A stretch of 64,000 nucleotides of DNA from the IMG/VR virus record IMGVR_UViG_3300048883_000431, positions 1 to 64,000 of that record. The stretch is one strand, 5' to 3'. Source of the DNA: a virus. The position numbers were made by a program, and so were the translations under genes. How positions within the stretch are numbered: position 1 is the stretch's first letter; every line of letters begins with the position of its first letter. The notes under the pieces were generated by a model. It made no database searches. It had not been told where the DNA came from and worked only from the letters and a program-made list of their open reading frames with translations. Below are positions 1 through 64,000 of this stretch, in pieces.

Positions 1-2
1 TT

Positions 3-275
3 GCAGGCATCGCTACCGCCACATTTCGTGCTGTCACGGAGCCACAGGCGAACATCCTTGTGGGACTGACCGTGGAGATGCGGGACAACCTAACATTGAT
101 CGAGCGGAACACACGGATGACCGCAGAAATTCTCGGCGGTGACGTTCTAGGTGCCTTGGCTGCGCAGGGAGCCAACGCACAGAATCAGGCGGCGGGGGCT
201 CCCTCAGCCCAGCAAGCGTCTGTGAACGACCGAGAACTGCTGGACGAGGGCTTTGCTGCTGATGGGAACCTCTAA
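3..275 (+). CDS. Tape-measure-like protein, C-terminal end (5' truncated by window edge)
   Basis: The reading frame is open from the left edge to a stop at 275 and gives about 90 residues. It clearly resembles the last ~95 residues of the tape measure at 43527-50195: both share TFRAVTEPQAN, then (T)(V/I)EMRD, NTR-TAE and D-LGAL. The DNA is also close near GTCAC-GAGCCACAGGCGAAC. Tape measures set tail length and are ejected with the DNA. The two copies have diverged and the last 35 residues differ. The next gene downstream (468) is also related to a short remnant behind the other tape measure, so the homology extends past the gene end. This may be a second tape measure or a duplicated 3' end; the missing upstream part would decide. 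Confidence 0.7.
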   Translation, partial: AGIATATFRAVTEPQANILVGLTVEMRDNLTLIERNTRMTAEILGGDVLGALAAQGANAQNQAAGAPSAQQASVNDRELLDEGFAADGNL

Positions 276-313
276 GACTATACTCACATAGGCACGAGAC
301 CCAGGAGGACAGC

Positions 314-382
314 ATGGCAAACCAAGACGTACGGCACTACCCACAGGTCTTCAATGTTGCTGCGGCCGCAGACGCCGACTAG
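314..382 (+). CDS. 22-residue ORF with a strong ribosome binding site
   Basis: An ATG follows AGGAGGACAGC, a near-perfect ribosome binding site with good spacing. The frame encodes 22 residues starting MANQDVRHYPQVFNV and ending in an Ala/Asp-rich tail before TAG. It lies in the gap between the tape-measure end and the virion gene at 468. Its style (short polar start, then a PQVF or PTFT-like stretch) recalls the N-termini of the ORFs at 468 and 50303, but the match is too short to call homology. Function is unknown. A possible -10 box, TATACT, lies at 279-284. Confidence 0.4.
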   Translation: MANQDVRHYPQVFNVAAAADAD

Positions 383-467
383 GCAAAGGAACCTTTCGGG
401 AACACCTGTCGGTACATCCCTCCCGGCGGGCCGACTCGTCACTGTACTATGAACGAAGGGGCATATT

Positions 468-1859
468 ATGGCTCAGCCGGACGAACGTGACATTCTACTA
501 TCGCAGACTACGGTGCCCACGTTTACAGCGAACGTGTACACCTCGTCTTGGGTCCGAGGGGCAGACTGGGAACGAGTGGTTGGTGTGATCTATTCCAACC
601 AGGCCAGCATCGCGTCTGGGTTCAAGATAGAGCAGTCTATTGACCGGTCAACGATCTTGGACACGCAAACCTACACCATAGCTGCGTCAACAGGTACCCG
701 AGTTGAGGCCCAGGTCGTTGCCTCGTGGTTCCGGGTATCGTTCGAGCATGGTGGTGTAGCCCCCACAACCTTCCAGCTAGAGGCGTACGGCAGCATTGCG
801 GTTGTTGCCAGTTCCTTGCTAGGAAGCTCTGTAACTGTTGCAGGAGCCGCTGCCGAAGACGCTGCGGTAGTTGGTGATCCGGTACTTACTGGTGGTCGTT
901 ATGATTCCAGTGACAGATCGCTAGACGATGGTGACGTAGGCGCACTTGCGGTCACTGCGGCTGGCGAGGTCAAGATTTCAAGCGGCATAGGCGCTACGGG
1001 TCTTGGCAAAGCAGTCGATGGTGTCGGTGGTGCAACAGATACTGGAATCGCCGTTCTCGCCCTGCGGGATGATGCCCTTACAGCATTGACGCCGGTTGAC
1101 GGTGACTACGTGCGGTTGCGCGTGGATGCTAACGGCGCATTGTGGACACGCGACGACATTCTCGAAGCGGTCGTATCGGGATCGGAACTGCAAGTTGATG
1201 TTGTTACCCTACCAGGTGTAAGTGCCGAAAATGAGACTCCGGGAAGCGGCATGCTTATCCAGGGGGATGATGGTGGCGCAATGGGGGGCAACGTCAGGAA
1301 TATAGCAATCAATACTGCTGGACACCTACAGGTCGATACCACCGATGTTGTTCCGGGTACTGGCGCAACCAACTTGGGTAAAGCCGAGGATGCTGCGCAC
1401 ACTAGTGGCGACGTAGGTGTGATGGCGTTGGCCGTCCGTAACACCATCTTGGCTTCGTTGAGTGGCGCTGATGGCGATTATAGTGCGCTGCAAGTCGACG
1501 ACAACGGCGCGCTGTATCAGGTTCCAGGCGATCATATCGACATGGTATCGGTTGCCGGGACACAGGCGACTGCTGCGAGTACTTCCGTGATTTCTGCTCC
1601 GGGCGTGGGCAAAGCGGTCAAGATTCTGGGCGGGAACTTCCAACAGAACGCGGCCAGTCCTACCAATCCGCAACGCATCGCAATCGAAAATGGAACGGGC
1701 GGCGCAGAGAAATTCGTGGCGCGTCTCTCGGCGAATGATGGCGCAGGAATCGGCTTCTCGCATCCTGTCATCATGTCCGCGAATAACGCTGTGCATCTGG
1801 ATTCCGACCAAGCCGATTCGTTCATCTGGTCGTTGACCTACACCATCGTGGATATGTAA
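468..1859 (+). CDS. Virion-associated protein with two internal repeats
   Basis: 463 residues, no signal peptide or membrane segment. The N-terminus (MAQPDERD, then TVPTFTANV) matches the 28-residue ORF at 50303-50389, which lies at the equivalent place behind the other tape measure. Two repeats are visible at about residues 170-230 and 300-355, each with G-G-T/N-LGK, a run ending in ALR or AVR, DGDY, and V-NGAL. Repeats of this kind are common in phage tail or decoration proteins, so a structural role is inferred from repeats and position; no enzyme motif is visible. The next gene starts directly after its stop. Codon use is less GC-rich than in the main virion block. Confidence 0.65.
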   Translation: MAQPDERDILLSQTTVPTFTANVYTSSWVRGADWERVVGVIYSNQASIASGFKIEQSIDRSTILDTQTYTIAASTGTRVEAQVVASWFRVSFEHGGVAPTTFQLEAYGSIAVVASSLLGSSVTVAGAAAEDAAVVGDPVLTGGRYDSSDRSLDDGDVGALAVTAAGEVKISSGIGATGLGKAVDGVGGATDTGIAVLALRDDALTALTPVDGDYVRLRVDANGALWTRDDILEAVVSGSELQVDVVTLPGVSAENETPGSGMLIQGDDGGAMGGNVRNIAINTAGHLQVDTTDVVPGTGATNLGKAEDAAHTSGDVGVMALAVRNTILASLSGADGDYSALQVDDNGALYQVPGDHIDMVSVAGTQATAASTSVISAPGVGKAVKILGGNFQQNAASPTNPQRIAIENGTGGAEKFVARLSANDGAGIGFSHPVIMSANNAVHLDSDQADSFIWSLTYTIVDM

Positions 1860-2156
1860 ATGGCTACGCATCGAGACTATAAGATCGTCCGGTTCTCGGT
1901 GGATCGGGCGGCCGTGCGATTCTTCGAGGGTGAATACCAAACACCGGTCGATGATCCTAATATCGGGGAGTTGGCGACTGATCCGGTGTATGTGCGTACT
2001 AGTGGGGGTGATCTAGTCTCATACGACTTCGCCTCGGATTGCACATACGAACGACTGGTGGATTTCCTGAACGACAAGCTGTCATCCATAGGCTCGTTGG
2101 ATAGCATCCCTGAACAGGTCCGGGTGCGTGAGCCGGACCTGATAGAGAAGACTTGA
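1860..2156 (+). CDS. Hypothetical protein, 98 residues
   Basis: The ATG directly follows the TAA of the previous gene, and its own stop overlaps the next start by one base (TGATG), so three genes appear translationally coupled. The product is 98 residues, acidic, soluble in appearance, starting MATHRDYKIVRFSVDRAAVR. I do not recognise a family. Its place between two virion-like genes suggests a small tail or adhesin-associated protein, such as an assembly factor, but this rests on position only. Confidence 0.55.
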   Translation: MATHRDYKIVRFSVDRAAVRFFEGEYQTPVDDPNIGELATDPVYVRTSGGDLVSYDFASDCTYERLVDFLNDKLSSIGSLDSIPEQVRVREPDLIEKT

Positions 2157-3235
2157 TGCGCCATCTTAGCGACGAACATTTCGATCAGCCTCTCATGCAG
2201 ACGCTAGTGCAGGCGCACGCTAATACTGCGCGTGGCCGGGAGCAGCTTTGCATCGCGGACGACGTTCCCGAGGGCCGCAGCATCATTGGGCTGCACCGCA
2301 ACCGCATGATTTGGCTTGCGGATCAGCAATATCCTGGCTGGCTTGGGGCGCAGCGACAACTATGGGAGGAACGACGCGCGGGGCGGCCGCACAGGCTGGT
2401 CGCAGACATACGGTGCGGCAACAAATTCACGGCGCGACTGCACGCATTGCAGCAGCAGGACGATCTGCACCCCTCTCTGCTCAGATCGTATCTGCGCTGG
2501 CGTCAGCACGGACTTCCGTATATCCCCGGCATCAGCGTGCGCACGGCCTACGCAGACTCAGCGACCCACTACCCTGACCCGAATCCAGAAACCACGAGCG
2601 TAGACGGATACGTATATCGCTACGTGCCGGGGTCTACGTGGGCGAGTCTCCGCGACGGTGCCGGGAATGCGGTCAATGCTGGCTATGGATGGTTCTACCC
2701 GACCTACCTGGACCCTGGCTCATCCTCCGGCCTGTGGGATTTGATACTACGGTCATTCTTTCTGTTCGACACGAGCGCTATAGGTGCAGGGTACTCCATC
2801 GACGCGGCCACGTGTAGCCTGTACGGCATGAGCGGGACAGACGGCGGGGGCCTCGCGCCAAGCGGGAATATCTATGCTTCCAACCCGGCCAGTAATACGA
2901 CCCTCGTCAACGCAGATTACGCGGCTGTCTCTAGGGTGCCATTTTCCGATGCCATCACCTACGCCGCATGGGATATATCAGCCTACAACGACTTCGCCTT
3001 CAACGCAGCCGGGCTGGCGGCCATTGATCCCGAGGGTATCAGTAAATTCTCGGGGCAGAGCATCGCTGACGCGACTGACACAGAGCCGACGTGGAGCGTT
3101 AACGCTAATTCCTACACGCGGGCACGAAGCGCCGAATACACCGGCACCACGCAAGACCCCAAATTGGTGGTGACTTACACCGTCAGTAGTAGCTATCGCG
3201 GCTTCATTGATCGGCTTCTTCTAGGGGTGGGCTGA
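2156..3235 (+). CDS. Tail adhesin-like protein with C-terminal beta-sandwich
   Basis: 359 residues. The ATG at 2156 overlaps the preceding stop. The N-terminal third (to about residue 125) is Arg/Gln/Leu-rich and likely helical, and may attach the protein to the virion. From about residue 150 the sequence reads like the secreted or viral beta-sandwich often annotated DNRLRE or CBM96-like: an LFDTSAI strand, a YASNPASN stretch, a PFSDAITYAAW stretch, and near the end SAEYTGTTQDPKLVVTYT. In phages this fold is typical of tail-tip or fibre proteins. A receptor- or glycan-binding role is inferred. It closes the small virion block at the left of the window; the next gene is unrelated and compositionally foreign. 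Confidence 0.6.
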   Translation: MRHLSDEHFDQPLMQTLVQAHANTARGREQLCIADDVPEGRSIIGLHRNRMIWLADQQYPGWLGAQRQLWEERRAGRPHRLVADIRCGNKFTARLHALQQQDDLHPSLLRSYLRWRQHGLPYIPGISVRTAYADSATHYPDPNPETTSVDGYVYRYVPGSTWASLRDGAGNAVNAGYGWFYPTYLDPGSSSGLWDLILRSFFLFDTSAIGAGYSIDAATCSLYGMSGTDGGGLAPSGNIYASNPASNTTLVNADYAAVSRVPFSDAITYAAWDISAYNDFAFNAAGLAAIDPEGISKFSGQSIADATDTEPTWSVNANSYTRARSAEYTGTTQDPKLVVTYTVSSSYRGFIDRLLLGVG

Positions 3236-3265
3236 TCTCGGATCGCTGGAGTGGACATACACGAC

Positions 3266-3586
3266 ATGATTAGTGCTACGGAAATAGCCCGTGATAAGGT
3301 TCTGGAACTTCTTGGTGATGAGTACGGTGAAGGGTACGGACTCAGGGTTAGGGTAAGTGGTGGTGGATGTAGTGGTATGCAATATCAGTTAGGATTTGAT
3401 ACACCACAAGATGGAGATAGAGTTGTTGACGAAGGTGGTCTACTTTTGATGGTAGATATGAAGTCATTGATTTATCTCAATGGTTCCGTAGTAGATTATG
3501 CAGAAGGTCTTATGGGTGCAGGTTTCACAGTAGACAATCCCAACGTAAGGTCTTCGTGTGGGTGTGGTGAGTCTTTCAGTGTCTGA
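3266..3586 (+). CDS. A-type iron-sulfur cluster carrier (HesB/IscA/ErpA family)
   Basis: About 106 residues, the usual family length. The N-terminus MISATEIARDKVLELL is typical, and the three ligand cysteines are present: one in GGGCSGMQY and two in SCGCGESF near the C-terminus. Family members receive iron-sulfur clusters and pass them to apo-enzymes in the cytosol. I chose the ATG at 3266 because it gives the conserved family start; a GTG at 3251 would add five residues. It is much more AT-rich than its surroundings: 3361-3480 holds 45 G/C in 120 bases. It stands alone between phage virion genes and a convergent early block, which suggests recent acquisition. Members of this family are known from environmental phages as auxiliary metabolic genes. 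Confidence 0.9.
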   Translation: MISATEIARDKVLELLGDEYGEGYGLRVRVSGGGCSGMQYQLGFDTPQDGDRVVDEGGLLLMVDMKSLIYLNGSVVDYAEGLMGAGFTVDNPNVRSSCGCGESFSV

Positions 3587-3651
3587 ACGCGTGGGCGATA
3601 TAGGAGCGTGCGGTGCCTCGGCACACCGTATGCGTAGTCGGTCTCGGTCAT
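3496..3651 (-). CDS. Possible 51-residue ORF antisense to the iron-sulfur carrier gene
   Basis: On the minus strand an ATG at 3651 follows GGAGGCCTGAC, a good ribosome binding site placed at the stop codon of the nuclease gene at 3653-4213. The frame runs 51 residues (start MTETDYAYGVPRHRTLL), and its last ~30 codons lie antisense to the 3' end of the iron-sulfur carrier gene. The first ~20 codons look gene-like; the rest may be a run-on into inserted DNA. No family is recognised. If the carrier gene was inserted here, it may have replaced the natural 3' end of this ORF. Confidence 0.3.
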   Translation of the reverse strand: MTETDYAYGVPRHRTLLYRPRVQTLKDSPHPHEDLTLGLSTVKPAPIRPSA

Positions 3652-3652
3652 G

Positions 3653-4213
3653 TCAGGCCTCCAGAATGCTGTAGTCGCCCATGCGGTCCATCTCGTCGAG
3701 GTGGAACCAGTACCAGGCCCCTGACTTGGTGGACTCGTTCTTCTTCCGGCGCGTGTCGATGAGATGATGGATAGGGGCCTGGTAGACGCCAGTCGGGTAT
3801 GCGTCGGGCGGCGGCGGCTGGCGGTACTTCCGGGCGCGTGCACGATCCACCTCTGTAGGTTCTCCAGATTCGACTGCCAGAACCAGCTTCACAGGGATTT
3901 GGAAGTAGTCCCCGTAGATACGGTAGTCCTCGGAGCGTTTGCCCTCCACGCTGAATCCGAACACATGCCCGTAGATGTCCCAGCTCACGGTGTGCTCGTA
4001 TTTGACCTCGACCGCGACCGGACCTCGGGGGCCCACCACCTGGATGTCGGGCCTGCAGACCCTGACGCCCCCTGCGTCGACGTAGTGGTGCGTCCCGATG
4101 CGTAGAGAGGTATGCCCCAAGCGGTTGCTGAGAGCCATGAAGAGGTCCTCGTGGCGTTCCCCCTGGTCCCTCTGGCGTTCCCAGTCCGCGTCCTTGGTGC
4201 GGGCGTCCCTCAT
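3653..4213 (-). CDS. Putative PD-(D/E)XK superfamily nuclease
   Basis: 186 residues, started by ATG after GGGGAGTCCGAC. The core signature is visible: RPD at residue 56, a short hairpin, then VEVK with Glu69 and Lys71, which fits D-Xn-ExK. A Glu near residue 22 in an N-terminal helix could be the extra acidic residue of the fold. Such small phage proteins include Holliday-junction resolvases, recombination nucleases and restriction-like endonucleases, which cut DNA with Mg2+. Which of these it is cannot be told from the sequence. It lies at the 3' end of the leftward early block, followed only by a short doubtful ORF. Confidence 0.6.
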   Translation of the reverse strand: MRDARTKDADWERQRDQGERHEDLFMALSNRLGHTSLRIGTHHYVDAGGVRVCRPDIQVVGPRGPVAVEVKYEHTVSWDIYGHVFGFSVEGKRSEDYRIYGDYFQIPVKLVLAVESGEPTEVDRARARKYRQPPPPDAYPTGVYQAPIHHLIDTRRKKNESTKSGAWYWFHLDEMDRMGDYSILEA

Positions 4214-4224
4214 GTCGGACTCCC

Positions 4225-4368
4225 CTAGTCGCGACGGCTGTCGGCAAGGTAGTAGACCGCGAACAAGCCGAGAAACACCAGGACGCCCACGACGAGCACA
4301 AGGAGTTTGGCCCCCAGCGGCAAGGGCACCAGCGTTTCGAGCGGTGCGACGGTCACTGCGGTACTCAT
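4225..4368 (-). CDS. Small single-span membrane protein, 47 residues
   Basis: ATG at 4368 follows AGAAGGACTGAC. The 47-residue product has a 17-residue polar/Pro-containing N-terminus, one strong hydrophobic helix at about residues 19-42 (LGAKLLVLVVGVLVFLGLF then AVYYLA), and a short charged tail DSRRD. It starts two bases after the stop of another small membrane protein (4370-4477). No family is recognised. Candidate roles are a small holin or antiholin-like peptide or a membrane-acting early protein; nothing in the sequence decides. It is too short to be found by length-filtered gene callers. Confidence 0.55.
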   Translation of the reverse strand: MSTAVTVAPLETLVPLPLGAKLLVLVVGVLVFLGLFAVYYLADSRRD

Positions 4369-4369
4369 G

Positions 4370-4477
4370 TCAGTCCTTCTCCCGAGATGAACGTATGAGG
4401 TGACGGGCAGCCCAGGATATGAGCACGGCGTACACGGAAATGACGATCCAGCAGCCAGCGGCTTGGTACCAGGTCAT
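4370..4477 (-). CDS. Small single-span membrane protein, 35 residues
   Basis: I choose the ATG at 4477, which overlaps the stop of the upstream zinc-binding protein in an ATGA arrangement; a longer upstream frame is only the shadow of that gene. The 35 residues start MTWYQAAG, continue with a hydrophobic helix (about residues 8-26) and end in a basic/polar tail (RHLIRSSREKD), giving an N-out, C-in topology by the positive-inside rule. It is immediately followed by a second small membrane protein (4225-4368). Function unknown; the pair may act together at the membrane. Confidence 0.5.
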   Translation of the reverse strand: MTWYQAAGCWIVISVYAVLISWAARHLIRSSREKD

Positions 4478-4737
4478 GCGGGGGTATCCTCGCACTTCGA
4501 GACTCTGTCCGATATGGAGCTCGTCAGGGAGTGGCAGGCGGGACACTTCACGTGGAGGACGTAGTCTTCCCCGTGGCCGAACACCATCACCGCAGAGGGT
4601 TCGCGTTTGGGCGGCAGTAGGAAGGAGGGATCGGTGCCCTCGATCTCCCACAGTGTGTGGCAGGTCTTACAGAAGGCTTGGAACCCAGCGTAGTCGGGTC
4701 CGATGGGCTTGCGAGTCGTCTTGATGAGCTTCGCCAA
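4474..4737 (-). CDS. Small zinc-ribbon-like protein, 87 residues
   Basis: The start is a TTG at 4737 preceded by GGAGGCTCCACG, a strong ribosome binding site. Two CxxC knuckles (Cys23/Cys26 in FCKTCHTL and Cys65/Cys68 in KCPACHSL) about 40 residues apart would make a treble-clef or zinc-ribbon site. Proteins of this type in phages often bind nucleic acids or host proteins, but no specific family is recognised. It is the promoter-proximal gene of a three-gene leftward unit (zinc protein, then two small membrane proteins) starting from the divergent region near 4763-4796. Confidence 0.6.
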   Translation of the reverse strand: MAKLIKTTRKPIGPDYAGFQAFCKTCHTLWEIEGTDPSFLLPPKREPSAVMVFGHGEDYVLHVKCPACHSLTSSISDRVSKCEDTPA

Positions 4738-4762
4738 CGTGGAGCCTCCAGATTGTGTGGGA

Positions 4763-4796
4763 ATGATACCACACCCGCCGCGTCTTGGGGTATCAT
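4763..4796. promoter_or_regulatory. Divergent promoter region with inverted GGTATCAT boxes
   Basis: ATGATACC at 4763-4770 and GGTATCAT at 4789-4796 are exact inverted copies on either side of an 18-base spacer, between the leftward gene starting at 4737 and the rightward ORF at 4821. Each contains TATCAT at a distance that suits a -10 box for its gene, so this may be two back-to-back promoters sharing upstream DNA, or an operator. The rightward copy continues as ATCTTGG, and a near copy (GGTATTATCTTGG) forms the -10 of the promoter at 14040. Confidence 0.4.
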
Positions 4797-4820
4797 CTTG
4801 GCATACGAAAGGGGGCCGAC

Positions 4821-4886
4821 ATGCCGGTTATGACTGACTGCGATGGTGTGGGCTGCACGGCGCGGGAACACACACAGGAGAGATGA
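4821..4886 (+). CDS. 21-residue upstream ORF
   Basis: ATG at 4821 follows AAAGGGGGCCGAC. The 21-residue product contains two cysteines (CDGVGC) and ends at a TGA that overlaps a first ATG of the next gene (ATGA at 4883). It may be a leader peptide that couples translation to the gene at 4889, or a genuine small protein. No family is recognised. Confidence 0.4.
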   Translation: MPVMTDCDGVGCTAREHTQER

Positions 4887-4888
4887 AC

Positions 4889-5263
4889 ATGTCGAGTGAG
4901 AGATACGTTCAGGCGAGAGACTACACCGGGAAGGCCACGGGCTTGGTGCGGCTGGGGTCCATCACGGCTCTGGACAACGCCCCGCTGCCGGATCGTCGGG
5001 CGGGAGAGTACCGACTCCACACGGTTAAGGCGGAGCCGCCCGACTGGCACTGGGAGGTGCACGGCGTCGACCAGAAGTTCCCCGACCAAGGCTACACGGC
5101 TCGCGGGACGCTGACGATCTTCCGGGTGAACTGTGGCAAAACCGATGGCGTGGGTTGGGGCAAGAACCCAGGTAACGCGGCCCTGGCGGCGCTGGAGCAG
5201 GCGGCAAAGCTGTCGAGACTAGGCATCGACGACCTTCTCGCGAAGGCCGCCGTCACGCTCTAG
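4889..5263 (+). CDS. Hypothetical protein, 124 residues, lone rightward gene in the early block
   Basis: I choose the second ATG (4889) because AGGAGAG then sits six bases upstream, whereas the ATG at 4883 would touch the ribosome binding site. The product is soluble in appearance, with a beta-rich first half (TGLVRLGSITALDNAPLP) and a helical Ala-rich end (NAALAALEQAAKLSRLGIDDLLAKAA). I do not recognise it. It is the only rightward gene between 3.6 and 13.8 kb, transcribed from the divergent region at 4763-4796, so it is probably regulated apart from its neighbours. Confidence 0.6.
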   Translation: MSSERYVQARDYTGKATGLVRLGSITALDNAPLPDRRAGEYRLHTVKAEPPDWHWEVHGVDQKFPDQGYTARGTLTIFRVNCGKTDGVGWGKNPGNAALAALEQAAKLSRLGIDDLLAKAAVTL

Positions 5264-5300
5264 AGGTTCTTGACCTGTTGCGCAAGCTGCTCGCGTATAG

Positions 5301-5492
5301 TCACGTGCGTGCCTCCCCGGAGCCGACAGCGTAGCCCAGCATGTAGCCGCCACACCAACGCCGATGCCTCTTCCCCTTCCGCCCCTTCGGGCAGAGCGTG
5401 AGCGCCTGGATGAGTAGAGCCTCCGTGCCCATGAACGCGTTGCGCCCGTGAGCGTTCGCGTGCTTTCGCCCCAGCTTGTACCCCTTACCCAT
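5301..5492 (-). CDS. Small basic protein, 63 residues
   Basis: ATG at 5492 is preceded by AGGAGGAGACAG, the best ribosome binding site in this stretch. The protein is rich in Lys, Arg, His and Gly (MGKGYKLGRKHANAHGRNAF near the start; GRKGKRHRRW later) with two cysteines and may bind nucleic acid. Its stop overlaps a GTG (GTGA at 5301-5304) that could start a 14-residue peptide ending at 5260, again after GGGGAGG. It overlaps the upstream 30-residue ORF by eight bases. No family recognised. Confidence 0.5.
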   Translation of the reverse strand: MGKGYKLGRKHANAHGRNAFMGTEALLIQALTLCPKGRKGKRHRRWCGGYMLGYAVGSGEART

Positions 5493-5577
5493 CTGTCTCC
5501 TCCTCCGAGTCCGCCTCGACGTAACACGTGGCCTCAAGAATCGCTCCCCACTCGTGGGGCACTAGGTATCGTGTCAT
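5485..5577 (-). CDS. 30-residue acidic ORF
   Basis: Start ATG at 5577, stop TAA just inside the next gene. The product starts MTRYLVPHEWGAILEATCYV and ends in an acidic tail (EADSEEETDG). It begins inside the 3' end of the 55-residue ORF at 5534-5701 in another frame. The tight overlap on both sides is the normal arrangement in this block, which is the main support; there is no family match. Confidence 0.35.
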   Translation of the reverse strand: MTRYLVPHEWGAILEATCYVEADSEEETDG

Positions 5578-5701
5578 CCTCCGTCCACCTCACTGTGTAT
5601 TCGCTTGGGTCTGCCACGACGTCGAGCGCCTCCTCCGTAGGGAAGCACTGGATTCCGTGGAGGTGTGCGTTCTTGTCGTGCCATTCGACGATCACCCACA
5701 T
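5534..5701 (-). CDS. Hypothetical protein, 55 residues
   Basis: ATG at 5701 follows AGAAAGGACCGCC. The 55 residues start MWVIVEWHDKNAHLHGIQCF and continue with an acidic middle (PTEEALDVVADPSEYTVRWTE, here split for length). The pattern of a beta strand, then a helix starting at PTEEAL, then a strand (TVRWTE) looks like a small alpha/beta fold. A -10-like TATACT lies at 5724-5729 on this strand, in front of the gene. Function unknown. Confidence 0.5.
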   Translation of the reverse strand: MWVIVEWHDKNAHLHGIQCFPTEEALDVVADPSEYTVRWTEDDTIPSAPRVGSDS

Positions 5702-5719
5702 GGCGGTCCTTTCTTACCC

Positions 5720-5794
5720 CTATAGTATACCCCAAGCGGACCCGTCCGGGCGGTAACTGTGGCACAGCTCGTTCTCATCAGGGTACCAGGGCAT
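5720..5794 (-). CDS. 24-residue ORF
   Basis: ATG at 5794 is preceded by GGAGATAACCG. The 24 residues (start MPWYPDENELCHSYRPDG) run to a TAG inside the -10-like box that precedes the gene at 5701. Its start overlaps the stop region of the gene at 5798. Support is the ribosome binding site and the tight packing; no function can be suggested. Confidence 0.35.
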   Translation of the reverse strand: MPWYPDENELCHSYRPDGSAWGIL

Positions 5795-5797
5795 CGG

Positions 5798-5944
5798 TTA
5801 TCTCCAGTCACCGGGGTTGTGCGGCCATTTGAGCGCTAGGTGGTCCGCGATCACCTTCGTCGGCGTCACGATGTAGGGCGGGACCGGCGATCTCCACCCG
5901 GTTTGCAGCACCTTCCGCGTGTGCGACACGACGTACATCCTCAT
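5798..5944 (-). CDS. Hypothetical protein, 48 residues
   Basis: I choose the ATG at 5944 (start MRMYVVSHTRKVLQTG), preceded by GAAGGGACCTGTGAC. The longer upstream frame is a shadow of the neighbouring gene. The product is basic with several Trp and Pro residues (GWRSPVPPYIVTPTK). The upstream gene ends two bases before this start, so the two are probably coupled. No family recognised. Confidence 0.45.
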   Translation of the reverse strand: MRMYVVSHTRKVLQTGWRSPVPPYIVTPTKVIADHLALKWPHNPGDWR

Positions 5945-5945
5945 G

Positions 5946-6161
5946 TCACAGGTCCCTTCGCCACGACTGGGGGAGACTAGCGGGGTGGTTGTGCGTGTAG
6001 GGGATGTGGAACTCGAACGTCGAACTGATCCAGCTCGGGAGGTAGAAGCGGGCACCGTAGAGGGACACGTATCGTTCGCCCTTGTCCCTGAAAACCCGCA
6101 GCGTCCATACGTGGTGGTCCCTGACCTTCTCCGACCGTATGTAAGGCGCGCCCTGGCTCAT
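5946..6161 (-). CDS. Hypothetical protein, 71 residues, coupled to dnaB
   Basis: The ATG at 6159-6161 overlaps the stop of dnaB (ATGA), so it is translated as part of the helicase operon. The 71 residues start MSQGAPYIRSEKVRDHHVW and look beta-rich and basic. No known motif is visible. Phage genes directly behind dnaB are sometimes helicase loaders or single-strand binding proteins, but this one is too short for either and I do not assign a role. Confidence 0.5.
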   Translation of the reverse strand: MSQGAPYIRSEKVRDHHVWTLRVFRDKGERYVSLYGARFYLPSWISSTFEFHIPYTHNHPASLPQSWRRDL

Positions 6162-7501
6162 TCCCTCATCTCCTCAAACAGTAGAATCTCGGCAGTGAAC
6201 GCCAGGTTGATGGTTCCCAGCGCGCCGTTCCGGTGTTTCCGTATGATGATCTCGGTCATACCCGCGTCGGGGGAGTGCTCGTCGTAGTAATCGTCGCGGT
6301 AGAGGAACATGACGATGTCCGCGTCCTGCTCGATGGCCCCTGACTCGCGTAAATCGGACAACATGGGTCGTTTATCGCCTCGGCCCTCCACAGCGCGGTT
6401 CAACTGCGACAAAGCGACCACACAGACGTCCAATTCACGTGCCAGTTCCTTCAGAGTGCGACTATACTCGGAGATTTCCTGCTCTCTGGACCGATTCGCG
6501 TTCACTCCACCCGACAGAAGCTGCATGTAGTCGAGAATGATGACCCCGAGCTTCGGATGTCGCAGCTTTAGCCGCCGCGCCTCGGCGCAGACCTCCAGAA
6601 TCGTGATCCCTGGGGTGTCGTTGATGTGCATTCGCGAGTTTTCGAGGTATCCCGCCGCCTGGGACATCCGTTTCCAGTCTTCCTGGGCTAGATGGCCTGT
6701 TCTGAGCTTCCCCATCGGGATTCTGCCCGCAGTAGAGAGCAAACGGGTCATTATCTGCTCCCTACCCATCTCCAGGGTGAACAATGCGACCTCAACTGCG
6801 TCTTCGTCGTCCCTAGCGGCGATATTCATGGCGATGTTATGTGCAAACGCGCTTTTGCCCATCGAGGGACGCGCAGCGACGATTATGAGGTCGCTCTTGT
6901 TCAATCCGTAGATATGATCGTCGATGGAGGGGATTCCGGTCGGGATTCCGACCAGTTTGCCCTTTCTCTTGTACACTTCCTCGATATAGGCGAAAGTGCT
7001 GGCTAAAACGTCGTTGAAGCCCGCAAAACCGCGATCTCGGAGGTAACTGGCGTCAAAAAGCGCCTTTTGGGCGTTTGCGACGACTTGGGGCAGTTCTATG
7101 TCCAAAGAGCCCGCATCTGCGAGAATATCGGACGCAGCGGCGACTAAAGCGCGTCTAGTCGCCCTATCCCGCACTATTTCGGCGTAATACTCGCAATTCG
7201 CCGCAGATGGGACCGATTCCTGAATATTGTAGAGATACATCGTCCCGCCGACTCTGGCGAGATCGTCGCTGGCTTTAAGCTCCTCAGCGAGCGTTAGAAG
7301 GTCAATCGGGTTTCCCTTCGCGGTCAGCCGCAGTGCGGCGGCATATAGGAGCTGATTCTTCCCAGCGAAGAAAACCGTCCTCACCTCACCCAAAATCGGG
7401 ATTACGGCGTGAATCGCGTCCGGGCGCTGCATTAGCGCCCCTAAGACGTGAGTTTCCGCGTCTAGCGCGTGTGGGGACGCATCTGGGGCGTTAGTCGCCA
7501 T
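6158..7501 (-). CDS. dnaB: Replicative DNA helicase, DnaB family
   Basis: 447 residues, the usual length. The N-terminal DnaB domain (DAETHVLGALMQRPDAI near residue 13) precedes the RecA-like motor. The motor has Walker A in ARPSMGKSAF (about residue 213), a SLEM-like motif FTLEMGREQI, Walker B VIILDYMQLL, and the RESGAIEQDADIV block with its arginine and glutamate. It forms a hexamer that unwinds the fork using ATP. Start is the ATG at 7501, after GGGCGGGAGACTGGTAA. It lies in the leftward block together with nucleotide-metabolism genes, while DNA polymerase is in the rightward block at 19.7 kb. No primase gene is recognisable in the window. Confidence 0.97.
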   Translation of the reverse strand: MATNAPDASPHALDAETHVLGALMQRPDAIHAVIPILGEVRTVFFAGKNQLLYAAALRLTAKGNPIDLLTLAEELKASDDLARVGGTMYLYNIQESVPSAANCEYYAEIVRDRATRRALVAAASDILADAGSLDIELPQVVANAQKALFDASYLRDRGFAGFNDVLASTFAYIEEVYKRKGKLVGIPTGIPSIDDHIYGLNKSDLIIVAARPSMGKSAFAHNIAMNIAARDDEDAVEVALFTLEMGREQIMTRLLSTAGRIPMGKLRTGHLAQEDWKRMSQAAGYLENSRMHINDTPGITILEVCAEARRLKLRHPKLGVIILDYMQLLSGGVNANRSREQEISEYSRTLKELARELDVCVVALSQLNRAVEGRGDKRPMLSDLRESGAIEQDADIVMFLYRDDYYDEHSPDAGMTEIIIRKHRNGALGTINLAFTAEILLFEEMRE

Positions 7502-7574
7502 TTACCAGTCTCCCGCCCTTGATTGCGTCGATGTTGACGTAGCCCTCCCTGTAGTCCAACCCGCACCCAAAGTG
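7491..7574 (-). pseudogene. Fragment of a class I SAM methyltransferase gene
   Basis: Between dnaB and the next gene upstream, one minus-strand frame reads GCGLDYREGYVNIDA and runs into the first codons of dnaB before a stop. This is the methyltransferase motif I region seen intact in the gene at 34798-35388 (GCGTDYREGFVNVDA). The DNA match is also clear, including ACTACAGGGAGGG. A TAG lies just upstream in the same frame and no ATG is present, so only about 27 codons survive. It may be a relic left by recombination, or a short expressed peptide from a TTG. Confidence 0.55.
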
Positions 7575-7580
7575 CTAGCT

Positions 7581-7808
7581 CTATCCACGGTCCAGCCTCC
7601 GTTGCTCTTTCCGGTCGGCCCGCTTCTGGATGCGCTCCGCCTCGCGCCTCTTGGCACGGCAGGGGGTTCTGTGCGACACGATGACCCGCCCCGGTGTCCC
7701 CTTCTCCTGGTAGCAGGGGAGCGACCTATCGACGCTGTGCTGCGTGATCGGCGACTGGAGGTGGTCCATCTCCGCGATACGTTTCGCCCACGTCTGTCCT
7801 GGCTTCAT
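7581..7808 (-). CDS. Hypothetical basic protein, 75 residues
   Basis: The ATG at 7808 overlaps the stop of the deoxynucleotidase-like gene (ATGA). The product starts MKPGQTWAKRIAEMDHLQSP and becomes very basic in the second half (RAKRREAERIQKRADRKEQRR), with two cysteines. A longer in-frame reading upstream is the shadow of the neighbouring gene. No family is recognised; the basic helical tail may bind nucleic acid. Confidence 0.5.
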   Translation of the reverse strand: MKPGQTWAKRIAEMDHLQSPITQHSVDRSLPCYQEKGTPGRVIVSHRTPCRAKRREAERIQKRADRKEQRRLDRG

Positions 7809-8371
7809 AACGGCTTCCTCAATCGGCTTGCTGGTCCTACGAGGTAGTGAAACGACTCCCAGAGGGCGAGCTTCTTGTCGACCGCGCCCCAGTCTCCGCA
7901 TCGGAACCGGGCGTCGGAGTTTCGGTTCCAGGGCTGGTCCATGGCGATACACGGGAACCCCTCGGCGTCGAACACGGCGATCTCTGTGGGACGGTCCTCG
8001 ATGTGGCACTGGACGCCCAGCTCGGTCGCCTTCGCCATCTTGGTGCCGCCCTTTGCGTGGTGGACCTCCGGGTCCGGGAACCACCGCGAGAGCCACCCCA
8101 CGCTGTCGATGTCTGGGTTGCGTGACGTGATGAAGACGACCTCCCGATCCGTCAGGACCTCGACAGCGCCTGGGATGGGCATTACCATGTCCCACTCCAT
8201 CCGATGCCACACAGCGGACACCTCGTCGTCGGTGAAGCCGAGAGCCGCGCCCAGGTCCCACTCGGTCAGGTCCTTGTGCCGGTAGCGCGTCCCGTGCAGC
8301 CGGTTCGCCTGCTTGAGCCACTCGCCCATCGCGTCGCCGACGACACCGTCGATGTCGCAGGAAATCCTCAT
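7805..8371 (-). CDS. HAD-superfamily 5'(3')-deoxyribonucleotidase-like phosphatase
   Basis: 188 residues. HAD motif I is DIDGVVGD at residue 6 (nucleophile Asp and general acid Asp), motif II is FITSRN near residue 80 and motif III/IV is HIEDRP near residue 130. The cap between motifs I and II is short, as in the nucleotidase (NT5C) group that removes phosphate from deoxynucleoside monophosphates. Together with dCTP deaminase (13269) and an Nmad1-like protein (10784) it suggests active reshaping of the nucleotide pool. A sugar-phosphate phosphatase role cannot be excluded, given the heptose-kinase-like gene at 14111. Confidence 0.7.
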   Translation of the reverse strand: MRISCDIDGVVGDAMGEWLKQANRLHGTRYRHKDLTEWDLGAALGFTDDEVSAVWHRMEWDMVMPIPGAVEVLTDREVVFITSRNPDIDSVGWLSRWFPDPEVHHAKGGTKMAKATELGVQCHIEDRPTEIAVFDAEGFPCIAMDQPWNRNSDARFRCGDWGAVDKKLALWESFHYLVGPASRLRKPL

Positions 8372-8416
8372 GCCTTTTTCTTTCTGTGAGAGGCTCCTCG
8401 TTGAGCATGGCCCACA

Positions 8417-9049
8417 CTACGGGAGCAGATCAAACGCTCGGTTCACCCAGCCATTGATGAACGTGAGTTGTGACGGGTCTCGCTTCACGATCCCTGCATA
8501 GTAGAGCATCTGCCCATGTGCTAGGGATACGACTGCCGCCTGGACGAAGCTCTCGTTTCGTCCATCAGCATCCATGGTTGTGTACGAGTTGACTCTGGCG
8601 GCTGTGCCGGGGCCATACGTACCGTCCGCTGACGTACCTACAAGTGCTTGTAGCTTTCGCACGCCTGCCTTCAGAAGTCCTGTCCCGCCGTTGACTTTGA
8701 GGTCATAGAGTTTGCGTGCCACTCGCAGGCTGCTCACGTCGGTGACGTGTACTCGCCGTGAGGGGTCTGCCGGTTTGTAGAGCCATCCGAAGTCGCCGTA
8801 GAAGCTGGTCACGCCGTCTTGGATGGCCTGCATAGGCTCATACAGGCTGAGGTCTATCGGACCCTCACCCCAGTCCGAGCGTGATATAGCATCCACGTCT
8901 GCCCACCACCTCAGCTTGGGGTGGTGCACCCGACTCACCCCACCCACAGTCTCACCTCCGCGATCTCTTGGGTTGTTCGTCCATGTGAGCAGCCCACCTT
9001 CGGATTCGATGGTAGGCTCGAATATCTCTCGCATCCGTGAAGCGTTCAT
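8417..9049 (-). CDS. Endolysin, GH108 muramidase with peptidoglycan-binding domain
   Basis: 210 residues from the ATG at 9049, which overlaps the stop of the nuclease gene upstream and follows AGGAAAGGAGCAAACGGA. The N-terminus has the GH108 signature: ESEGG (catalytic Glu, about residue 16), NNPRDRGGETVGGVS and later YEPMQAIQDGV. Residues ~95-205 (LKVNGGTGLLKAGVRKLQALV, split here) match the predicted peptidoglycan-binding type 3 domain that usually follows GH108. It cuts the glycan backbone of peptidoglycan at lysis. No signal peptide is seen, so it needs a holin; the two-span membrane protein at 9513 is the nearest candidate. A second endolysin of another class is at 18517. Confidence 0.85.
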   Translation of the reverse strand: MNASRMREIFEPTIESEGGLLTWTNNPRDRGGETVGGVSRVHHPKLRWWADVDAISRSDWGEGPIDLSLYEPMQAIQDGVTSFYGDFGWLYKPADPSRRVHVTDVSSLRVARKLYDLKVNGGTGLLKAGVRKLQALVGTSADGTYGPGTAARVNSYTTMDADGRNESFVQAAVVSLAHGQMLYYAGIVKRDPSQLTFINGWVNRAFDLLP

Positions 9050-9516
9050 TCCGTTTGCTCCTTTCCTAGCCACTCCCAGGTTCCGAGCGCCGGGCGCTTG
9101 CCTCCGGTGTAGAGGTTGGCATGGCCGGACGTAACCATGGCGCGGTTGATGTCTGTCATGGTTCCGTCCTCTGCTGAAGATAGTGGATCGGTCCACAGAG
9201 AGACCATGTACCTCCCGTATTTCCCGGTACGCTCATCAATGTCTCCCGAGCGTCTACGGATTTTGTGGGTTTGAACGATGATCTTCTCGGGGCGGTGTGT
9301 AGAGGAGTTGTGTAGGAACGCACTGAGCGCATTCTTGGCCGCGATCCCCTTCGACTTCTCCGGCTCTGGAGTCCGTGAGTGGGACTCCGGCGTATTGATC
9401 CCGTACAATCGCACTCGCCGTTCGATCAGGACGCCAAACCCGAGGTCCATCGTCATGTCCAACGTATCTCCGTCGATGACTCGGAAGGATTTGACACCGT
9501 AGTAGAACAGGTTCAT
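9046..9516 (-). CDS. Staphylococcal-nuclease-like (SNase) protein
   Basis: 156 residues from the ATG at 9516 (MNLFYYGVKSF). The OB-fold nuclease core is visible: VIDGDTLDM (Ca-binding Asp), RRVRLYGINTPE with the catalytic Arg and Glu, and TGKYGRYM with the second catalytic Arg. Members cut DNA or RNA with Ca2+. No signal peptide is present, so action inside the cell is likely, such as degradation of host nucleic acid. It overlaps both neighbours by ATGA, within the lysis-like run (membrane protein, SNase, endolysin). Confidence 0.85.
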   Translation of the reverse strand: MNLFYYGVKSFRVIDGDTLDMTMDLGFGVLIERRVRLYGINTPESHSRTPEPEKSKGIAAKNALSAFLHNSSTHRPEKIIVQTHKIRRRSGDIDERTGKYGRYMVSLWTDPLSSAEDGTMTDINRAMVTSGHANLYTGGKRPALGTWEWLGKEQTE

Positions 9517-10160
9517 TGGAACGAATCTCCCATTCGTCGTAGCATGTGCGCTTTCGCCTCCTGTTTGATTTCTCCCCACTCCCCGTTACCGGATGTTTCC
9601 AGGCGTTCGAGTATTTTGGCAGGGACGTGTGTTTTTTCAGCGGCGGCTTCTATCCCGAACCCCATCGCCAATAGGTTTGCCGCTTCCGCCAGTTGTTCGC
9701 GCACCGCATCTTCCGGTGGGGGAGCTACGGGTGGTGGTGGCGGGGGCGGAGAAGTCTCTACTTCCAAGCTCGCGCGGGCCGTCTCGACGGATTGTGTCAG
9801 AGTATCAGCGGATTCTTTGAATGCGTCCACCTCCCCTGTCTTCACGGTGTCTATCTGTTCAGCCATCGCCATCATGTCCTGCGCGACCGATCCTAGACTT
9901 TTTTGCCCAGCTAGGACAAGTGGGATCGTCTTGTAGAGGTACACTGTCAGTGCTGTGGCGGCGGCGGAAGCGGTAATGAGCGCGGTGACCCCTCCCATAT
10001 CGGTGGTATGTAGGAGTGCAAGCCAGATCACCAGAGTCCCGAGGAGTTTCCCAGCCACGAGCAGCGTCGTCTGCGCCGTCCTCGTATCGGGGGTCGCGAA
10101 GGGCACGTCCGGCTTTTCTACGGGGACCGTGCGGGCAGTGCTGTAAGATGGGTGTGCCAT
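9513..10160 (-). CDS. Two-span membrane protein with coiled coil and proline-rich linker
   Basis: 215 residues. Two hydrophobic helices lie at about residues 31-50 and 56-78, followed by a long helical, acidic region (AMAEQIDTVKTGEVDAF onward), a run of seven prolines near residue 140 and a C-terminal helical domain. The start overlaps the upstream sigma-like gene (TGATG) and the stop overlaps the SNase gene. Directly upstream of SNase and endolysin, it may be the holin or a membrane partner of lysis. Its cytoplasmic part is far larger than in usual holins, so another membrane-anchored role is possible. Confidence 0.55.
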   Translation of the reverse strand: MAHPSYSTARTVPVEKPDVPFATPDTRTAQTTLLVAGKLLGTLVIWLALLHTTDMGGVTALITASAAATALTVYLYKTIPLVLAGQKSLGSVAQDMMAMAEQIDTVKTGEVDAFKESADTLTQSVETARASLEVETSPPPPPPPVAPPPEDAVREQLAEAANLLAMGFGIEAAAEKTHVPAKILERLETSGNGEWGEIKQEAKAHMLRRMGDSFQ

Positions 10161-10726
10161 CAGACCGCCTCCCGTAGCTTCTTCACCGCGTTCCCGTAAG
10201 CCTGGTGGACTGCCTGTCGACTAACGCCGCCTTCCCGCTTCGCTACGGCCAGCGGCTTGTGGCCCTCCGCCTGCGCCCAGGCACGCCTCCACATCAGGTC
10301 GGGGATGTCCGCGCGCGCAAGGAGCTGTTCGAGTTCTACCCGCGCGGTCCCCTCGCCCTCGGCCCAGAACTCGGGGAACTGATCGGCTCCGAGTATCTCG
10401 TCGTCCGTGTTGGTGAAGTCGACGTCGACGTGCTTCGGGAGCGTCGCTTCCCCCCGGAGGACCTTACGCCAGAACCTGTCGCCCAGGATGAACCCGCCAC
10501 GGTTGCTGCGGGCGGCCTGTACGGCGGCCCACTTGATGTAGGGGTGGAGATAGGCGGTGAGCGGCACCCCGAGGGAGGGGTCGTACCGCTCGTACATCTT
10601 CAGAACTATCTCCCAGACATCCTGGATTGTGTCGTCGATCTGGTCCTGCCGGTTGCGGTTACGCAGAATGCGGGCCACGACCGGCTCCAGATACGCCCTG
10701 AGTTCTTCACAGACTTCCGCCGTCAT
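10160..10726 (-). CDS. Sigma-70-like RNA polymerase sigma factor
   Basis: 188 residues from the ATG at 10726; a promoter upstream (10759-10787) would start transcription near 10752, so the longer frame to 10768 is unlikely. Residues ~25-75 look like region 2 (DDTIQDVWEIVLKMYERYD, then FTAYLHPY-like PLTAYLHPYIKWAAV). The end (GVSRQAVHQAYGNAVKKLRE) is a region-4 type helix-turn-helix for the -35 box. Length suits a small group IV-like factor. It may direct host RNA polymerase to phage promoters. A second sigma-like gene is at 19137. Confidence 0.7.
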   Translation of the reverse strand: MTAEVCEELRAYLEPVVARILRNRNRQDQIDDTIQDVWEIVLKMYERYDPSLGVPLTAYLHPYIKWAAVQAARSNRGGFILGDRFWRKVLRGEATLPKHVDVDFTNTDDEILGADQFPEFWAEGEGTARVELEQLLARADIPDLMWRRAWAQAEGHKPLAVAKREGGVSRQAVHQAYGNAVKKLREAV

Positions 10727-10758
10727 GCACGCCCCCCGCATGGTGGGTGTCCACCATA

Positions 10759-10787
10759 AGTATGCCATGCCTCCGGCCCACGGTCAA
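10759..10787 (-). promoter_or_regulatory. Promoter for the leftward operon starting with the sigma-like gene
   Basis: On the minus strand TTGACC (10782-10787) is followed by a 17-base spacer and CATACT (10759-10764). This close match to the sigma-70 consensus lies at the gap between the genes at 10784 and 10160, and supports the start at 10726. Confidence 0.65.
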
Positions 10788-11203
10788 GTCGGTTCCCGCG
10801 TTATGCGGGGCGGGGACGGTCGTCGAATGTCGCCCCCCGGTTCGTCCGCCAGGGGGTCGGTGAAGGTACCGTTCTCGACCATGAGCGCGATCAGCGCGTA
10901 GCCCAGTATGTCCATCCACGTGTCGCGTAGTGCTTCCCCGATGACCTTCGTCTCACCGCCGTTCTTGAATCCCTCGTAGAGACGCGCGATCTTGTCGTTG
11001 AGGCGGACGTAGATTCCTAGCTGAGGTCCCGCCACCTTCGGGTCAATTCCAGGGACCCCCCACGCCTCCGCGAGATGGGCGATGGGCGTCTCCATGATGT
11101 TAGTCGGGCCGTAGTCATGCTGCTTGCGGAGCATCAGCTCGCGCATATCCGCGAATACCTCGTCGAGCCCCTGGTTGAACGTACGGGGGGCGTCACTTGC
11201 CAT
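10784..11203 (-). CDS. Nmad1-like (DUF1599) nucleotide-modification-associated protein
   Basis: 139 residues, all-helical in appearance. It shows the pattern of this family: RKQHDYGPTNI in the first third, GIYVRLNDKIARL in the middle and EALRDTWMDILGYALIALM near the end. The family was named for its frequent association with base-modification loci in phages, and is related in fold to nucleotide pyrophosphatases of MazG type. Here it shares the block with dCTP deaminase and a deoxynucleotidase-like protein. The exact reaction is unknown. Its start overlaps the 49-residue ORF upstream. Confidence 0.65.
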   Translation of the reverse strand: MASDAPRTFNQGLDEVFADMRELMLRKQHDYGPTNIMETPIAHLAEAWGVPGIDPKVAGPQLGIYVRLNDKIARLYEGFKNGGETKVIGEALRDTWMDILGYALIALMVENGTFTDPLADEPGGDIRRPSPPRITREPT

Positions 11204-11342
11204 GTCGCTGCGTCTCCATCCTGTCGATCATCCGCTTCGTGCGTCGACGTTGGCGGCGTTTGTGCGCACGCCGTTCGTAGGCGGTGCCCGATCCCTTCTT
11301 CGAGGGCCATCCGGTCTGCATGATGCGCCTGTAAAGATTCAC
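11193..11342 (-). CDS. Small highly basic protein, 49 residues
   Basis: The GTG start at 11342 overlaps the stop of the homing endonuclease gene (GTGA) and follows GGGGGAGGCACGG. The product is very rich in Arg and Lys (RRAHKRRQRRRTKRMIDR near the C-terminus), with a short hydrophobic start. Likely to bind nucleic acid. No family is recognised. It is missed by callers that require ATG starts. Confidence 0.55.
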   Translation of the reverse strand: MNLYRRIMQTGWPSKKGSGTAYERRAHKRRQRRRTKRMIDRMETQRHGK

Positions 11343-12151
11343 CCGTGCCTCCCCCTTCTGTTTAGTTCGGCGGCTCTATGGGACAGTACCAGCCTGCGGG
11401 CCGTGGCCTCGTCGGATAGCACGGACCCCCTTGTCGTCACCGTCTCTCGGAACTCAGCCAGCAGTCCCGCCTGCTCCGCCTTCAGCCGTAGATGCGGCAG
11501 TAGAGCTCTTAGAAGCTCGGACATGCTCGAAGCCGGGCAGTACCATCGGTAGGTGGCGCGAACTCCCCCCTTTCCCGGCGGGCGTTTGGTCACCTTCCCC
11601 CCGAATGTCCGTCCAAGTAGCCTCGGTATCTGGGGCCACGACTTCGTGAACGATACGTGAGCCTGCCCCGCACGTGGCGGCCTCGGGTGAGCTATCTGGA
11701 ACGTACCATCCGCGTCCATGGCACCGGCAAGGTAGGCACGTAGCTCCTCCTCCGCCAGCGCGCCCACGGGTATCGGGTCCACCACGTCCACCGCACCGCA
11801 GGCGGCTCTTACACGTCGGTGTAGCCCGTAACGGACGCTAGCCGACGCTCCCGCCATCTCGGCGAGGAGCTCTGCGCGGCCCCGTTTGTTCCGCAGGAGG
11901 GGGGTGACCTCGCCGAGCACCTCCTCCGTACGCGACCCGGCCACTTTCCACGTGTATGTATCGCGACCATTCACGCAGGAGACTGCGTTGCGGTTGGCCT
12001 TGCCACCGTATCTCCGTGCAAGGAGGGCGGGAATGCCCTCGGTTACCTGCGCAAGAACCACGAGTGGGTACGCGTGTCCGTCTACTTCGGTCGTGGTGAA
12101 GCACCCGTCGCAATCGAGCACGCCCGACAGATACGCTAGCTCAGTGTCCAT
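11339..12151 (-). CDS. LAGLIDADG homing endonuclease
   Basis: 270 residues from the ATG at 12151, which follows GGAGGAACT; the longer frame to 12226 runs into the hairpin at 12171. Two LAGLIDADG helices are visible, LSGVLDCDGCF near residue 8 and LAGAMDADGTF near residue 140, each with the catalytic Asp. This makes a single-chain, two-repeat enzyme that cuts a long DNA site. It is free-standing, not inside a recognisable intron or intein, and sits between the tRNA cluster and a small gene. Free-standing LAGLIDADG genes are less common in phages than HNH or GIY-YIG ones. Confidence 0.88.
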   Translation of the reverse strand: MDTELAYLSGVLDCDGCFTTTEVDGHAYPLVVLAQVTEGIPALLARRYGGKANRNAVSCVNGRDTYTWKVAGSRTEEVLGEVTPLLRNKRGRAELLAEMAGASASVRYGLHRRVRAACGAVDVVDPIPVGALAEEELRAYLAGAMDADGTFQIAHPRPPRAGQAHVSFTKSWPQIPRLLGRTFGGKVTKRPPGKGGVRATYRWYCPASSMSELLRALLPHLRLKAEQAGLLAEFRETVTTRGSVLSDEATARRLVLSHRAAELNRRGRHG

Positions 12152-12170
12152 AGTTCCTCCAGAGAGAGAG

Positions 12171-12211
12171 AACAGCCCCCGAGGTCCGCTATGTGCGGTT
12201 CGGGGGCTGTT
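12171..12211. terminator. Strong hairpin between tRNA cluster and endonuclease gene
   Basis: AACAGCCCCCGA and TCGGGGGCTGTT form a perfect 12-bp stem, with an inner CCGC/GCGG stem in the 17-base loop. There is no U-run on either side, so it may be a rho-independent-like barrier, an RNA-processing signal for the tRNA transcript, or both. Confidence 0.55.
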
Positions 12212-12450
12212 GTCCGGGCTCCGCAAGTGTTACCCTGGCCAGGTATTCCTGCCCCCACAAGGCGCAGGGGTCTACGCTCACTCGCGACTTACCGCCCCGG
12301 TAGTCCTGCTCCCACGAAGCGCGGGGCAGTTTTGGCGTCACCGACATACCCAGGTCGCACCGTTGATTGGCCCCTCATACCCCCGACGGTCCTTTTCGAG
12401 AGCGGGTGGTGGGTTGGCCATTGGCCGCTGCGTACAGCGCCCACCGCCAT
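12212..12450. other. Non-coding stretch between hairpin and tRNA-Arg
   Basis: No convincing gene on either strand. It holds two degenerate direct copies of GGTAnTCCTGC-CCCAC-A-GCGC-GGG (near 12240-12268 and 12299-12328 on the plus strand). No tRNA T-arm sequence is present. It may be trailer RNA of the tRNA transcript. Confidence 0.4.
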
Positions 12451-12525
12451 TGGTACCGCTGGAGGGACTCGAACCCCCGCCGCCTGGTCCGTAGCCAGGT
12501 GTTCTATCCACTGGACGACTCCGGA
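12451..12525 (-). tRNA. tRNA-Arg (anticodon ACG), imperfect acceptor stem
   Basis: D-, anticodon- and T-arms fit a tRNA: CCTGG/CCAGG anticodon stem with loop CTACGGA (anticodon ACG), T-arm GGGGG-TTCGAGT-CCCTC, and an encoded ACCA end. The 7-bp acceptor stem has only four clear pairs (mismatches at pairs 1, 5 and 6), so the gene may be degenerate or folded unusually. Confidence 0.7.
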
Positions 12526-12535
12526 AGAGAGTAGG

Positions 12536-12603
12536 CGGTGGGCAGGGACTCGAACCCTGAAGTCGCCGGTTCACCACCACCCCTTTGCTATGCGCCGCCC
12601 ACA
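12536..12603 (-). tRNA. tRNA-like remnant (T-arm only is canonical)
   Basis: A perfect T-arm, CAGGG-TTCGAGT-CCCTG, lies at 12543-12559 on the minus strand, and GTGGGC upstream can pair with GCCCAC. I cannot build an anticodon stem with a proper loop, and no CCA is encoded. It may be a decayed or non-canonical tRNA. Confidence 0.35.
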
Positions 12604-12604
12604 T

Positions 12605-12672
12605 GGCTTCGCCACGTGCGGGGAATCGAACCCCGGCTGCTCCATTCACGCGGCTAACACGACGCACACTCT
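12605..12672 (-). tRNA. tRNA-like remnant lacking a normal anticodon arm
   Basis: A perfect T-arm, CGGGG-TTCGATT-CCCCG, is present on the minus strand, but only about 27 bases lie between a plausible acceptor strand (GTGTGCG) and the T-arm, 14 fewer than a full cloverleaf needs. The 3' side falls in a separate hairpin (CACGTGGC-GAA-GCCATGTG). No CCA. Probably a deleted tRNA. Confidence 0.35.
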
Positions 12673-12677
12673 GAATT

Positions 12678-12753
12678 TGGTGGCGGGGCCGGGAGTTGAA
12701 CCCGGTACTCTCCGGTTTATGAGACCGGCGCAACACCGTTATGCTATCCCCGC
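12678..12753 (-). tRNA. tRNA-Met (anticodon CAT)
   Basis: Full cloverleaf with encoded ACCA: acceptor GCGGGG/CCCCGC, anticodon stem CCGGT/ACCGG with loop CTCATAA, T-arm CCGGG-TTCAACT-CCCGG. Elongator or initiator type is not certain. It is first in the minus-strand tRNA cluster, just behind the promoter at 12767-12796. Confidence 0.9.
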
Positions 12754-12766
12754 AGGATGTAGAAGT

Positions 12767-12796
12767 AGTATAGCACGTCCCGTCCCCCTTTGGCAA
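12767..12796 (-). promoter_or_regulatory. Promoter of the tRNA cluster
   Basis: On the minus strand TTGCCA (12791-12796), an 18-base spacer and TATACT (12767-12772) with an upstream TGC. Transcription would start about 7 bases before the tRNA-Met 5' end. Confidence 0.65.
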
Positions 12797-12893
12797 CTTC
12801 AAGCGGGGCCAATTCCACCTCGACCAAGTCCACCTCGACCAAGTCCGTCGGTATCCCCTCGTCGGTCACGTTCGGTTGGCCAGTTACGTCCAG

Positions 12894-13214
12894 TTAGACA
12901 AGGAACCTGTCCTCGTCGTCCTCGTCCCCCGGCGGCTTGTTAGCACGTACGTGGTCCAGAGCAACTTGGGCCGAGTCCCCCATCGGGTTCATCACAATGT
13001 CGAGGATAAGAAGCGACCTCGGGGTGACCCGATACCCGCAGAGCTCCACCGTCCAGGTGGTCGCGGCCTCGCTGGGGAAGTTCGGCATCTCGGACAGAAA
13101 CACCGCATCCCCGGCCACCGGACGTGTGTCCTCCATCCACGTTCCTAGAAAGGTCGCGGCCTCAAGAGCGTCGTCGGGCGACTTCCCGTACCAGGCCAGT
13201 TGGAAATGGTGCAC
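12894..13214 (-). CDS. Hypothetical protein, 106 residues
   Basis: I choose the GTG at 13214 (VHHFQLAWYGK) because AGAAGGACACATGCC lies directly before it. Its ribosome binding site is inside a repeat (13224-13246) that is found inverted upstream of dCTP deaminase. The protein appears alpha/beta, with an acidic C-terminus (GDEDDEDRFLV). No family is recognised. It follows dCTP deaminase in the same leftward direction. Confidence 0.5.
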   Translation of the reverse strand: MHHFQLAWYGKSPDDALEAATFLGTWMEDTRPVAGDAVFLSEMPNFPSEAATTWTVELCGYRVTPRSLLILDIVMNPMGDSAQVALDHVRANKPPGDEDDEDRFLV

Positions 13215-13223
13215 GGCATGTGT

Positions 13224-13246
13224 CCTTCTAGTCACGGGTGTCACGG
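13224..13246 (-). repeat. Inverted copy of the CCGTGAC iteron/ribosome-binding-site module
   Basis: Read on the minus strand, 13246-13231 is CCGTGACACCCGTGAC, identical to plus-strand 13907-13922, and 13238-13224 is CCCGTGACTAGAAGG, identical to plus-strand 13970-13984. The AGAAGG serves the gene starting at 13214. Confidence 0.75.
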
Positions 13247-13268
13247 CCCGCCGGGAGGGGGTTTACCG

Positions 13269-13835
13269 CTAGGTGTTCTCGACCCGAGGCAGCACGATAC
13301 CTACCTGCCCCTGGTACTTGCCACGCTTGTCGCGATATGAGACTTCGCACGGCTCGTCGGACTGAAGGAAGATCGCCTGACCGATGCCTTCGTTCGCGTA
13401 TATCTTCGCCGGGAGAGGCGTGGTGTTCGAGATTTCCAGCGTCGCGTACCCCTCCCACTCCGGCTCGAACGGCGTTACGTTGAGTATGATCCCACACCGT
13501 GCGTAAGTCGACTTACCCAAGCACACTACCAACACATCGCGAGGGATGCGCCAGAACTCCACGGTTCGCGCGAGCGCGAAGGAATTTGGCGGGATTACGC
13601 ACGTGTCCGACTGCATCTCTACAAACGCTGCGGGCTGAAAGTTCTTAGGGTCTACGACCGTTGGCGAGACGTTCGTGAATACCTTCCATTCGTCGGCTAC
13701 GCGGAAGTCATACCCAAACGACGACAGCCCGTAGCTCACGCAGCCGTCGGTTCTGACTTGCGTACCGACGAACGGCTCCACCATGCCGTGCTGAGACGCC
13801 ATCTCACGTATCCAGCGATCCGACTTCACCGACAT
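13269..13835 (-). CDS. dcd: dCTP deaminase
   Basis: 188 residues, the usual length for Dcd. The trimer core motifs are present: SSFGYDFRV near residue 40, [17 protein letters not shown] near residue 105 and [10 protein letters not shown] with the catalytic Glu. The enzyme makes dUTP (or dUMP in bifunctional forms) from dCTP, feeding dTMP synthesis or lowering dCTP. Start is the ATG at 13835. It is the first leftward gene from the switch region at 13836-14110. No dUTPase or thymidylate synthase is visible in the window. Confidence 0.93.
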
Positions 13836-13906
13836 CGTGTCTTCTCCCGAGCCTATTCGCTATAGTGAGCCCACCGTGCGCCTACGCAACATTAAGTTTG
13901 GAAGAC

Positions 13907-13984
13907 CCGTGACACCCGTGACACACCAATGGACATACGGCTTTACGCCGTGACACTACCCGTGACATGCCCGTGACTAGAAGG
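13907..13984 (+). repeat. Five CCGTGAC direct repeats (iteron-like)
   Basis: Exact 7-mers start at 13907, 13916, 13948, 13960 and 13971. Two further copies lie inverted at 13231-13246. The last copy reads CCCGTGACTAGAAGG, shared with the inverted element. Confidence 0.8.
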
Positions 13985-14039
13985 TCCATAGTGTGCCTTC
14001 TACCTTAACCGGGTGTGGCTTATATCTTACCCGGTTCCC

Positions 14040-14069
14040 TTGACGGGGGGAAGCCGAAGCGGGTATTAT
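14040..14069 (+). promoter_or_regulatory. Rightward promoter for the heptose-kinase-like gene
   Basis: TTGACG (14040-14045), an 18-base spacer and TATTAT (14064-14069). The -10 overlaps GGTATTATCTTGG, similar to the box at 4789-4796. Confidence 0.65.
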
Positions 14070-14110
14070 CTTGGTATCACCGCCAAGTTGCGAAATCCGA
14101 GGGGGTCGCG

Positions 14111-15082
14111 ATGAAGACTACGCACATCAACCAACTTCGCGTGCTGGTCGTGGGCGACATCATCCTCGACCGATACGTTCATAGTACGACCACACGGCTA
14201 TCATCGGAAGCCCCCGTCCCCATCCTTCGCCCGGACAAGACCGAACACCGCCTCGGCGGCGCGGCGAACGTCGCACGGCAATGCGCAGCGTTTGGGTGCG
14301 AGACACACCTAGTGGGCATCACGGGGAAGGACGGGCCGTTCGCGACCCTATGCGACCTCTTCGACGAGTCGGGGATCGGCTACCTCGGGGTGTTCCACAG
14401 TGAACGCCGTCCCACGACGGTCAAAACCCGCTTCCTGGGGAACGGACACCAGGTAATGCGTCTGGACGAGGAGGTAAACGAGCGAGACCACGGCGACGAG
14501 GTTCACCCCCGATTACTCAGCCACCTGGAGCGCACCGCCCACCTCTACGACGTCATCATCGTCCAAGACTACGGGAAGGGCGTTGTCGACTTCGACCTCC
14601 TGGAGGCACTCCTCGACAGGTCGAAGAAGGACCGCGTCCTCGTGGCGGACCCGACCCCCGACAGCATGGGCAAATTCGAGGCTTTCGACTACGTCACGCC
14701 CAATGAGCGCGAGTTCCGTGAGTACCACAACCTCAACACCGCTGACCGTGGGGCCGACCGCCAGGCGGCGAACCGCCAGATACACGATAGCTGCCTCAAG
14801 GGCGTCCTAGTCACGCGCGGCGCGGGCGGCGTCTCGATCTACTACGACGACGACATGCACGTCGGCATAAAGGCTGCCCCGGTGGTTGTCCGGGACGTCA
14901 CAGGCGCGGGGGATACCGCCGTCGCAGCGTTCGCCGTCGTGCTGGCCGCCAGCGGCTGCCTCATGACTGCTGTCCGCGCGGCTAACCATGCTGGGGCCGC
15001 CGTCGTCCAGCAGCAGGGGTGCGGCGTGGCCACGGTGAGCGACATCCTCCCTGGAGAATACGATGACGCCCCTGAGATGTGA
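14111..15082 (+). CDS. PfkB-family kinase resembling the HldE kinase domain (heptose-7-phosphate kinase-like)
   Basis: 323 residues from the ATG at 14111, after GAGGGGGTCGCG; the frame opens earlier but has no ribosome binding site there. Family marks: VVGDIILDRYV at the start, SSEAPVPIL, LGGAANVARQ near residue 51, TPNEREFREY, VTRGAGG and the anion hole DVTGAGDTAVAAF near residue 265 with its catalytic Asp. These match the first domain of HldE, which phosphorylates heptose 7-phosphate on the way to ADP-heptose. The second, nucleotidyltransferase domain of HldE is absent and not found elsewhere in the window. Other sugar kinases of the family remain possible. Heptosyltransferase-like genes at 32858, 36321 and 61884 give it a plausible pathway. 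Confidence 0.82.
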   Translation: MKTTHINQLRVLVVGDIILDRYVHSTTTRLSSEAPVPILRPDKTEHRLGGAANVARQCAAFGCETHLVGITGKDGPFATLCDLFDESGIGYLGVFHSERRPTTVKTRFLGNGHQVMRLDEEVNERDHGDEVHPRLLSHLERTAHLYDVIIVQDYGKGVVDFDLLEALLDRSKKDRVLVADPTPDSMGKFEAFDYVTPNEREFREYHNLNTADRGADRQAANRQIHDSCLKGVLVTRGAGGVSIYYDDDMHVGIKAAPVVVRDVTGAGDTAVAAFAVVLAASGCLMTAVRAANHAGAAVVQQQGCGVATVSDILPGEYDDAPEM

Positions 15083-15356
15083 GCCAGGATACGTGTGTGT
15101 CGAGGGCGGCGTCGCGAACTCTCACCGCATCGCCTTTGAGTCGGCCTGGATCGTGCGCATCGGGGGGAAGCCCTACCGCGTGGGGCCAGGCTGGCACGAT
15201 CTGGCCCTACTGGTACTGCAGCACTTCCAACTCCACGGCTGGAACGTGTACGTGAGCGACCCAACGCAAACTACTGTGAGTCGGCGTTGGGTCGCGCAAG
15301 CGGGGCTGGAGATCACGCCGGTTGGGCCCACTCCTGGAATTCTTCCAGCGTCATAG
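15063..15356 (+). CDS. Hypothetical protein, 97 residues
   Basis: ATG at 15063 overlaps the kinase gene by 20 bases and follows GGAGAATACG. The product starts MTPLRCEPGYVCVEGGVANSH, looks alpha/beta and has no membrane segment. Its 3' end overlaps the convergent gene at 15313 by 44 bases. No family is recognised; coupling to the kinase suggests a related role. Confidence 0.5.
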   Translation: MTPLRCEPGYVCVEGGVANSHRIAFESAWIVRIGGKPYRVGPGWHDLALLVLQHFQLHGWNVYVSDPTQTTVSRRWVAQAGLEITPVGPTPGILPAS

Positions 15357-15525
15357 GCCGTGAGGTCCTCCCCGGCGGGGACTCGTGGTAGGTGAACTCG
15401 GTGGACTCGTCGGCCAGTTCGAGGACCTTGTCGGACGCGTCCTCGTACCATTCCGACCGGGCGTCGTCTTCACACCCGTCCTCTCCGAACTCCATCAGTC
15501 CATCGTCCCACAGCTTGACATACAT
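15313..15525 (-). CDS. Small acidic protein, 70 residues
   Basis: ATG at 15525 after GGAGGCATACCT. The product is strongly acidic (EFGEDGCEDDARSEWYEDAS) and ends in EEFQEWAQPA. Acidic phage proteins of this size are often inhibitors or DNA mimics, but no family is recognised, so this is only a possibility. It is leftward, the second gene behind the promoter at 16018-16047. Confidence 0.5.
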   Translation of the reverse strand: MYVKLWDDGLMEFGEDGCEDDARSEWYEDASDKVLELADESTEFTYHESPPGRTSRPMTLEEFQEWAQPA

Positions 15526-15579
15526 AGGTATGCCTCCTTCACCGGAAGCATACCTTGGCTGCCCGAGCTTGGCAAGGCG

Positions 15580-15981
15580 TTATGCGCCCACAGCCATACC
15601 AATCTGACGGTTCGCTCGGACTTCGGCGAAGATCATCTCGCCGATGCTGTCGATCAGGCCCTCCAGCACCCACTGCTCGCATACCCCGAGCCCACCGGCG
15701 GCCAGCACCCGCTCCGAAAGGGATCGCGCGGCGACAGGGGCTTCCCGCTCCGTGGCCATGATGTATAGGACCACCGCGTGGGAGTTGTCATGGTTGACCC
15801 CGTGAGTGAGGACGTAGTCGATCCTCGCCCGGAGATCGGCTACGGAGCACCGACGGCAGATGAGCTTGTACAGGGTATGCTTCTCGGCAATCCTGCGCCA
15901 CGCATCGCTTCCGCTCGCGAGCCCTAGTTCCATCGTCGCTTCCCACGTTTCGATACGTCGGAAGTCGGCTTGCTTCAACAT
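15580..15981 (-). CDS. Hypothetical helical protein, 133 residues
   Basis: I choose the ATG at 15981 (MLKQADFRRIETWEATM), after GGAGGACGAGCA; the longer frame would extend into the promoter. The protein is predicted helical with three cysteines (LICRRCSV and GVCEQW). No known domain is recognised. It is the first leftward gene from a well-formed divergent promoter pair (16018-16091), so it is probably expressed early. Confidence 0.55.
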   Translation of the reverse strand: MLKQADFRRIETWEATMELGLASGSDAWRRIAEKHTLYKLICRRCSVADLRARIDYVLTHGVNHDNSHAVVLYIMATEREAPVAARSLSERVLAAGGLGVCEQWVLEGLIDSIGEMIFAEVRANRQIGMAVGA

Positions 15982-16017
15982 TGCTCGTCCTCCGTGTAGG
16001 GTGTCCAATTCATAGAT

Positions 16018-16047
16018 AGTATAGATGAATGTTGGCCGCGTAGTCAA
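16018..16047 (-). promoter_or_regulatory. Leftward promoter of a divergent pair
   Basis: Minus strand TTGACT (16042-16047), 18-base spacer, TATACT (16018-16023). Drives 15580-15981 and 15313-15525. Confidence 0.7.
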
Positions 16048-16063
16048 GTTGGTAAACGTAGGC

Positions 16064-16091
16064 TTGACTTTGGACGTGGGCGAGGTACACT
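16064..16091 (+). promoter_or_regulatory. Rightward promoter of a divergent pair
   Basis: TTGACT (16064-16069), 16-base spacer, TACACT (16086-16091), just before the gene at 16119. Its -35 is 16 bases from the -35 of the leftward promoter, so the two may compete or share a regulator. Confidence 0.65.
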
Positions 16092-16118
16092 CAAGCCATA
16101 CTGAAGGGACCTCGCCAT

Positions 16119-16331
16119 ATGGCCGAGCATCGACGTGTTGACTTCCAGCACCGCATCCCGCTTCTTGGGACCGACGACCCCAACCGCTGTGTCATGTGTA
16201 CGATCCCAGCCGACATCGACGACGCGGAGATGGCGCGTGTCTGCAAGGCGCTTAGGGCACTCACAGAGATTGTAGACCTGACGCCACTAGCCCACAACCG
16301 TCCGGTGGGCTCGGACAACCACGATGACTAA
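16119..16331 (+). CDS. Hypothetical protein, 70 residues
   Basis: ATG at 16119 after GAAGGGACCTCGCCAT. Contains a CVMC pair near residue 25 and ends in a His/Asp-rich tail (GSDNHDD). No second metal-binding pair is seen. Family not recognised. It is the first rightward gene of the divergent promoter pair. Confidence 0.5.
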   Translation: MAEHRRVDFQHRIPLLGTDDPNRCVMCTIPADIDDAEMARVCKALRALTEIVDLTPLAHNRPVGSDNHDD

Positions 16332-16495
16332 GGATTCCGACAGGCCCGTGTGCGTGGAGACGCATGTGTCGGTAGCGCGTAATTCGTGAGGGTACCCTTT
16401 CCCCGCACGTAGCGAGAACGGGCCGTAGCGCGGTACAACAACCGGGGGAGTTTTGGGCTCATGGCCCCTTCCCCGGAGCCGCCCACGGGGCTATA
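16332..16495 (+). other. Leader region with possible 11-residue peptide
   Basis: No larger gene. An ATG at 16461 after GGGGGAG opens an 11-codon frame (MAPSPEPPTGL) whose stop overlaps the next start (TAATG). CCCCGG and CCCACGGGG stretches could fold into a hairpin before 16496. Possible leader or attenuator; unproven. Confidence 0.3.
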
Positions 16496-16681
16496 ATGAC
16501 CTACGACAAACTGTTCGACGAGTTTCGGCGGGTGTCGCGCGCCAATGCGATGATGGCGCAGCTACTGGAGACCCAGGGAAAGGCCCTGGTTGCTGATAGG
16601 GAGCTGATTAAGCTCCTCATTCGTGTCCTACAAGCCAACGGCCTGGAGATTCCAGATGAAGCTATGCCCTTCCTGCGGTGA
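16496..16681 (+). CDS. Hypothetical helical protein, 61 residues
   Basis: ATG at 16496 with GGGG five bases upstream. Predicted as two helices (KLFDEFRRVSRANAMMAQLL and RELIKLLIRVLQANGLEIP), possibly a small coiled-coil dimer. Its 3' end overlaps the phosphoesterase start by 26 bases, suggesting coupling. No family recognised. Confidence 0.5.
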   Translation: MTYDKLFDEFRRVSRANAMMAQLLETQGKALVADRELIKLLIRVLQANGLEIPDEAMPFLR

Positions 16682-18029
16682 GGACTCCTTGACGAAGAAC
16701 GGCACCTCCCCGCGTGCCGACGGTTCCATGTACCAGAAGTTCCGCTGCGTGAACTGCGGGGCCAACCCCACCAACTACAGCCACACCGCCCCCGCCGCCC
16801 CGCGCGGTGCTGAGGCCGTGGTGGAGCACAGCGTGAACCGGCGCACCCACACCGCCACGGTACCGATGTCGGAGGCACCGACCACACTCGACGAGTGGAT
16901 CGCGATGCTGGACATCGACCTCGACGAGTGGTCCGTTACCAAGGCGAGCGCCGGGCGGTGGGAAGGCTTCATCAAGAACTCGCAGAAGCAGATCGAGAAG
17001 ACCCCGCTGTTTAAGTTCGCGGTGGAGGTCGTGCGGCGGCACCCAGTCATCGAGTCCCCCGCCGTTCGCCCTGTCCACATCAACATCTCCTACACCCCGC
17101 TGTCGATCCCGGTCGTGGTGGCACCGGACGAGTCCTGGGGACGTGCGCTCATCATCCCCGACACGCACCACGGCTTCATCCGCGACACCTACACGCGGAA
17201 GCTCACGCCCCTCCACGACCGCCGCGCCATTTCCATCGCCATGAGCGTCGCCGAGGTAACGCAGCCGGACAAGGTCATCCTGGTCGGTGACTGCCTCGAC
17301 CTGGCGGAGTTCTCCAAGAAGTTCGTCCGAAGTTCCGAGTTCGAGCGCACGTTTCAGCCCACCATCGTCGAGTTGGCGTGGACCTTGGCAAAGCTGCGGA
17401 CCTCGTGCCCTGACGCCGAGATCATCTACATGGAAGGCAACCACGAGAAGCGGTTCCGCGAGAGCGTCCTTATGGACATGAAGGAGCTCGAAGGCGTCTA
17501 CGCTGCGCTCGACCCCGAGAAGCTGCCCGTCCTGTCCGTCGCGAACTACCTCGGACTCGACGGGCTGGGGATCAACTGGGAAGGTCCCTACCCCAAGGCC
17601 CGCGTCCAGCTCAACAACCGCATGGTGGTGACCCATGGGCACACCGTCCGGTCCAAGGGCGGCGCGACCACCCGCGCGCTGCTACAGGGACTCGACTGCA
17701 ACATGGTCATGGGACACGTCCATCGCCTGGAGCAGGCGGCGCACACGTTCCACGGCACTGGAGACCCCATCGTCTACGTGGCAACGTCCGTCGGCACGCT
17801 GGCGCACATCGACGGGCGCGTCCCCTCGGGGTCCGCGACGGAGAACTGGCAGCAGGGCTTCGGCATGGTGGCCTACGAGATCGACGGGGATAGGTCGTTT
17901 ACCACGCTCCACCCCATCACCGCTGGGTTCAGCATCGTGGAGGGCGAGGCCTACGTCGGGGATGACTACACCGAGCAGCTCGTCGACGAGACGCGGTGCG
18001 ACGAGCTATCCTTGTCATTCGATGCGTAA
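16656..18029 (+). CDS. Calcineurin-like metallophosphoesterase with N-terminal zinc ribbon
   Basis: 457 residues from the ATG at 16656 (after GGAGATTCCAG). A zinc ribbon is formed by Cys4/Cys7 and Cys31/Cys34. The phosphoesterase core starts near residue 160 with all metal motifs: DTHHG, GDCLD, GNHEKR, THGH and GHVHR. Phage proteins of this build are usually annotated as DNA repair exonuclease or phosphodiesterase-like; the ribbon suggests action on DNA or RNA. The substrate is not known. It lies upstream of lysis, sigma and polymerase genes in the rightward early or middle unit. Confidence 0.88.
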   Translation: MKLCPSCGEDSLTKNGTSPRADGSMYQKFRCVNCGANPTNYSHTAPAAPRGAEAVVEHSVNRRTHTATVPMSEAPTTLDEWIAMLDIDLDEWSVTKASAGRWEGFIKNSQKQIEKTPLFKFAVEVVRRHPVIESPAVRPVHINISYTPLSIPVVVAPDESWGRALIIPDTHHGFIRDTYTRKLTPLHDRRAISIAMSVAEVTQPDKVILVGDCLDLAEFSKKFVRSSEFERTFQPTIVELAWTLAKLRTSCPDAEIIYMEGNHEKRFRESVLMDMKELEGVYAALDPEKLPVLSVANYLGLDGLGINWEGPYPKARVQLNNRMVVTHGHTVRSKGGATTRALLQGLDCNMVMGHVHRLEQAAHTFHGTGDPIVYVATSVGTLAHIDGRVPSGSATENWQQGFGMVAYEIDGDRSFTTLHPITAGFSIVEGEAYVGDDYTEQLVDETRCDELSLSFDA

Positions 18030-18040
18030 TCGGGCATAAT
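18012..18040 (+). promoter_or_regulatory. Rightward promoter inside the end of the phosphoesterase gene
   Basis: TTGTCA (18012-18017), 17-base spacer, CATAAT (18035-18040). Transcription would start near 18047, about 95 bases before the gene at 18141. Confidence 0.65.
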
Positions 18041-18103
18041 ATACGTGTGCACCGACGACGTACCGGAAAGCGTTCCGGCGCACATTGGTCGTGGAGTATG
18101 GTT

Positions 18104-18126
18104 GGGGGCCTTTGGCCCCCTTCTTC
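18104..18126 (+). terminator. Terminator-like hairpin in the leader of 18141
   Basis: GGGGGCC-TTT-GGCCCCC followed by TTCTTC, between the promoter at 18012 and the ribosome binding site at 18129. Its position in a leader suggests attenuation or the end of a ~80-base RNA, rather than simple gene-end termination. Confidence 0.6.
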
Positions 18127-18140
18127 ATGGAAGGGGCCAT

Positions 18141-18527
18141 ATGAGTGATTGGAGGAGGCATGGAAGCGTCCGCAGGCATGACCCGGACACGATGTTCGCG
18201 ACGGTTCGCCACGACGGCAAGCTGTACCTGAGCGCCACTGTCTACGAGAAACACCTACGCTATGAGACCCACGTGGTCTTGTTCTCCCTCCCGGATGGTG
18301 GGCGGCTCGGCGTCGCGCCGGTGCCGGACAACACCAACGACGCCTTACCGCTCCGTGGCAAGGAGCGCAACGGTGGCGCAGAGGTATCACGCGTTGGCGT
18401 GGTTCGGGAGGCCCTTACGAGTGCCGGGTATTCCCGCCCCTACGGTGGGCGACACCCGGTTGTGTGGGACGAAGACGAGAAGATGCTCGTGGTCGATTTA
18501 TCAAAGGAACTAGCACATGGCGCGTGA
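18141..18527 (+). CDS. Hypothetical protein, 128 residues
   Basis: ATG at 18141 after GGAAGGGGCC. The product starts MSDWRRHGSVRRHDPDTMF, with beta-rich middle (GKLYLSATVYEKHLRYETHV) and an acidic C-terminal third. No family is recognised. It overlaps the M15 peptidase gene by 11 bases and may be regulated by the hairpin in its leader. Confidence 0.5.
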   Translation: MSDWRRHGSVRRHDPDTMFATVRHDGKLYLSATVYEKHLRYETHVVLFSLPDGGRLGVAPVPDNTNDALPLRGKERNGGAEVSRVGVVREALTSAGYSRPYGGRHPVVWDEDEKMLVVDLSKELAHGA

Positions 18528-19140
18528 CGCTGTTGCCTCACTGAAGCGAGTGATCCAGCCCCAAGTCAGAGAGTTCGAGTCACGATGCGCGGATGAAGGA
18601 CTCGACGTCCTGATCTACTGCGGACTTCGGTCCCCCGAGGAGCAGGCGCGGCTCTGGCGCGTCGGACGAAGCCGGGCTAAGATCGACGAAACCGTCCTTA
18701 GCCTCCGCGCGGAGGCGGCCGACCTCGTGTCCATTCCTCCGTTGGCCGCCCCGAGCTCCAAGATGCTGCAGTACGCCGCCCTCCAGTTCGCCGACAACCC
18801 GGCTTTCCACGCCTACCCCCGTCCCGACGACTGCATTCTGACCGCGCGGTTCTCGGTCTTCATGGCGTCCCACATCGACATGGCGGGGCCGCAACGGGGG
18901 ACGCGTAGGGTCACCAACGCGTGTCCGGGGCAGTCCGTCCACCAGTACGGTCTGGCCTTCGACGCTGTCCCCACACTCGGTGGGAAGCCTCTGTGGGACG
19001 ATGCCGACGCCTTGGATGACATGGGCGCGATTGGCGAGGAGTGCGGGTTTGAGTGGGCAGGACGATGGCGCACCTTCCAGGAGTTCGTCCACTTCCAAGC
19101 GGTTGGCTGGAAGGACACCGTTCGGGGGCAGGGCGTATGA
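18517..19140 (+). CDS. Endolysin-like M15 peptidase (L-Ala-D-Glu/D-Ala carboxypeptidase type)
   Basis: 207 residues, ATG after AAAGGAACTAGCAC. The zinc site of the LAS/M15 group is visible: SVHQYGLAFDAV (His and Asp ligands, near residue 148) and EFVHFQ near the C-terminus (Glu base and His ligand). The N-terminal part (IYCGLRSPEEQARLWRVGRS) also fits. Such enzymes cut peptide bridges of peptidoglycan, as in T5-type lysins. The middle has a longer insertion (about residues 60-110) than short lysins. It overlaps the sigma-like gene downstream by ATGA. Confidence 0.85.
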   Translation: MARDAVASLKRVIQPQVREFESRCADEGLDVLIYCGLRSPEEQARLWRVGRSRAKIDETVLSLRAEAADLVSIPPLAAPSSKMLQYAALQFADNPAFHAYPRPDDCILTARFSVFMASHIDMAGPQRGTRRVTNACPGQSVHQYGLAFDAVPTLGGKPLWDDADALDDMGAIGEECGFEWAGRWRTFQEFVHFQAVGWKDTVRGQGV

Positions 19141-19736
19141 CCCCCTTACCCGTGCGTAGGGACTTGACCAACGACATTCTCGCGCTGCACGACACCGTCA
19201 TGGGCATGGCGGTCAATCGTATGGGGATGGATTGCTACCACGCAGCCCAAGACGTGGCGCAGGACACCGTCTCCCGCGTTATCCTCAAGCAGGCGTTCAT
19301 CGACGTTCAGGACGCGGGGACGGTCAGGGCGTACACCCTTCGGGCTGCGGACAACGCCATTATCGACTACTACCGCGCCAACCATGGACCAAGCGGCAAC
19401 GGGCTCCGGGAGACCCCCACCGGGCTACGGGGGGAGTTCCTCAAGTCCCCCGGCGACGTTGAGGCAGGCGGTTACCTCTCGACCTCGTCTCTCCCCACGG
19501 CTCTGGGGGAACTCCAGCATGAGGAGAGGGCGGAGTGGGTACGGTCACGGGCTGCCCGTCTCCCGAAGGAGCAGCGGTTGGCTATTCTTGCCCTCCTGGA
19601 GGGGCATAGCATGGCCGACTACGGGAAGCGTACCGGACGAGGGGGCTCCACGACGCGCGTGCTAGTCAAGCGGGCGAAAGCCGGGCTTGCGGTGCTGCTC
19701 GACCGAGAAGGGGTTCGCGATGATCTTTGTGAATGA
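19137..19736 (+). CDS. Second sigma-70-like RNA polymerase sigma factor
   Basis: 199 residues from the ATG at 19137 (MTPLPVRRDLTNDILA). Region 2 features lie at about residues 38-85 (QDVAQDTVSRVILKQAF, then RAYTLRAADNAIIDYYRAN), and a region 4-type helix-turn-helix at about 145-190 (LPKEQRLAILALLEGHS, then GGSTTRVLVKRAKAGL). The spacing fits a small ECF-like factor. It overlaps the polymerase gene by 17 bases. With the factor at 10160 it gives the phage two candidates for redirecting host RNA polymerase. Confidence 0.7.
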   Translation: MTPLPVRRDLTNDILALHDTVMGMAVNRMGMDCYHAAQDVAQDTVSRVILKQAFIDVQDAGTVRAYTLRAADNAIIDYYRANHGPSGNGLRETPTGLRGEFLKSPGDVEAGGYLSTSSLPTALGELQHEERAEWVRSRAARLPKEQRLAILALLEGHSMADYGKRTGRGGSTTRVLVKRAKAGLAVLLDREGVRDDLCE

Positions 19737-21480
19737 GCAGTCGCAGATGGACGAGGTCGTTCGCGGCATCGCCGACATGAAGCTGCTCGGGCTGGACTGC
19801 GAGACGACGGGGCTTGACCCGCTTGTGGACGACCTTATGCTCATGCAGATCGGCAACGTCGACGAGCAGTACGTCATCGACGCGCGCCGCGTTGACCTGT
19901 CGCCGCTCATTCCCGCCCTCTGCACCAACAGGCAGCCGAAGGTGCTGCACAACGCCAAGTTCGACTACCAGTTCATCCTGACGAAGACGGGCATCCGCCT
20001 GGAGAACGTCATCGACACGATGCTGGTCGAGCAGGTGCTTCAGAACGGTCGGCTGCAGCGCGGGTTTGGACTCGCGGCGACCTACTTCCGGTACTTCGAG
20101 AAGACGGTGTCCAAGGAGGCGCAGATGTCGTTCGTCGGGCATTCCGGCGACTTCTCAGCGGCGCAACTCGAATACGCGGCGCAGGACGTCGCCTACCCCA
20201 TCGAGCTCATCCTCGCGCAGACACCGGAGCTCAAACGCTACGCGCTGGAGCACACCGCGAAGCTCGAATGCCTGGCGGTGCTCGCTATCGCGGACATGGA
20301 GCTCAACGGGATCGGCGTGGATACGGTGAAGTGGCTGGAGTTGGAGGGGCGCGCGGGCGAGCTTGTCCTTGAGGCGCGGGCGGAACTGGACGGGATGTTC
20401 TTGCCCTTCCGCGAGAAGGACATGGACGGTATGCTCCTCGCGATCCCCGACGCCCTGAACTACGACTCCGACCAGCAGATGCTGGAGGCGTTGCAGTGGA
20501 TGGACGTGCCCGTGACCGCGACGAACAAGGCGGTGATAGGGCATCTCGGGAAGGACTACCCGCTGGTTCAGAAGCTGCTCGACTACCGCGAGCACCGCAA
20601 GAACGTCACCACCTACGGGAAGGCGTTCCTGGAGCATGTCCACCCGGCCACCGGACGCATCCACTGTGACTTCAGACAGATTGGGGCGGAGAGCGGACGG
20701 CTGTCCTGCACCAAGCCAAACCTCCAGAACATCCCCTCGGGGTCCGCTTACCGCGAGTGCTTCGTCGCCGGGGAGGGCAACGTGCTCATCACCGCCGACT
20801 ACAGCGGGTGCGAGCTTCGCATTATCGCGGAGTTGAGCGGTGACCCAGGCTTCGTCGACGCGTTCAACAACGGCGTAGATCTTCACTCGAAGGTCGCGTC
20901 CGACATGTTCGGGAAGACGGTGAGCAAGACGGAGAACGAGGAGCTTCGGGATGTCGCCAAGGTCATCAACTTCGGGCTGGCCTACGGCATGTCCCATGTT
21001 AAATTGGCACACACCATGAAGGTCACCGAGGACGAAGCCAAGAAGCACCTAGAGACCTACATGGGGATGTTCCCCAAGGTCGCGTCCTGGCTGAACACTG
21101 CCGGGCGCACGGCCGCGTCGCGCGGGTTCGCCACGACCATCGGAGGACGACGACGGTGGTTCAACATCGACGGGATCAAGGACGACCGACGGCAGATGGG
21201 CGCGGTGGAGCGGAAGGGCAAGAACACGCCTATTCAGGGAACCAACGCGGATATGACGAAGCTGGCCCTCTACGGGCTGCGGCAGCAGCTCAACCGCAAG
21301 AAGGCGGATGCCCGCATCGTCAACACGGTTCACGACGAGATCGTGGTCGAGTGCGCAGCCGGGGAGGCGGCTGGCGTCCAGGCGCTCATGGAGAAGGTCA
21401 TGCGTAAGGCTGGCGAACACTACGTCAAATCCGTTCCGATGGAAGTCGAGTCGGCAGTGCGCGACTACTGGGGGCATTAA
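19720..21480 (+). CDS. polA: DNA polymerase I (family A) with 3'-5' exonuclease
   Basis: 586 residues from the ATG at 19720 (MIFVNEQSQ), preceded by GAGAAGGGG. The exonuclease domain has LDCETTGLD (Exo I, residue 24), NAKFDYQF (Exo II) and AAQDVAYP (Exo III), so proofreading is probably active. The polymerase domain has SGRLSCTKPNLQNIP, motif A ADYSGCELR, motif B KVINFGLAYG and motif C VHDEIV. The residue matching E. coli Phe762 is Phe. No 5' nuclease domain is present, as usual for phage replicases. It lies with RNase H in the rightward block. Confidence 0.97.
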   Translation: MIFVNEQSQMDEVVRGIADMKLLGLDCETTGLDPLVDDLMLMQIGNVDEQYVIDARRVDLSPLIPALCTNRQPKVLHNAKFDYQFILTKTGIRLENVIDTMLVEQVLQNGRLQRGFGLAATYFRYFEKTVSKEAQMSFVGHSGDFSAAQLEYAAQDVAYPIELILAQTPELKRYALEHTAKLECLAVLAIADMELNGIGVDTVKWLELEGRAGELVLEARAELDGMFLPFREKDMDGMLLAIPDALNYDSDQQMLEALQWMDVPVTATNKAVIGHLGKDYPLVQKLLDYREHRKNVTTYGKAFLEHVHPATGRIHCDFRQIGAESGRLSCTKPNLQNIPSGSAYRECFVAGEGNVLITADYSGCELRIIAELSGDPGFVDAFNNGVDLHSKVASDMFGKTVSKTENEELRDVAKVINFGLAYGMSHVKLAHTMKVTEDEAKKHLETYMGMFPKVASWLNTAGRTAASRGFATTIGGRRRWFNIDGIKDDRRQMGAVERKGKNTPIQGTNADMTKLALYGLRQQLNRKKADARIVNTVHDEIVVECAAGEAAGVQALMEKVMRKAGEHYVKSVPMEVESAVRDYWGH

Positions 21481-21481
21481 G

Positions 21482-21904
21482 ATGGGCGAGGCGTACGTCG
21501 TCTACACCGACGGGGCCTGCAAGGGGAACCCCGGACTGTCCGGGGGCGGGTATGCGATCTACGGGCCGGAAGGGATCGCGTGCTGGGGTTCCAAGGCGCT
21601 CGGGAAGATGACCAACAACCAGGCTGAGTACCTCGCGGTGACGCTCGCCTTGGAGCAGTGCCTGAAAATGGGACTCACGCGCGTGCTCGTGAAGTCGGAC
21701 AGCCTCCTGGTTGTGAACCAGATAAAGGGGTCCTACAAGGCGAATAACGGACCCCTGCGCCACCTGTGGGAGGATACCAAGAAGTGGTGTGCGCAGTTCC
21801 AGCACGTCGAGTTCGAGCACATCCCGAGGGAGGATAATGGCGTCGCCGACAAGCTCGCGTCGGACGCCTGCAAGGGCGGCGGGGTCGGCACCTGCTACCC
21901 GTGA
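21482..21904 (+). CDS. rnhA: Ribonuclease HI
   Basis: 140 residues. Catalytic acids are visible: YTDGACKGNPG (Asp), NNQAEYLA (Glu), KSDSLLVVNQ (Asp) and NGVADKLAS (Asp). The enzyme removes RNA from RNA/DNA hybrids, for instance replication primers. It starts one base after the polymerase stop, which points to joint expression. It is the last gene of the rightward replication unit and is followed by a strong hairpin at 21918-21940. Confidence 0.95.
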   Translation: MGEAYVVYTDGACKGNPGLSGGGYAIYGPEGIACWGSKALGKMTNNQAEYLAVTLALEQCLKMGLTRVLVKSDSLLVVNQIKGSYKANNGPLRHLWEDTKKWCAQFQHVEFEHIPREDNGVADKLASDACKGGGVGTCYP

Positions 21905-21917
21905 CCGTACGCACGAA

Positions 21918-21940
21918 AGCCCCCGGACCATCCGGGGGCT
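21918..21940. terminator. Bidirectional hairpin between convergent genes
   Basis: AGCCCCCGGA-CCA-TCCGGGGGCT, a perfect 10-bp stem between rnhA and the leftward gene at 22011. No U-run on either side. Confidence 0.65.
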
Positions 21941-22010
21941 CTCAGTGCAGGAATCATCGCGTGAACCTGTGCGTTCGGCCCAATGAATGACGGCTATATG
22001 ATACCACCGA

Positions 22011-22376
22011 TTACTTGCCGTGGGAAAGGATAACCGTCACAAGTAACCCACCAATCATGAGAATCTGAGCTACAACGCCCAGCCAGAACATCCTCGCCGC
22101 TCGCCTACCCTGCGTGCGCTCCTCGCGAATCTCCGATATTTCCGCCTTCAAGAGCTCGACGTCCGTCACTAGGGCATGGCCCCCGTTCCCTGTAACTACA
22201 ACCCTGTAGACGACCCCCACACGATCTTTCAGTTCCCGGAGCTTTTCCGAGATAACGGCATCGGCGGACTTGGACTCCTCGATAGCCACTCGCACCTTCC
22301 CCAGCTCGGTCATAAGGTCCTTGATGATCAGCGCCAGCTTGGTCGAGCTGTCCGTGGATGGCTCCGAGTGTCTCAC
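22011..22376 (-). CDS. Coiled-coil protein with C-terminal membrane anchor
   Basis: I choose a GTG at 22376 preceded by GAGGAAATCA, giving 121 residues. A long helix (STKLALIIKDLMTELGKVRV onward) is followed near the end by a hydrophobic span (FWLGVVAQILMIGGLLVTVIL). The layout resembles XhlA/haemolysin-type phage membrane proteins, which act in lysis, but length and sequence do not prove it. An overlapping frame upstream (to 22500) also looks coding, so the gene may be frameshifted. It is leftward, convergent with rnhA. Confidence 0.5.
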   Translation of the reverse strand: MRHSEPSTDSSTKLALIIKDLMTELGKVRVAIEESKSADAVISEKLRELKDRVGVVYRVVVTGNGGHALVTDVELLKAEISEIREERTQGRRAARMFWLGVVAQILMIGGLLVTVILSHGK

Positions 22377-22500
22377 TGATTTCCTCGATTCGTTGGTGGT
22401 GGTTAGCCCTGGCCGCACCCCGCGCGGCAACCACTGTGGCCATAGATCGGATGTCCAGCCTCATCTGTGCCACACAGACGGCGACGCTGTCGGGTAGCAT
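22105..22500 (-). CDS. Overlapping ORF, probable 5' part of the coiled-coil protein
   Basis: ATG at 22500 after GGAGACCCT. The first ~55 residues (MLPDSVAVCVAQMRLDIRS, later QRIEEISETLGAIHGQLD) look genuine: helical and heptad-like, leading into the coiled coil of the 22011 ORF, which is in the +1 frame relative to it. After that the frame is Arg/Gly-rich and looks like a shadow. Either two overlapping genes or one gene broken by a frameshift. Confidence 0.4.
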   Translation of the reverse strand: MLPDSVAVCVAQMRLDIRSMATVVAARGAARANHHQRIEEISETLGAIHGQLDQAGADHQGPYDRAGEGASGYRGVQVRRCRYLGKAPGTERSCGGRLQGCSYRERGPCPSDGRRALEGGNIGDSRGAHAG

Positions 22501-22533
22501 AGGGTCTCCTGTCACCGTGCGGGCCCTGTCGTC

Positions 22534-22539
22534 TATAAT
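22534..22539 (+). promoter_or_regulatory. -10 element before the packaging genes
   Basis: TATAAT about 48 bases before the start at 22587. A weak -35 (CTGTCA at 22509-22514) is 19 bases upstream. Confidence 0.45.
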
Positions 22540-22586
22540 AAGCGTGTGGGCGTGAGTTCGTACTCTCAGTATAGGTTGTAGGGAAC

Positions 22587-22991
22587 ATGTACGAATTGAC
22601 CAAAGATGAGCGCGACCGGCGCGCGGCGCGTAAGCGTATCAAGCAGCGGCGACGGCACCACAGCCGACGTGGAACCGATATGTCGACTCCGCGCGGGGTG
22701 TCGCTGGGCAAGAAGATAGAAGCCCGTCGACAGCGGCGGGAGTGGCTCAACTATATCCCTGGACGTCCGGGGCAGCCAGACAGGGAGTTCGGGTCCAAGG
22801 GCCTGGGCGGAAAGCGGGAGCCATCGGAGTCCGACCTGGACATCGAGAGGAAGATGAAGCTCGCCGTGGAGTTGAAAAACGCGGAGATGGCTGGTAAAAT
22901 GCTAGGACGACGCCTGGTTCGGCAGGTGATGACGGGGGAGGGGACGCAGCATGGGCCAGAAGATGGCGACCGTGTCGATGGCACGGGCTGA
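22587..22991 (+). CDS. Hypothetical basic protein upstream of terminase
   Basis: 134 residues, ATG after TAGGGAAC. Highly basic N-terminus (RRAARKRIKQRRRHHSRRG) and a helical middle (DIERKMKLAVELKNAEMAGK). Its 3' end overlaps the small terminase gene by 41 bases. The basic start suggests DNA or RNA binding, perhaps connected to packaging, but no family is recognised. Confidence 0.5.
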   Translation: MYELTKDERDRRAARKRIKQRRRHHSRRGTDMSTPRGVSLGKKIEARRQRREWLNYIPGRPGQPDREFGSKGLGGKREPSESDLDIERKMKLAVELKNAEMAGKMLGRRLVRQVMTGEGTQHGPEDGDRVDGTG

Positions 22992-23538
22992 GGAAGCCTT
23001 CATCTACTGGATGGAGGTTCAGAATCTCTCGCAGGTGTCGCGGGACATGGACATCCCACAGCAGACGCTCAGTAAGTGGAAGAACGATCTCGATTGGGAA
23101 GAACGCTCGGCGAACATCCAGGGCACTGTGCGGAAGGCCGTGGACGGTCAGATCGCGAACCTCCACGAGCAGATGACCCACCAGGCGAAGCGGGCGTTGG
23201 ATGACGTGGCGGAGCGATTCGTCGAGGCCGAGGCGGGAACCGTCTACGACTGCGCACGCGCCTTCGACGTCCTGGCGAAGTCGATCCTCCTTCTCAACGG
23301 GGAACCGACGGCGGTCGAGGAGAAGCGGGAGGTGGGCGTCACCATTGACTTCTCAAAGCTCTACAACATGGCCTCAGAGAATCGAGTCGTTGACGTCACA
23401 CCTGGCGACGAGGAGGAGGACGTCGAAGACCCCTCCCTCGCGGCCGGACGCGTGAAGGTGCAGGAGGGACTCTTGAAGATGGGGGTCACCCTAAGCGCCG
23501 ACGGCCCGGACGCAGAGGCAGCGGCGGAGGAAGCATGA
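22951..23538 (+). CDS. terS: Terminase small subunit
   Basis: 195 residues, ATG after GGGGAGGGGACGCAGC. An N-terminal helix-turn-helix is visible (NLSQVSRDMDIPQQTLSKWK), followed by a long helical region and an acidic C-terminus (DEEEDVED). This fits a DNA-recognising packaging subunit that forms a ring and stimulates the large subunit. Its stop overlaps the next start (ATGA), and the next gene is the large subunit, which makes the call safe. Confidence 0.85.
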   Translation: MGQKMATVSMARAEEAFIYWMEVQNLSQVSRDMDIPQQTLSKWKNDLDWEERSANIQGTVRKAVDGQIANLHEQMTHQAKRALDDVAERFVEAEAGTVYDCARAFDVLAKSILLLNGEPTAVEEKREVGVTIDFSKLYNMASENRVVDVTPGDEEEDVEDPSLAAGRVKVQEGLLKMGVTLSADGPDAEAAAEEA

Positions 23539-25424
23539 GGATACCCGGAAGTCTGGTGGTCGACAACGACGCCGCCTCCCCCGAGCAGTTCGATGAGCTG
23601 CTCGGTGCGGTGGTGGCAGCACCCGATTCAAAGCGGATGCTGGACGCGGTTCGTCTTGAGTACCCCCAGCTTTACGGCGGGGTCTACGAGCGGATGCTCC
23701 GCGCGGGGGCGAAGACCGACTCGAACATGTTCCACGAGTATTGCTTCCGTAACACCGACGACACAATTCGCCTCCAGCCGCAGTTCCACCGCGAGTGGAA
23801 TCATATCTGGGACCTCCGCCCCGAGCGTCTGTTCGTTATGGCACCGCGCGACCACTCCAAGACCACGCAGACGATCCAGCGCACGTGCCGCGAACTCGGT
23901 GAGAACCCGAACCTCCGTATCAAGATCGTGAGTAACTCCGATGAGAAGGCGTCGGAGATTCTCGGCGCGGTGGGGGAGGTCATTACTGAGAACCCCTACT
24001 ACAAAGAGATCTACCCGCACATCCTGCCCGCCGGGGAATGGAAGAGCGGCAAGCTCCGCGTGCAGCGCTCGGCGACCGGGATGCGCGACTCGTCCGTGGA
24101 AGCCCTGGGCATCTTCTCGTCCGCCACAGGTGGTCGTGCTGACCTCCTGATCTTCGACGACATCGTGGATTATCGTAACGCCCGTCAGAATCCCGCCCTC
24201 CGGCGGCAGGTCAAGGACGTGTTCTACGAGGTATGGCTGAATCTTCTCGAACCGGACGGAGTCGCTTGGGTACTCGGCACCCCCTGGCATGAGGACGACT
24301 TGTACGGGGAACTGGTCGATAGATGCGAGCGCCAAGTGGGCGGCTGGATGATGTGGAGAAAGCCCTGCGTTGTCTACAGTGGGAAGGGCGAAGAACGTGT
24401 CAGGGAGCCGCTTTGGCCCGAGCGTTGGACCCTCACACACCTACGCGACCGCGAAGCCGAGATCAACGATCCTGCGGTGTTTTCTCGCCAGTGGCTGCTG
24501 AAAACGATTTCGTCAGAGGAGCAGGTTCTGTCGCCCCCCGTGTGGCGCGACGACATGGACCTGTCACAGATACCCCCCGACTGGCCCCGTTTCGTGGGCA
24601 TCGACTTGGCTTCCGCCATGAACCGTCGTGGTGCGTTCACCGTCTTCTTCATCGCTGCCCTGGGTCCGAACGGAAAACGCTACCCGCTGGAGATCATCCG
24701 CGCCAAGATGGACTTCGACACCATCGTGAAGACGCTCGTTAGCGTCTACGAGCGGCACAAGCCGTATCACATGAAGGTCGAGACCAACGCGTTCCAGGCT
24801 GCGGTCTACACACATATCGAGCGATCACACCCCGCAATCCCGTTGACGGCCATCGTAACCGGACGGCAGAAGGCGGATTACGGCATAGGCATCCCCTCGC
24901 TCGGTCTGGAATACGACCGGAAGCTGTGGGAAGTGTGGCGCGCGAAGCCGCTTGTGGGCGAGGATTCGGTGTGGGCTGCGTATCAGGACGAGCTTCTGTC
25001 TTACCCAGCGGGGCGAAACAGCGACATCGTCATGGCGAACTGGTTTACCCAGCGTGCCATTATGGAACTCGAAGGCGGGAACCGCCCACGTGTTCGTTTG
25101 CTCTCCGAGGACTATACTGACAGCGTAATGGATTTGGCTATCAAGCCGTTGCCGGTCGCGCAGCCCGACATGACCGACCCCAAGATCGTCGCGGCGGCCA
25201 GCGAGGCGCAGGCGGAGATCGAGGAAGCCGTCAAGGAGCGTGAAGCTGCGACCCTTGAATTCCGATCTGTGGAGCAGTTCGCGCGGTTGGTCGTCGAGCA
25301 GGGACGCAGGGTCGACATCAAGCTCGTGGTCGCGGTCACACAGGTTCCCGAAAAGAAGGCTGCGGAATACCTCCTACGCTTAGGGTATGCCGAGTCGGAG
25401 GTGGCAGGACAATATGCCAAGTAA
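23535..25424 (+). CDS. terL: Terminase large subunit
   Basis: 629 residues. The ATPase has a Walker A-like APRDHSKTT near residue 102, a Walker B LLIFDDIVD near residue 208 and, later, an adenine-binding/coupling region. The nuclease half starts with GIDLAS near residue 354 (first catalytic Asp of the RNase H fold). It translocates and cuts DNA at the portal. The C-terminal ~80 residues are acidic/helical and extend beyond the usual core. The portal gene overlaps its end. Confidence 0.93.
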   Translation: MRIPGSLVVDNDAASPEQFDELLGAVVAAPDSKRMLDAVRLEYPQLYGGVYERMLRAGAKTDSNMFHEYCFRNTDDTIRLQPQFHREWNHIWDLRPERLFVMAPRDHSKTTQTIQRTCRELGENPNLRIKIVSNSDEKASEILGAVGEVITENPYYKEIYPHILPAGEWKSGKLRVQRSATGMRDSSVEALGIFSSATGGRADLLIFDDIVDYRNARQNPALRRQVKDVFYEVWLNLLEPDGVAWVLGTPWHEDDLYGELVDRCERQVGGWMMWRKPCVVYSGKGEERVREPLWPERWTLTHLRDREAEINDPAVFSRQWLLKTISSEEQVLSPPVWRDDMDLSQIPPDWPRFVGIDLASAMNRRGAFTVFFIAALGPNGKRYPLEIIRAKMDFDTIVKTLVSVYERHKPYHMKVETNAFQAAVYTHIERSHPAIPLTAIVTGRQKADYGIGIPSLGLEYDRKLWEVWRAKPLVGEDSVWAAYQDELLSYPAGRNSDIVMANWFTQRAIMELEGGNRPRVRLLSEDYTDSVMDLAIKPLPVAQPDMTDPKIVAAASEAQAEIEEAVKEREAATLEFRSVEQFARLVVEQGRRVDIKLVVAVTQVPEKKAAEYLLRLGYAESEVAGQYAK

Positions 25425-27147
25425 GAAGCTCAGTGTAGGAAAGCGGGTTGTCCATGCGGCTAAGTCTATTCTTGGTGTGGCTGTTACTGAGGGGATGCCT
25501 CGCGTCGTTCTGGACGAAATTGACCAGCAGGTAAGCCCCTTCGCCACCGCGTTCCGGTCCCACCGGCCGGATGAGTCCCTCGCGCCCGACGGTAGCGAGA
25601 TGCTTGACTTCCTGCTTTCTTACGCTAACGTCCCCCTGGTCTTCCGTGCCGTGGACCTCATCGCCAAGACGGCGGCCATGGTCCCCCTGGCGGTGTTCGA
25701 GTCCATCCCCGAGGCCGAGTTCGAGGAGGAGTTCGAGGAGGAGTTCCAGGTTGATCCACTCCAGGGCGTCCAGGCAATGCCCCGGCCGTCCGACTCCAAG
25801 AAGCGCGTCTATAAGCACAGCCTCTACAAGCTACTGAAGTCCGAGGTCGGGTCGGCGGACGAGACGACTACTGGTGCGCAGACGGATCTGGACAACGACA
25901 TGCGCGACGTGCAGGTAGCGGATCACCCGCTACTGCGTGTCATGCGCCGCCCGAACCGCGACCTTACGACCTTCAACCTCATGTATCGCACGTTCGCCTA
26001 CATGGAGCTCACGGGCAACTGCTACTGGATTCTTACGCGCGACGAGATCACGAAGGAGGTGAACGGCATCTTCGTGCCGAAGCCGCACCGCGTTGAGCCC
26101 ATCTCCAAGGACGGCAAGAAGGGCTTTAACCGCAAGCGCAGCGTGAGCGGCAAGCCTGACGAGAACAAGTTCTACGATTTCCAGGACGTCATCCACTTTC
26201 GCAACTTCTCCCCCGTTAGCGATCTGGTAGGCATGAGTCACCTTCGTCCTGTTATCGACACCGTGCTGACTGAGGTGTACGCAACGCGTTGGAACAAGGA
26301 CTTCTTCAAGAACAGCGCGCGCCCCGACTTCTGGCTCAAGTTCAACGACAGGCTCGACAAGGAGTCGTTCCAAAGGTTGATCCAGGAATACAATCTGATG
26401 CACCAGGGCTGGACGAAGTCCCACCGCCCTGGAATCCTCGAAGGCGGCGCGGAGGTTGTGGACTTCAGCACGAACCGCAAGGACATGGAGTTCGTCTCCC
26501 TGCGGAAGTTCGACCGTCAGGAGATTCTCATGGCCCTGGGCGTTCACCCAGCCCTTGTGGGCGTGAACGACGAGTCAGTGAACGCCGAGGAACTCCGCGA
26601 GATTCGCCGTATGTTCTGGGAAGACACCATGATTCCCAAGCTAACGATGATCGCCGAATACATCGAGCTGTACCTGTTTCCGCGTGTCCACCCGATCAGC
26701 TCCGAAGTCTTCGAGGCCGAGTTGAGGCAGGAGGCGGAGAGGTTGGGGATCGAGGACATCAAGAGCCCTGGGGAAAGGGTGGCGGCCGTGACGAGGCTGC
26801 GCGCCAACCTTACGCCACTAGAGGAAGAGCTTGACAGGTTTCACGTGCGCTATGACACGCGCAATGTCGCAGCTATGCGCGACCAGGCAATCGACGAGTC
26901 GCAGGTCGCGATGCGATACATTCAGACGGGCGTGCTGACGATTAACGAAGTGCGCCGAGACTTGAATCGTGGCCCGGTGCAATGGGGCAATAAGCCGCCG
27001 TTGAGCACCCCCGTGGGGTCGTCCATGTTGGGCGACGTGAACGAAGCGCGGACGCTGACGGCGGCGACCGGACAATCTGAGCAGCGCATGGCGACCAAGG
27101 CCGCGTTTGAGGCTGTTCGTAAGGCACGACGTAGGAGGGACGGCTAA
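25414..27147 (+). CDS. Portal protein, HK97-like
   Basis: 577 residues from the ATG at 25414 (MPSKKLSVGKR), preceded by GGCAGGACAAT; an earlier ATG at 25387 is less likely. Characteristic stretches: TGNCYWILTRDE near residue 200, DVIHFRNFSP near 255, FFKNSARPDFWL near 300 and LGVHPALVGV near 380. Twelve copies form the ring for DNA entry and tail joining. An acidic run (EAEFEEEFEEEF) near residue 110 is unusual. It ends in TAATG, coupling to the protease gene. Confidence 0.88.
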   Translation: MPSKKLSVGKRVVHAAKSILGVAVTEGMPRVVLDEIDQQVSPFATAFRSHRPDESLAPDGSEMLDFLLSYANVPLVFRAVDLIAKTAAMVPLAVFESIPEAEFEEEFEEEFQVDPLQGVQAMPRPSDSKKRVYKHSLYKLLKSEVGSADETTTGAQTDLDNDMRDVQVADHPLLRVMRRPNRDLTTFNLMYRTFAYMELTGNCYWILTRDEITKEVNGIFVPKPHRVEPISKDGKKGFNRKRSVSGKPDENKFYDFQDVIHFRNFSPVSDLVGMSHLRPVIDTVLTEVYATRWNKDFFKNSARPDFWLKFNDRLDKESFQRLIQEYNLMHQGWTKSHRPGILEGGAEVVDFSTNRKDMEFVSLRKFDRQEILMALGVHPALVGVNDESVNAEELREIRRMFWEDTMIPKLTMIAEYIELYLFPRVHPISSEVFEAELRQEAERLGIEDIKSPGERVAAVTRLRANLTPLEEELDRFHVRYDTRNVAAMRDQAIDESQVAMRYIQTGVLTINEVRRDLNRGPVQWGNKPPLSTPVGSSMLGDVNEARTLTAATGQSEQRMATKAAFEAVRKARRRRDG

Positions 27148-28340
27148 TGGGCGTGACGCTACCCGAGCACATGGAGAGCCGGACGCCGGGCGACCAGAAG
27201 AAGTGGGCGCACGTAGCGGGGGCTGTCGAGGCCGCGTTCGAGGACCTGGGGGCGGAGAGGGCGGGACGCCTCGCTATGGCAGCCGCCAACACGGCCCTTA
27301 GCGAGAAGCGGGCGAACGGGCCCGCGTTCAAGGGGCTCAACGCCCGACTCGACAACCTGGCGCGGTGCCGCAAGGATCGTACCATGAAAGACGCTGCCGA
27401 CATCGTGGCCGCTGACCAGGTGATGCGGCACCTGCTGGTTGGGTTCTGCGACGTTCAGGACGAGTTCGTCGGGATGTTTCCGTTCGACTTCGAGTCCGGC
27501 GGGACGGTGGCCGCGAAGCACAAGCGCGCCAGCGAGATAGACCTCGCTTTCGGGGACAGTGGGGGCCCCTTCCCGTGGTCCCTCGGCAAGCTCGGGCGCA
27601 AGTCCGCTGCTGTCATCGACCACGTCCGGGCGAAGGCGGGCGACGCGTGGGACATCTACGACACCCTTACCGCCGTCACCCTGCGGATGTTCGCGGAGAC
27701 CCTCGAACACTCCGCCAAGATGAGCGTCGACGCACGCAAGAGCATCGGGAGCTTCGACCTCTACCCCGAACTCACGGTCTTCCTGCCGTTCCTTGACGGC
27801 GAGTCCGGTGTTCGTAAGGCGGTGGAGGAAGCCGAGAGCTGGGTTACTGACCTACAGGCCCTGTGCGCACGCATCGAGGACGTGGTCTTCCCACTCTACG
27901 AGGACGTGGCTCAGGACGAGGTGGGAGACGCCCCCGTCGATGAGACGGAGGACGAGTTCCAGTCGGTGAAGATGAAGGTTCTCAAAGATGGAGACGTCCG
28001 TAAGCGAGTGATCCTCGGCGTTGCCCTGGTTCCCGACGAGGTTGACCTTCAGGATGACTTGATCTCCGCACCGGAGATTGAGCGCGCGGCTCACCAGTTC
28101 ATGCTGAACAAGGGCCAGATCGGCATTATGCACCAGGAGTTCCCCAGCGGCGCGACCGCTGTGGTTGAGTCCTATCTCGCGCCGCACGACATGATCCTGG
28201 GGAACGACACCATCTCCAAGGGCAGTTGGGTCATTGGTGTCAAGGTGTTCGACGACGACTTGCTCAAGCGCATCGAGGAGGGCGAGTTCACTGGATTCAG
28301 CATTGGCGGGCACGCCGCCAGCGCACGAGAGCTAGGCTAA
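27147..28340 (+). CDS. XkdF-type prohead protease fused to an N-terminal helical domain
   Basis: 397 residues. The C-terminal ~120 residues match the putative phage serine protease XkdF: VALVPDEVDLQDDLIS, AAHQFMLN, VVESYLAPHD, KGSWVIGVKVFDD and EGEFTGFSIGG. Members process the prohead or scaffold. The first ~260 residues (VEAAFEDLGAERAGRLAMA onward) form an all-helical region I do not recognise, perhaps a scaffold or a head-assembly domain. Next is the capsid-assembly-like gene at 28351. Confidence 0.75.
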   Translation: MGVTLPEHMESRTPGDQKKWAHVAGAVEAAFEDLGAERAGRLAMAAANTALSEKRANGPAFKGLNARLDNLARCRKDRTMKDAADIVAADQVMRHLLVGFCDVQDEFVGMFPFDFESGGTVAAKHKRASEIDLAFGDSGGPFPWSLGKLGRKSAAVIDHVRAKAGDAWDIYDTLTAVTLRMFAETLEHSAKMSVDARKSIGSFDLYPELTVFLPFLDGESGVRKAVEEAESWVTDLQALCARIEDVVFPLYEDVAQDEVGDAPVDETEDEFQSVKMKVLKDGDVRKRVILGVALVPDEVDLQDDLISAPEIERAAHQFMLNKGQIGIMHQEFPSGATAVVESYLAPHDMILGNDTISKGSWVIGVKVFDDDLLKRIEEGEFTGFSIGGHAASARELG

Positions 28341-28350
28341 GGAGAGTCAC

Positions 28351-29352
28351 ATGCCACAGGCAGACACAGATCGACTGGCGGTCGACAAGAAGGTCAAGGA
28401 GCTTCTCGGGCTGACCGTGGACGAGATCTCCTTCGTGGACGTCCCCGCTGTCCCCCGCGCACGCATTATGCTGATGAAGAAGCTCACCGCACCTGACGGC
28501 GAGGCGTCCCTGGTCCCCATCGTGAAGGCTACCGCGACCCGCATGAGCGCTGTCAGGGCGGAGCTGGAGTCTGCGGGCGTGTGGAAGGGTCTCTCCGACA
28601 CGGTGACCGACGACATCCAGCTTGTGGCGAGGAACCTGATGCTCATTGGGAGGGTGATGGCGGGGCTTGACGAGAACGTCACTAAGTTCCATGACGAGTT
28701 CGAGATCGACAAGGACGAGATGCTACTGCGCGATGTCAATTTCGCGACCAGTATGCTCATTTCGCTCAAGGGAGTGTTCGAGGAAGTCGCCGCTACGATG
28801 GGCGAACCGTCGGCGGCGCTAGCCAGCGTGGCCGACACAACTCTAGAGACGCTGAGGGGCGTCGCCGACCTTCTGACGGAGGTGGTCACAGGGATGCAGG
28901 AAGCGTCCACCGTGGGCAAATCTGTGACGAAGGCCGAGGAGGATGATCCAGTGACCGAAGAGAAGGACGAAACTACGCCCCCCGAGGGCGCGACGAACGA
29001 GGCGCTCCTGGCCGCAATACAGGAGATGTCGGGCAAGTTCGACGCGGTCACCGAGCGATTGACTATACTAGAATCGAGCGACGCGGAGGAAGCGTCGGAC
29101 GACACCCCCGACGACGCCCCCAATGAACCGGGGGAACCGGACGTCGAGGACACCGAGGAAGTCGAGCCAGAGGTCCTGCTCTCACCCGAGCAGATAGCAG
29201 AAGGACTTGAGCTGTTCCCCACCATGACCGAGGAGGAGCAGGCTTCGTTCTCTGCGATACTTGAGACCCAGGCAGCCGACATCCCTTACGACGGCGAGCT
29301 AGACACTCCCGTCACAGATGGCGGCGACGACGCTGAAGAAGCAGTCGCGTAA
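28351..29352 (+). CDS. Capsid assembly/scaffold-like protein
   Basis: 333 residues between protease and major capsid protein. The N-terminus (LGLTVDEISFVDVPAVPRAR) resembles the segment that follows XkdF-type proteases in other phages. The middle is helical and the C-terminal half is very acidic (DDTPDDAPNEPGEPDVEDTE and following), as in scaffold proteins. Role inferred from position and composition; decoration of the head is the alternative. Confidence 0.6.
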   Translation: MPQADTDRLAVDKKVKELLGLTVDEISFVDVPAVPRARIMLMKKLTAPDGEASLVPIVKATATRMSAVRAELESAGVWKGLSDTVTDDIQLVARNLMLIGRVMAGLDENVTKFHDEFEIDKDEMLLRDVNFATSMLISLKGVFEEVAATMGEPSAALASVADTTLETLRGVADLLTEVVTGMQEASTVGKSVTKAEEDDPVTEEKDETTPPEGATNEALLAAIQEMSGKFDAVTERLTILESSDAEEASDDTPDDAPNEPGEPDVEDTEEVEPEVLLSPEQIAEGLELFPTMTEEEQASFSAILETQAADIPYDGELDTPVTDGGDDAEEAVA

Positions 29353-29369
29353 CAACACGGAGGAACACA

Positions 29370-30758
29370 ATGCCAGAGCTAACCGCAGTCGCTAAGGCGA
29401 CAAGGCAGGGTCTGGACGCTATCGCGGCCGCGCGGACGCGCGCCGAGGAGAGCGAACGGATCGACCTTGTAGCCAAGGAAGTGGCCAAGGCGGTTGAGGC
29501 AATGCGTCCCGCGCAGTCAAACGACCAGTATGCGTATGACGAGGACAAGGGCTTGGTACCGGCGGGCGACGTGTCCAAGGCGACCAACCCCGAAATGCAC
29601 CACGTCATCCACAAGCGCGGCGACTGGGAGAACGACGAACGCGTCAAGCGAGTGCAGGACTGGAACGATGCCTGCTACATCGCCAGCAAGGCGATGAACG
29701 TCGACGTTCGTCATACGAAGCTCTACAAGGACGGCATCGGCGAGGTGTCCGAACTTGGCAAGGCTCTCAACACCGGCACGGCCAGTCACGGTGGCGATTG
29801 GGTCCCAACGGACCTCAGCGCCCAGGTGATCGACATTCTCGAACGCAACCTCGTCGTGGCGACGCTCTTCCAGAGCATTGACATGCCGACGCAACCATTC
29901 GAGATTCCCCAGAAGACGGCGCGTAGCACGACCTACTACGTGAACGAGTCGACTTCGGACAACCCCAATCTGTTCCGTGCAAGCCAGCCAACCGTTGGCA
30001 AGCTCACGCTGACCGCGAAGAAGTTCGCGAACCGCGTGAACCTGTCCGACGAACTGACGGAAGACGGAATCGTGGCGATGCTGCCCCTCATCCGTGAGGA
30101 CATCGCGACGTCCCAGGCGCGAGCGGTTGAGGATACTCTGATCAACGGCGACACGACGGCGACTCACCAGGACAGCGATGTCACTGGCGTCGACGACGTT
30201 CGTAAGTCGATCAGTGGCATCCGTAAGCTGATCAACACCGCTGCGAAGTACGACGTGGACGAAGACGGCTCGGGCTCGTTGGACATCGAGGACTTCCGTA
30301 ACGCGCGGAAGCTGATGACCAACACTGCGGGTGCGGCCATCTACGGTGCGGACACGGCAGGACTCTCCTGGCTTACGTCCATCCACGGCGGACTCAAGAT
30401 GATGAACGCCCTGAAGGATTACGTGACGACCATCGACAAGTTCGGTGAGTCGCGCGCGACGATCCTCAAGGGGACCCTCGGCGCGGTCGATGGAATTCCC
30501 CTGTTGACTTCCGAATTCGTTCGGGTCAACCTCAACGCCTCTGGCGTATACGATGCCTCGGTCACTACGAAGACCGTGGTCATCATCGTCAACGGCAGCG
30601 CGGGGATCATCGGTAAGCGGCGCGGGCTGAAGATCGAGCAGGATCGCGTCATCGGCGCGGATCAGAACCTGTTGGTCTCCACACAGCGTTGGGACTTCCA
30701 GCCTCGCTACCCGACGGCCGAGAACACATTCGGTCTTCTACGCGACATAACCGCGTAA
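29370..30758 (+). CDS. Major capsid protein, HK97 fold family
   Basis: 462 residues, ATG after GGAGGAACACA. The N-terminal ~110 residues are helical and charged, as in the delta domain removed by proteases. The HK97-like core follows: VPTDLSAQVIDILERN, MPTQPFEIPQ, KLTLTAKKFANRVNLSDEL and, near the end, GSAGIIGKRRGLKIEQDR. This builds the icosahedral shell. Position after protease and scaffold-like genes supports it. Confidence 0.92.
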   Translation: MPELTAVAKATRQGLDAIAAARTRAEESERIDLVAKEVAKAVEAMRPAQSNDQYAYDEDKGLVPAGDVSKATNPEMHHVIHKRGDWENDERVKRVQDWNDACYIASKAMNVDVRHTKLYKDGIGEVSELGKALNTGTASHGGDWVPTDLSAQVIDILERNLVVATLFQSIDMPTQPFEIPQKTARSTTYYVNESTSDNPNLFRASQPTVGKLTLTAKKFANRVNLSDELTEDGIVAMLPLIREDIATSQARAVEDTLINGDTTATHQDSDVTGVDDVRKSISGIRKLINTAAKYDVDEDGSGSLDIEDFRNARKLMTNTAGAAIYGADTAGLSWLTSIHGGLKMMNALKDYVTTIDKFGESRATILKGTLGAVDGIPLLTSEFVRVNLNASGVYDASVTTKTVVIIVNGSAGIIGKRRGLKIEQDRVIGADQNLLVSTQRWDFQPRYPTAENTFGLLRDITA

Positions 30759-30773
30759 AAGGAGGTCAGAAGC

Positions 30774-31145
30774 ATGGCTGCATTGGATAAGCGAGTTCTC
30801 ACGTTCAACGTCGAGGACAACGCAGCGGGGACGGGTTCGACCTACCCGCTCCTGATTGCCGACCGTAAGATGGATATTCGCGAAATCAACTTCGCGAGCA
30901 AGACCACCACGGCGGCGCACGCGTCAAACTACGTAACGGTGGCGCTCAAGAACGGCTCCGACACCATCGGGTCGGCAACGACCGTGACGGTGCTGACGGC
31001 CGCGGTCTTCCGAGCCCTCACACTAACGGCCGCTAACATCCGCGTCTCCGCAGGTGACACGCTCACACTCGTCCTGACACACTCAGGAACGGGCGCGGCG
31101 ACCGACGGTCTGGTAGTACAGATCGAGGCGGACCCCGTGGAATAA
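30774..31145 (+). CDS. Probable head decoration or small virion protein
   Basis: 123 residues, ATG after AGGAGGTCAGAAGC. Beta-rich sequence (ALKNGSDTIGSATTVTVLT, GDTLTLVLTHSGTG) with little charge, typical of small capsid-decorating or jelly-roll proteins. Directly after the major capsid gene and before a strong terminator. Structural role inferred from position and composition. Confidence 0.6.
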   Translation: MAALDKRVLTFNVEDNAAGTGSTYPLLIADRKMDIREINFASKTTTAAHASNYVTVALKNGSDTIGSATTVTVLTAAVFRALTLTAANIRVSAGDTLTLVLTHSGTGAATDGLVVQIEADPVE

Positions 31146-31176
31146 ACCCAACACCTCCGAACGATCCTTCGCAAAG

Positions 31177-31201
31177 AAGCCGCCTTCGGGCGGTTTTTTT
31201 G
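31177..31201 (+). terminator. Rho-independent terminator after the head genes
   Basis: GCCGCC-TTCG-GGCGGT followed by seven T residues. This separates the head genes from the sugar block that follows. Confidence 0.9.
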
Positions 31202-31222
31202 CTGCCCTCCGTGGGATGTCCT

Positions 31223-31232
31223 GTGCTATAAT
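31223..31232 (+). promoter_or_regulatory. Extended -10 promoter for the first sugar block
   Basis: TGTGCTATAAT: TATAAT at 31227-31232 with an extended TGC, 17 bases before the start at 31249. No good -35. Confidence 0.6.
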
Positions 31233-31248
31233 GCCCGTGGGGGGCTTG

Positions 31249-31962
31249 ATGGCGCAAGAGATCGCACGGCACACAGCTCACGGCAAGTACATGATCGACT
31301 CCGACACGGGCGTGGTCTTCCGTGAGGGGTTCCGATGCGCAGAGGGGGCCGACTACACGGACCCCTACTTCCAAAAATGGGTGAACTTCCCCGAGGGACC
31401 CAAGGAGCGTCTCGCTGCCATACGCTACGGGGTGATCCGCGACCACACCGACGCCCCTGACCGCGCAAGCGTTCTCGACTTCGGGTGCGGCACTGGCGAC
31501 TTCATCATGTACGCTCGCGAACACCCTTCCCCCTTCAACGCGCAGGGGTGGGACGTCCACCGGAACGAGTCCAATCGAGCGCTAGCCCACACATTCCTCG
31601 ACCCCGGCATGATGCCCCTGAAGGTCAAGCACTGGGACGTCCTTACGATGTTCGACGTGATCGAGCACATCGAAGACCCCGCACCGATCCTTACCTCGAT
31701 CCCGCACCAATGGCTGGTGGTGACGGTTCCCAACGCGGACCCCTCTCTGTTCGGGGGCACTGGAGCGTTTTGGCGGTGGCGTCATCTCCGCCCGACCGAG
31801 CACGTACACCATTTCAACGCCACAAGCCTCCCCCTCTACCTGGAGCAGTTCGAGTACACATGCGAGTACCTGGAGTCACCGGAGGACGAGGTGCGGGTCA
31901 ATGACGAGCAGTCCTTCCCTAACACGCTCACGGGGGTTTTCAGGTGGAACGGGTCTTCCTAA
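31249..31962 (+). CDS. Class I SAM-dependent methyltransferase
   Basis: 237 residues from the ATG at 31249, after GGGGGGCTTG. Motif I is VLDFGCGTGDF near residue 80, and the acidic end of strand 2 is at WDVHRNES. LTMFDVIEHIEDP is the motif IV region of the UbiG/methyltransferase 23 type. The N-terminus (ADYTDPYFQKWVNF) is like those of sugar or lipid methyltransferases found in surface-glycan clusters. It transfers methyl from SAM; the acceptor is unknown. It is first in a row of eight genes inserted between head genes and connector. Confidence 0.85.
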   Translation: MAQEIARHTAHGKYMIDSDTGVVFREGFRCAEGADYTDPYFQKWVNFPEGPKERLAAIRYGVIRDHTDAPDRASVLDFGCGTGDFIMYAREHPSPFNAQGWDVHRNESNRALAHTFLDPGMMPLKVKHWDVLTMFDVIEHIEDPAPILTSIPHQWLVVTVPNADPSLFGGTGAFWRWRHLRPTEHVHHFNATSLPLYLEQFEYTCEYLESPEDEVRVNDEQSFPNTLTGVFRWNGSS

Positions 31963-32861
31963 CAGGGATCACGGGAGCCACGGGCGTCCCACTGGCCAAC
32001 GCGCTCCACAGCAAGGGGCATGTAGTGTCCGGGTGTTCGCGGCGCGGTCGCACACACAACTGTGGGCTCCACGAGCACATCCGGGTCTTCAAGGCGGACC
32101 TCACCGACCCCGTGGCCTGCTTCTGGGCCGTCAACGGCATCGAGCCGACTGTCGTGGTCCACCTCGCCGGGGCCACGAACGTGCGGGACGCGGTGGCATC
32201 GCCGCACGCCACACTCGCACTAAACGTGGGCGCACTCTTCAACCTCACGAACTTCCTGTCGCACGTCTGGCCGATCCGCTACATCGTGGCAAGCTCGTCC
32301 GAGGTCTACGGCGACACGCTGGGCGTTCTGACCGACCTTACACCCCCGGCACCGAAGTCGGTGTACGGTGTCAGCAAGATGGCACAGGAGCATGTGCTGG
32401 AGGAGCAGGTCAACGTCCGTACGTTTTGGAACATCAACCCCCTGCGCGCGGACAGCGCGATCTCCCAGTTCGCGCGGAAGATCGCCGAGGTCGAGGCGGG
32501 GATGCGGGATGACGTGGATCACGGCGACCTGGAGTCGCTCAGGTCCTTCATGGACTACACCGACGTTGTCCGTGCTTACCTGGTTCTCATCGAGAGCGGC
32601 GTGACGGAGGGCACCTACAACGTCGGGTCTGACCTAGCAACGGACGTCCACCGCATCGGCGACTACCTCGACATCTTGCGCGACATGGCGGCCTGCGACA
32701 TCCCAACACGGACTAACATTCGGGACACCGGGGAGCGGGACGTGGTACACCCCGGACTGCCCGACATTAACCCCATGAAGGCGCTGCGGTGGGCTCCCAC
32801 AAGCAGGCTGGAGGAGTCGCTCGCACACGCGCTCCACCACGCGCGGGGGCTGGTGGCATGA
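31944..32861 (+). CDS. NAD-dependent sugar epimerase/dehydratase (extended SDR)
   Basis: 305 residues from a GTG at 31944, overlapping the methyltransferase by 19 bases. The Rossmann motif FLTGITGATG is at residue 5. The active site is complete: SSSEVYGD supplies the Ser and YGVSKMAQEH the Tyr-xxx-Lys pair. Such enzymes change nucleotide sugars (epimerisation at C4, 4,6-dehydration or ADP-heptose epimerisation). The exact substrate cannot be read. Position with heptosyltransferase-like genes makes a role in donor-sugar synthesis likely. Confidence 0.85.
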   Translation: MERVFLTGITGATGVPLANALHSKGHVVSGCSRRGRTHNCGLHEHIRVFKADLTDPVACFWAVNGIEPTVVVHLAGATNVRDAVASPHATLALNVGALFNLTNFLSHVWPIRYIVASSSEVYGDTLGVLTDLTPPAPKSVYGVSKMAQEHVLEEQVNVRTFWNINPLRADSAISQFARKIAEVEAGMRDDVDHGDLESLRSFMDYTDVVRAYLVLIESGVTEGTYNVGSDLATDVHRIGDYLDILRDMAACDIPTRTNIRDTGERDVVHPGLPDINPMKALRWAPTSRLEESLAHALHHARGLVA

Positions 32862-33982
32862 GGGTACCGGGGAAGCTCACGCAGATATGGAAGTTAGCGG
32901 ACGAGCTGTCCCGCTCCTTCACCAAGGACGAGCGCTCGGGGCGGAGCTTCGAGGTGCTTAGGTCCTGCGTGCGGGAAACGGCGTCAGTCGCGGAGCGTCA
33001 CCAACGTGCCCTCGCGGGACCCCTACCCGATGCACCGACCGGAGAACAGCAGATGATCGACTTCACGCCGCCCAAGCTAATCGAGGACGGGGACACCCCC
33101 AAGCCAAGACCGAAGCCGAGGCCGCCCGCACGCCCCCACAAGACGGTGCTCCCCCATGAGCACTTCCACGCGTTCAACCCGGTGGCATTCGAGAAGGCGA
33201 AGCGAGTGGGTGTGCCCAGGTTCTCCAGCTCCGGGCTAGGTATCGGGGACGTCCTCTTCGCTGTACCCGCCATCAAGGCGCTCGGCGGCGGCGAACTCAG
33301 CATCACCTGCTTCGACACGTTCTTCTCCTGGTCCCCGTCACACCCGTTCACCAGCGCCAGTTACCGGGGGCGCACCTACCACAACCTCGCGAAGTTCCTT
33401 GCGTCGCAGGACTACATCACGGAGTGCAAGGCGGTGTCCTATGATCCGTCAGTCTACTACGACGTGGAGTTCGACAACGTGCGCCACATCTGGCACCGTG
33501 TGGTGAATGAGAACATCCCCCTGCTGGATCTATACCAGAGCTACGTGGGCGGTAGGCTGCGACTCGACGACGCCTGGCTCACGCCCCCGGACGAGGTGTA
33601 CCCCGAGTTCCAAGACGCCGTGGTAATCAACATGAACGACCGGCGCGTCTGCGAGCTCGACCTCCGTGTGCTGGGCGACTACGAGCACGTCGTGTTCCTC
33701 GGGCTCCCCCGCGAGTGGGAATTCTTCCAGAATGAGTGGGGGATCAGCGCGACTCACCACGAGGCCAAGGACTTCTTCGATATGGCGTCACTGATGAACT
33801 CCTGTCGCATGTTCATAGGGTGCTCGTCGTCGCCCATCGTGCTTGCGGACGGACTCAACGTGGACCGTATCTACTGCCAGTGGGTCAGTAAGCCCCACCA
33901 CCAATCCGTGGGTGGGAACACAGTGACCGTGTCGACCGACGAGCAGTTCGTCGACGCACTCCTTGATCGGGGCATCCTATGA
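32858..33982 (+). CDS. Heptosyltransferase-like (GT9-like) protein with N-terminal extension
   Basis: 374 residues; ATG overlaps the previous stop (ATGA). Residues 1-~65 are helical and ~68-100 a Pro/Lys-rich linker (KPRPKPRPPARPHK). The GT-B-like part begins with SSGLGIGDVLFAVPAIKAL, the signature of the ADP-heptose:LPS heptosyltransferase group, and ends with CSSSPIVLADGLNV, equal to the donor-side GDSG-type loop. A well-placed ATG near 33052 (after GGAGAACAGCAG) could give a shorter form without the extension. Donor and acceptor are unknown; membership of GT9 is weakly supported and should be tested by structure. Confidence 0.6.
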   Translation: MRVPGKLTQIWKLADELSRSFTKDERSGRSFEVLRSCVRETASVAERHQRALAGPLPDAPTGEQQMIDFTPPKLIEDGDTPKPRPKPRPPARPHKTVLPHEHFHAFNPVAFEKAKRVGVPRFSSSGLGIGDVLFAVPAIKALGGGELSITCFDTFFSWSPSHPFTSASYRGRTYHNLAKFLASQDYITECKAVSYDPSVYYDVEFDNVRHIWHRVVNENIPLLDLYQSYVGGRLRLDDAWLTPPDEVYPEFQDAVVINMNDRRVCELDLRVLGDYEHVVFLGLPREWEFFQNEWGISATHHEAKDFFDMASLMNSCRMFIGCSSSPIVLADGLNVDRIYCQWVSKPHHQSVGGNTVTVSTDEQFVDALLDRGIL

Positions 33983-34173
33983 GCTTTCCCAAGTCCCTCC
34001 GCCGCCTCGACCCGCCGCCTGGACGGTTTACTAATATCCGCCAGGACGGGCTTGGGAGCGAAACCACCCGGTGCGCACAGCGCTACCTTGCCATTCCCCG
34101 CAGTGTGTGGAATACTATACTTGACGAGGCCGGGATGCTTCCGATCATGGAGCTCCTCAACTACGACGTATGA
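33979..34173 (+). CDS. Hypothetical protein, 64 residues
   Basis: ATG overlaps the previous stop (ATGA), after GGGGCATCCT. Starts MSFPKSLRRLDPPPGRF, with a helical end (SVWNTILDEAGMLPIMELLN). No family recognised. A short gap and a new ribosome binding site separate it from the methyltransferase gene. Confidence 0.5.
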   Translation: MSFPKSLRRLDPPPGRFTNIRQDGLGSETTRCAQRYLAIPRSVWNTILDEAGMLPIMELLNYDV

Positions 34174-34186
34174 GAAAGGATCGCAC

Positions 34187-34834
34187 ATGTCCTGGACATT
34201 CGAGCCATCGTTTGAACGTAAGGCGTCGGTTGCGGCGCTGTTTGCTACGCTTCCGCACCGGGAGAAGATTGACGGCCCAGGCCGTGCGGGGGGCTCCCCA
34301 GACTACTACCCGGTCCTCCACGACGTGGCACGACTCATCGACGCCACGTCCGTGCTTGAAATCGGCGTCCGTCTTGGGTACGGCGCGATTGCGATACTTA
34401 GCGCCTCCCCGAGATGCGAGCGCTACGTGGGCGTGGATAACGAGTCCTACATCCCCGAATCGAACACCCTGGCCCTGGCGAATATCCTTCACGGACACGC
34501 GGGCTTCAACGCAAAGATCGTCCTCGACAACTCGGCAAAGGGACTTCCGCCGGAGGTGGGCAAGAAGAAGTTCGGACTGGCCTACGTCGACGGGAGTAAG
34601 GATAACATCGCCAAGGACGTGAAGAACGCCTGGGATGCCCTCTTGGTTGGCGGGTCGCTGCTCATTGACGACGTTCAGGTGGAAACCGAAACCCGTGAGC
34701 AGGCGGCGGACGGGCTGGCGTCCATTGGGGGCCAGTCAGAGATCGGCCCCATCATCGAGGTGTTTACGGGCACGGCGGAAGTCCCGAGAGGACTGTTGTG
34801 GGTAACCAAACTTCGCCCCCTCTCAGCAAACTGA
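34187..34834 (+). CDS. Class I SAM-dependent methyltransferase (type 24-like)
   Basis: 215 residues from the ATG at 34187, after GAGAAAGGATCGCAC. Motif I is SVLEIGVRLGYGAIAIL near residue 60, the Asp after strand 2 is at YVGVDNES and the strand-4 motif reads FGLAYVDGSKD, as in methyltransferase 24 and related sugar O-methyltransferases. The N-terminal DYYPVLHDVARL helix also fits. It may methylate a sugar made or attached by neighbouring enzymes. Confidence 0.8.
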   Translation: MSWTFEPSFERKASVAALFATLPHREKIDGPGRAGGSPDYYPVLHDVARLIDATSVLEIGVRLGYGAIAILSASPRCERYVGVDNESYIPESNTLALANILHGHAGFNAKIVLDNSAKGLPPEVGKKKFGLAYVDGSKDNIAKDVKNAWDALLVGGSLLIDDVQVETETREQAADGLASIGGQSEIGPIIEVFTGTAEVPRGLLWVTKLRPLSAN

Positions 34835-35388
34835 CCCACGTTGGTCTGAACGTAGGGTGCGGTACAGACTACAGGGAGGGGTTTGTGAACGTGGACGCGT
34901 CCAATCACGGACAGCGGGTGGACGTGGTTCTGACAATTCCCCAAGACTCCCTCCTCGACGTAGTCGCCCCTGGGCAGTGCCACACCATCGTGTGTAACCA
35001 CATGCTGGAGCACCTACATAGGTGGGAGGCGGATGCTCTTTTACGAGAGTTCGTAGTTCTTCTATCCCACGGAGGGACACTGTCGCTGAGTGTCCCAAAC
35101 GTCGCGTGGATCGTGGCGAACATGTCCGAGGAAACTCTGCTTCGGTTCCTATACGGGGGGCAGGACGCCCCGCACCCAGGGGACTCGGACGTGAAGGCGC
35201 ACCGCCGCAGGACGAGCCCCGAACTGTTCGTCCACCGTTTTGGGTACACGCGGGCTACTCTGGAATCATCCCTCCTTCGGGCGGGACTAACCGACGTCGC
35301 CATCGTCGAGGATGGCCAACAACTGCATTCGGTATCCAAGTGTTCCCGGCATCACGACGGAGGCGTGGGCGATAGGGCTCCCCAGTAG
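34798..35388 (+). CDS. Class I SAM-dependent methyltransferase (type 11-like), source-like copy of the 7491 fragment
   Basis: 196 residues from a GTG at 34798, overlapping the previous gene by 37 bases. Motif I is LNVGCGTDYREGFVNVDAS near residue 17, and CNHMLEHLHR is the motif IV region. This compact form (GCG plus VNVD) is frequent in phage and surface-polysaccharide clusters. Its motif I region is also present as a broken copy at 7491-7574. The last 77 bases overlap the next gene in another frame. Confidence 0.8.
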   Translation: MGNQTSPPLSKLTHVGLNVGCGTDYREGFVNVDASNHGQRVDVVLTIPQDSLLDVVAPGQCHTIVCNHMLEHLHRWEADALLREFVVLLSHGGTLSLSVPNVAWIVANMSEETLLRFLYGGQDAPHPGDSDVKAHRRRTSPELFVHRFGYTRATLESSLLRAGLTDVAIVEDGQQLHSVSKCSRHHDGGVGDRAPQ

Positions 35389-36355
35389 GCAACTGATCAT
35401 CGAAGCCACGGCGAACAACATCGGCGACACGTTCGTCAACGTAGGAGCACGTCGTCTGGTTCCGGGATTAGGGTCTGGGTACGTCCAGTCCCTTCCGCCC
35501 GAGAACTACCAGCACGACCCGGCGTGGCTGGAGGAGCGCACCGCCCTGAGCTTCGACGTAATCTACATCGTGGGGACCCCGTGGTTCTTCCGAGGGTGGG
35601 CGACCTCGGACAAGTCCAAGATGCTCGCGAGGGTCGTGGAGCGCTACCCCAACACACCGAAGATAATGCTGAGTCCTGGCCACTGCGTTCCCAGCGTTGG
35701 GTATGGGACCGTCTACGATTCCCCAGGGCTTGGGGATTCCGACCTCGTGAACCATATGGACCTCATCGTGTGCAGGGACCGGTATGCCTACGACTACACC
35801 AGTGGGCTATCCGACTGCGCGGATCGAGTCGTCCTCGCCAAGTGTGCCTCGCACGCGGCGTACTTGCCGGAGGACTTCGGGAACCCGCCACAGTCTGGGT
35901 CGGTCTGCGTGTGGATGGACTTCGCGTCACTGTCGGGACACGCGGGCTACCGGGCTTACCAAGCCCTCAGCGCCATAACGCCGGAGCAGTGGCAGTCGTC
36001 TATTGACCACGAGGCCACGGTGGCCGACGCAGTATGCGTCAACTCCGCGCGGGACGCAGAGGTGTACACCGCCAAGTTCGGGCGACCACCGGACATGAGC
36101 CACCGCGACCCCCACGACTACGCGGAGTGGGTGTCCCACTTTGAGAGCATGGTGACGTCGCGTGTACACTCGGCCACGATTGGGCACTCCCTCGGACTGG
36201 ACGTAAGACTCCTGGCGGCTGACACCCGTGCCGATACCGCCTACCTCTGCGGCGTGAGCTCCTACCTCGACCTCCCCGCCACCGAGACCACCCACACCGT
36301 GACTAGCTGGGATGACGTAAATGATAGAATTCTCTCACTCAGGGGCGCTCGGTGA
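35312..36355 (+). CDS. Polysaccharide pyruvyl transferase-like protein
   Basis: 347 residues. The N-terminus has ATANNIGDTFVNVGARRL, the middle VIYIVGTPWFF and KIMLSPGHCVPS, and the end MVTSRVHSATIGHSLGLDVRLL, which matches the SR-H-(A/S)...SLG-P motif of the pyruvyl transferase family (GT-B fold). Members add pyruvate ketals to sugars from PEP. It could also be a distant GT. The ATG at 35312 overlaps the upstream gene by 77 bases and has a weak ribosome binding site, so the true start may be later. Confidence 0.65.
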   Translation: MANNCIRYPSVPGITTEAWAIGLPSRQLIIEATANNIGDTFVNVGARRLVPGLGSGYVQSLPPENYQHDPAWLEERTALSFDVIYIVGTPWFFRGWATSDKSKMLARVVERYPNTPKIMLSPGHCVPSVGYGTVYDSPGLGDSDLVNHMDLIVCRDRYAYDYTSGLSDCADRVVLAKCASHAAYLPEDFGNPPQSGSVCVWMDFASLSGHAGYRAYQALSAITPEQWQSSIDHEATVADAVCVNSARDAEVYTAKFGRPPDMSHRDPHDYAEWVSHFESMVTSRVHSATIGHSLGLDVRLLAADTRADTAYLCGVSSYLDLPATETTHTVTSWDDVNDRILSLRGAR

Positions 36356-37118
36356 CATCCTCTACTCACTGCCGACGATCCGCGCAATGGGCGGCGGTCA
36401 CCTCACCCTCATCCTTAACAACCCCGCCGATCCGCCCATAGAGGAACCAACTGACGATTGGGTTCTTCTCGCCCCGACGGCCGGGGAGTTCATACGCCCG
36501 CTTCTGGAGATACAGGATTACATACACGGGGTCTCCCTCGTGGAGTTCAAAGACTACGAACCGGACCCGGATCGGGTCGATCTGGACGCCTGGCGTAAGT
36601 CCCCCGTTCGGTTCTGGGACGGCATCCCGCTGGCCCACAGATACGTGTTTGTGACGGGTCTTCCGGTGGACGCTGAGTCCGCGTATGTCCACGTCGACCC
36701 GTTCGTGGACACGGAGCCCTACGTCGTCCAACAGCTAACCCGCAGGTACCGTGGGGGGTCGCGGGTGTCCCACGACGCCTTAGCGAGCACGCCCCACAAA
36801 CTCGTCTTCGTAGGCTGGCCACACGAGTTTGAGACCCTCGCAGCCCCTGGGGCGGTGTACCGTCCGGTGTCGAACATGGTCGAGATGGCCAGCCTCATCG
36901 CGGGGGCCGTGTGTTTTGTAGGGAATCAGTCCTGTGGGTGGGCTCTGGCGCAGGGGATGAAGACCCCCCGCGTACTGGAGGGCTTCGGCCGCTCGCTCTG
37001 TGACGGTATGAAGCCTGGGCCTAACGGTGTCGCGTGCCTAGTCCAGGCCCATTACGACGACGCTCTCCGCCGCTTCGGCGTGCTCCCCGAAGACTTCGGA
37101 CTTATGCACGAGGGGTGA
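36321..37118 (+). CDS. Heptosyltransferase-like (GT9-like) protein, compact
   Basis: 265 residues; ATG after GGGATGACGTAA, overlapping the previous gene by 35 bases. It begins directly with HSGALGDILYSLPTIRAM, the glycine-rich acceptor-side loop of the heptosyltransferase family, and later has LVFVGWPHEFETL and ASLIAGAVCFVGNQSCGWALA, the donor-side helix start. It is shorter than bacterial heptosyltransferases (about 320-350 residues). Last gene of the first sugar block. Confidence 0.65.
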   Translation: MIEFSHSGALGDILYSLPTIRAMGGGHLTLILNNPADPPIEEPTDDWVLLAPTAGEFIRPLLEIQDYIHGVSLVEFKDYEPDPDRVDLDAWRKSPVRFWDGIPLAHRYVFVTGLPVDAESAYVHVDPFVDTEPYVVQQLTRRYRGGSRVSHDALASTPHKLVFVGWPHEFETLAAPGAVYRPVSNMVEMASLIAGAVCFVGNQSCGWALAQGMKTPRVLEGFGRSLCDGMKPGPNGVACLVQAHYDDALRRFGVLPEDFGLMHEG

Positions 37119-37126
37119 CCCGCACG

Positions 37127-37134
37127 GCTATACT
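37127..37134 (+). promoter_or_regulatory. -10 element before the head-tail connector genes
   Basis: GCTATACT (TATACT at 37129-37134), 32 bases before the start at 37166. No -35 consensus. Confidence 0.5.
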
Positions 37135-37165
37135 ACAGCAGACAAACACGCGAGGGAGGTAGGCA

Positions 37166-38092
37166 ATGCCGGTAGTTTCAGGGAACCTGACATCCACTGT
37201 ACGTGTGAAGGAGGTGATGGACCTACAGTCCTCCGACACGCGCGACGACGCGATCATACACTCGCTCATCAACAGTGCCTCCGCGCTCGTTTCCTCCTAT
37301 TGCAAGCGCGACTTCAAGTACGGTAGTGTCACCGAGCGCATCGACGGGCTTGGCGACTGCTACATACTCACGGACAAGTACCCGATCATCGCGGTGACCA
37401 CGCTGCACATCGACAGCCTGCGCACGTTTGGTGCCACGTCGCTGCAGACCGAGGATACCCATTACTACGTTGAGGCGGCTACGGGCAAGATCAGGGGATT
37501 GACCTCGGGTGTGTTCACATGGGGGGTCGCGAACATCCAGGTCGTATACACCCACGGACCCGCCGCGTACAAGATGAGCGCATCTAACAACACCCTAGCC
37601 TTCGTCGAGAACGGCACCAGCAGGACCGCCACGGTCGCCGTGGGCGATTACAATGCAGTATCCTTCGCCACTGCCCTGCAGACCGCCATGGACGCCGTAA
37701 GCGGCGGCGATACGAACTACACGGTCACCTACGACGTGACCGGCGAGACCTTCACCATCACGATGGCCGGGACGTCAGTGAGCGAGCTCCAGCTAAACTG
37801 GACGACCAGCACGTACATGGCGACGCTCATGGGCTTCGATACCGGGGCGAACGACACTGGGGCGACCACCTACATCAGCGACGAGCCGAGCCCAGGCGTC
37901 ATCACCGGGATCGAGGAGGCCACGCGTGACTTGGTGCAGTACTGGTCGCGGTTGGTCTACGAGCGCGACTGGGGTGTGCGTCGTCGCGAGGTTCGGGAGA
38001 CGGTGACGATGTTCGAGATCACCGACATCCCGCCGCTTATTAGGCTCCAGCTTGACCTACACGTCAGGCGTTACGTGAGGACGACCTACTAA
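37166..38092 (+). CDS. Head-tail connector (gp6-like adaptor) with an inserted beta domain
   Basis: 308 residues, ATG after GAGGGAGGTAGGCA. The first ~128 residues (KEVMDLQSSDTRDDAIIHSL, ASALVSSYCKRDF, VANIQVVYTHG) and the last ~65 (GIEEATRDLVQYWSRLVYER) form a gp6-like adaptor that binds the portal. Between them, about residues 133-242, lies a foreign-looking beta module (NNTLAFVENGTSRTATV, VSGGDTNYTVTYDVTGETFT, MGFDTGAND). The adaptor continues normally after it. The stop overlaps the next start (TAATG). Confidence 0.75.
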   Translation: MPVVSGNLTSTVRVKEVMDLQSSDTRDDAIIHSLINSASALVSSYCKRDFKYGSVTERIDGLGDCYILTDKYPIIAVTTLHIDSLRTFGATSLQTEDTHYYVEAATGKIRGLTSGVFTWGVANIQVVYTHGPAAYKMSASNNTLAFVENGTSRTATVAVGDYNAVSFATALQTAMDAVSGGDTNYTVTYDVTGETFTITMAGTSVSELQLNWTTSTYMATLMGFDTGANDTGATTYISDEPSPGVITGIEEATRDLVQYWSRLVYERDWGVRRREVRETVTMFEITDIPPLIRLQLDLHVRRYVRTTY

Positions 38093-39048
38093 TGGCGACC
38101 CGTAGACGGCGTAGTTTTGGTGCTGCAGGACAGGGTATCCGCCGTCCGTTGAAGGTCACGACGGCGGTGACCGGCCCCCTCTCCGACCGTAGCCGCACCA
38201 AGGACTTCGTGCGAGAGTTCGAGAGGGTTCTCGCTCGCGAGCTGCGGCCCATCGCCATCAAGCACGGCGAATCCGTCGCGCAGCGCGCGTTGGACAACGC
38301 CAGCAACCGTGGTCGCGGACCCGGCAATCTGAGGCACCACCGCCCCATCGGACTCAAGAAGAACTTCCGGGTCGCTGTCGCCAAGCGGGCGGAGATGGAG
38401 CGCCAGCTCAGGACCGCAAACACGAGCGCCCCAGGCATGTTTGAGGTGCAGTTCAACTCCTCCAACTCCCTCGTCAACTGGATGGCGGAGATGCTGGAGG
38501 GCAAGAACGACCGGGTCAAGGGCAACATCGAGCGCCCAGGCTACGGTAAGCAGCCCAAGGTGACCCTGAAGCCCACCAAGGCTAAGAACTTCCTGATCCC
38601 CAACATGCGCGCGAAGTTCGGCGGGGCTGCCACACGCCTCCTTACGGACATCGCTGCGCGCGACTCCCGCGATCCCAAGCGCCGGTATGTCAGCTTCCGA
38701 AGCCGCAGCGGGCGTAGGCGTCTCACGGACCAGCGCCCGACCGGCGGGTTCCGGTGGTTCGTAGCGGGCGGGAAACTGAGCGCCAGGCTCCGCATCCCCA
38801 AGGGCATCTACCTGTCGCCGACGCGCCGGAGATCAGGTAGGGACACCAAGCTCATCTTGGCCTACTACCTCAAGCCCGAGGTAAAGGTGCGTCCCAACGC
38901 ATGGTTCAGCAGCGCGCTCAACGACTGGTTCGTCGGTCGGGGCGGGCGGAACACCTTCGCGTCCATGAGCAGCGAGATTGAGGTGGCAACGGAGAAGGCG
39001 TGGGAAGAGGCATTCGCGACCAAGACGACCGAGAAGAAGGGAAGCTAA
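38092..39048 (+). CDS. Basic neck or minor tail protein (HK97 gp10-like position)
   Basis: 318 residues, strongly basic, with Arg-rich stretches (MATRRRRSFGAAGQGIRR; RYVSFRSRSGRRRLTDQR). Its position between connector and tail-completion genes is that of head closure or HK97 gp10-type proteins, but it is about twice as long as usual and no safe motif is visible. Likely part of the neck. Coupled to the connector by TAATG. Confidence 0.55.
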   Translation: MATRRRRSFGAAGQGIRRPLKVTTAVTGPLSDRSRTKDFVREFERVLARELRPIAIKHGESVAQRALDNASNRGRGPGNLRHHRPIGLKKNFRVAVAKRAEMERQLRTANTSAPGMFEVQFNSSNSLVNWMAEMLEGKNDRVKGNIERPGYGKQPKVTLKPTKAKNFLIPNMRAKFGGAATRLLTDIAARDSRDPKRRYVSFRSRSGRRRLTDQRPTGGFRWFVAGGKLSARLRIPKGIYLSPTRRRSGRDTKLILAYYLKPEVKVRPNAWFSSALNDWFVGRGGRNTFASMSSEIEVATEKAWEEAFATKTTEKKGS

Positions 39049-39049
39049 C

Positions 39050-39532
39050 ATGGGCGTGAGAGCCTTTGCTTACGACTTGGTGCAGGCGCAGTTGGTGACT
39101 ATCCTAACAGCGGATGGATTCTCCCAGGACATCACCACGGACAACATCGAGGAATACCAGGCGGGCAACCACCGTCGCAGTCGAAGCCACTACCCGCTCA
39201 TCGAGATCTCCTACGTAGGCGAGGACCTGCAGCGCGCGGACGACCAGCAGGACAATGTCTCGATGGTGTTCGTGATCCGACTCGCCCTCCGTAACGACAC
39301 GCATCAGAATCTCCTAGAGTTCATAGATGACGCGGTCCAGGTCCTTACGACCATGGAGGCGATGCCGTCTGGCTACGAATCCCTAACGGATGTGGAAGTA
39401 CACACCGCGCGTGTAACCAGTGTGGACGTGCCCACCGACACCGATGAGAACGTCGACAGCGTGCAGGAGTGTGAGGTCAGCCTGGAGATCGGTGTCCACT
39501 ACACCTTCCAGAGACACGGCTCCGAGCAGTAA
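39050..39532 (+). CDS. Tail terminator/completion-like protein
   Basis: 160 residues, ATG at 39050 after AGAAGAAGGGAAGCTAAC. Alpha/beta arrangement (VQAQLVTILTADGFSQDI, YPLIEISYVGE, VSMVFVIRLALRNDTHQN) fits small proteins that cap the tail tube below the neck. It directly precedes the major tail protein. Assignment rests on position, size and fold pattern. Confidence 0.55.
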   Translation: MGVRAFAYDLVQAQLVTILTADGFSQDITTDNIEEYQAGNHRRSRSHYPLIEISYVGEDLQRADDQQDNVSMVFVIRLALRNDTHQNLLEFIDDAVQVLTTMEAMPSGYESLTDVEVHTARVTSVDVPTDTDENVDSVQECEVSLEIGVHYTFQRHGSEQ

Positions 39533-39542
39533 GCCACGACAG

Positions 39543-39550
39543 GCTATACT
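39543..39550 (+). promoter_or_regulatory. -10 element before the major tail protein
   Basis: GCTATACT (TATACT at 39545-39550), 39 bases before 39589; no -35 consensus. Same GGCTATACT form as at 37127. Confidence 0.5.
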
Positions 39551-39588
39551 GGTCTGAAGGATTAACGGACAACGCCAAGGAGAGACCA

Positions 39589-40416
39589 ATGGCGAGAGCA
39601 GCGCTCCCTTACGTTGGTGGTGGCGGGGACTTCACGCCCCACCACTCCATCAGCATTCCCGCAGCGATTTACCTCAAGAAGCACAACCTGACTGCGGCCT
39701 CCGGTAACGCCGTCCCTGACCCAGGAACCCTCAACAACAACGCTGAGTCCTCGGCCGACGCGATCCTGTTCGGATCGGTCACGGCCCTAGCCAACTCGGG
39801 GCTTATGGACGAGCCGTTTGACTACGACCTTACCGGCGCGAGCGGTACCGACGTCAACGCCTCCGCTTTGCCCGGCAACGCGACGGCGTGCATCGGCATG
39901 ACGTCCGGTGGCGTCCGACTCCGTAAGGAGCAGGACACGGTCGTATACAACTCGGACCAGTTGCGTGGTAACTTCGACGAAGACGCCACGAGTAACCTCT
40001 GGGCCATCGACTGCTCCATGCAGGAGATGAATCTCTACAACCTCGCCCTGGCGTGGGGACGAAGCGTTGCCGCCGTGGGCAGCTCGTCCATCATGCTGAT
40101 GAAGGCCGGGGACCAGGAGTTCCACTCCCTCTCCATGGTGACGAAGGCACCGCAGGCGAGCTTCGAGAGCTCGGTGGGCGCGTACCGCCGTGGCACGCGT
40201 GTCTACTCGTTCTTCAAGGTCAAGGCGTGGGCGAACGGGGAAATCCCCCACACCCGCGACGATGTCCAGTCCATCCCGGTTACGTTTATGACGTACTGCG
40301 ATGGTAACGAGAACTGGGGCGTGCTGTTCGACTCGTACCACGATTACAGCCCCTCCGGCAGCGGCCACGCAGCCCAAGCCATCGTCCCGACCATCTACAA
40401 CGATGCCGTGGCGTAA
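39589..40416 (+). CDS. Major tail (tube) protein
   Basis: 275 residues, ATG after AAGGAGAGACC. Beta-rich (ATACIGMTSGGVRLRKEQDT, GSSSIMLMKAGDQEFHSLSM, QSIPVTFMTYCDGNENWGV) with the late aromatic/Asp stretch common in tube proteins. Preceded by a separate promoter element and followed by a terminator, as expected for a protein made in high amounts. Tail chaperones and tape measure lie downstream, after the GT4/GT2 insertion. Confidence 0.75.
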   Translation: MARAALPYVGGGGDFTPHHSISIPAAIYLKKHNLTAASGNAVPDPGTLNNNAESSADAILFGSVTALANSGLMDEPFDYDLTGASGTDVNASALPGNATACIGMTSGGVRLRKEQDTVVYNSDQLRGNFDEDATSNLWAIDCSMQEMNLYNLALAWGRSVAAVGSSSIMLMKAGDQEFHSLSMVTKAPQASFESSVGAYRRGTRVYSFFKVKAWANGEIPHTRDDVQSIPVTFMTYCDGNENWGVLFDSYHDYSPSGSGHAAQAIVPTIYNDAVA

Positions 40417-40445
40417 GCACCGGGCTGCGTCAACACCCGAGAGGA

Positions 40446-40467
40446 GCCCAGCGAGAGCTGGGCTTTT
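40446..40467 (+). terminator. Rho-independent terminator after the major tail protein
   Basis: GCCCAGC-GAGA-GCTGGGC followed by TTTT (40446-40467). Confidence 0.85.
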
Positions 40468-40470
40468 CCC

Positions 40471-40500
40471 TTGCCCACCCCCTCCGTATGGTGATATACT
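40471..40500 (+). promoter_or_regulatory. Promoter for the second sugar block
   Basis: TTGCCC (40471-40476), 18-base spacer, TATACT (40495-40500), directly after the terminator and 19 bases before 40519. One of the few late promoters with a -35 match. Confidence 0.6.
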
Positions 40501-40518
40501 CCCATCGGAGGCGTCTAC

Positions 40519-41649
40519 ATGGCTACTATCTTCTTTGCGAGCGACTGGCTCAAGCGTGTCCTACTTCCACCGGAGGGCACGACTTGGCACGACACACCAC
40601 AGACCGGCTACGGGAATCTCCGAAGCATGGTGCGTAAATGGGCCGACCTTCGCGGGCACACGCTTACCACCGCCCCGGAGGATGCCGACATGGAGATTCT
40701 CGTGGGCGATCCAGGAACTAAGCCTGACCCCCACATGTGGCCGTCTGCCGCCCTCACCATGTTCGAGCAGTCCAGAACCCCCGCCAAGTGGTCGCAGGCA
40801 CTGTCCGGCTGGACCTATGTCCTGCTTCCGTCGACGTGGTGCGTGTCGTGCTTCAAGGAGCAGTTCCATGAGCTAGGGTACTCGGAGGCCGCCGACCGAG
40901 TTCGGCATATACCACTCGGGTTCGTGCCTGAGAACTTCCCCTACGTCGAACGCCCGAGCCGTGACACGTGGACAATCATCGCGCAGGGGGTGGAGCTTCG
41001 GGACCGCAAGGGACTGGAGCACTTCCACGGCATCTTCTCGACTCCGGGGACGTATCCACTCCCAAACGATCTCCGAATCGTAATCAAAATCCTCCCGGTC
41101 GCGGGTGACGGTGTCGTTGTGGACCCCTACCTCTTCGAGTTGGGGAGACTTACGATTAACGCGCGAGTTCTTCCATCGGACGAGTTCCAGACGCTTCTAG
41201 GCAACTGCGACTACTCGGTCAACCCCACCGCCGGGGAGGGGTTCGGACTAATCCCCGTGGAGCACATGTCTACCGGGATGGGGGTATCCGTAACACACTG
41301 GTCGGGGGTGATGGACTATGTTAGGGATGACCTGTTCCGCCCCATTGACTTTAGTCTAGGGCAGGGGCAACTTCCTGGGGCGATGGTGGCAGTCCCCCAC
41401 ATCGACTCGGTCTACGAGAACATCATGTGGAGCTACGAGAACCAGGACGAGGCGCGTCGTCGCGGACGCGTAGGGAGCGACTACGTCAGGGACAACTGGA
41501 CGGTCGAGAGAATGTACACCGCCCTGGATGATCTCGTCACGGACATGCTGCCAATTGACCGGGAGATGAACACACGACGTCGCCCGGTAAGGCACCGCTC
41601 GGACGACGGACTTACTATCCACGAGGACGGAAGGGTTGAGCGCGTATGA
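40519..41649 (+). CDS. Glycosyltransferase, GT-B fold (GT4-like)
   Basis: 376 residues. The C-terminal half has the GT4 layout: RVLPSDEFQTLLGNCDY followed by NPTAGEGFGLIPVEHMSTGM, where the Glu-x7-Glu (E in GEGFGLIPVEH) contacts the donor nucleotide sugar. Earlier, IPLGFVPENFPYV matches the inter-domain hinge. No membrane segment is seen. It transfers a sugar from a nucleotide donor; donor and acceptor unknown. ATGA overlap with the GT2-like gene. Confidence 0.82.
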   Translation: MATIFFASDWLKRVLLPPEGTTWHDTPQTGYGNLRSMVRKWADLRGHTLTTAPEDADMEILVGDPGTKPDPHMWPSAALTMFEQSRTPAKWSQALSGWTYVLLPSTWCVSCFKEQFHELGYSEAADRVRHIPLGFVPENFPYVERPSRDTWTIIAQGVELRDRKGLEHFHGIFSTPGTYPLPNDLRIVIKILPVAGDGVVVDPYLFELGRLTINARVLPSDEFQTLLGNCDYSVNPTAGEGFGLIPVEHMSTGMGVSVTHWSGVMDYVRDDLFRPIDFSLGQGQLPGAMVAVPHIDSVYENIMWSYENQDEARRRGRVGSDYVRDNWTVERMYTALDDLVTDMLPIDREMNTRRRPVRHRSDDGLTIHEDGRVERV

Positions 41650-42644
41650 TCCGACTAGAGCCAGAGTACCCTGACTACGAGGTCATCGTGCCGACCTTCG
41701 AGCGCCCCAAGATGCTCGATGCTTTCCTCGGGCAGGTGCGGCACTGCAACGCCCACAAGCCCCCCAAGCGAGTCATCGTGGTGGACGACGGCTCTTCGCC
41801 GGAGACCGTCGAGAGTACCAAGCGCCTTCGGTCCAAGCACAGCGACGCGGCAATGCGTGTTGCACTCGTCCTACGCGAGGAGCAGGGTGGGTACCAGGCC
41901 GCAACGCGTGACGGACTTTCCCACGTGGAGACCAAGTACGCCGTGGTGTGCGCCGACGATGTTCGTCTGGGGCAGGAGACTAGTCCCGGCGTGTTCTCCT
42001 GCCCGTCGGACCCCAACCCATTCGTAACGCTTGTCTACTACCTGGCGGGCGCGGAGCGCGTCCGAAGCAACATACAGAATGCGGAGGAGGAGGCACGCGT
42101 CCCCTACCCGGTGGGCGTGGTTATCCCTTGGGGGGTGAAGTTGGAGACCCCAGGCACGGTGAGCGCGTCCAATCGGGAGATGTGGTCGCTAAGTGCGGGC
42201 ATCCTCCCACTGGTTACGGACCAGAAGAGTGGTTTTGGCCTCGACGCGCTTGTAGGTGTGGAGGAGCTTGCGTTCTACGAGGGGTCAGTTGGCGCGCACT
42301 ACTGCTTCGCGCTCGACATGAACTACTACCGGTCTCTCGGTGGATTAGACCCGGAGCTCGACGGTCCCAACATGTACTCATTTTGGGACTATACTCTGCG
42401 CGCGAGGAATACAGGGGTTGCGACCTACTTTACGAACCGTGCGGTCTACATGCACCGCACCCAGCCGTACACCAAGCACCGTGCGTCGCTCGCGAACACG
42501 GTTCTCCACGGCAAAACGTCCATACGAACCGGGGAGCTTCTCCTTTCCCGGTGGGAGCGCTATTCGATTGCGGGCCTCAACCGGCCGATAAACCCGCCAC
42601 ACACAGACTTCACGGGGATGATGAACAATGCCTGGAGTGGATGA
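41646..42644 (+). CDS. Glycosyltransferase, GT-A fold (GT2-like)
   Basis: 332 residues. The N-terminus has YEVIVPTFERPKML and RVIVVDDGSSPETVEST, the nucleotide-binding core of GT2, then GYQAATRDGL and VVCADDVRL (DxD-like metal site). The C-terminal half (EELAFYEGSVGAHYCFALDM and YYRSLGGLDPELDGPN) fits the acceptor region. Its 3' end overlaps the tail chaperone gene by 17 bases, so it is closely linked to tail genes. Cytosolic, no membrane helices. Confidence 0.85.
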   Translation: MIRLEPEYPDYEVIVPTFERPKMLDAFLGQVRHCNAHKPPKRVIVVDDGSSPETVESTKRLRSKHSDAAMRVALVLREEQGGYQAATRDGLSHVETKYAVVCADDVRLGQETSPGVFSCPSDPNPFVTLVYYLAGAERVRSNIQNAEEEARVPYPVGVVIPWGVKLETPGTVSASNREMWSLSAGILPLVTDQKSGFGLDALVGVEELAFYEGSVGAHYCFALDMNYYRSLGGLDPELDGPNMYSFWDYTLRARNTGVATYFTNRAVYMHRTQPYTKHRASLANTVLHGKTSIRTGELLLSRWERYSIAGLNRPINPPHTDFTGMMNNAWSG

Positions 42645-43227
42645 CAAAACGGACGCGCCGATTCTGATTGAGGACGACGTGGCGGACACCGCGCCCGTTG
42701 GCGCGAACGACGAACAGCTGGGGCCGGGGATCGACGCGGGAATGCCCACGGACGAAGAGACGGCCGCGCGCGTGCGTAACGCCGGGCTGGTGGACCTGAC
42801 GCAGTCCTTCAACGAGCGCGTGGCGAACGTCCCGCGCGAGTACGAGGTGGGCGGTAAGACCGTCTACATCCACAGCAAGCCTATAGGCGACATCATCCGC
42901 ATCGACGCCGAGGTGATCCGGCTCCAGAAACTGGTCAACACCACGGTGTCAACAGCGGAGGACAACGAGCGACTGGCGGCCGACCCCGACTACCTCGCCG
43001 AGATGTACGACCGCCTCTCCGAGCGCCAGACCCAGATCTGGAATCTCGTCCGCAAGATTATCTGCGGAATTGCCAACGGCCCCGACACGCCGAAGGTCGA
43101 CAAACTCACGCCCACAGACGCGGATCGCATGACGATGGATCAGGCTAACGAAATCATCGAGGCCTACATCCACTATAATGATATTGAGGGTCTGTTAAAA
43201 AACGTGACGGGGGCGAGGAGCTTCTAA
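42628..43227 (+). CDS. Tail assembly chaperone, short form
   Basis: 199 residues. Helical, acidic, soluble; placed directly before the tape measure, where tail chaperones always lie. Near its end the message has the slippery heptamer A-AAA-AAC (43197-43203) in the right phase, so a minority of ribosomes shift to -1 and add the downstream segment. The short form binds the tape measure during assembly. N-terminal ~50 residues are acidic (DKTDAPILIEDDVADTAP). Confidence 0.8.
   Translation: MPGVDDKTDAPILIEDDVADTAPVGANDEQLGPGIDAGMPTDEETAARVRNAGLVDLTQSFNERVANVPREYEVGGKTVYIHSKPIGDIIRIDAEVIRLQKLVNTTVSTAEDNERLAADPDYLAEMYDRLSERQTQIWNLVRKIICGIANGPDTPKVDKLTPTDADRMTMDQANEIIEAYIHYNDIEGLLKNVTGARSF
43197..43203 (+). 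other. Programmed -1 ribosomal frameshift site (A AAA AAC)
   Basis: In the chaperone frame the codons are TTA-AAA-AAC, so the heptamer has the X-XXY-YYZ phase needed for -1 slippage. After the shift the frame is open to 43523. A GC-rich stretch (GTGACGGGGGCGAGGAG) follows and may fold into a stimulator. Confidence 0.85.
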
Positions 43228-43523
43228 GCAAACCTTCGCCCGGCAACCGTAAGTACGATCCGTCGTTCATGGTGACGCAGATCGCGAACATCATGGACTG
43301 GCAGCCCTTCTCGTGGCAGACGATCCTGGATGAGTGGCCGTATGCCTCCCTCCAGCTCATCATGTCGCGTGTCGCAGAGAACGTCCGCAAGCAGAACACC
43401 AAGCCTGGTGATCCGGGGTTCACGAGCCTCGACACCAGCAAGTCCGCGTCGCCCGGACAGGTGATGGCTGACCTTGAGGAGCGTGCGATGGTCGCGAATC
43501 CCAACAGCATGGACGAGGGGTAA
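43203..43523 (+). CDS. Tail assembly chaperone, frameshift extension
   Basis: The -1 frame continues after the slip with RDGGEELLSKPSPGNRKYDP and then FMVTQIANIMDWQPFSW and YASLQLIMSRVAENV up to the stop at 43523. It adds about 106 residues to the short form, as in the G-GT pair of lambda. The extension recruits major tail subunits to the tape measure. An internal ATG at 43269 has no ribosome binding site, so separate translation is unlikely. Confidence 0.82.
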   Translation, partial: RDGGEELLSKPSPGNRKYDPSFMVTQIANIMDWQPFSWQTILDEWPYASLQLIMSRVAENVRKQNTKPGDPGFTSLDTSKSASPGQVMADLEERAMVANPNSMDEG

Positions 43524-43526
43524 GCC

Positions 43527-46500
43527 ATGGCGCTAGTCCGCATTGCCATTCAGGCCCACTCGACCGGCTTCGACAAGGCCGCCCGGGACGTCAACCGGGC
43601 GGTCACTGATGCTGAGAACGCTCTCACACAGCACGCTCAGGGTGCCCTTGCGAACCTGGAGCGCCAGGCCGACAATGCGCTCATCGCGGTTCGCGGCGTC
43701 ACCGCCAAAATCTCCCAGGAAGGCAAGATCGAGGACCTCCCCAGGGCCTTTGAAGAGGCCACGAGGACGTTCAAGGACTTCGCGGAAGCGAGCCGTGGCG
43801 GTGTCCAGAACCTGAAGCTGATGAAGCAGACGATCAACGGCATCACCTTCGAGTTCGATGCCATGGCGAATGCTGCCGAGAACGTCGGACGCACGTTCAC
43901 CGCCGCCGGTCAGAAGGCCGTCGACCAGGCACGCGACCAGCTTGAGCTCGAAGAGAAGATCATCCGGGCCAGGGAGCGCTCGGCGCAGGCGTTCACCGCC
44001 TCACGCGCGCAGATCGACCGGGCGGGCGGCGTCCTTGCCAGTGACATGGGCCAGCAGGCGGCCATCAACGATCCCGCCGTCCAGGCCGCGCGTATCGCCT
44101 CGGGACAGGCGCGTGCGCGTCAGACCACCGCAGCGGATGCGCTCGCCGTCGGTCAAGGAACCATCGGCAGGGGGGAGCACGTCGCGGATGTACGGAAGGA
44201 GATTCGGGTACAGACCGAGCTCAACCGGAAGATGGCGAAGGCCCTCGCTCTCCAGGAGCAGCTCAACGACGCGTTCAACTTCGGGAACCGCACCGCCGCG
44301 ACCCGCGCAAAGACCAAGGCGCTCAACAAGCAGAACGTCGAGCTACGTGAAGGACAGGATCGTGTGGTGGCGCTTCGGAAGGCGGTCGTCAGCCTCGACC
44401 GTGTGCTGGAGGAGGGGGACACCGAGGTAGACGCCCTCACCCACAGCATGGAGTTCCTTACGGCCGAGTCGGGAAAGGCCGCCAAGAAGCTGGCGTCGCT
44501 CCAGATCGCACTGGACCGTCTGAATGTAAAGGGCGGGGGGTCGAAGGTAGACCGGCAGGCGCTGAAGGAGAAGATCGAAGAGCAGCAGGCTCTCCTCCGG
44601 TCGATTGAGAAGGTGCGTCGGACTGGACTGGGCGGGAGCATTCCGGGGCCTGGCGCGCGTCCCTTCGGCGACCTTGAGTCCAAGAGCCTCCGGGAGCTCC
44701 AGGTCGAGATCGACAAGCTCGACAAGAAGAACCAGAAGGCCGCCGATAGCACGCAGGAACTCAGGACTGAGATTCACGAGCTTCGCGGGGAGGAGCTGGA
44801 GAAGGCCGACGAGGCCGTTCGTGTGCTGGACCGTCGGCTGACGGACGTGGCCGAGACGATTGAGACCAAGGACGTCACCGCGCTCAGGAAGCTCGAACTC
44901 GCACTCGAACGGTCGTCCAAGGAATTCGACGATCTCAGGATCAAGGCTGACAAGGCCGAGGACAAGCTGCGCATCGCGCTCGAAGCGGGTATCGAGGAGC
45001 CCGCGCGCCAGGCGGAGAAGGAACTCAAGGACCTGGAGAAGCAGCTCGACAGGGTGACGACTGCGGGGGAGCGCACCACGCGTGAGATGCGCGAGCTTGC
45101 GTTGTCGACCATCCGCTCCGGCGGTGACGTATCGAACATCGACGCGCCCGGCTTTCGGAAGGAGGGAACGGGCGGTGGGCGTGGGGGCGGTGGGCGTGCC
45201 CAGCGTGGTACCGTAGACTTCACCGACGTCAAGAGGGAGGTGGATAAGAAGAACCCCTTCGGCGGGTTCTCCCGATTCGGTTCCAAGGTCCTCATCATCA
45301 CCGGGCTGGTGTACACCGCGCTCGGTCTCGCGCAGGCCGCCTTCCGTGGGTTCACGTTCGCGGCTAACTCCGTGGCTAAGGCGGAACGATTCAGCGACAC
45401 CCTGAACACCTACATCAATCTTTCGGAGGAGTCCGGGACCGGACTCGAATCCCTCGGGCGCGTGTTCAACGCACTGGGCGGTACCGTCGACCGCTTCTCG
45501 GTAGTCACGGCGGCCGCGAAGGCGCGCATGTCGGGACTGGCCGAGGAGACCATCCCGCAGATCGCGCAGGCGGCGCGTATCCTGTCGCGCGCGGTGGGTG
45601 TTGAGGTGACCGAGGCGTTTGACCGCCTGTCACGTGGTATCGCGAAGCAGGAAGTTGAGATTCTCGACGAACTCGGGATCATCGTGCGCCTGAACGACGC
45701 CCTGGAGAAGTGGGCGTTGAAGAACGGACGCACCGTGGAGAGCCTGAGCGCGCAGGAGCGACAGGTCGCCTTCGCGAACGAGGTGCTTGGTGTTCTTGCC
45801 GCACGGTACGCCCAGATCGGCACGCAGATGACCCGGACGTCCGACAAGCTGGACATCTTCAAGGCGCGCTGGGCCGACCTCAGCATCACGATGTCCCACG
45901 GACTGCGTGGCTGGGCCGCCGTTGGGCTTGGGCTCGGGAACTTCGCCGCGAACATCCTTGAGGGCGTCTTCCCGGCCACGCTGAAGATGAAGACCCGGAT
46001 GGAGCTACTGGATTCGGTTGTCCAGAACTTCGGGACGAGTCTAGAGGGTGTGATGGGGCGTAGGGGTACCATCGCGGACGCCATCGCCCAGATCGAGCTG
46101 ATGTCCGCCGGTATTCGTGCGGCGTCTCCTGGGAGCCTCCTCTATCAGGAGCGTCTTGACGAGATGAACCGTGTGCTCGGTAAGATGGTGGTCACGTTCC
46201 CCGAGCTCAACACCGTGATCCGAAGCACGAACTTCCTGCTCAAGGGAAGCACCGACGAGCTACGCAACTCCTTGATCGTCCTTCAGTCCGAGTTCGAGGT
46301 TCTGAGGAAGGCGTCGAATGAGAAGCGCGGCAAGGCGTTCGCCTCCCTGCAGCTTGAGATCGTAATTCTTACCGAGCAGCTCCAGGGCGCAATCGAGAAA
46401 AGAGACGATCTTTTCTTATCAGCCCCATTTGAGTTCAAGGCCATGGCGAAGGCCCGCAACGAGGTAGCCCTCCTGACGAACGAGCTCTCGTCGCTCCAGG

Positions 46501-49500
46501 GGATGTTCGGGGGCGGGAACCTCACTGGCGCGAAGCTGGGTCCCGTTGGCGAGGCGGCGCTCACCAACCTGACTCAGATTTTCCAGGGACTCGACGTGGG
46601 CACACGTCTCGGTGGGGTCGGGGGTGTGGACAGCGACCAGCGGAAGCGCGTGGCGAACCGAGTCGAGCAGTTGATGAGCTCGCTGGGTCCATCGGTGGAG
46701 CAGGGCATCCTGACGGAAAGAGCGGCGGAAGGTATTCGCGGGCAGTCCGTGGCCTTCATCTCGGGGGATCGAAACGAGGCGATGCGCGCCGTCAGCCAGA
46801 TGCTCGACATCCTCTCAGAGGGCGTGGAGAACGCGGCCCCCGACGCGACCAAGGCGTTCATGTTCGACCTCTTCAATGACCTCCGGGAGTCGGCCCTCCG
46901 TGCATTCGTCGACGCCGGGGGAAGAACCGGGGGAAGCGGCCTCGACCCGACCAAGACCCTGAAGGAGATCATCGAGTCGCGGCGTCCCGGCGGGCAGCGT
47001 TCCTTTGACATTCCCATACCCTTCACCGAGGCGTCGCGGCGCGGGCGCGCTGCGCTCAGTGGCAGTATCGTGCCCCTGGGCGGCATCAAGGCCGCGACGG
47101 CGCAGGCAACGCTGGCCGAGACGCTGGCGAAAATGGTCATCGAGGGCGAGGGTATCGCCAAGTCCAACACGGAACTACAGGGACTCACGGCGGCGTTCAT
47201 CAAGGGTGAGCGTGCGAGGCTCGCCCAAGAAATCCTCGACATCAGGGAGCTCACGCAGCTCAAGGTCACTGCCAAGGAGCAGGCCATTGAGGAAGCGCGC
47301 ATCACGGAGCTCATCAGGAAGGCCACCACGAAGTCTAAGCAGACCGAGCTCGACATCTCCGAGACGACCAACAGTATCATCCGCAACCGGGTGAGCACGT
47401 TCGCGCAGTCCGCTGGTAACCGTCCGGTGGGTAAGCTGGGTAAGGTCGTCGAGGGACTCCAAGCGGATGTCCTGACTCGCGAGGGCGACCTGAGCGCCCA
47501 AGTCCTCGCCGCACAGCAGAAGGAAGTCGAGGCACGCCTCGCCTCGGAGTCCGCCACAGCACGTAAGGCGGTCGCCGACTTCCAGGCCACCATCTCGACC
47601 ACCGTCAAGGGGTTCACCGAGGAGCTGTCCGACCTACGCGCGGCGATCCGCGAGAGCGACAACGAGACCGGCGAGACGGTCACCGCCCTCTCCGACGGCA
47701 TCACGGAGATGACGGAACTTCAGACGCGTGCGGCTGCTAAGGCCAAGGAGCTGGAGACGCTGATCACCAACGACCTCTCCAAACTGATGACCGGCGACAT
47801 CCCGGCCGCCGTGAAGGCGATGCTAACGACCCTGTTCGCCGTCACCGACACCGTGGGCGACGATGTGCGTGCGCGTGAGTCCCGGTTCCCGGCTCTGTTC
47901 CGCGCTGGCAGCACCGGCTCCGAATCGTCCCTGCGGAACCTCGGCGACGCGCGTACGCGCACGGCCGACAAGCAGGGCGACTTCGCACGACTGTTCAATC
48001 TCACCGGCTTGGGCGACATCTCGGGAATCTCGGGACTGTCCGCCGGGCGGCGTCAGCTCGAAACGCAGGCCAGTGGATTCGAGAACGCGGCGGGGCCGCT
48101 GCGCAAGGTCGCAGACCTGGGCGAGGCTCGTGCGGCGAAGGTCCTGGACCTAATGAACCAGGCGACCAGGGCCGGTAGGGGACAGGGCGACGAGTTCATG
48201 GAGCTCGCCAACATCTACAATTCCCTAGAGGAAGAGTCCGAAAAGCTCCGAGAGGAGTTGGCAGCCCTACAGGTGCAGGCGGACGCGACGCGCGTCACGG
48301 GAACCGACCTTCTGGCGGATTCGGCAACGCGACTTGCGGGAGCCCTCGGAACGAACGCAGCCCGCGCAGCGCGGGAAGCATCCCGTAGCCTGGAGGCACT
48401 CACCGGCACCCCGGAGAAGATGGACCGTCTCCGCGCGATCATGGGCGGACGGGCAGCGGACGTCTCCGCGAACCTCGGCGGACGTGGGGATGAGTTTGCG
48501 TTCGGGTCGCCCGCCGAGGTCGACCGCCGCCGCCTTACCCTGGAGACCCAGGTCGAGCAGCTCACGAAGCGGCGCGACGCACTCATCACGAGCACGCGGA
48601 CTGCCAAGGAAGGCGGCGCGTCGAGCGAGTCTCTGAGCGGCGTACGCGCCCAGACACACGAGTTGTCGCGCCAAATCCTGACCCGTCAGGTGATCTTGGA
48701 CGACCTTCTCGTCCAGTCGGACGCTATCCGCGCTTCCATCGTCGCTGGTGACTTCGCCAAGCTCGACATGGACATCCAGAAGGTCGTGGAGTCGGGGAGC
48801 GTCGAGACCATTACCCGCAACATGGGCTTCCTCAACGATGTCCTCGACGAGATGAACGACTTGACCGATGACGAGCGTGGCGGGATCAAGAAGCTGATCG
48901 ACGATCTCGATGGCGCGAAGAAGGCTGCACAGAACGCACGCGAACTCGCCGACGAACTCAAGCGCATCAAGAGTGTGTCGTCCGCCCGACAGGGCGCAAT
49001 ACGCGCCGTGGGCAGTGTGGCTGGCGGGAGGGCCGGTAGTGTGCTTGGCTCGATTGCGGGCATCGTGGGGGGCGTTACCTCGTTCTCCAGCATCGCGGCT
49101 ACGCGCACGGCGTCCCACGAGAGTAACCTCGCCGAGCGGGACGCCGGAACAATCAACCAGGGAACCTTCACCAACAACGAGTCCGCCATCAACACTGTCG
49201 CCACCATGGGCAAGATCGCGGCCGGGGCGGAGCTTGTCGGGCAGGGCATCAGCATCGCCACCACGGCCTGGTCGATGTTCAACGCGCGTGCTGAGGCAGC
49301 CAAGCAGAAGGTGCGTGAGATTCAGGAAGCCGCCAACGCGATGGGTGACGCCATCGCAGGTGGCATCGCGGCGGGCTTTGATGAGGGAGCGCAGTCGTTC
49401 GACGACTTCATGCGCAACTTCCTCCTGAACGAGTTTAGAACGAACCTCGCGGAGACTGTGCTGGAGACGTCAGGGATACGCGCGTTCACCGACGACCTGG

Positions 49501-50195
49501 CGGCCACCAAGACCCTCCTCGCGGATACGACCGACAGGGTTGACGAAATCCTTGTGCAAAACAAGGGACTCAACAAGTCCATCACCCCGGACGTCCTGAC
49601 TAACCTCAGCAAACTGGACCCGGCACTACTGCAGAACGCTAAGAACCTCACGGCACTCCAACGCCTAACCATCCTCAAGAACGCGGGGGCCGTACTACCA
49701 CAGAATGAGTTCGGGGATACGATCCCCCAGGGGACGACGGAATTCCTACAGACCCTCGGAAACGAGTTGGCCACGCGTGCGAAGCTCGGTGGGCAGCTCC
49801 AGGACGCGGCCGGGGAGGTCGAGGGGTTCAGCGAGGCCATCGCGGGTGTCCAGCCGATCTTCGACGGGTTCCGGGAGGCGCTGGGACTGAGCACTGGCGC
49901 GGTGAAGGGCGTGTCCGAGATCGCGACGTCCACGTTCCGCGCTGTCACCGAGCCACAGGCGAACCTGTTGCTCAGTGCCACCATCGAGATGCGCGACCTG
50001 CAGGTCCAGATCGAGTTCAACACACGGCGCACTGCGGAGGTCCTCACACACGACATCCTCGGCGCGCTGTTGGCGAACGGGTTCAACGCGGGCGCAAGAG
50101 AGCCAGAGGACGTTCCGACAACCCCCGCAAACCTGAAGCTCGGTGACCTGAAGCAGGGGGCCGAGCAGGTCCAGAACGGTCAGGGAGTCCTCTGA
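43527..50195 (+). CDS. Tape measure protein
   Basis: 2222 residues, mostly helical with long coiled coils. Hydrophobic segments lie near residues 586-605 (VLIITGLVYTALGLAQAAF) and in the C-terminal part near 1820-1860 and 1890-1915, which may act in membrane passage of DNA. By the usual rule of about 0.15 nm per residue the tail would be some 330 nm long. The last ~95 residues are related to the ORF at 3-275. Start after GAGGGGTAAGCC. It is preceded by the frameshifting chaperone and followed by a short ORF and the distal tail protein. Confidence 0.96.
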   Translation: MALVRIAIQAHSTGFDKAARDVNRAVTDAENALTQHAQGALANLERQADNALIAVRGVTAKISQEGKIEDLPRAFEEATRTFKDFAEASRGGVQNLKLMKQTINGITFEFDAMANAAENVGRTFTAAGQKAVDQARDQLELEEKIIRARERSAQAFTASRAQIDRAGGVLASDMGQQAAINDPAVQAARIASGQARARQTTAADALAVGQGTIGRGEHVADVRKEIRVQTELNRKMAKALALQEQLNDAFNFGNRTAATRAKTKALNKQNVELREGQDRVVALRKAVVSLDRVLEEGDTEVDALTHSMEFLTAESGKAAKKLASLQIALDRLNVKGGGSKVDRQALKEKIEEQQALLRSIEKVRRTGLGGSIPGPGARPFGDLESKSLRELQVEIDKLDKKNQKAADSTQELRTEIHELRGEELEKADEAVRVLDRRLTDVAETIETKDVTALRKLELALERSSKEFDDLRIKADKAEDKLRIALEAGIEEPARQAEKELKDLEKQLDRVTTAGERTTREMRELALSTIRSGGDVSNIDAPGFRKEGTGGGRGGGGRAQRGTVDFTDVKREVDKKNPFGGFSRFGSKVLIITGLVYTALGLAQAAFRGFTFAANSVAKAERFSDTLNTYINLSEESGTGLESLGRVFNALGGTVDRFSVVTAAAKARMSGLAEETIPQIAQAARILSRAVGVEVTEAFDRLSRGIAKQEVEILDELGIIVRLNDALEKWALKNGRTVESLSAQERQVAFANEVLGVLAARYAQIGTQMTRTSDKLDIFKARWADLSITMSHGLRGWAAVGLGLGNFAANILEGVFPATLKMKTRMELLDSVVQNFGTSLEGVMGRRGTIADAIAQIELMSAGIRAASPGSLLYQERLDEMNRVLGKMVVTFPELNTVIRSTNFLLKGSTDELRNSLIVLQSEFEVLRKASNEKRGKAFASLQLEIVILTEQLQGAIEKRDDLFLSAPFEFKAMAKARNEVALLTNELSSLQGMFGGGNLTGAKLGPVGEAALTNLTQIFQGLDVGTRLGGVGGVDSDQRKRVANRVEQLMSSLGPSVEQGILTERAAEGIRGQSVAFISGDRNEAMRAVSQMLDILSEGVENAAPDATKAFMFDLFNDLRESALRAFVDAGGRTGGSGLDPTKTLKEIIESRRPGGQRSFDIPIPFTEASRRGRAALSGSIVPLGGIKAATAQATLAETLAKMVIEGEGIAKSNTELQGLTAAFIKGERARLAQEILDIRELTQLKVTAKEQAIEEARITELIRKATTKSKQTELDISETTNSIIRNRVSTFAQSAGNRPVGKLGKVVEGLQADVLTREGDLSAQVLAAQQKEVEARLASESATARKAVADFQATISTTVKGFTEELSDLRAAIRESDNETGETVTALSDGITEMTELQTRAAAKAKELETLITNDLSKLMTGDIPAAVKAMLTTLFAVTDTVGDDVRARESRFPALFRAGSTGSESSLRNLGDARTRTADKQGDFARLFNLTGLGDISGISGLSAGRRQLETQASGFENAAGPLRKVADLGEARAAKVLDLMNQATRAGRGQGDEFMELANIYNSLEEESEKLREELAALQVQADATRVTGTDLLADSATRLAGALGTNAARAAREASRSLEALTGTPEKMDRLRAIMGGRAADVSANLGGRGDEFAFGSPAEVDRRRLTLETQVEQLTKRRDALITSTRTAKEGGASSESLSGVRAQTHELSRQILTRQVILDDLLVQSDAIRASIVAGDFAKLDMDIQKVVESGSVETITRNMGFLNDVLDEMNDLTDDERGGIKKLIDDLDGAKKAAQNARELADELKRIKSVSSARQGAIRAVGSVAGGRAGSVLGSIAGIVGGVTSFSSIAATRTASHESNLAERDAGTINQGTFTNNESAINTVATMGKIAAGAELVGQGISIATTAWSMFNARAEAAKQKVREIQEAANAMGDAIAGGIAAGFDEGAQSFDDFMRNFLLNEFRTNLAETVLETSGIRAFTDDLAATKTLLADTTDRVDEILVQNKGLNKSITPDVLTNLSKLDPALLQNAKNLTALQRLTILKNAGAVLPQNEFGDTIPQGTTEFLQTLGNELATRAKLGGQLQDAAGEVEGFSEAIAGVQPIFDGFREALGLSTGAVKGVSEIATSTFRAVTEPQANLLLSATIEMRDLQVQIEFNTRRTAEVLTHDILGALLANGFNAGAREPEDVPTTPANLKLGDLKQGAEQVQNGQGVL

Positions 50196-50237
50196 ACTCC
50201 GCCGTCTAACCTGGAGTTCGCAAAACGGAGCGCGCGT

Positions 50238-50245
50238 GCTATAAT
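50238..50245 (+). promoter_or_regulatory. Extended -10 promoter behind the tape measure
   Basis: TGCTATAAT (TATAAT at 50240-50245), 58 bases before the short ORF at 50303. No clear -35. Same form as at 31223. Confidence 0.55.
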
Positions 50246-50302
50246 AGATGGGGGACAGTCGCCAGTGGCCTTGCCCGAAACACCTTGTATGGGAGTTGTC
50301 CA

Positions 50303-50389
50303 ATGGCGAGTCCAGAGGAACGCGACGTTGTCGTAAACCAGATCACGGTGCCTACGTTCACCGCAGATGTATGGAATGAGTTGTCGTAA
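50303..50389 (+). CDS. 28-residue ORF, N-terminal remnant of the 468 gene family
   Basis: ATG after GGGAGTTGTCCA. The 28 residues (MASPEERDVVVNQ, then TVPTFTADVWNELS) align with the first ~28 of the 463-residue protein at 468 (MAQPDERDILLSQ, TVPTFTANVY). Its stop overlaps the next start (TAATG). So behind this tape measure the gene has been cut to its first 28 codons, either as a relic, a translated leader for the distal tail gene, or a small functional peptide. Confidence 0.6.
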   Translation: MASPEERDVVVNQITVPTFTADVWNELS

Positions 50390-51531
50390 TGGCGAACCTG
50401 GCGTGGACCAACGCGGGGATACCCGTATCCTACAAGATCAACGGCGTCAACATCCGCGAGGAGTTCGGGGTTGAGATGTCGTTGCCCAACGCCCTTATGC
50501 CCGGCGTTCGCGGACGGACATCCAATCCCTCCCAGACGCACGGGGAGGTTGACAGCGGGGCCTTCTACGGCACACGCCAGTTCTCGGTGACCGGGCGGAT
50601 CATCGCCACAACCCACGCGTTGTTCACGTCCCAGATGGACGAGTTCACCGCGTGGCTTCGACTGGAGGACAACCTCCAGCAGTTCTCGCTTCGGGGGCGC
50701 ACCCTATCGGGTATGCGACTGGAGATCGCGGGTCACGGGCTGGCGGAGCCCAGGACCCTCATCGTCACCTACAGTGGCAATGCCACGATCAGCCCGATCT
50801 CCACCGCCCACTTCAAGGGGCGTGCGTACGACTTCGGGTTGGGGCTGAAGGCGTCCTACCCGTTCTGGCTCACCCAGGAGGAGACGGACGCCCACAGGGA
50901 CACGAGCGCTCACCAGTGGATACGGGTACCGAAGGACACGTCGGGGGCCTTGGGCACGTCCCAAACATACCCCGAATACACACTCGACGGGCCGGTAAGC
51001 GGAGCGAATGTCACCATCGCGCACGGGCGATTCGGACTGAGCGTTCGGTTCAACGACCTGTCGCTGGCGGAGTCGGGTAACGGACTGGCGTTCACCGCGA
51101 CCAACATCTACGGTGACTCGACAGTGGGGACGTTCCAGAACCAAGTGGAGCTCACCGCTGTTGCGTCGACGGAGGGCGAGGGCTCGGGGGAGAGCGTGGG
51201 GCTGCACGGGTCGGCAAGCGGCGGGTCCGGCTCACTCATCAAGCTCCCCATCCGAAACGCGCAGTCACTGGCCGTGAACCCGAATGACTCGCAGGACGCG
51301 GACTACTTCAACGGCGCAGTCGGAACCTTCGGGTGCTTCTTCAAGCCTAACTTCGACATCATAGCGGGCGTGCAGGACAGCGAGAAGCGTAACGTCCTCC
51401 TAAACCTGGGTGCGGCCACGGCGGCGAACAACATGCAGATACGGTTCGCGGATTCGTCGGACAAGCGTGTTGTGGAGCTAAGGACGGTTAACGGCGCGGG
51501 GACGGTCCTGAGCAAGACGAATAACTCGTAA
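50389..51531 (+). CDS. Distal tail protein (Dit-like) ending in half a LamG-like domain
   Basis: 380 residues. The N-terminal ~180 residues look like a Dit/tail-tip protein (ISYKINGVNIREEFGVEMS-like start, GEVDSGAFYGTRQFSVTG, FTAWLRLEDNLQQFSL, RAYDFGLGLKASYPFWL). From about residue 275 a laminin-G/concanavalin-like sandwich begins (FNGAVGTFGCFFKPNFDI, VLLNLGAATAANNMQIRF, VVELRTVNGAGTVLSKTNNS) and stops abruptly at TAA. Strands expected next (EGVWHHLAV...) are found at the start of the gene at 54652. It sits on the tail tip and joins tube to fibres. Confidence 0.75.
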   Translation: MANLAWTNAGIPVSYKINGVNIREEFGVEMSLPNALMPGVRGRTSNPSQTHGEVDSGAFYGTRQFSVTGRIIATTHALFTSQMDEFTAWLRLEDNLQQFSLRGRTLSGMRLEIAGHGLAEPRTLIVTYSGNATISPISTAHFKGRAYDFGLGLKASYPFWLTQEETDAHRDTSAHQWIRVPKDTSGALGTSQTYPEYTLDGPVSGANVTIAHGRFGLSVRFNDLSLAESGNGLAFTATNIYGDSTVGTFQNQVELTAVASTEGEGSGESVGLHGSASGGSGSLIKLPIRNAQSLAVNPNDSQDADYFNGAVGTFGCFFKPNFDIIAGVQDSEKRNVLLNLGAATAANNMQIRFADSSDKRVVELRTVNGAGTVLSKTNNS

Positions 51532-51550
51532 GGATTTGCCATGGCCAAGT
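51528..51550 (+). repeat. Direct repeat, copy 1, at the start of the fibre gene
   Basis: GTAAGGATTTGCCATGGCCA and following bases, matched by 53838-53861 at the end of the fibre gene. Includes the stop of one gene, the ribosome binding site and the first codons of the next. Confidence 0.65.
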
Positions 51551-53841
51551 CAGCTTCCACTTACCAGGGCTTCCAGGTCCCGGCACTTCAGACCGACACC
51601 ATTGGGTTTGACGACGACTTCGCTGCGTTCAAGACCCACCTCGACGCCGCCCTATCCAGCCACGCCTCGAACATCTCGGGGTCTGCGAACGCGGCGGGCG
51701 GGACCTCCTACGCCAGCAACGCGGGCAAGATTCTCTCGGCGTCGGCGAGCTCTCCGAGCCCTCTAGGACGAGTCTTCCCCCTCTCCGCGAGCACCGACTC
51801 GATTCTGATGTTCCAGGAGAACCCTGGCGGCAACACTGCGGGTAACGACAAGTGGGTCATTGGGTACGACGACTCCAGCGGCTTCTTCGCCATCCACGAC
51901 GCAGCGACTATACCGACGACCATCCGCGACGCGCGGGTGAGCATATCTGCTAACGCGATGTACGTGACGACCAACGACTCGGGCGCGACGGTCAACTCGA
52001 ACTACGACGATCTCGTCGTGGAGGTCGCCGCCACCGGGGGGATCACCATACTCGGCCCGGACGCGACCGAGTTGGGGCTTGTGTTCGGAAACGTCACGCA
52101 GCCAATCAACGCTGCCATCACGATGCAGTCTAACGACAAGCTACGGATGTTCACGTCAGTAGACGACGGCGAGATTAAGTTCGCCACCGACGTGGACTCG
52201 CTGGCCATGACCATCGACAAGAACCAGCATGTCGTCGTCCACAGCGGGTCGCTCACGGTCATTAGGAGCGGTATCCAGTCGGGATCGGACGTCAATATTG
52301 GCGCGGACGACTTGGTTATCGACGCCTCCAACAGTGCCGGGATGTCGATACTTACGAAGGCGAACTTCAGCGCCAGCGTATTCCTCGGGGCCAACGGCTC
52401 GGCTAATGACGCGGCGCGCATACAGTGGGCGGACGACGTGGACCTCTTCCACATAGGCACGAACTACGCTGGCGCTGAGGTCCGACTACGAACGGACACC
52501 AACACCCTCGCTTTGACCCTTGGGTCGGACCAGTCCGCCACGTTCGTAGGGGACGTCGTTGCGGAATCCAACCTTGACGTCGAAGGGTATGCGGCCATCG
52601 GGGACGGGTCCTCCCTCGACGCGGACTGGACCCTGACCGTCGACCGCGACTTCTCGTCCACCACAAACCCCCGTATGCTCAACATCCGTGGGATTATGAC
52701 GGTGACGGCCGGGACAAGCAACCTCTACGGTCTGTTCGCTGACACGTCCATGGTTATCAACTCCGCGTCGGCGGAGGTCCACCCCGAGGTCGCGCAGTTC
52801 TACATCTCGGACCCCGACATCTCCCTGGGGGGCACGTCGCCGGGAACCCTTACCCTGGCCGCAACCCTCCTCGTTGACGGTAAGCCCACCGAGGGTACGA
52901 AGAACGCAGGGATTTGGGTGCAGTCGGGAAGCTCCACTGCCACGCCCGACACCGGGGCCAACACCCTCGTCATCGAGGGGTCCGATCCCGACGGGACGGG
53001 GGCTAGCATACTCTCAGCCAACGGTAAGGAGTCGCGACTGTACTTCGGCTCCCCCGCTGACGGGAATGGGGCTCGAATTACCTGGGGGTATAACGCTGGG
53101 TTGCTATCCATCGCGAGCTATGTGAGCGGGGCCAATGTCGAACTCTTCAGTGGTACAGGGACGGCGGGCATAACGATTGCGGGCAACAGCGGCGACGTGA
53201 CCGTAGACGGCACGACCACCTCGACCGGCGACATTATCGCTGGCGGGGACATCGGGCTTTCCGGCGATCAGGACCTGATCTCCTTGGCGGCGAACCTGGT
53301 GACCGTCAACGGCGCGCTCACGACGACCGGCGTCATCACGACGGCGGACGACCTGATCGTCGATGGAACCAACATCGGGATCACCACAGACCTCGACCTA
53401 ATCACACTCGCGCTGAACTTGCTCACCGTGACGGGTGCCCTGACCGTCTCCCTCGACCTCATCGTGGAGGGGGGCGACATCGGGATCGCCGCCGACACCG
53501 ATCTCCTTGCTCTGGCGGCCAACGCGTTCACGATCAACGGTGCCGTCACCCAGGTCGGCGCGTTCCTCACCTCCCTGGCAGGCGATCTCCTCGTCGACGG
53601 TGGCGACATCGGCATCACGGGGGATACCGACCTCATGCAGCTCTCCAGCGCGGCGCTAACCGTGAACGGCAGCCTAAGCGCCACATCGTTCGTATCGACG
53701 CCCCTCATCTCCCTCACGGGTTCCACCGGGGACTACCTCCAGTTTGACGCGGAAGGCACGGCCCCCAACACCGCCGCCGGAAGCGTTAAGGTGGATGTTG
53801 GCGGGGCGGTTCGGTATCTCATCACATACTCTTCGCTGTAA
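51541..53841 (+). CDS. Tail fibre-like protein with four C-terminal repeats
   Basis: 766 residues, beta-rich, Thr/Ser/Gly/Asp-rich. About residues 565-740 hold four repeats of 30-40 residues, each with DIG or NIG, then D-DL--L, A-L-TVNGAL or a variant (GDIGLSGDQDLISLAAN; NIGITTDLDLITLALN; GDIGIAADTDLLALAAN; GDIGITGDTDLMQLSSA). This looks like a trimeric beta-helical fibre shaft. No chaperone domain is seen. It lies within DNA that seems to interrupt the LamG-like domain and is flanked by direct repeats. Confidence 0.72.
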   Translation: MAKSASTYQGFQVPALQTDTIGFDDDFAAFKTHLDAALSSHASNISGSANAAGGTSYASNAGKILSASASSPSPLGRVFPLSASTDSILMFQENPGGNTAGNDKWVIGYDDSSGFFAIHDAATIPTTIRDARVSISANAMYVTTNDSGATVNSNYDDLVVEVAATGGITILGPDATELGLVFGNVTQPINAAITMQSNDKLRMFTSVDDGEIKFATDVDSLAMTIDKNQHVVVHSGSLTVIRSGIQSGSDVNIGADDLVIDASNSAGMSILTKANFSASVFLGANGSANDAARIQWADDVDLFHIGTNYAGAEVRLRTDTNTLALTLGSDQSATFVGDVVAESNLDVEGYAAIGDGSSLDADWTLTVDRDFSSTTNPRMLNIRGIMTVTAGTSNLYGLFADTSMVINSASAEVHPEVAQFYISDPDISLGGTSPGTLTLAATLLVDGKPTEGTKNAGIWVQSGSSTATPDTGANTLVIEGSDPDGTGASILSANGKESRLYFGSPADGNGARITWGYNAGLLSIASYVSGANVELFSGTGTAGITIAGNSGDVTVDGTTTSTGDIIAGGDIGLSGDQDLISLAANLVTVNGALTTTGVITTADDLIVDGTNIGITTDLDLITLALNLLTVTGALTVSLDLIVEGGDIGIAADTDLLALAANAFTINGAVTQVGAFLTSLAGDLLVDGGDIGITGDTDLMQLSSAALTVNGSLSATSFVSTPLISLTGSTGDYLQFDAEGTAPNTAAGSVKVDVGGAVRYLITYSSL

Positions 53842-53861
53842 GGATTTACGCATGGCAAAGT
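53838..53861 (+). repeat. Direct repeat, copy 2, after the fibre gene
   Basis: GTAAGGATTTACGCATGGCA and following bases; differs from copy 1 at a few positions and by one base in length. Confidence 0.65.
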
Positions 53862-54181
53862 TCCTATCGGGATACGCCTTCACGGTAAAGGCTACCCTCG
53901 GACCTGACGGGGACACCCGTGTGGTGAGGGTTCGGGCGAGCTACACCCTGGCCGACACCGAGGACGAGCGTCTCAGTACCAAGCGCGACCTCGACCTTGT
54001 ACTGTCCACCGATCCTAGATCGGCGGACGTGGGCGAGAAGGGCCTCGACATCGAGCCCCCGGATGCGGCGATTGAACGGGGCATCGTGTCCGCCATTGAG
54101 AGGTCCATACGTAGGGCGTCCAAGGGGATGGAGTCCCTGCCAATACTTGACGACGAGAAGGAGCCTGTGGCGAGGGGATGA
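53852..54181 (+). CDS. Hypothetical protein, 109 residues, behind the fibre
   Basis: ATG at 53852 after AAGGATTTACGC. Starts MAKFLSGYAFTVKATLGPDG, beta-rich first half, helical second half (AAIERGIVSAIERSIRRAS). Small proteins behind fibre genes are often fibre-assembly chaperones, but no family match supports this. Part of the inserted three-gene segment. Confidence 0.55.
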   Translation: MAKFLSGYAFTVKATLGPDGDTRVVRVRASYTLADTEDERLSTKRDLDLVLSTDPRSADVGEKGLDIEPPDAAIERGIVSAIERSIRRASKGMESLPILDDEKEPVARG

Positions 54182-54238
54182 GTTGCCGAACGACGTTCCC
54201 CCGAGGTATAGTTCTGCCACACACCACAGGAGCTCCGA

Positions 54239-54649
54239 ATGAAACCCCTCACGATTCCGCTGTCGCGCCTGATCTTTGGTGAGGGGGATGGCCAAGTCGT
54301 ACAGCAGAACGACGCGGTCATAGCCCTTCGCTTCGCGCAGCTTTTCGACTACCTCAAGCACAGTATGGCGGAGAAGCGCGCCGCAATCGAGCTTCGGGAC
54401 GAGGCCACCCGTGCTGTCGACGGGGAGCTGGACACCCTGGAGCTCTCCAAAGACGCGGTCAGACTACTGAGTAAGATCTGCGAGTCCCCGATGGACCATC
54501 TCAAGGAGAAGACGGCGGTCGGCGCGGAAGGAATCGACGTCAAGGAGGGATTCCTCAACACCGACACCGCCCAATCCGCTATACTCAGTCTGGAACCAGC
54601 CTGCAAGGCCGCGCTGGGGGAAGAGGTAGCTACCACGGAGGCTGAGTAA
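54239..54649 (+). CDS. Hypothetical helical protein, 136 residues
   Basis: ATG at 54239 after CAGGAGCTCCGA. Helical throughout (MAEKRAAIELRDEATRAVDG, DTLELSKDAVRLLSKICESP), soluble. No family is recognised. A weak -10-like GGTATAGT lies at 54205-54212. It is the last gene of the segment between the two LamG-like halves and its stop is two bases before the next start. Confidence 0.5.
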   Translation: MKPLTIPLSRLIFGEGDGQVVQQNDAVIALRFAQLFDYLKHSMAEKRAAIELRDEATRAVDGELDTLELSKDAVRLLSKICESPMDHLKEKTAVGAEGIDVKEGFLNTDTAQSAILSLEPACKAALGEEVATTEAE

Positions 54650-54651
54650 CC

Positions 54652-57267
54652 ATGTCGGAGATCTACGTCCAGGAGGGCGTCTGGCACCACCTCGCCGTGG
54701 TGTGGGACGATAACGCGAACACCTCTGCCATCTACATCGACGGTGTGGAGGTGTTCGCGGGGACTGCCACCAGCGGAAACTTGCCCACGGTGTCCTCCCT
54801 CCAGAACGTGATGGGGATTGGCGGGCTCGTTGGGGGCTACGGCGCAACCTCCGTTCAGGAGCTCTCCGGCGGGGACAGCATCGAATCCGACATCGACGGC
54901 CCCACGATATGGGGCAAGGCCCTCACCGCCACCGAGATTCTTCGACTGTTCACGGCGTCTGGCAGTCCCGTCGTTGCCGATGGGTCCGCACAGATCGCGG
55001 CCAAGGGGTCCAGCTTCCGCGTAGCGCCCTCCCATATCCTTGCCCACGTTCCTTTTGACGACGACGAGTCGCTATCGCTTACGTCCAGCCTGGTGGCCTC
55101 CACGCAGCTCATTAAGTACCTCGGCACAGGGTTCGGCGGACGTTACAACATCGGAACGTCCTCGGGGGCCGGCGCGACAAACGTCTACCTCGATCTCCTA
55201 AGCTCCCTCGCGAACACGGACACGAACGAGACCGACCAGCCCATCTTTTGGACCGACCACTTCCGCACCACAAGCCCGCAGAACCTGTATAGGTTGTACA
55301 ACCGTGCGACGAGCGGGGCGATGGACTCGGAGATAGTAAGCGCGGCCTCCTGGGCAGAAGGCTCTCACCTACTCACCGTGTCCGACGATCTAAACGCTAC
55401 GTACGACAAGGATGTCGGGCAGCTACAGCGCAACCTCATTGCCGACGGCGACTTCGAGATTCCGGGCGGGTTTGGGTCAAGCTCCTACTGGGCTGATGTT
55501 GGAGGAGCAACGACCAGCAGGCAGACCGGGGCACTCGTCTCGCAGGGACAGGCCTCCGCGAAGATAGTCAGCGCCGGATCGGCCGAAGGAACCTCCCAGG
55601 ATTTGAGGGGTGGGTACGCCTCGACTTCGGGGAGTACCTACAACTCAACGGACTGGGTGGCCTTCTTCGACTTCTACCCAACTATGGCGGTCAGTGGCTC
55701 CGGAGCCATCAGCTTCTTGGAAACCTCGTCGACCACGAGCACGACCGGTCTCTACTATGTAGCATTCGACCAGAAGACCGAGTGGGGCGATGCGATTGCG
55801 CAGGACTCGTGGAACCAGATGGTGTATGTCCACACCGGAAACGCTTACGACGCCGAGAACTACTTCCACCTCATAAACCCCGCGTCCGGGACCGCCTACT
55901 ATGACAACGCGCAGCTTCTGATGAGTGAGATTGTCGAGGGGAACTTCCACCTCGGGACTAACGGGAGCTGGAGTGCGTCAGGAACGGCCGCCGCACACTG
56001 GAGCATTCTTGCGGCGGGGGGGTTCGGGGTGTTCGCCGAGAGGTCCCACGTCGGGGCCAGATACGGGACTGTTGCGCTACCGGTGGAGGCCACCACAGAT
56101 ATAACGCAGACGTTCAGCCTGGCGTCGAGGGGCAGTAGGCGGTTCCTTGCGACCGTGTACGCCAAGCTCATAGACGGCGACGCCGTCACTGCCACGCTGG
56201 CGGTGAAGGACGACGGTGGGACCACCCTCGCAACCGTCTCCGAGTCCCTTACCACCGTCGCGGCCACTGGGGACTACACCAAGCTCTCGGTCCTGTTCGC
56301 CGCAGACACTGACGCTGGCTCTAACCACGACATGGTGGTGACCATCACGGGGGATGCCGGTGACGTGGTGTACCTCGCCACCGCCTACGTCATCGAGATG
56401 ACCGCGATCCCCGGCGAGGTCCGTGTGATGCCCGAGGAGCACGCCATCGTCCCCACGAAGGATCGCGCGGGCGCGCAGTTCGTGCCGGGCAACCAGGGAC
56501 TTTCGTTCAGCACGACGTACCTCAACCCGAACGAAGCCGGGTTCCTCGTCCGATTCCGACCTCAGTTCTCCAGCGATCTGAACGAGGCGACGCCGCGCGC
56601 ACTGTTCGACTGGAAGGTCGACGCCAATAACGCGGTGAGTCTTTCCTACATATCGGGGGTATGGGAGTCCACCTGGGAACAGGGCGGCACGGACAGGGAC
56701 GTGACCCCGGCCACCGTCACTGCGTTCGGGCACGACGACCTCATGGAGCTTTCCGGGTGGTTCGATACCGAGGGTCGGAGTATCGACGGTACGACCTACT
56801 ACGGGAAACTGTTCCTAAACGGTGAGGAGATAGGGAGCACCACCACCGCGTGCCCTGCTATGAGCGCCTCCCTGGCCACCGCGTACGTGGGGTCCGACAG
56901 CAGCGCGAACTCCGCCGCGAGCGTCATAGACGAAATCTATCTGATGACACAGGCCCCGACCGACCTGGAGTGCAAGGGGTTCTACGTCCAGGGCGACGCA
57001 CTACACAACGATAATCGGGACTTCTCGTGGATCGCGACCACCAACGCGGGGGACCACATCCGTCTCGACACCTTCACGCAGACGTTCGAGGTCTACAATA
57101 CGCCGGACATCCCCGAAGGCGCGGGGGACTTGGCCACGAGGAGCGCGCTCACCGCCGCGACCGGGGTTCCGCCGTCGGTCAAGCCGTACGGCTCCCGAAA
57201 GGGTTGGGTGGTTGTGGACAAGAACGTGAAGGAACTTAGGATCACCTACCGCAAAGAGTTCATATAA
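54652..57267 (+). CDS. Large tail-tip protein: half LamG, CBM4/9-like and second LamG-like domain
   Basis: 871 residues. It begins in mid-domain with YVQEGVWHHLAVVWDD and AIYIDGVEVFAGT, the second half of a laminin-G-like sandwich whose first half ends the gene at 50389. Residues ~255-430 (NLIADGDFEIPGGFGSSSYW) look like a CBM4/9-type carbohydrate-binding module; another module follows (NFHLGTNGSWSASG), and residues ~610-780 form a complete second LamG-like domain (FVPGNQGLSFSTTYLN, YGKLFLNGEEIGSTTT). Likely a glycan-binding tail-tip protein. Confidence 0.7.
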   Translation: MSEIYVQEGVWHHLAVVWDDNANTSAIYIDGVEVFAGTATSGNLPTVSSLQNVMGIGGLVGGYGATSVQELSGGDSIESDIDGPTIWGKALTATEILRLFTASGSPVVADGSAQIAAKGSSFRVAPSHILAHVPFDDDESLSLTSSLVASTQLIKYLGTGFGGRYNIGTSSGAGATNVYLDLLSSLANTDTNETDQPIFWTDHFRTTSPQNLYRLYNRATSGAMDSEIVSAASWAEGSHLLTVSDDLNATYDKDVGQLQRNLIADGDFEIPGGFGSSSYWADVGGATTSRQTGALVSQGQASAKIVSAGSAEGTSQDLRGGYASTSGSTYNSTDWVAFFDFYPTMAVSGSGAISFLETSSTTSTTGLYYVAFDQKTEWGDAIAQDSWNQMVYVHTGNAYDAENYFHLINPASGTAYYDNAQLLMSEIVEGNFHLGTNGSWSASGTAAAHWSILAAGGFGVFAERSHVGARYGTVALPVEATTDITQTFSLASRGSRRFLATVYAKLIDGDAVTATLAVKDDGGTTLATVSESLTTVAATGDYTKLSVLFAADTDAGSNHDMVVTITGDAGDVVYLATAYVIEMTAIPGEVRVMPEEHAIVPTKDRAGAQFVPGNQGLSFSTTYLNPNEAGFLVRFRPQFSSDLNEATPRALFDWKVDANNAVSLSYISGVWESTWEQGGTDRDVTPATVTAFGHDDLMELSGWFDTEGRSIDGTTYYGKLFLNGEEIGSTTTACPAMSASLATAYVGSDSSANSAASVIDEIYLMTQAPTDLECKGFYVQGDALHNDNRDFSWIATTNAGDHIRLDTFTQTFEVYNTPDIPEGAGDLATRSALTAATGVPPSVKPYGSRKGWVVVDKNVKELRITYRKEFI

Positions 57268-60200
57268 ATGCCATCTGAGCGGTTTTTCCTACAGGTATGG
57301 GACAAGGACGCGAAGCTCGTCACCCACTGGCTCCCCTACGCCCACGACATTGTGGAGGAGGAGGAGCTCAACGTCGAGCACACGCTCAAGTTCAAGCTCC
57401 CCATGTCGGACTCGCGGTCGGCTGACGTCGGGTTCCGTAATATCGTGCGGCTCATCGACGCGGAGAAGGGGTTCTTCGCTACGTCGTGCTCCGGTGTGGA
57501 CGAGGGAGCCAAGACGATAGACGTTCCTGACGCAAGTCGCCTATCCGTGGACGACTACGTCCTCATCTACGACTCCCCGACCACGCCAACCAAGTCGTTC
57601 GTCGCCAAGATACTCGCCGTGGACGGAACAACGCTGACGCTGTCACGGATGGACTTCGTGCCCACCGCAGGGACAGAGTCTGGCGGACGCACCTACGCGG
57701 AGATTGAGGGGGACGCCTACGTCGACTGGGTGGGGCGCGGGTACATCGACCTCCTCGGCGACTCGGGCGTCGCGAGTACCGGGTCGCCGGTAATGAAGTG
57801 GACGGGTAAGACGTTCCGCGTATGGGACGTCCGAGACAGTCGCGGGGCGGACGGAGCCCCCGTCCGGGATGTCACGTGCAACCACATAAGCTACGACCTC
57901 AACGACACACGGTTCCTAATAGACAGTCGAACGGACATCACGTTTGGACTGGCATCCACACAGTCGGTTACCAGCAAGCTCATCACCCCGGAGAGGATAG
58001 TGGACGAGGTCGTCAAGACCCAGAGAACCGCGGCAACCGATTTCTCCAATGGGTGGATCAAGGGCGACATCAGTGCACAACTGACGAAGCGTACGGAGAC
58101 CACCTACTCCGCGTCCGTGGCGATAAGCACGGCATCGAGGACGGTGACGGGAACCGGAACCTCCTTCCTATCGGGGGTACGGCAGGGGAGCCGACTCTAC
58201 ACGATCAACCTCGGGACCCTCAACGCCATTGTCGACTACGTGGTTTCCGACACGGAGCTACTACTCAAGTCCCTCCCACGGTTCACCACGACATCCGCAG
58301 TTATACAGACCGACCCCGACGTCCGCACCTTCGAGTTCGACACCAACGGGAGCCTTCGATCCGCCATCGTCAAGATAGCGGAGGTCTGGCGTGACGACAA
58401 ACAGGACGTCCACCTGACCTACGGCGAGGACAAGTCGATCAACGTGGCGAAGGTGGATAACCCGAACGCATCCGATCCCACCGGGGACATGGAGATACGT
58501 CTCGGGAAGAACCTCCAGTCGTCCTCGCGGAAGCAAGACGTAGCGGGGTTCGGGAACACCGTGTACGCGACGGGCGGGACAAGCGGGTGGGTGGGAGCGC
58601 AAACGGGACAGCACTTTACCATAGGGGGTAATCCGGCCACGCTTCCGTTCCACCGTAACACCCGTGACAAGTTCCGTCTAGACACCCCGACCGAGATACG
58701 TCAGCTACGGTGGGGCGACCCCGTCACGATCATGCACCAGCCCATGAACGTGAACGTGAGCGGGTGGACTGACGACAACGAGATTTTGATTAACTTCCGC
58801 GGGGCAATCCCCACCATATCCAGCGCTCTAGGCGATACGTTCGGCCACCTCGACTCCGACACAACCTACTACTTCCGAGTGGCTCCGGTGGACGCGGACG
58901 GTAAGGAGGGGCCTGCCTCACTGGAGGCCACGGAAACACTGGCCCCTGGGGAGCACTCCGTCATGGTGTCCTACTCGGGGGGCGGGTCTACCTACAGGGT
59001 CTACTTCTCAACCACATCCGGGGAGTACACGGAATACATCACCGACACGGCCTCCCCCTTCCAGCTTACGACCGAGGGAGGGGCCAAGAAGGGCTCCCCC
59101 AAGGACTTCGACGCGACGAGCTACACAAACGGCATGATACTCGTCCGTGACTACGACAGCTCCGGTGCGGGCTCGGTCGTCGACGTGGACATCGGAGCGG
59201 GACAGCTACGGACCATCGAGTCCATGACCAAGGTGGGCCACGTGTCGAACACGGACGAGTCCTCTCTCTACTACCGCGTCAAGACTACCAGCCCTTGGGC
59301 AGTCCTTCCGTCAACCCACTACGATGTCGTCTTGTGCAAGGGCCCCGACGCGTTTATGACTCCCATAACCGGGTTCGGGGTGTTCCAGAAGCGTCTGCCG
59401 TCCGACGGAAGCTACTCCAGCCAGGAGCCCCATGCCACCATCGAGACTGGGTCGGGGGGCCGCCGGTTCAACGCGCGGCTCGGGGACCCGGGGGTGGGGT
59501 ACCAGTCAAGCACCCACGCTTCGGGCTTTGACACGTTCAAGGACCACTACACGGGCGGGGTCATCCAGCTTAGGGACAGTAGGGGGACGTCCGCTACGAC
59601 TAGTTCCCTGGCGGACGATACCCAGCTTGACGGGCAGCAGCGAGTGATACTGTCCAGCGGGCGTGGGAGTCAGAACGAGTCCCACGCGTCGCAGACGGAC
59701 ATGATCGTTAAGTTCAAGAGCCCCGGAACCCTCAACAACCTCCTCCCCCACTACGAGATGACGGGTCCATCGCAGCTTGTGCACGAATACGACGACGGGG
59801 ACTACGACATCACCACGGAAATCGTTACCACCCCAGTCAACGGACTGAGGGTCACGGTGGTCGGGGCGGAGCGCACACGTACGAACACGGTGACCTACAC
59901 CAACTCGGCGTCACAGAAGTACGGGCAGGATCGCGGCGGGGAACTCGACTTCCTTGAGATTTCCGTGGGGGACGAAGTCTACGCGGAGTACGGCGGGGAG
60001 TGGCTGATCGGGAACGTGGGGATGGTCGACGTGGCCAACAAGCGTGTCTGGCTCGACGGCGGGTTTATCAACGGGATGTACACCGGAGGGTCACTCGACG
60101 AGCACACCCCGTCGACGAACGCCCCCATGATTATCCGCAAGCCTCGGCCCAACTTCAACCACGAGTCCGGCATTGGAAACATGTTCCATCCGGTCCTTCA

Positions 60201-61884
60201 CCGGGACAGTGCCGGGGACGGGGATTCGCCGGATTCTGTTCAGGGACACTGCTACTTGGCGGAAGCGGACTACACCGACTCGGGTGGGGATACCGCCTCC
60301 TGGGGGACTGGTGCTGAATCCGACGTCGGCGGGGTCAAGGAGGGGATTGGGCACGCCCTGGAGGTATCCACGCAGAGCGCGATTGAGAACCAGCTCTACC
60401 TTCTTTGGGACGGCGCGGCATCGACCACGCACACCGACATCACCCTCAAAAGGATACTCCTCGTTCGGCCGAACACCTTCACCTGGGTGTCGACCCTACA
60501 GTCCCCCTTCAAGTACGCCGACGGGGATGTTGTCGTTCTTATGATCGCGGAGACCGGCGGTCCCCTAACAATTGGTAAGCGCATTGCGGGGCAGTCCTGG
60601 GTCTACGGGGTCACCGGGGACCTCTCGGAGGACCACGAGTACGGGGGTATCACGGGGACGGCGATCCCGGTCCAGGATGGGCATGGGGTAAGGTTCCCCG
60701 CCGGGTCGCGTGTCTTCATCGGTGCCCAGGCCCCAAACACCGCCATCGAGTACGCCACCCGACGGGGGGACGCTAGGCTCGGGCAGGTACGCGAGGTGGA
60801 CAGTGTGGTAGTGGGCGCGGATCAGTCCCCCACGAGAGCGTTCGACATTCTCAACCTCACGGCGCGTTTGGACACCCTCCCCCAGCCGGGCGACCGGGTC
60901 GAGGTCCTGACGGTGGCGGACGCGGCGTCGATCTCCACCTACGGGCGCGTGGAACGCCCTGCCGAGCACACGGAAATCCTGGACCCCGAGGAGCTCTACC
61001 GGATTGCCCGGAAGGACTTACGACTAGGGAAGGACCCGATCCCACGCTACGAGGTGTCCGTGCTTGATCTGGAGTTTATGAACCCGACCAGTCGATACGA
61101 GTTCGACGGGGCGGTCATCGGGAACACATACAGGATCATAGACAGCGACTACGACCTGGATAGGTCTGACTTCAAGCTCGTGAAGATCAAGCGGGACTAC
61201 GAGACCCCCCTTGAGTCCCGGATGCAGTTCGACCACCACGAGAAGACGCTCATGCGTGGATTCACTCTGTCCACGGAGTTCCGTCTCCGCAAGGAAGCCC
61301 TGGCGAGAGAGCAAGTACGGTACGCCCAGGACTCGCCCAAGTGCATCTACTTCGACACGGTCACCCGACGGTGCAGGAAGGTCAAGCCGCCGAACTCGTT
61401 CTGCAATACGCAGTCGAGCAACCGCGACGGGCGTCTTCGCGGCGACAACGCACGCTTGACCACCAGTGACTGTCGGAACTTCACCCCGCCTGACAACGCG
61501 AACCTGAAATTCTTCAGCCACACGGATTCGCAGAGCTTCACGCTGGGGAGTGGGACCACGAGCCTGTCCTTCGACCTCGACGTGCTCGCCAACCCCGATC
61601 AAGGGACCACGGGGATGCAGTGGGACATCGAGGACAAGCCGAAGCCCGTCGCGTTCGTGACCGACGCCTACTACCTGGACCAGTACTCCAACAAGACGTA
61701 CGTGTCCCCCGGGGACCTCTCCGCCACGTTTGACCAGGACGACGACGGGGAGTTCACACCCAACGACGCTTTCTTCGGTACGGGAGCCCGTGTTACAATA
61801 GCCAGAGCCGGGTCGTTTGACTCCGGCGAGGCGTTGACCATCTTAGGAACACTACTGGTCGTTCTTCCTGGGTCTAGGGCTTAA
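57268..61884 (+). CDS. Very large tail hub/tail-associated protein
   Basis: 1538 residues. The N-terminus (FFLQVWDKDAKLVTHWLP, EEELNVEHTLKFKLP) resembles the central hub proteins that follow Dit in siphoviruses (Tal or gp18-type minor structural proteins). Around residue 520 a fibronectin-III-like stretch is seen (DSDTTYYFRVAPVDADGK). Near residues 1355-1405 four cysteines are clustered (CIYFDTVTRRC, FCNTQ, DCRNF), perhaps a metal site or disulfides. Function inferred from position, size and N-terminus: baseplate hub and host contact. Confidence 0.72.
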   Translation: MPSERFFLQVWDKDAKLVTHWLPYAHDIVEEEELNVEHTLKFKLPMSDSRSADVGFRNIVRLIDAEKGFFATSCSGVDEGAKTIDVPDASRLSVDDYVLIYDSPTTPTKSFVAKILAVDGTTLTLSRMDFVPTAGTESGGRTYAEIEGDAYVDWVGRGYIDLLGDSGVASTGSPVMKWTGKTFRVWDVRDSRGADGAPVRDVTCNHISYDLNDTRFLIDSRTDITFGLASTQSVTSKLITPERIVDEVVKTQRTAATDFSNGWIKGDISAQLTKRTETTYSASVAISTASRTVTGTGTSFLSGVRQGSRLYTINLGTLNAIVDYVVSDTELLLKSLPRFTTTSAVIQTDPDVRTFEFDTNGSLRSAIVKIAEVWRDDKQDVHLTYGEDKSINVAKVDNPNASDPTGDMEIRLGKNLQSSSRKQDVAGFGNTVYATGGTSGWVGAQTGQHFTIGGNPATLPFHRNTRDKFRLDTPTEIRQLRWGDPVTIMHQPMNVNVSGWTDDNEILINFRGAIPTISSALGDTFGHLDSDTTYYFRVAPVDADGKEGPASLEATETLAPGEHSVMVSYSGGGSTYRVYFSTTSGEYTEYITDTASPFQLTTEGGAKKGSPKDFDATSYTNGMILVRDYDSSGAGSVVDVDIGAGQLRTIESMTKVGHVSNTDESSLYYRVKTTSPWAVLPSTHYDVVLCKGPDAFMTPITGFGVFQKRLPSDGSYSSQEPHATIETGSGGRRFNARLGDPGVGYQSSTHASGFDTFKDHYTGGVIQLRDSRGTSATTSSLADDTQLDGQQRVILSSGRGSQNESHASQTDMIVKFKSPGTLNNLLPHYEMTGPSQLVHEYDDGDYDITTEIVTTPVNGLRVTVVGAERTRTNTVTYTNSASQKYGQDRGGELDFLEISVGDEVYAEYGGEWLIGNVGMVDVANKRVWLDGGFINGMYTGGSLDEHTPSTNAPMIIRKPRPNFNHESGIGNMFHPVLHRDSAGDGDSPDSVQGHCYLAEADYTDSGGDTASWGTGAESDVGGVKEGIGHALEVSTQSAIENQLYLLWDGAASTTHTDITLKRILLVRPNTFTWVSTLQSPFKYADGDVVVLMIAETGGPLTIGKRIAGQSWVYGVTGDLSEDHEYGGITGTAIPVQDGHGVRFPAGSRVFIGAQAPNTAIEYATRRGDARLGQVREVDSVVVGADQSPTRAFDILNLTARLDTLPQPGDRVEVLTVADAASISTYGRVERPAEHTEILDPEELYRIARKDLRLGKDPIPRYEVSVLDLEFMNPTSRYEFDGAVIGNTYRIIDSDYDLDRSDFKLVKIKRDYETPLESRMQFDHHEKTLMRGFTLSTEFRLRKEALAREQVRYAQDSPKCIYFDTVTRRCRKVKPPNSFCNTQSSNRDGRLRGDNARLTTSDCRNFTPPDNANLKFFSHTDSQSFTLGSGTTSLSFDLDVLANPDQGTTGMQWDIEDKPKPVAFVTDAYYLDQYSNKTYVSPGDLSATFDQDDDGEFTPNDAFFGTGARVTIARAGSFDSGEALTILGTLLVVLPGSRA

Positions 61885-64000
61885 TGGGACACAACTCCAT
61901 CGTCTACCAGAGGGAAACTGGGGCCATCGTCCAGAAGACCTCGTCCATGTCCGTCCTTCAGCCGCGCGATGTAGCTAAGGGGCTGGTTCTCCTACATCTC
62001 CCGGCCCATCTCAGCCGAATACTGCTGGTGGAGCACACCCACGTCCGATTGTCCAACGGGGAGGCTGTCGGCTTCCACGCCGTGGGCGGTGGGTTCGGGG
62101 GGTCAGCAATATCCCACACCCAGCCCCTGGTACCCGACGGCAAGGCCAGTAAGATCGCGGTGTCCGCTCTTGGGGACGTCATACTGTCCCTACCCGCTGC
62201 CGAAGAATACGCCCGGACCCTTGACGGGGGGATCACCTACATAACCGACGGGCAGATGGTCGAGTTCCTGAGTCGGATTCCGTTCGTAGCCCGCGCGGTC
62301 TCCGGTCTACGCGCAAGATACGCCCCTGGGAGATACATCAACCTCGGGACACTGGGCGAGGCGGTTCCTCCAAGCGAACGACTCCCCCGACCGGAGCAGT
62401 ACGCGGACATCCTTGGGGTCACCCTCAGCCTGACGAGTATGCCGAATTACCTGACGTCGGGACCAGAGGAACTGGCCTGGGCCTCGTCCGTCGTGGAGAA
62501 TCTCCCTCGCCCCATCGTGATGGTGTCCCCCTTCACGGGGAGCACGTTGAAGGAGTGGCGTAAGGAGCGCGATCTCATGGCAGCCATGCCCGACGTGACC
62601 TTCCTGATGGTGGGGAAGAAGTCGGCGTCCACCGGGCTAGACAACGTCGTGAGCTTGGGCGGTCGGACAACGGTCACGTCGCTCATGTCCCTGATGACAC
62701 TGTGCGATGCAGGCGGCTTCTTGGACACCGGACTCATGCACGTGGCCGGTATGGTGGGGACGCCCTACGTTGCAGTCTTTGGAGGGGTCCATCCCCCGGT
62801 CGAGTTCACATCCCTCTACGATACCGTCCACACGCTGTCATCGCGGGATCATCGCGCCGTCACGGACATGTCCACGTCGGACTGCTCCCCCTGCTACCTC
62901 GGTAAGTCAGGCTCATGCTTGGGGACCGAGCACGAGCGGTGGTGTATGCGGAGTATCGAGATCGACGAGGTGGGGACCAAGCTCCGGGAAGTGCTTGATG
63001 GGAACGGGCGCAGGGGGCCGAGTAAGTGGTCCACGCCGAAGGGGCGTCCACGAAAGGCCACAAAGAGCGTAGCAGTTGTGTGCGTTGGCGGGTTCGGGGA
63101 CACCCTGGTGGCCCTCAACACCCTCCGGGAGTTATCCCCCAAGCTCCGAGAATCCTACCCAAGCGCGGAGATCGACTTCGTAGTTCGGGACGACTATCGG
63201 GCACTGAAGGACCTGCCCTGGTTTGACAACTGGCGGGCGGTCTCCGGTGGCACGACCCAGGCGAAGTCCATGGAGTGGTGCCAGAGTAACTACGACCTCA
63301 CGATAGAGCTCAAGCACGGCAACCCCAAGTCGGACCCGTTCGGTCCCGACCCCATAGCTCTGGTACAGTCCAGAAACCTCGGAGACCTGTCGTTTACCCC
63401 GGACGGTGGGACTCTCACGCACCACCTCGACGTCCTCTCCCCTGGACGTGCCGAGGTGGCCCGGCTATCCCGGGTGCTTCCGCCCGAAGGGGAGTACGTG
63501 GTCTTGGCGAACGGGACCGACGTGACACTTGGGAATCTGACGAAGGCAGTGGGGGGCAAGTTCTTCGGCGACCTGGGACGCCTCATCGCCGAAGCCGGGC
63601 TTACGCCGGTGGTCGTAGGTGTCAAGGGGGCGGGAGCTGTCGCGATCCCCGGCGCGCTCGATCTTGTGGGGAAGACCAGTCTCGGAGGGCTGGCGTCCGT
63701 CCTTCGCGGCGCGCGCGGGGTGGTGTCCATCGACAACGGGGTTGTTCACCTCGCCTCCCAGATAGGCGTCCCGTGTGTCGTTCTGTTTGGGCCGACCAGC
63801 GCCGCCTTCTGGGGGTACGAGTTCAACCTGAACGTGACCCCCGAACCAAACACCTGCAGCGAGGCCCCCTGCTGGCTTACCACCCGGGATTGGCACACGG
63901 CCTGCAAGGTCGACCCGATGTCCACCGGGACCCCGGCCTGCATGGGTTCGTATGACGCTGCTAGAATATGGGCGTTGGCTGGTCGCTATCTGGAAGATCG
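61884..64000 (+). CDS. Double heptosyltransferase-like (GT9-like) protein, runs off the right edge
   Basis: The ATG overlaps the previous stop (TAATG) and the frame is open for 705 codons to the end of the window. Two heptosyltransferase-like units are seen. Unit 1 (about 95-390): KIAVSALGDVILSLPAAEEY, VSPFTGSTLKEWRKERDL, LDTGLMHVAGMVGTPYVAVF and a Cys cluster (CSPCYLGKSGSCLG). Unit 2 (about 395-690): VAVVCVGGFGDTLVALNTL, VLANGTDVT, GVVSIDNGVVHLASQIGVPC and VVLFGPTSAAFWGYE, the donor-binding region. The D-G-hydrophobic-HLA motif is well kept in unit 2 and altered in unit 1. Donor and acceptor unknown. The C-terminus is missing. Confidence 0.82.
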   Translation, partial: MGHNSIVYQRETGAIVQKTSSMSVLQPRDVAKGLVLLHLPAHLSRILLVEHTHVRLSNGEAVGFHAVGGGFGGSAISHTQPLVPDGKASKIAVSALGDVILSLPAAEEYARTLDGGITYITDGQMVEFLSRIPFVARAVSGLRARYAPGRYINLGTLGEAVPPSERLPRPEQYADILGVTLSLTSMPNYLTSGPEELAWASSVVENLPRPIVMVSPFTGSTLKEWRKERDLMAAMPDVTFLMVGKKSASTGLDNVVSLGGRTTVTSLMSLMTLCDAGGFLDTGLMHVAGMVGTPYVAVFGGVHPPVEFTSLYDTVHTLSSRDHRAVTDMSTSDCSPCYLGKSGSCLGTEHERWCMRSIEIDEVGTKLREVLDGNGRRGPSKWSTPKGRPRKATKSVAVVCVGGFGDTLVALNTLRELSPKLRESYPSAEIDFVVRDDYRALKDLPWFDNWRAVSGGTTQAKSMEWCQSNYDLTIELKHGNPKSDPFGPDPIALVQSRNLGDLSFTPDGGTLTHHLDVLSPGRAEVARLSRVLPPEGEYVVLANGTDVTLGNLTKAVGGKFFGDLGRLIAEAGLTPVVVGVKGAGAVAIPGALDLVGKTSLGGLASVLRGARGVVSIDNGVVHLASQIGVPCVVLFGPTSAAFWGYEFNLNVTPEPNTCSEAPCWLTTRDWHTACKVDPMSTGTPACMGSYDAARIWALAGRYLED

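Follow-up and report, generated by a model that had tools for sequence, protein, structure and literature searches.

The window analyzed here comprises bases 1 to 64,000 of a virus record of 112,229 bp; the remaining 48 kb were also fetched, and the whole record was examined. At the left edge of the contig, a gene end resembling that of the main tape measure protein (TMP) gene is followed by four plus-strand genes and a short gap. The features of this left segment are listed below.

3..275, plus strand: 3'-terminal part of a second, distantly related tape-measure homologue, extending past the left edge of the contig (similar to TMP residues 2132-2188)
396..433, plus strand: intergenic element of 39 bp, recurring at 13244-13282 (minus strand) and there overlapping the dCTP deaminase gene at its 3' end (85% over 39 positions, E 9e-6)
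468..1859, plus strand: 463-aa probable virion surface protein (22 related viral loci, N-terminus, partial model, fold matches)
1860..2156, plus strand: 98-aa cassette gene, in the equivalent place in contig L036 (position; 19% identity to L036:9655-9939; weak PHROG match)
2153..3235, plus strand: 360-aa probable virion protein; TTG start as listed, later start possible (relatives in L036-L038)
3251..3586, plus strand: iscA/HesB-type iron-sulphur assembly gene (PF01521, E 1.9e-15; PHROG 17776, E 1.4e-33)
3587..3652, no strand: 66-bp gap between convergent genes, likeliest meeting point of left segment and core (composition likelihood; no repeat at the join)

The core of the contig is a long-tailed phage, whose main tail module and head, packaging and replication genes are as follows.

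43527..50195, plus strand: main TMP, 2222 aa (PHROG 3779 tape measure, E 2.8e-14; T5 pb2 and other solved TMPs, E 3.6e-16)
50303..50389, plus strand: 28-residue ORF resembling the N-terminus of 468, with a stop that overlaps the Dit start codon (sequence; E 7e-5, 1.9e-5)
50389..51531, plus strand: distal tail protein (Dit), downstream of the main TMP and without an observed equivalent at the left end (PHROG 33, E 4.9e-7)
Head and packaging: terminase at 23535, portal at 25387, maturation protease at 27147, major head protein at 29370, head-tail adaptor at 37166
Replication: DnaB helicase at 6158 (minus strand), DNA polymerase at 19687

Assignment of the 43527-50195 gene as a TMP follows from its match to TMP family profiles and from the Dit gene directly downstream. 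Residues 542-772 of its product match pb2 and residues 489-761 match PHROG 3779, whereas the C-terminal segment that is present twice lies outside these matches. Judging by the open frames, the structural genes at 14-64 kb are encoded on the plus strand, and long frames elsewhere are mostly found on the minus strand; glycosyltransferase-like genes (40519-42644 and 61884-64031) were observed within the structural region. No match to PF00589 or PF00239 (integrase or serine recombinase) was detected in the record. Tandem prophages in one chromosome, for which an integrase near a prophage end would be expected, were considered and dropped, and circular closure was rejected since the contig ends do not overlap. 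The near-identical contig L033 spans only 23488-28385, short of the left-end join.

Several other features were observed in the part of the contig outside the window. A tract at 108.1-110.9 kb (L006:13100-15950), largely non-coding and richer in AT, contains 15 exact copies of ACA[CA]A[CT]TAGT[TC]G (22 with one mismatch), and the exact copies are all on one strand, occur nowhere else in the record and are often preceded by GGAAAGTATTT; these repeats look like an iteron, operator or partition-site array. At 111.4-112.0 kb (L006:16390-17000), small genes alternate with GC-rich hairpins that resemble one another (type GGCGGCCCGGATGCCGCC). On the minus strand, 69943-72100 encodes three tandem paralogous proteins of ~235 aa, which may resemble sulfotransferases, and neighbouring genes at 97716-100608 matched a VWA domain (weakly) and a MoxR-type AAA ATPase.

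The frame at 3-275 consists of 90 open codons, lacks a start codon and extends beyond the contig start. In a BLASTP comparison with the 2222-aa TMP, residues 3-59 of its product aligned with TMP residues 2132-2188 with 38 of 57 positions identical (67%, E 8e-21), which places the gene with the TMP by homology, while the last ~30 residues gave no convincing alignment to the main TMP. The resemblance of the first 275 bases to a tape-measure end, as described in an earlier note on this DNA, is thereby confirmed and narrowed to ~57 residues. Searches of the whole 112-kb record showed that the main TMP end and the left-end frame match only each other, and no second copy of the rest of the main TMP was present. 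Instead of Dit and tail-tip genes, ORFs 468, 1860, 2153 and iscA lie downstream of the left-end gene, and none of these four matched Dit. No contig extending the left-end gene further was found in the collections searched, and no relatives of the TMP or of its end were confirmed in viral contigs. Searches of isolate phages likewise gave no relatives for the TMP end, for 2153 or, at the DNA level, for the first 4.3 kb.

A second similarity was observed immediately behind the two TMP ends. The product of gene 468 begins MAQPDERDILLSQTTVPTFTANVY and ORF 50303-50389 encodes MASPEERDVVVNQITVPTFTADVWNELS; these are 58% identical over 26 residues (E 7e-5) or 62.5% identical over 24 residues (E 1.9e-5), and the earlier claim of a shared N-terminus thus holds over ~25 residues. 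The order is the same in both places, with a TMP end piece followed by an N-terminus piece. The spacers between them (276-467 and 50196-50302) do not resemble each other (local score lower than the shuffled mean), and we are therefore dealing with two short syntenic pieces and not with one continuous 500-base copy. Of the proposal that a segment exists twice, the two homologous pieces in synteny stand, but the stretch between them is unrelated. With this refinement, the double presence of a TMP end and the start of the following gene is a real and statistically solid sequence observation. Because the 28-residue ORF resembles the start of 468 at the equivalent place behind the TMP, the comparison suggests one ancestral gene that stayed whole in one lineage (468) and was cut short in the other (28-residue ORF), although reuse of a short leader in both lineages is possible. 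The stop codon of the ORF and the start codon of Dit overlap as TAATG, and the ORF may therefore be translated and coupled to Dit.

The genes following the left TMP end form a group with relatives in other viruses. The 468 protein has repeat modules at residues ~166-250 and 283-350, and its structure model reaches a pLDDT >70 for most of residues 357-463 only, the remaining model being unreliable. This C-terminal domain is predicted with fair confidence to be a beta-sandwich, and its fold matched many small phage proteins as well as a phage cement protein. Relatives of 468 occur at 22 viral loci with varied neighbourhoods that are structural-looking by eye. In the 14 records carrying a 468 relative that were examined for this purpose, no TMP match was found, and they supplied no further contig with a TMP immediately upstream of the 468-1860-2153 cassette. 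Three viral contigs (L036-L038) carry relatives of gene 2153, whose C-terminal domain is also found in host surface-type proteins, among them one of 2159 aa from a Dehalococcoidales MAG; the structure model of 2153 (pLDDT 33.5) is too poor for use. Contig L036 (IMGVR_UViG_3300005683_000177) has related genes for all three cassette members, 468, 1860 and 2153, arranged as they are here. However, its GC content is 0.456 compared to 0.57 here, its middle gene is just 19% identical, and its record contains no match to the main TMP; apart from the cassette order, this phage contig is unrelated to the source contig. ORFs 468, 1860 and 2153 look like a virion cassette, with the products of 468 and 2153 probably located on the virion surface, while iscA is possibly a host-derived auxiliary gene.

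The left segment is set apart from the core by both divergence and composition. DNA identity between the matched TMP ends is 61% overall and 42% at third codon positions, and the spacers are unrelated, values that do not fit a recent segmental duplication. Among the 38 identical TMP-end residues, 17 are encoded by different codons. GC3 is 0.56-0.68 in the left genes, with iscA far below its neighbours (0.33), compared to 0.82-0.84 in the main TMP and Dit. The joint fit of the left genes to core codon usage (-0.085) is below the core median (0.218); since four core genes at 6.2-10.2 kb fit about as poorly (-0.110 to -0.013), codon usage alone proves little. In the region 6158-10160, DnaB, a GH108-type endolysin and their neighbours fit the core codon table poorly, while the stretch 6.1-14 kb has a core-like dinucleotide pattern. 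The tetranucleotide correlation of the left genes with the core (0.19) is lower than that of every core window tested (lowest 0.33), and the left segment has the lowest tetranucleotide match in the record, the right end excepted. A compositional kinship of the two contig ends, indicated by one model comparison, was dropped after unrelated phage loci scored alike. Together, divergence and composition favour import over copying. The 39-bp element, whose 13.2-kb copy overlaps a gene identified as dCTP deaminase by Pfam, suggests that the left end is kin to the core lineage; however, such an element is also expected if the left end stems from a related phage.

The transition between left-type and core composition falls at ~3.5-4.0 kb. 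The likelihood of left-type versus core composition peaks at 3538 and is flat to ~4.0 kb; as bases 1-3200 served to train the model, the height of this curve is inflated, and it is the place where the rise stops that is informative. The plus-strand left genes (468, 1860, 2153 and iscA) end at 3586 and face a minus-strand gene at 3653-4213, and both convergent genes flanking the 66-bp gap are apparently intact. No repeat was found at the 3587-3652 join, exact probes of 30-32 bases from both sides of the boundary had no match in viral contigs, and no relative of the first core gene (3653-4213) was found. A break beside a gap between intact convergent genes, with no repeat, favours a natural module boundary.

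The left end is most likely part of the tail region of another, related phage lineage, and among the options raised earlier, two related genomes joined either naturally or by the assembler fit best. We give a probability of about 0.5 to the reading that bases 1 to ~3.6 kb are the tail-module end of such a lineage acquired by natural mosaic recombination; this figure and the lower standing of an assembly chimera below are judgements and not computed values. Tail modules of tailed phages are mosaic, and the left segment resembles such exchanges in that its composition is distinct and its boundary lies between genes, but differs in that the resident TMP is still present, which would make it an addition and not a replacement. 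The common ancestral layout would have been a TMP end and, behind it, a gene with the start M-A-x-P-x-E-R-D; one lineage would have retained this gene in full as 468, and in the other it would have shrunk to the Dit-coupled 28-residue ORF. The block would then be a xenologue, imported by non-homologous recombination and not copied from the main TMP. Import draws support from the syntenic homologous pieces, their divergence, the composition, the intact-gene boundary, the 39-bp element and the L036 gene order. The contig-edge position leaves room for an assembly join, and foreign composition is equally expected of a chimera. Such a chimera, in which the left ~3.6 kb of a co-occurring related phage were wrongly joined to the core, is a tentative but substantial alternative that draws on the edge position, the composition shift near the join and the unusual presence of a second TMP in one phage. 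No published case of the latter was found in literature consisting mainly of papers available without subscription, where apparent matches concerned two chaperones, two proteins compared or two lineages. A random break, however, usually cuts a gene, whereas the shift here adjoins a short gap flanked by two convergent genes that both look intact, and there is no shared repeat at the join to mislead an assembler.

As a subset of the natural case, the virus may possess a whole second tail module, including an entire second TMP, upstream of base 1, as the left frame continues uninterrupted to the contig edge and shows conservation of the TMP end. We consider this unlikely, given that no Dit follows the left TMP end and the TMP search revealed no second set of head or tail genes elsewhere in the record; a full second TMP would be surprising in one phage, and nothing observed requires one. 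Still more doubtful is a long-tailed phage, with no integrase detected, that possesses two full tail modules differing in tape measure and surface cassette and can build two tail types. Duplication of the tail module, another of the earlier options, is disfavoured by the low DNA and third-position identity and the different codon usage: copying of the TMP end and next gene within the genome followed by divergence accounts for two homologous pieces in the same order, but with saturated third positions, unrelated spacers and genes behind the left TMP end that have no copy in the main module, it is highly improbable. Equally improbable is that the left gene encodes some other virion protein sharing a C-terminal docking segment; just ~57 residues are visible, which leaves room for this, yet the matching gene start behind them repeats the order at the main TMP.

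The likeliest meaning of the feature is ordinary phage mosaicism or an assembly artefact. If the join was made in assembly, the extra TMP end and iscA should not be assigned to the source virus, and the feature is uninformative about it. If the natural join by mosaic recombination is correct, the phage gained part of a second tail region while keeping its own. The partial TMP need not function, and tail length would remain under the control of the resident TMP; 468 and 2153, if expressed, would provide a second set of surface or fibre proteins, and the question is then whether the added genes are expressed and whether they change the virion.

Follow-up and report, generated by a model that had tools for sequence, protein, structure and literature searches.

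Sugar-handling genes among the head and tail genes

The window analysed here, a stretch of 64 kb, belongs to a 112-kb record of a large uncultured phage that carries about 20 sugar-handling genes, most of which are set among head and tail genes. The relevant features are listed below and are referred to by their start positions.

14111..15082, + strand: stand-alone HldE/HldA-type (PfkB) sugar kinase without a nucleotidyltransferase half (TIGR02198, PfkB, and HldA matches)
29370..30758, + strand: HK97-type major capsid protein, possible acceptor (PF05065, 48.9 bits; relatives in L005, L006, and Mvi-JY20)
30774..31145, + strand: small Ser/Thr-rich decoration-like protein after the capsid gene, possible acceptor (21% S+T; weak tail-protein PHROG match; putative role assigned by position)
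31216..31962, + strand: class I methyltransferase (PF13489, 57.7 bits)
31944..32861, + strand: extended SDR, RMD/GMD-like nucleotide-sugar reductase/epimerase (PF01370, 118 bits)
32858..33982, + strand: GT9-like glycosyltransferase a, paralogue of 36321 (BLASTP with 36321; same profile A5; no Pfam match)
34187..34834, + strand: methyltransferase, Methyltransf_24/O-methyltransferase-like (PF13578, 37.0 bits)
34798..35388, + strand: methyltransferase-like (PF13489, 25.8 bits, slightly under the cut-off of 27)
35312..36355, + strand: polysaccharide pyruvyltransferase-like (PF04230, 25.4 bits; cut-off 25.3)
36321..37118, + strand: GT9-like glycosyltransferase b, GT-B fold, nearest solved structure TibC (AlphaFold, Foldseek)
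37166..38092, + strand: head-tail connector (weak PF05135; counterpart in L006 soon after the capsid gene)
39589..40416, + strand: probable major tail tube protein, possible acceptor (PHROG 476 major tail protein, E 0.0077; position)
40519..41649, + strand: GT4-like glycosyltransferase (PHROG 2170 glycosyltransferase, 75.6 bits; Pfam under cut-off)
41646..42644, + strand: GT2-family glycosyltransferase overlapping the next (tail assembly) gene (PF00535, 44.7 bits)
51541..53841, + strand: Ser/Thr-rich repetitive tail protein, possible acceptor (21.4% S+T; repeats judged by eye; putative role)
61884..64000, + strand: tandem GT9 protein with two domains (PF01075, heptosyltransferase I/II models), continuing to genome position 64031

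Portal, head protease, HK97-type capsid, tape measure, and Dit genes were identified as virion neighbours by Pfam/PHROG profile matches, and the major tail protein by a weak match. Seven sugar genes, overlapping or abutting one another, form the main cluster between the decoration gene 30774, which lies 3' of the major capsid gene, and the connector 37166. Two more, the GT4/GT2 pair, adjoin the major tail gene between the tail tube and tail assembly genes, with the GT2 gene running into the latter, and one follows the tail tip. The HldE-type kinase, some 16 kb away from the main cluster, was the sole sugar gene of the first list outside the virion genes; the preliminary description had placed nearly all of them among virion genes, which holds except for this kinase.

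Every enzyme of that description (the kinase, the SDR, four GT9-like domains, GT4, GT2, the pyruvyltransferase-like protein, and three methyltransferases) was recovered by profile, BLASTP, or fold evidence. Its list proved too short, since a second cluster of 10 sugar genes occupies genome positions 63961-74017, beginning where the window ends. This cluster, encoding six GT-like proteins, two sulfotransferase-like proteins, and two methyltransferases, lies on the opposite strand and outside the virion operon. Hydropathy analysis of the sugar proteins gave no membrane-spanning candidate. Scans of the 29-44 kb region revealed no clear terminator or promoter, terminator-like sites occurring at chance level and promoter-like sites slightly above it.

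The kinase and the heptose pathway

TIGR02198 (rfaE_dom_I) was the best NCBIfam family for the kinase (255 bits against an equivalog cut-off of 345), the next non-Hld family scoring 81 bits, and the heptose-7-phosphate kinase model exceeded the ribokinase model by 175 bits. PfkB was matched in Pfam with 114.8 bits, and the closest solved relative was HldA (PDB 4e84, E 3.5e-38). The GAGDT and DYxKG motifs were kept, and the conserved Lys of the DPK motif was replaced by Thr. No second half follows the kinase domain, in agreement with its first identification as an HldE-type kinase without the nucleotidyltransferase half.

The remaining steps were sought in the 112-kb record, which is possibly incomplete. 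No CTP_transf_like match was obtained at E <= 1 for a nucleotidyltransferase (HldE-C/HldC), nor any SIS_2 or GmhB match for the GmhA isomerase and the GmhB phosphatase. The SDR 31944 scored 35 bits with the HldD 6-epimerase model TIGR02197 (cut-off 274.6), which was below its galE score of 55, and its closest solved relative was the GDP-6-deoxy-D-lyxo-4-hexulose reductase 2pk3 (E 9e-23). The predicted protein, described earlier as an extended SDR epimerase, is indeed an SDR, but it resembles GDP-6-deoxy-hexose reductases and not HldD. Because no GmhA-, GmhB-, or nucleotidyltransferase-like gene was found and the SDR scores far below HldD, a complete ADP-heptose pathway in the phage record is not supported by the gene content.

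HldE-like kinases were found in at least 551 viral stretches by an alignment-based scan, often together with HldD, and in other viral contigs they adjoin portal or baseplate genes. Single-sequence scans with the kinase and with 36321 gave no relatives, whereas alignment-based scans recovered relatives of both; the scan with an alignment of the glycosyltransferases 64987, 66766, and 68411 gave none.

The glycosyltransferases

The GT9-like proteins 32858 and 36321 are paralogues (BLASTP E about 5e-8). Neither matched Pfam, including the GT9 family PF01075, and a profile comparison of the pair with GT9 was uninformative (probability 2.4%). The structure of 36321 was predicted by AlphaFold from 18 sequences (pLDDT 83.5, pTM 0.85). 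In a Foldseek comparison with solved structures, this model matched TibC best (E 1.4e-7), followed by WaaC (2h1h, 2.5e-6) and WaaF (1psw, 6.4e-5). On the basis of the model, 36321 can be assigned with confidence as a GT-B enzyme with a GT9/WaaC/WaaF-like fold, the fold that a structure search had been expected to return. The motif containing the catalytic-base Asp is invariant in its family.

TibC is a protein O-heptosyltransferase (PMC4358343). The TibC/Aah enzymes, the bacterial autotransporter heptosyltransferases (BAHT), are defined by heptosylation of Ser in beta-solenoid proteins. Unlike these enzymes, with which it shares the GT-B fold, 36321 has neither the N-terminal barrel nor the CxxC iron-finger pattern, and TIGR04414, the BAHT sequence family, had no match in the genome at E <= 1.

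The protein 61884 matched PF01075 over two stretches (72.2 bits) as well as the heptosyltransferase I/II models, and both halves retain the GT9 invariants G-D, K, D, and H. It thereby resembles the LPS heptosyltransferases WaaC, WaaF, and WaaQ but differs from them as a tandem fusion in a phage with low similarity to every named subfamily. With its two domains and the paralogous pair, the four heptosyltransferase-like domains first noticed were accounted for. ADP-heptose is not the sole donor used in the GT9 family.

A relative of the GT4 protein 40519 in Arthrobacter phage KellEzio occupies a matching place, between the tail terminator and the tail chaperone. For the GT2 protein 41646 only a weak PHROG 841 match was obtained, and tblastn with 41646, 32858, 36321, 72010, and 61884 found no annotated phage relative.

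Occurrence in other phages and bacteria

Relatives of 36321 occur in five unrelated viral groups, and in four of these they lie next to genes for a terminase, portal, or head-tail adaptor. In one such phage (L033, IMGVR_UViG_3300010934_000189), the block between the terminase and a portal-like gene holds methyltransferases, a gene in which GT2, GT9b, and GT4 are fused in this order, and an enzyme scoring 132 bits with rfaE_dom_II, and the 36321 relative adjoins the heptose-1-phosphate adenylyltransferase-like gene. L033 shares with the present phage transferases and methyltransferases in a packaging/head gene block but differs in its nucleotidyltransferase and a radical SAM protein, and no kinase was seen in the stretch read. 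Heptose-activation genes occur together with GT9b-like genes in L033 and in L085-type phages, and L018 carries a glycosyltransferase whose top NCBIfam match is Aah/TibC. The position of sugar genes beside virion or packaging genes recurs in other phages, as seen with the 36321 relatives, L033, and KellEzio. In the relatives L005, L006, and Mvi-JY20, the capsid gene is followed by connector genes without intervening sugar genes. Outside viruses, the 36321 family was found in Planctomycetota MAGs, in cellular glycan clusters that also contain sugar-activation genes, a methyltransferase, and a gene of the sulfotransferase-like type.

The cyanophages S-CAM3, S-CAM1, S-SSM7, and S-T4 likewise carry an HldE-like kinase with sugar-activation genes. 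In annotated S-CAM phages, a kinase, a gene annotated as phosphoheptose isomerase, a nucleotidyltransferase, and HldD lie next to tail fibres, the neighbours in S-CAM3 being tail-fibre and neck genes. These phages have the nucleotidyltransferase and S-CAM3 an HldD-like epimerase (189 bits), both of which are absent here, whereas the present phage has far more transferases. The initial statement that no phage system with this set had been described was wrong, because annotated S-CAM cyanophages have a fuller set and HldE-like kinases occur in the 551 or more stretches mentioned above. Judged from gene content, the number of parts is unusual, yet phages with similar gene sets are common.

To our knowledge, protein glycosylation of phage particles has been proven in few phages, mainly mycobacteriophages. 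In mycobacteriophages, including Che8, Corndog, and Myrna (Freeman et al. 2023, as cited in PMC12363180 and PMC12619734), the capsid and tail tube are reported to be glycosylated by phage-encoded glycosyltransferases. The present phage resembles them in encoding putative transferases; it differs in having about 10 of them together with methyl-, pyruvyl-, and sulfotransferase-like genes, the SDR, and the HldE-type kinase. A search of a limited literature collection turned up no report of protein heptosylation in phages.

Proposed function and alternatives

As in phage virion glycosylation, glycosyltransferase genes lie inside the virion operon, and the placement of this heptose-related set in the late virion operon points to modified virion proteins. 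From the gene families, the predicted fold of 36321, the gene positions, and the recurrence of these positions in other phages, we consider it somewhat probable that the genes encode a late-expressed glycosylation system decorating the phage's own virion proteins, with at least one sugar suggested to be heptose or heptose-like. The enzymes would be produced along with the head and tail proteins; a first sugar would be placed on Ser/Thr of capsid, decoration, or tail proteins, lengthened by the GT9, GT4, and GT2 transferases, and given methyl, pyruvyl, and sulfate caps. Known TibC/WaaC-type relatives use ADP-heptose, and transferases of this type together with the HldE-type kinase suggest at least one heptose or heptose-like sugar, the activation of which may be completed by host enzymes. 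The first proposal of a modified heptose-like sugar on tail or capsid proteins is accordingly retained as to the kinase and the GT9/TibC-type transferases in the virion operon, but not as a complete pathway. Observations that run counter to virion modification are the distance, sub-equivalog score, and Lys-to-Thr change of the kinase, the missing pathway genes, the use of other donors by GT9-family members, the barrel and iron-finger pattern that 36321 lacks, the cellular glycan clusters of the Planctomycetota MAGs, and the second cluster outside the operon.

The late-gene position also fits late modification of the host envelope. The LPS, the capsule, or an S-layer glycan on the host surface might be altered late in infection, blocking superinfection or the sticking of progeny to debris. 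Clusters for surface polysaccharides, such as those holding the 36321 relatives of Planctomycetota MAGs, typically encode GT9, GT4, and GT2 enzymes along with pyruvyl-, sulfo-, and methyltransferases, and WaaC-type GT9 enzymes work on the LPS core without membrane spans. We nevertheless regard this explanation as rather unlikely: no flippase, polymerase, ligase, GtrA/GtrB/GtrC-type, or membrane-spanning protein was recognised, the sugar genes interleave or overlap with virion genes and do not form an early or lysogenic module, and this placement is repeated in other phages. LPS alteration of the Gtr type, with membrane-spanning GtrA/GtrC and membrane-bound GtrB, is unsupported because no multi-span sugar protein was found.

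It is also improbable that the kinase has no connection with the transferases, being for example a general sugar-phosphate kinase, and that a heptose-free virion glycan is made from host nucleotide sugars such as GDP-6-deoxymannose. The isolated position of the kinase, its altered DPK motif, the affinity of the SDR, and the absence of other heptose-pathway genes from the record would agree with this, but the 175-bit preference for the heptose-7-phosphate kinase model and the pairing of heptose-activation with GT9b-like genes in L033 and L085-type phages argue against it.

Glycosylation of phage DNA, as in T4 and its relatives, is very improbable. Phage glycosyltransferases can act on DNA (PMC12619734), and a weak match to the nucleotide-modification-associated DUF1599 and a dCTP deaminase are present, but the lack of a thymidylate-synthase-type base-modifying enzyme (no PF00303 match, as for a hydroxymethylase) leaves it unsupported. 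No DNA-hypermodification enzyme was recognised among the ORFs read, the transferases are like TibC/WaaC, GT4, and GT2 enzymes and unlike T4 DNA glucosyltransferases, and capping by methyl, pyruvyl, and sulfate groups is in keeping with a glycan. This suggestion of the preliminary description was set aside together with Gtr-type conversion.

For virion-protein glycosylation, a tentative and less probable extension is that the 36321 family comprises widespread TibC-like GT-B enzymes, encoded next to terminase and portal genes, which would O-heptosylate virion proteins with ADP-heptose supplied jointly by phage and host as a general capsid/tail modification, followed by methyl, pyruvyl, and sulfate capping. 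About 20 genes devoted to virion glycosylation in one phage, and an uncharacterised GT-B family recurring next to terminase and portal genes in unrelated phages, would suggest that phage particles commonly bear capped glycans, which could shape adsorption and the recognition of virions. With candidate enzymes and acceptors now defined, such glycans can be searched for by mass spectrometry.

Sugar genes in the virion operon and beyond it

The virus record comprises 112,229 bases (IMG/VR); the window covers bases 1-64000, and L002-L004 the remaining 48 kb. The phage has no close relative: relatives of its capsid protein were found in only two short viral contigs (31-38% identity), and among annotated phages Microcystis phage Mvi-JY20 comes closest (30.5%). 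The virion operon runs rightwards.

Virion operon of the phage (gene start, strand, product)
23535, +, terminase
25387, +, portal
27147, +, head protease
29370, +, HK97-type capsid
30774, +, small Ser/Thr-rich protein
31216-37118, +, seven sugar genes between 30774 and the connector
37166, +, connector, followed by 38092 and 38978
39589, +, probable major tail protein
40519, +, GT4
41646, +, GT2
42628, +, tail assembly
43527, +, tape measure
50389, +, Dit, followed by tail proteins up to 61884
61884, +, tandem GT9 protein, after the tail proteins

Overlaps of a few bases between a sugar gene and its neighbour are frequent, and that of the GT2 gene with the next tail gene spans 17 bases; this suggests co-expression. 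The preliminary description placed nearly all sugar genes among virion genes, which holds for those of the operon but not for the kinase gene 14111, located ~16 kb upstream and ahead of a polymerase gene. The sugar-gene set itself was confirmed and proved larger, as a second, leftward cluster outside the window directly follows the tandem GT9 gene (genome 63961-74017, L002:2462-12518).

Second sugar cluster (genome gene start, strand, product)
63961, -, GT-like protein of unclear type, no family match
64987, 66766, 68411, -, mutually related GT4-like proteins
66057, -, FkbM methyltransferase
67851, -, Methyltransf_24 protein
69943 and 71342, -, sulfotransferase-like (Sulfotransfer_2 18.7 and 22.0 bits; cut-off 22, reached or narrowly missed)
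72010 and 73046, -, related proteins with a GT9-like N-terminus by eye (29% identical)

The two sulfotransferase-like proteins are 49% identical; hardly any relatives of them occur in annotated phages. Duplicate pairs were recognized at 32858/36321, 66766/68411, 69943/71342, 72010/73046, and in the two halves of 61884; the set has been enlarged through duplication.

Fold of the GT9-like transferases

In the 61884 product, a genuine tandem GT9 protein, each half carries the catalytic signature. Pfam gave no family match for the paralogues 32858 and 36321, and a profile built from both retrieved 21 viral loci. The preliminary description had proposed a structure search of the GT9-like proteins, and for 36321 its outcome agreed with the heptosyltransferase-like assignment: when the AlphaFold model of 36321 (18-sequence alignment; pLDDT 83.5, pTM 0.85) was compared with solved structures by Foldseek, TibC ranked top (E 1.4e-7, TM-score 0.61 by query), and the other best matches were a Veillonella GT9 protein, WaaC, and WaaF. 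Among viral models, the top match was a phage protein named FkbM methyltransferase, with phage proteins named RfaF and Aah/TibC lower in the ranking. The catalytic-base Gly-Asp was invariant in all 18 aligned family sequences. However, 36321 lacks the N-terminal barrel of TibC, and no CxxC iron-finger pattern was seen in it; it is therefore TibC-like in its predicted fold but not a member of the bacterial autotransporter heptosyltransferases (BAHT).

Relatives of 36321 in phages and MAGs

The 21 loci were sorted by gene content into five groups. In four of them, the 36321 relative lay no more than ~5 kb from genes for a terminase, portal, or head-tail adaptor, as called from ORF sequence only for the L016/L020 type and from PHROG matches for L018, L028/L036, and L033; the fifth (L035) is a truncated contig. 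The clearest case was L033 from an uncultured phage (L033:2738-12684), in which the order is terminase, GT2-GT9b-GT4 fusion, methyltransferase, GT2-like, radical SAM, FkbM methyltransferase, rfaE_dom_II-like nucleotidyltransferase, and portal-like gene. The nucleotidyltransferase, resembling heptose-1-phosphate adenylyltransferase, scored 132 bits against a cut-off of 181.5. The studied phage carries the kinase half, whereas L033 carries the nucleotidyltransferase half.

Family members also occurred in Planctomycetota and Verrucomicrobia MAGs (L057, L058, L059, and L060), and the family is therefore not phage-only. Two of these (L057 and L059) lay within cellular glycan clusters; one cluster includes weakly HddA-like and NTP-transferase-like genes, the other a sulfotransferase-like gene. 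The MAG relatives may hint at the origin or the host. Separately, a weak family member was located beside neck-like genes in a cyanophage-like contig (L085:2603-11193), together with fused HldE, HldD-like, cupin, oxygenase-like, and two carbamoyltransferase-like genes.

Kinase, SDR, and the heptose pathway

Kinase 14111 scored 255 bits with the heptose-7-phosphate kinase model, below the curated cut-off of 345 but far above every other model (ribokinase, 81 bits), and its best solved relative was HldA. It keeps the HldE motifs EAPVPI, GGAANVA, TxKTR, DYxKG, and GAGDT; the lysine of the DPK-type motif, present in all four compared enzymes, is replaced by threonine. No gene for a nucleotidyltransferase, GmhA, GmhB, or another NTP-transferase was found in the phage record, and the SDR (31944) resembled HldD less closely than it did GDP-6-deoxy-hexose reductases (2pk3). 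The host must supply the remaining steps if heptose is used. ADP-D,D-heptose is accepted by BAHT enzymes (PMC4358343), from which we infer that HldD would not be needed.

HldE-like kinases were detected by tblastn in 28 phage records, mainly of cyanophages, and relatives of kinase 14111 in at least 551 stretches of viral contigs. In S-CAM3, the stretch between tail-fibre genes close to the neck gene gp13 holds a kinase, a nucleotidyltransferase, an HldD-like epimerase (189 bits), and a protein that is annotated as phosphoheptose isomerase but fits a capsule phosphatase model better. The class of phage heptose-type genes is thus widespread, and the earlier remark that no described phage system with such a set was known no longer stands. 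Among the best 80 of the at least 551 loci, home-made HMMs recognized 35 kinase-nucleotidyltransferase fusions and 37 loci with an HldD-like SDR nearby. Stand-alone kinases like 14111 were found directly 3' of portal (L066) or baseplate genes (L075 and L087), and L095 and L062 carry, by eye, a kinase, SDR, GTs, and methyltransferase-like genes. At L066:4688-8978, the kinase is preceded by two portal-like genes in a row, each assigned to PHROG 213, and similar ORF spacing recurs in several other viral contigs.

Probable function

In the capsid relatives L005, L006, and Mvi-JY20, connector genes follow the capsid gene and the cassette is absent, so that the cassette appears to have been inserted between the head and connector genes. 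Arthrobacter phage KellEzio has a GT4 relative at the matching tail position, and for mycobacteriophages, glycosylation of capsid and tail tube proteins by phage-encoded GTs has been reported (PMC12363180, PMC12619734). Given this placement and precedent, together with the lack of membrane-spanning candidates among the sugar proteins and of a detectable thymidylate-synthase-type enzyme, we favour, with moderate confidence, a function in which the phage GTs and modifying enzymes would glycosylate its virion proteins. Modification of the host envelope by the same enzymes is rather unlikely, as none of them has a membrane-spanning look. Slightly less likely still is a virion glycan without heptose. 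DNA glycosylation is very improbable, since no thymidylate-synthase-type enzyme was found. The preliminary interpretation is supported in part: glycosylation of the virion is retained as the likeliest reading, whereas the phage record lacks the rest of the heptose pathway and its SDR resembles HldD only distantly.

Other genes

By eye, an IscA/HesB-like iron-sulfur carrier protein with a CxC motif near the C-terminus is encoded at window 3251-3586, and a LAGLIDADG-like protein at 11339-12226 (-); in L016 and in L025, short relatives of the latter immediately follow the gene of the 36321 family. Also by eye, a von Willebrand A domain-like protein adjoins a MoxR-like AAA ATPase (L003:16716-19608, genome 97716-100608), and a DNA methyltransferase-like gene adjoins that of a dual-specificity phosphatase-like protein with an HCxAGxSRS motif (L002:14491-15048, genome 75990-76547).
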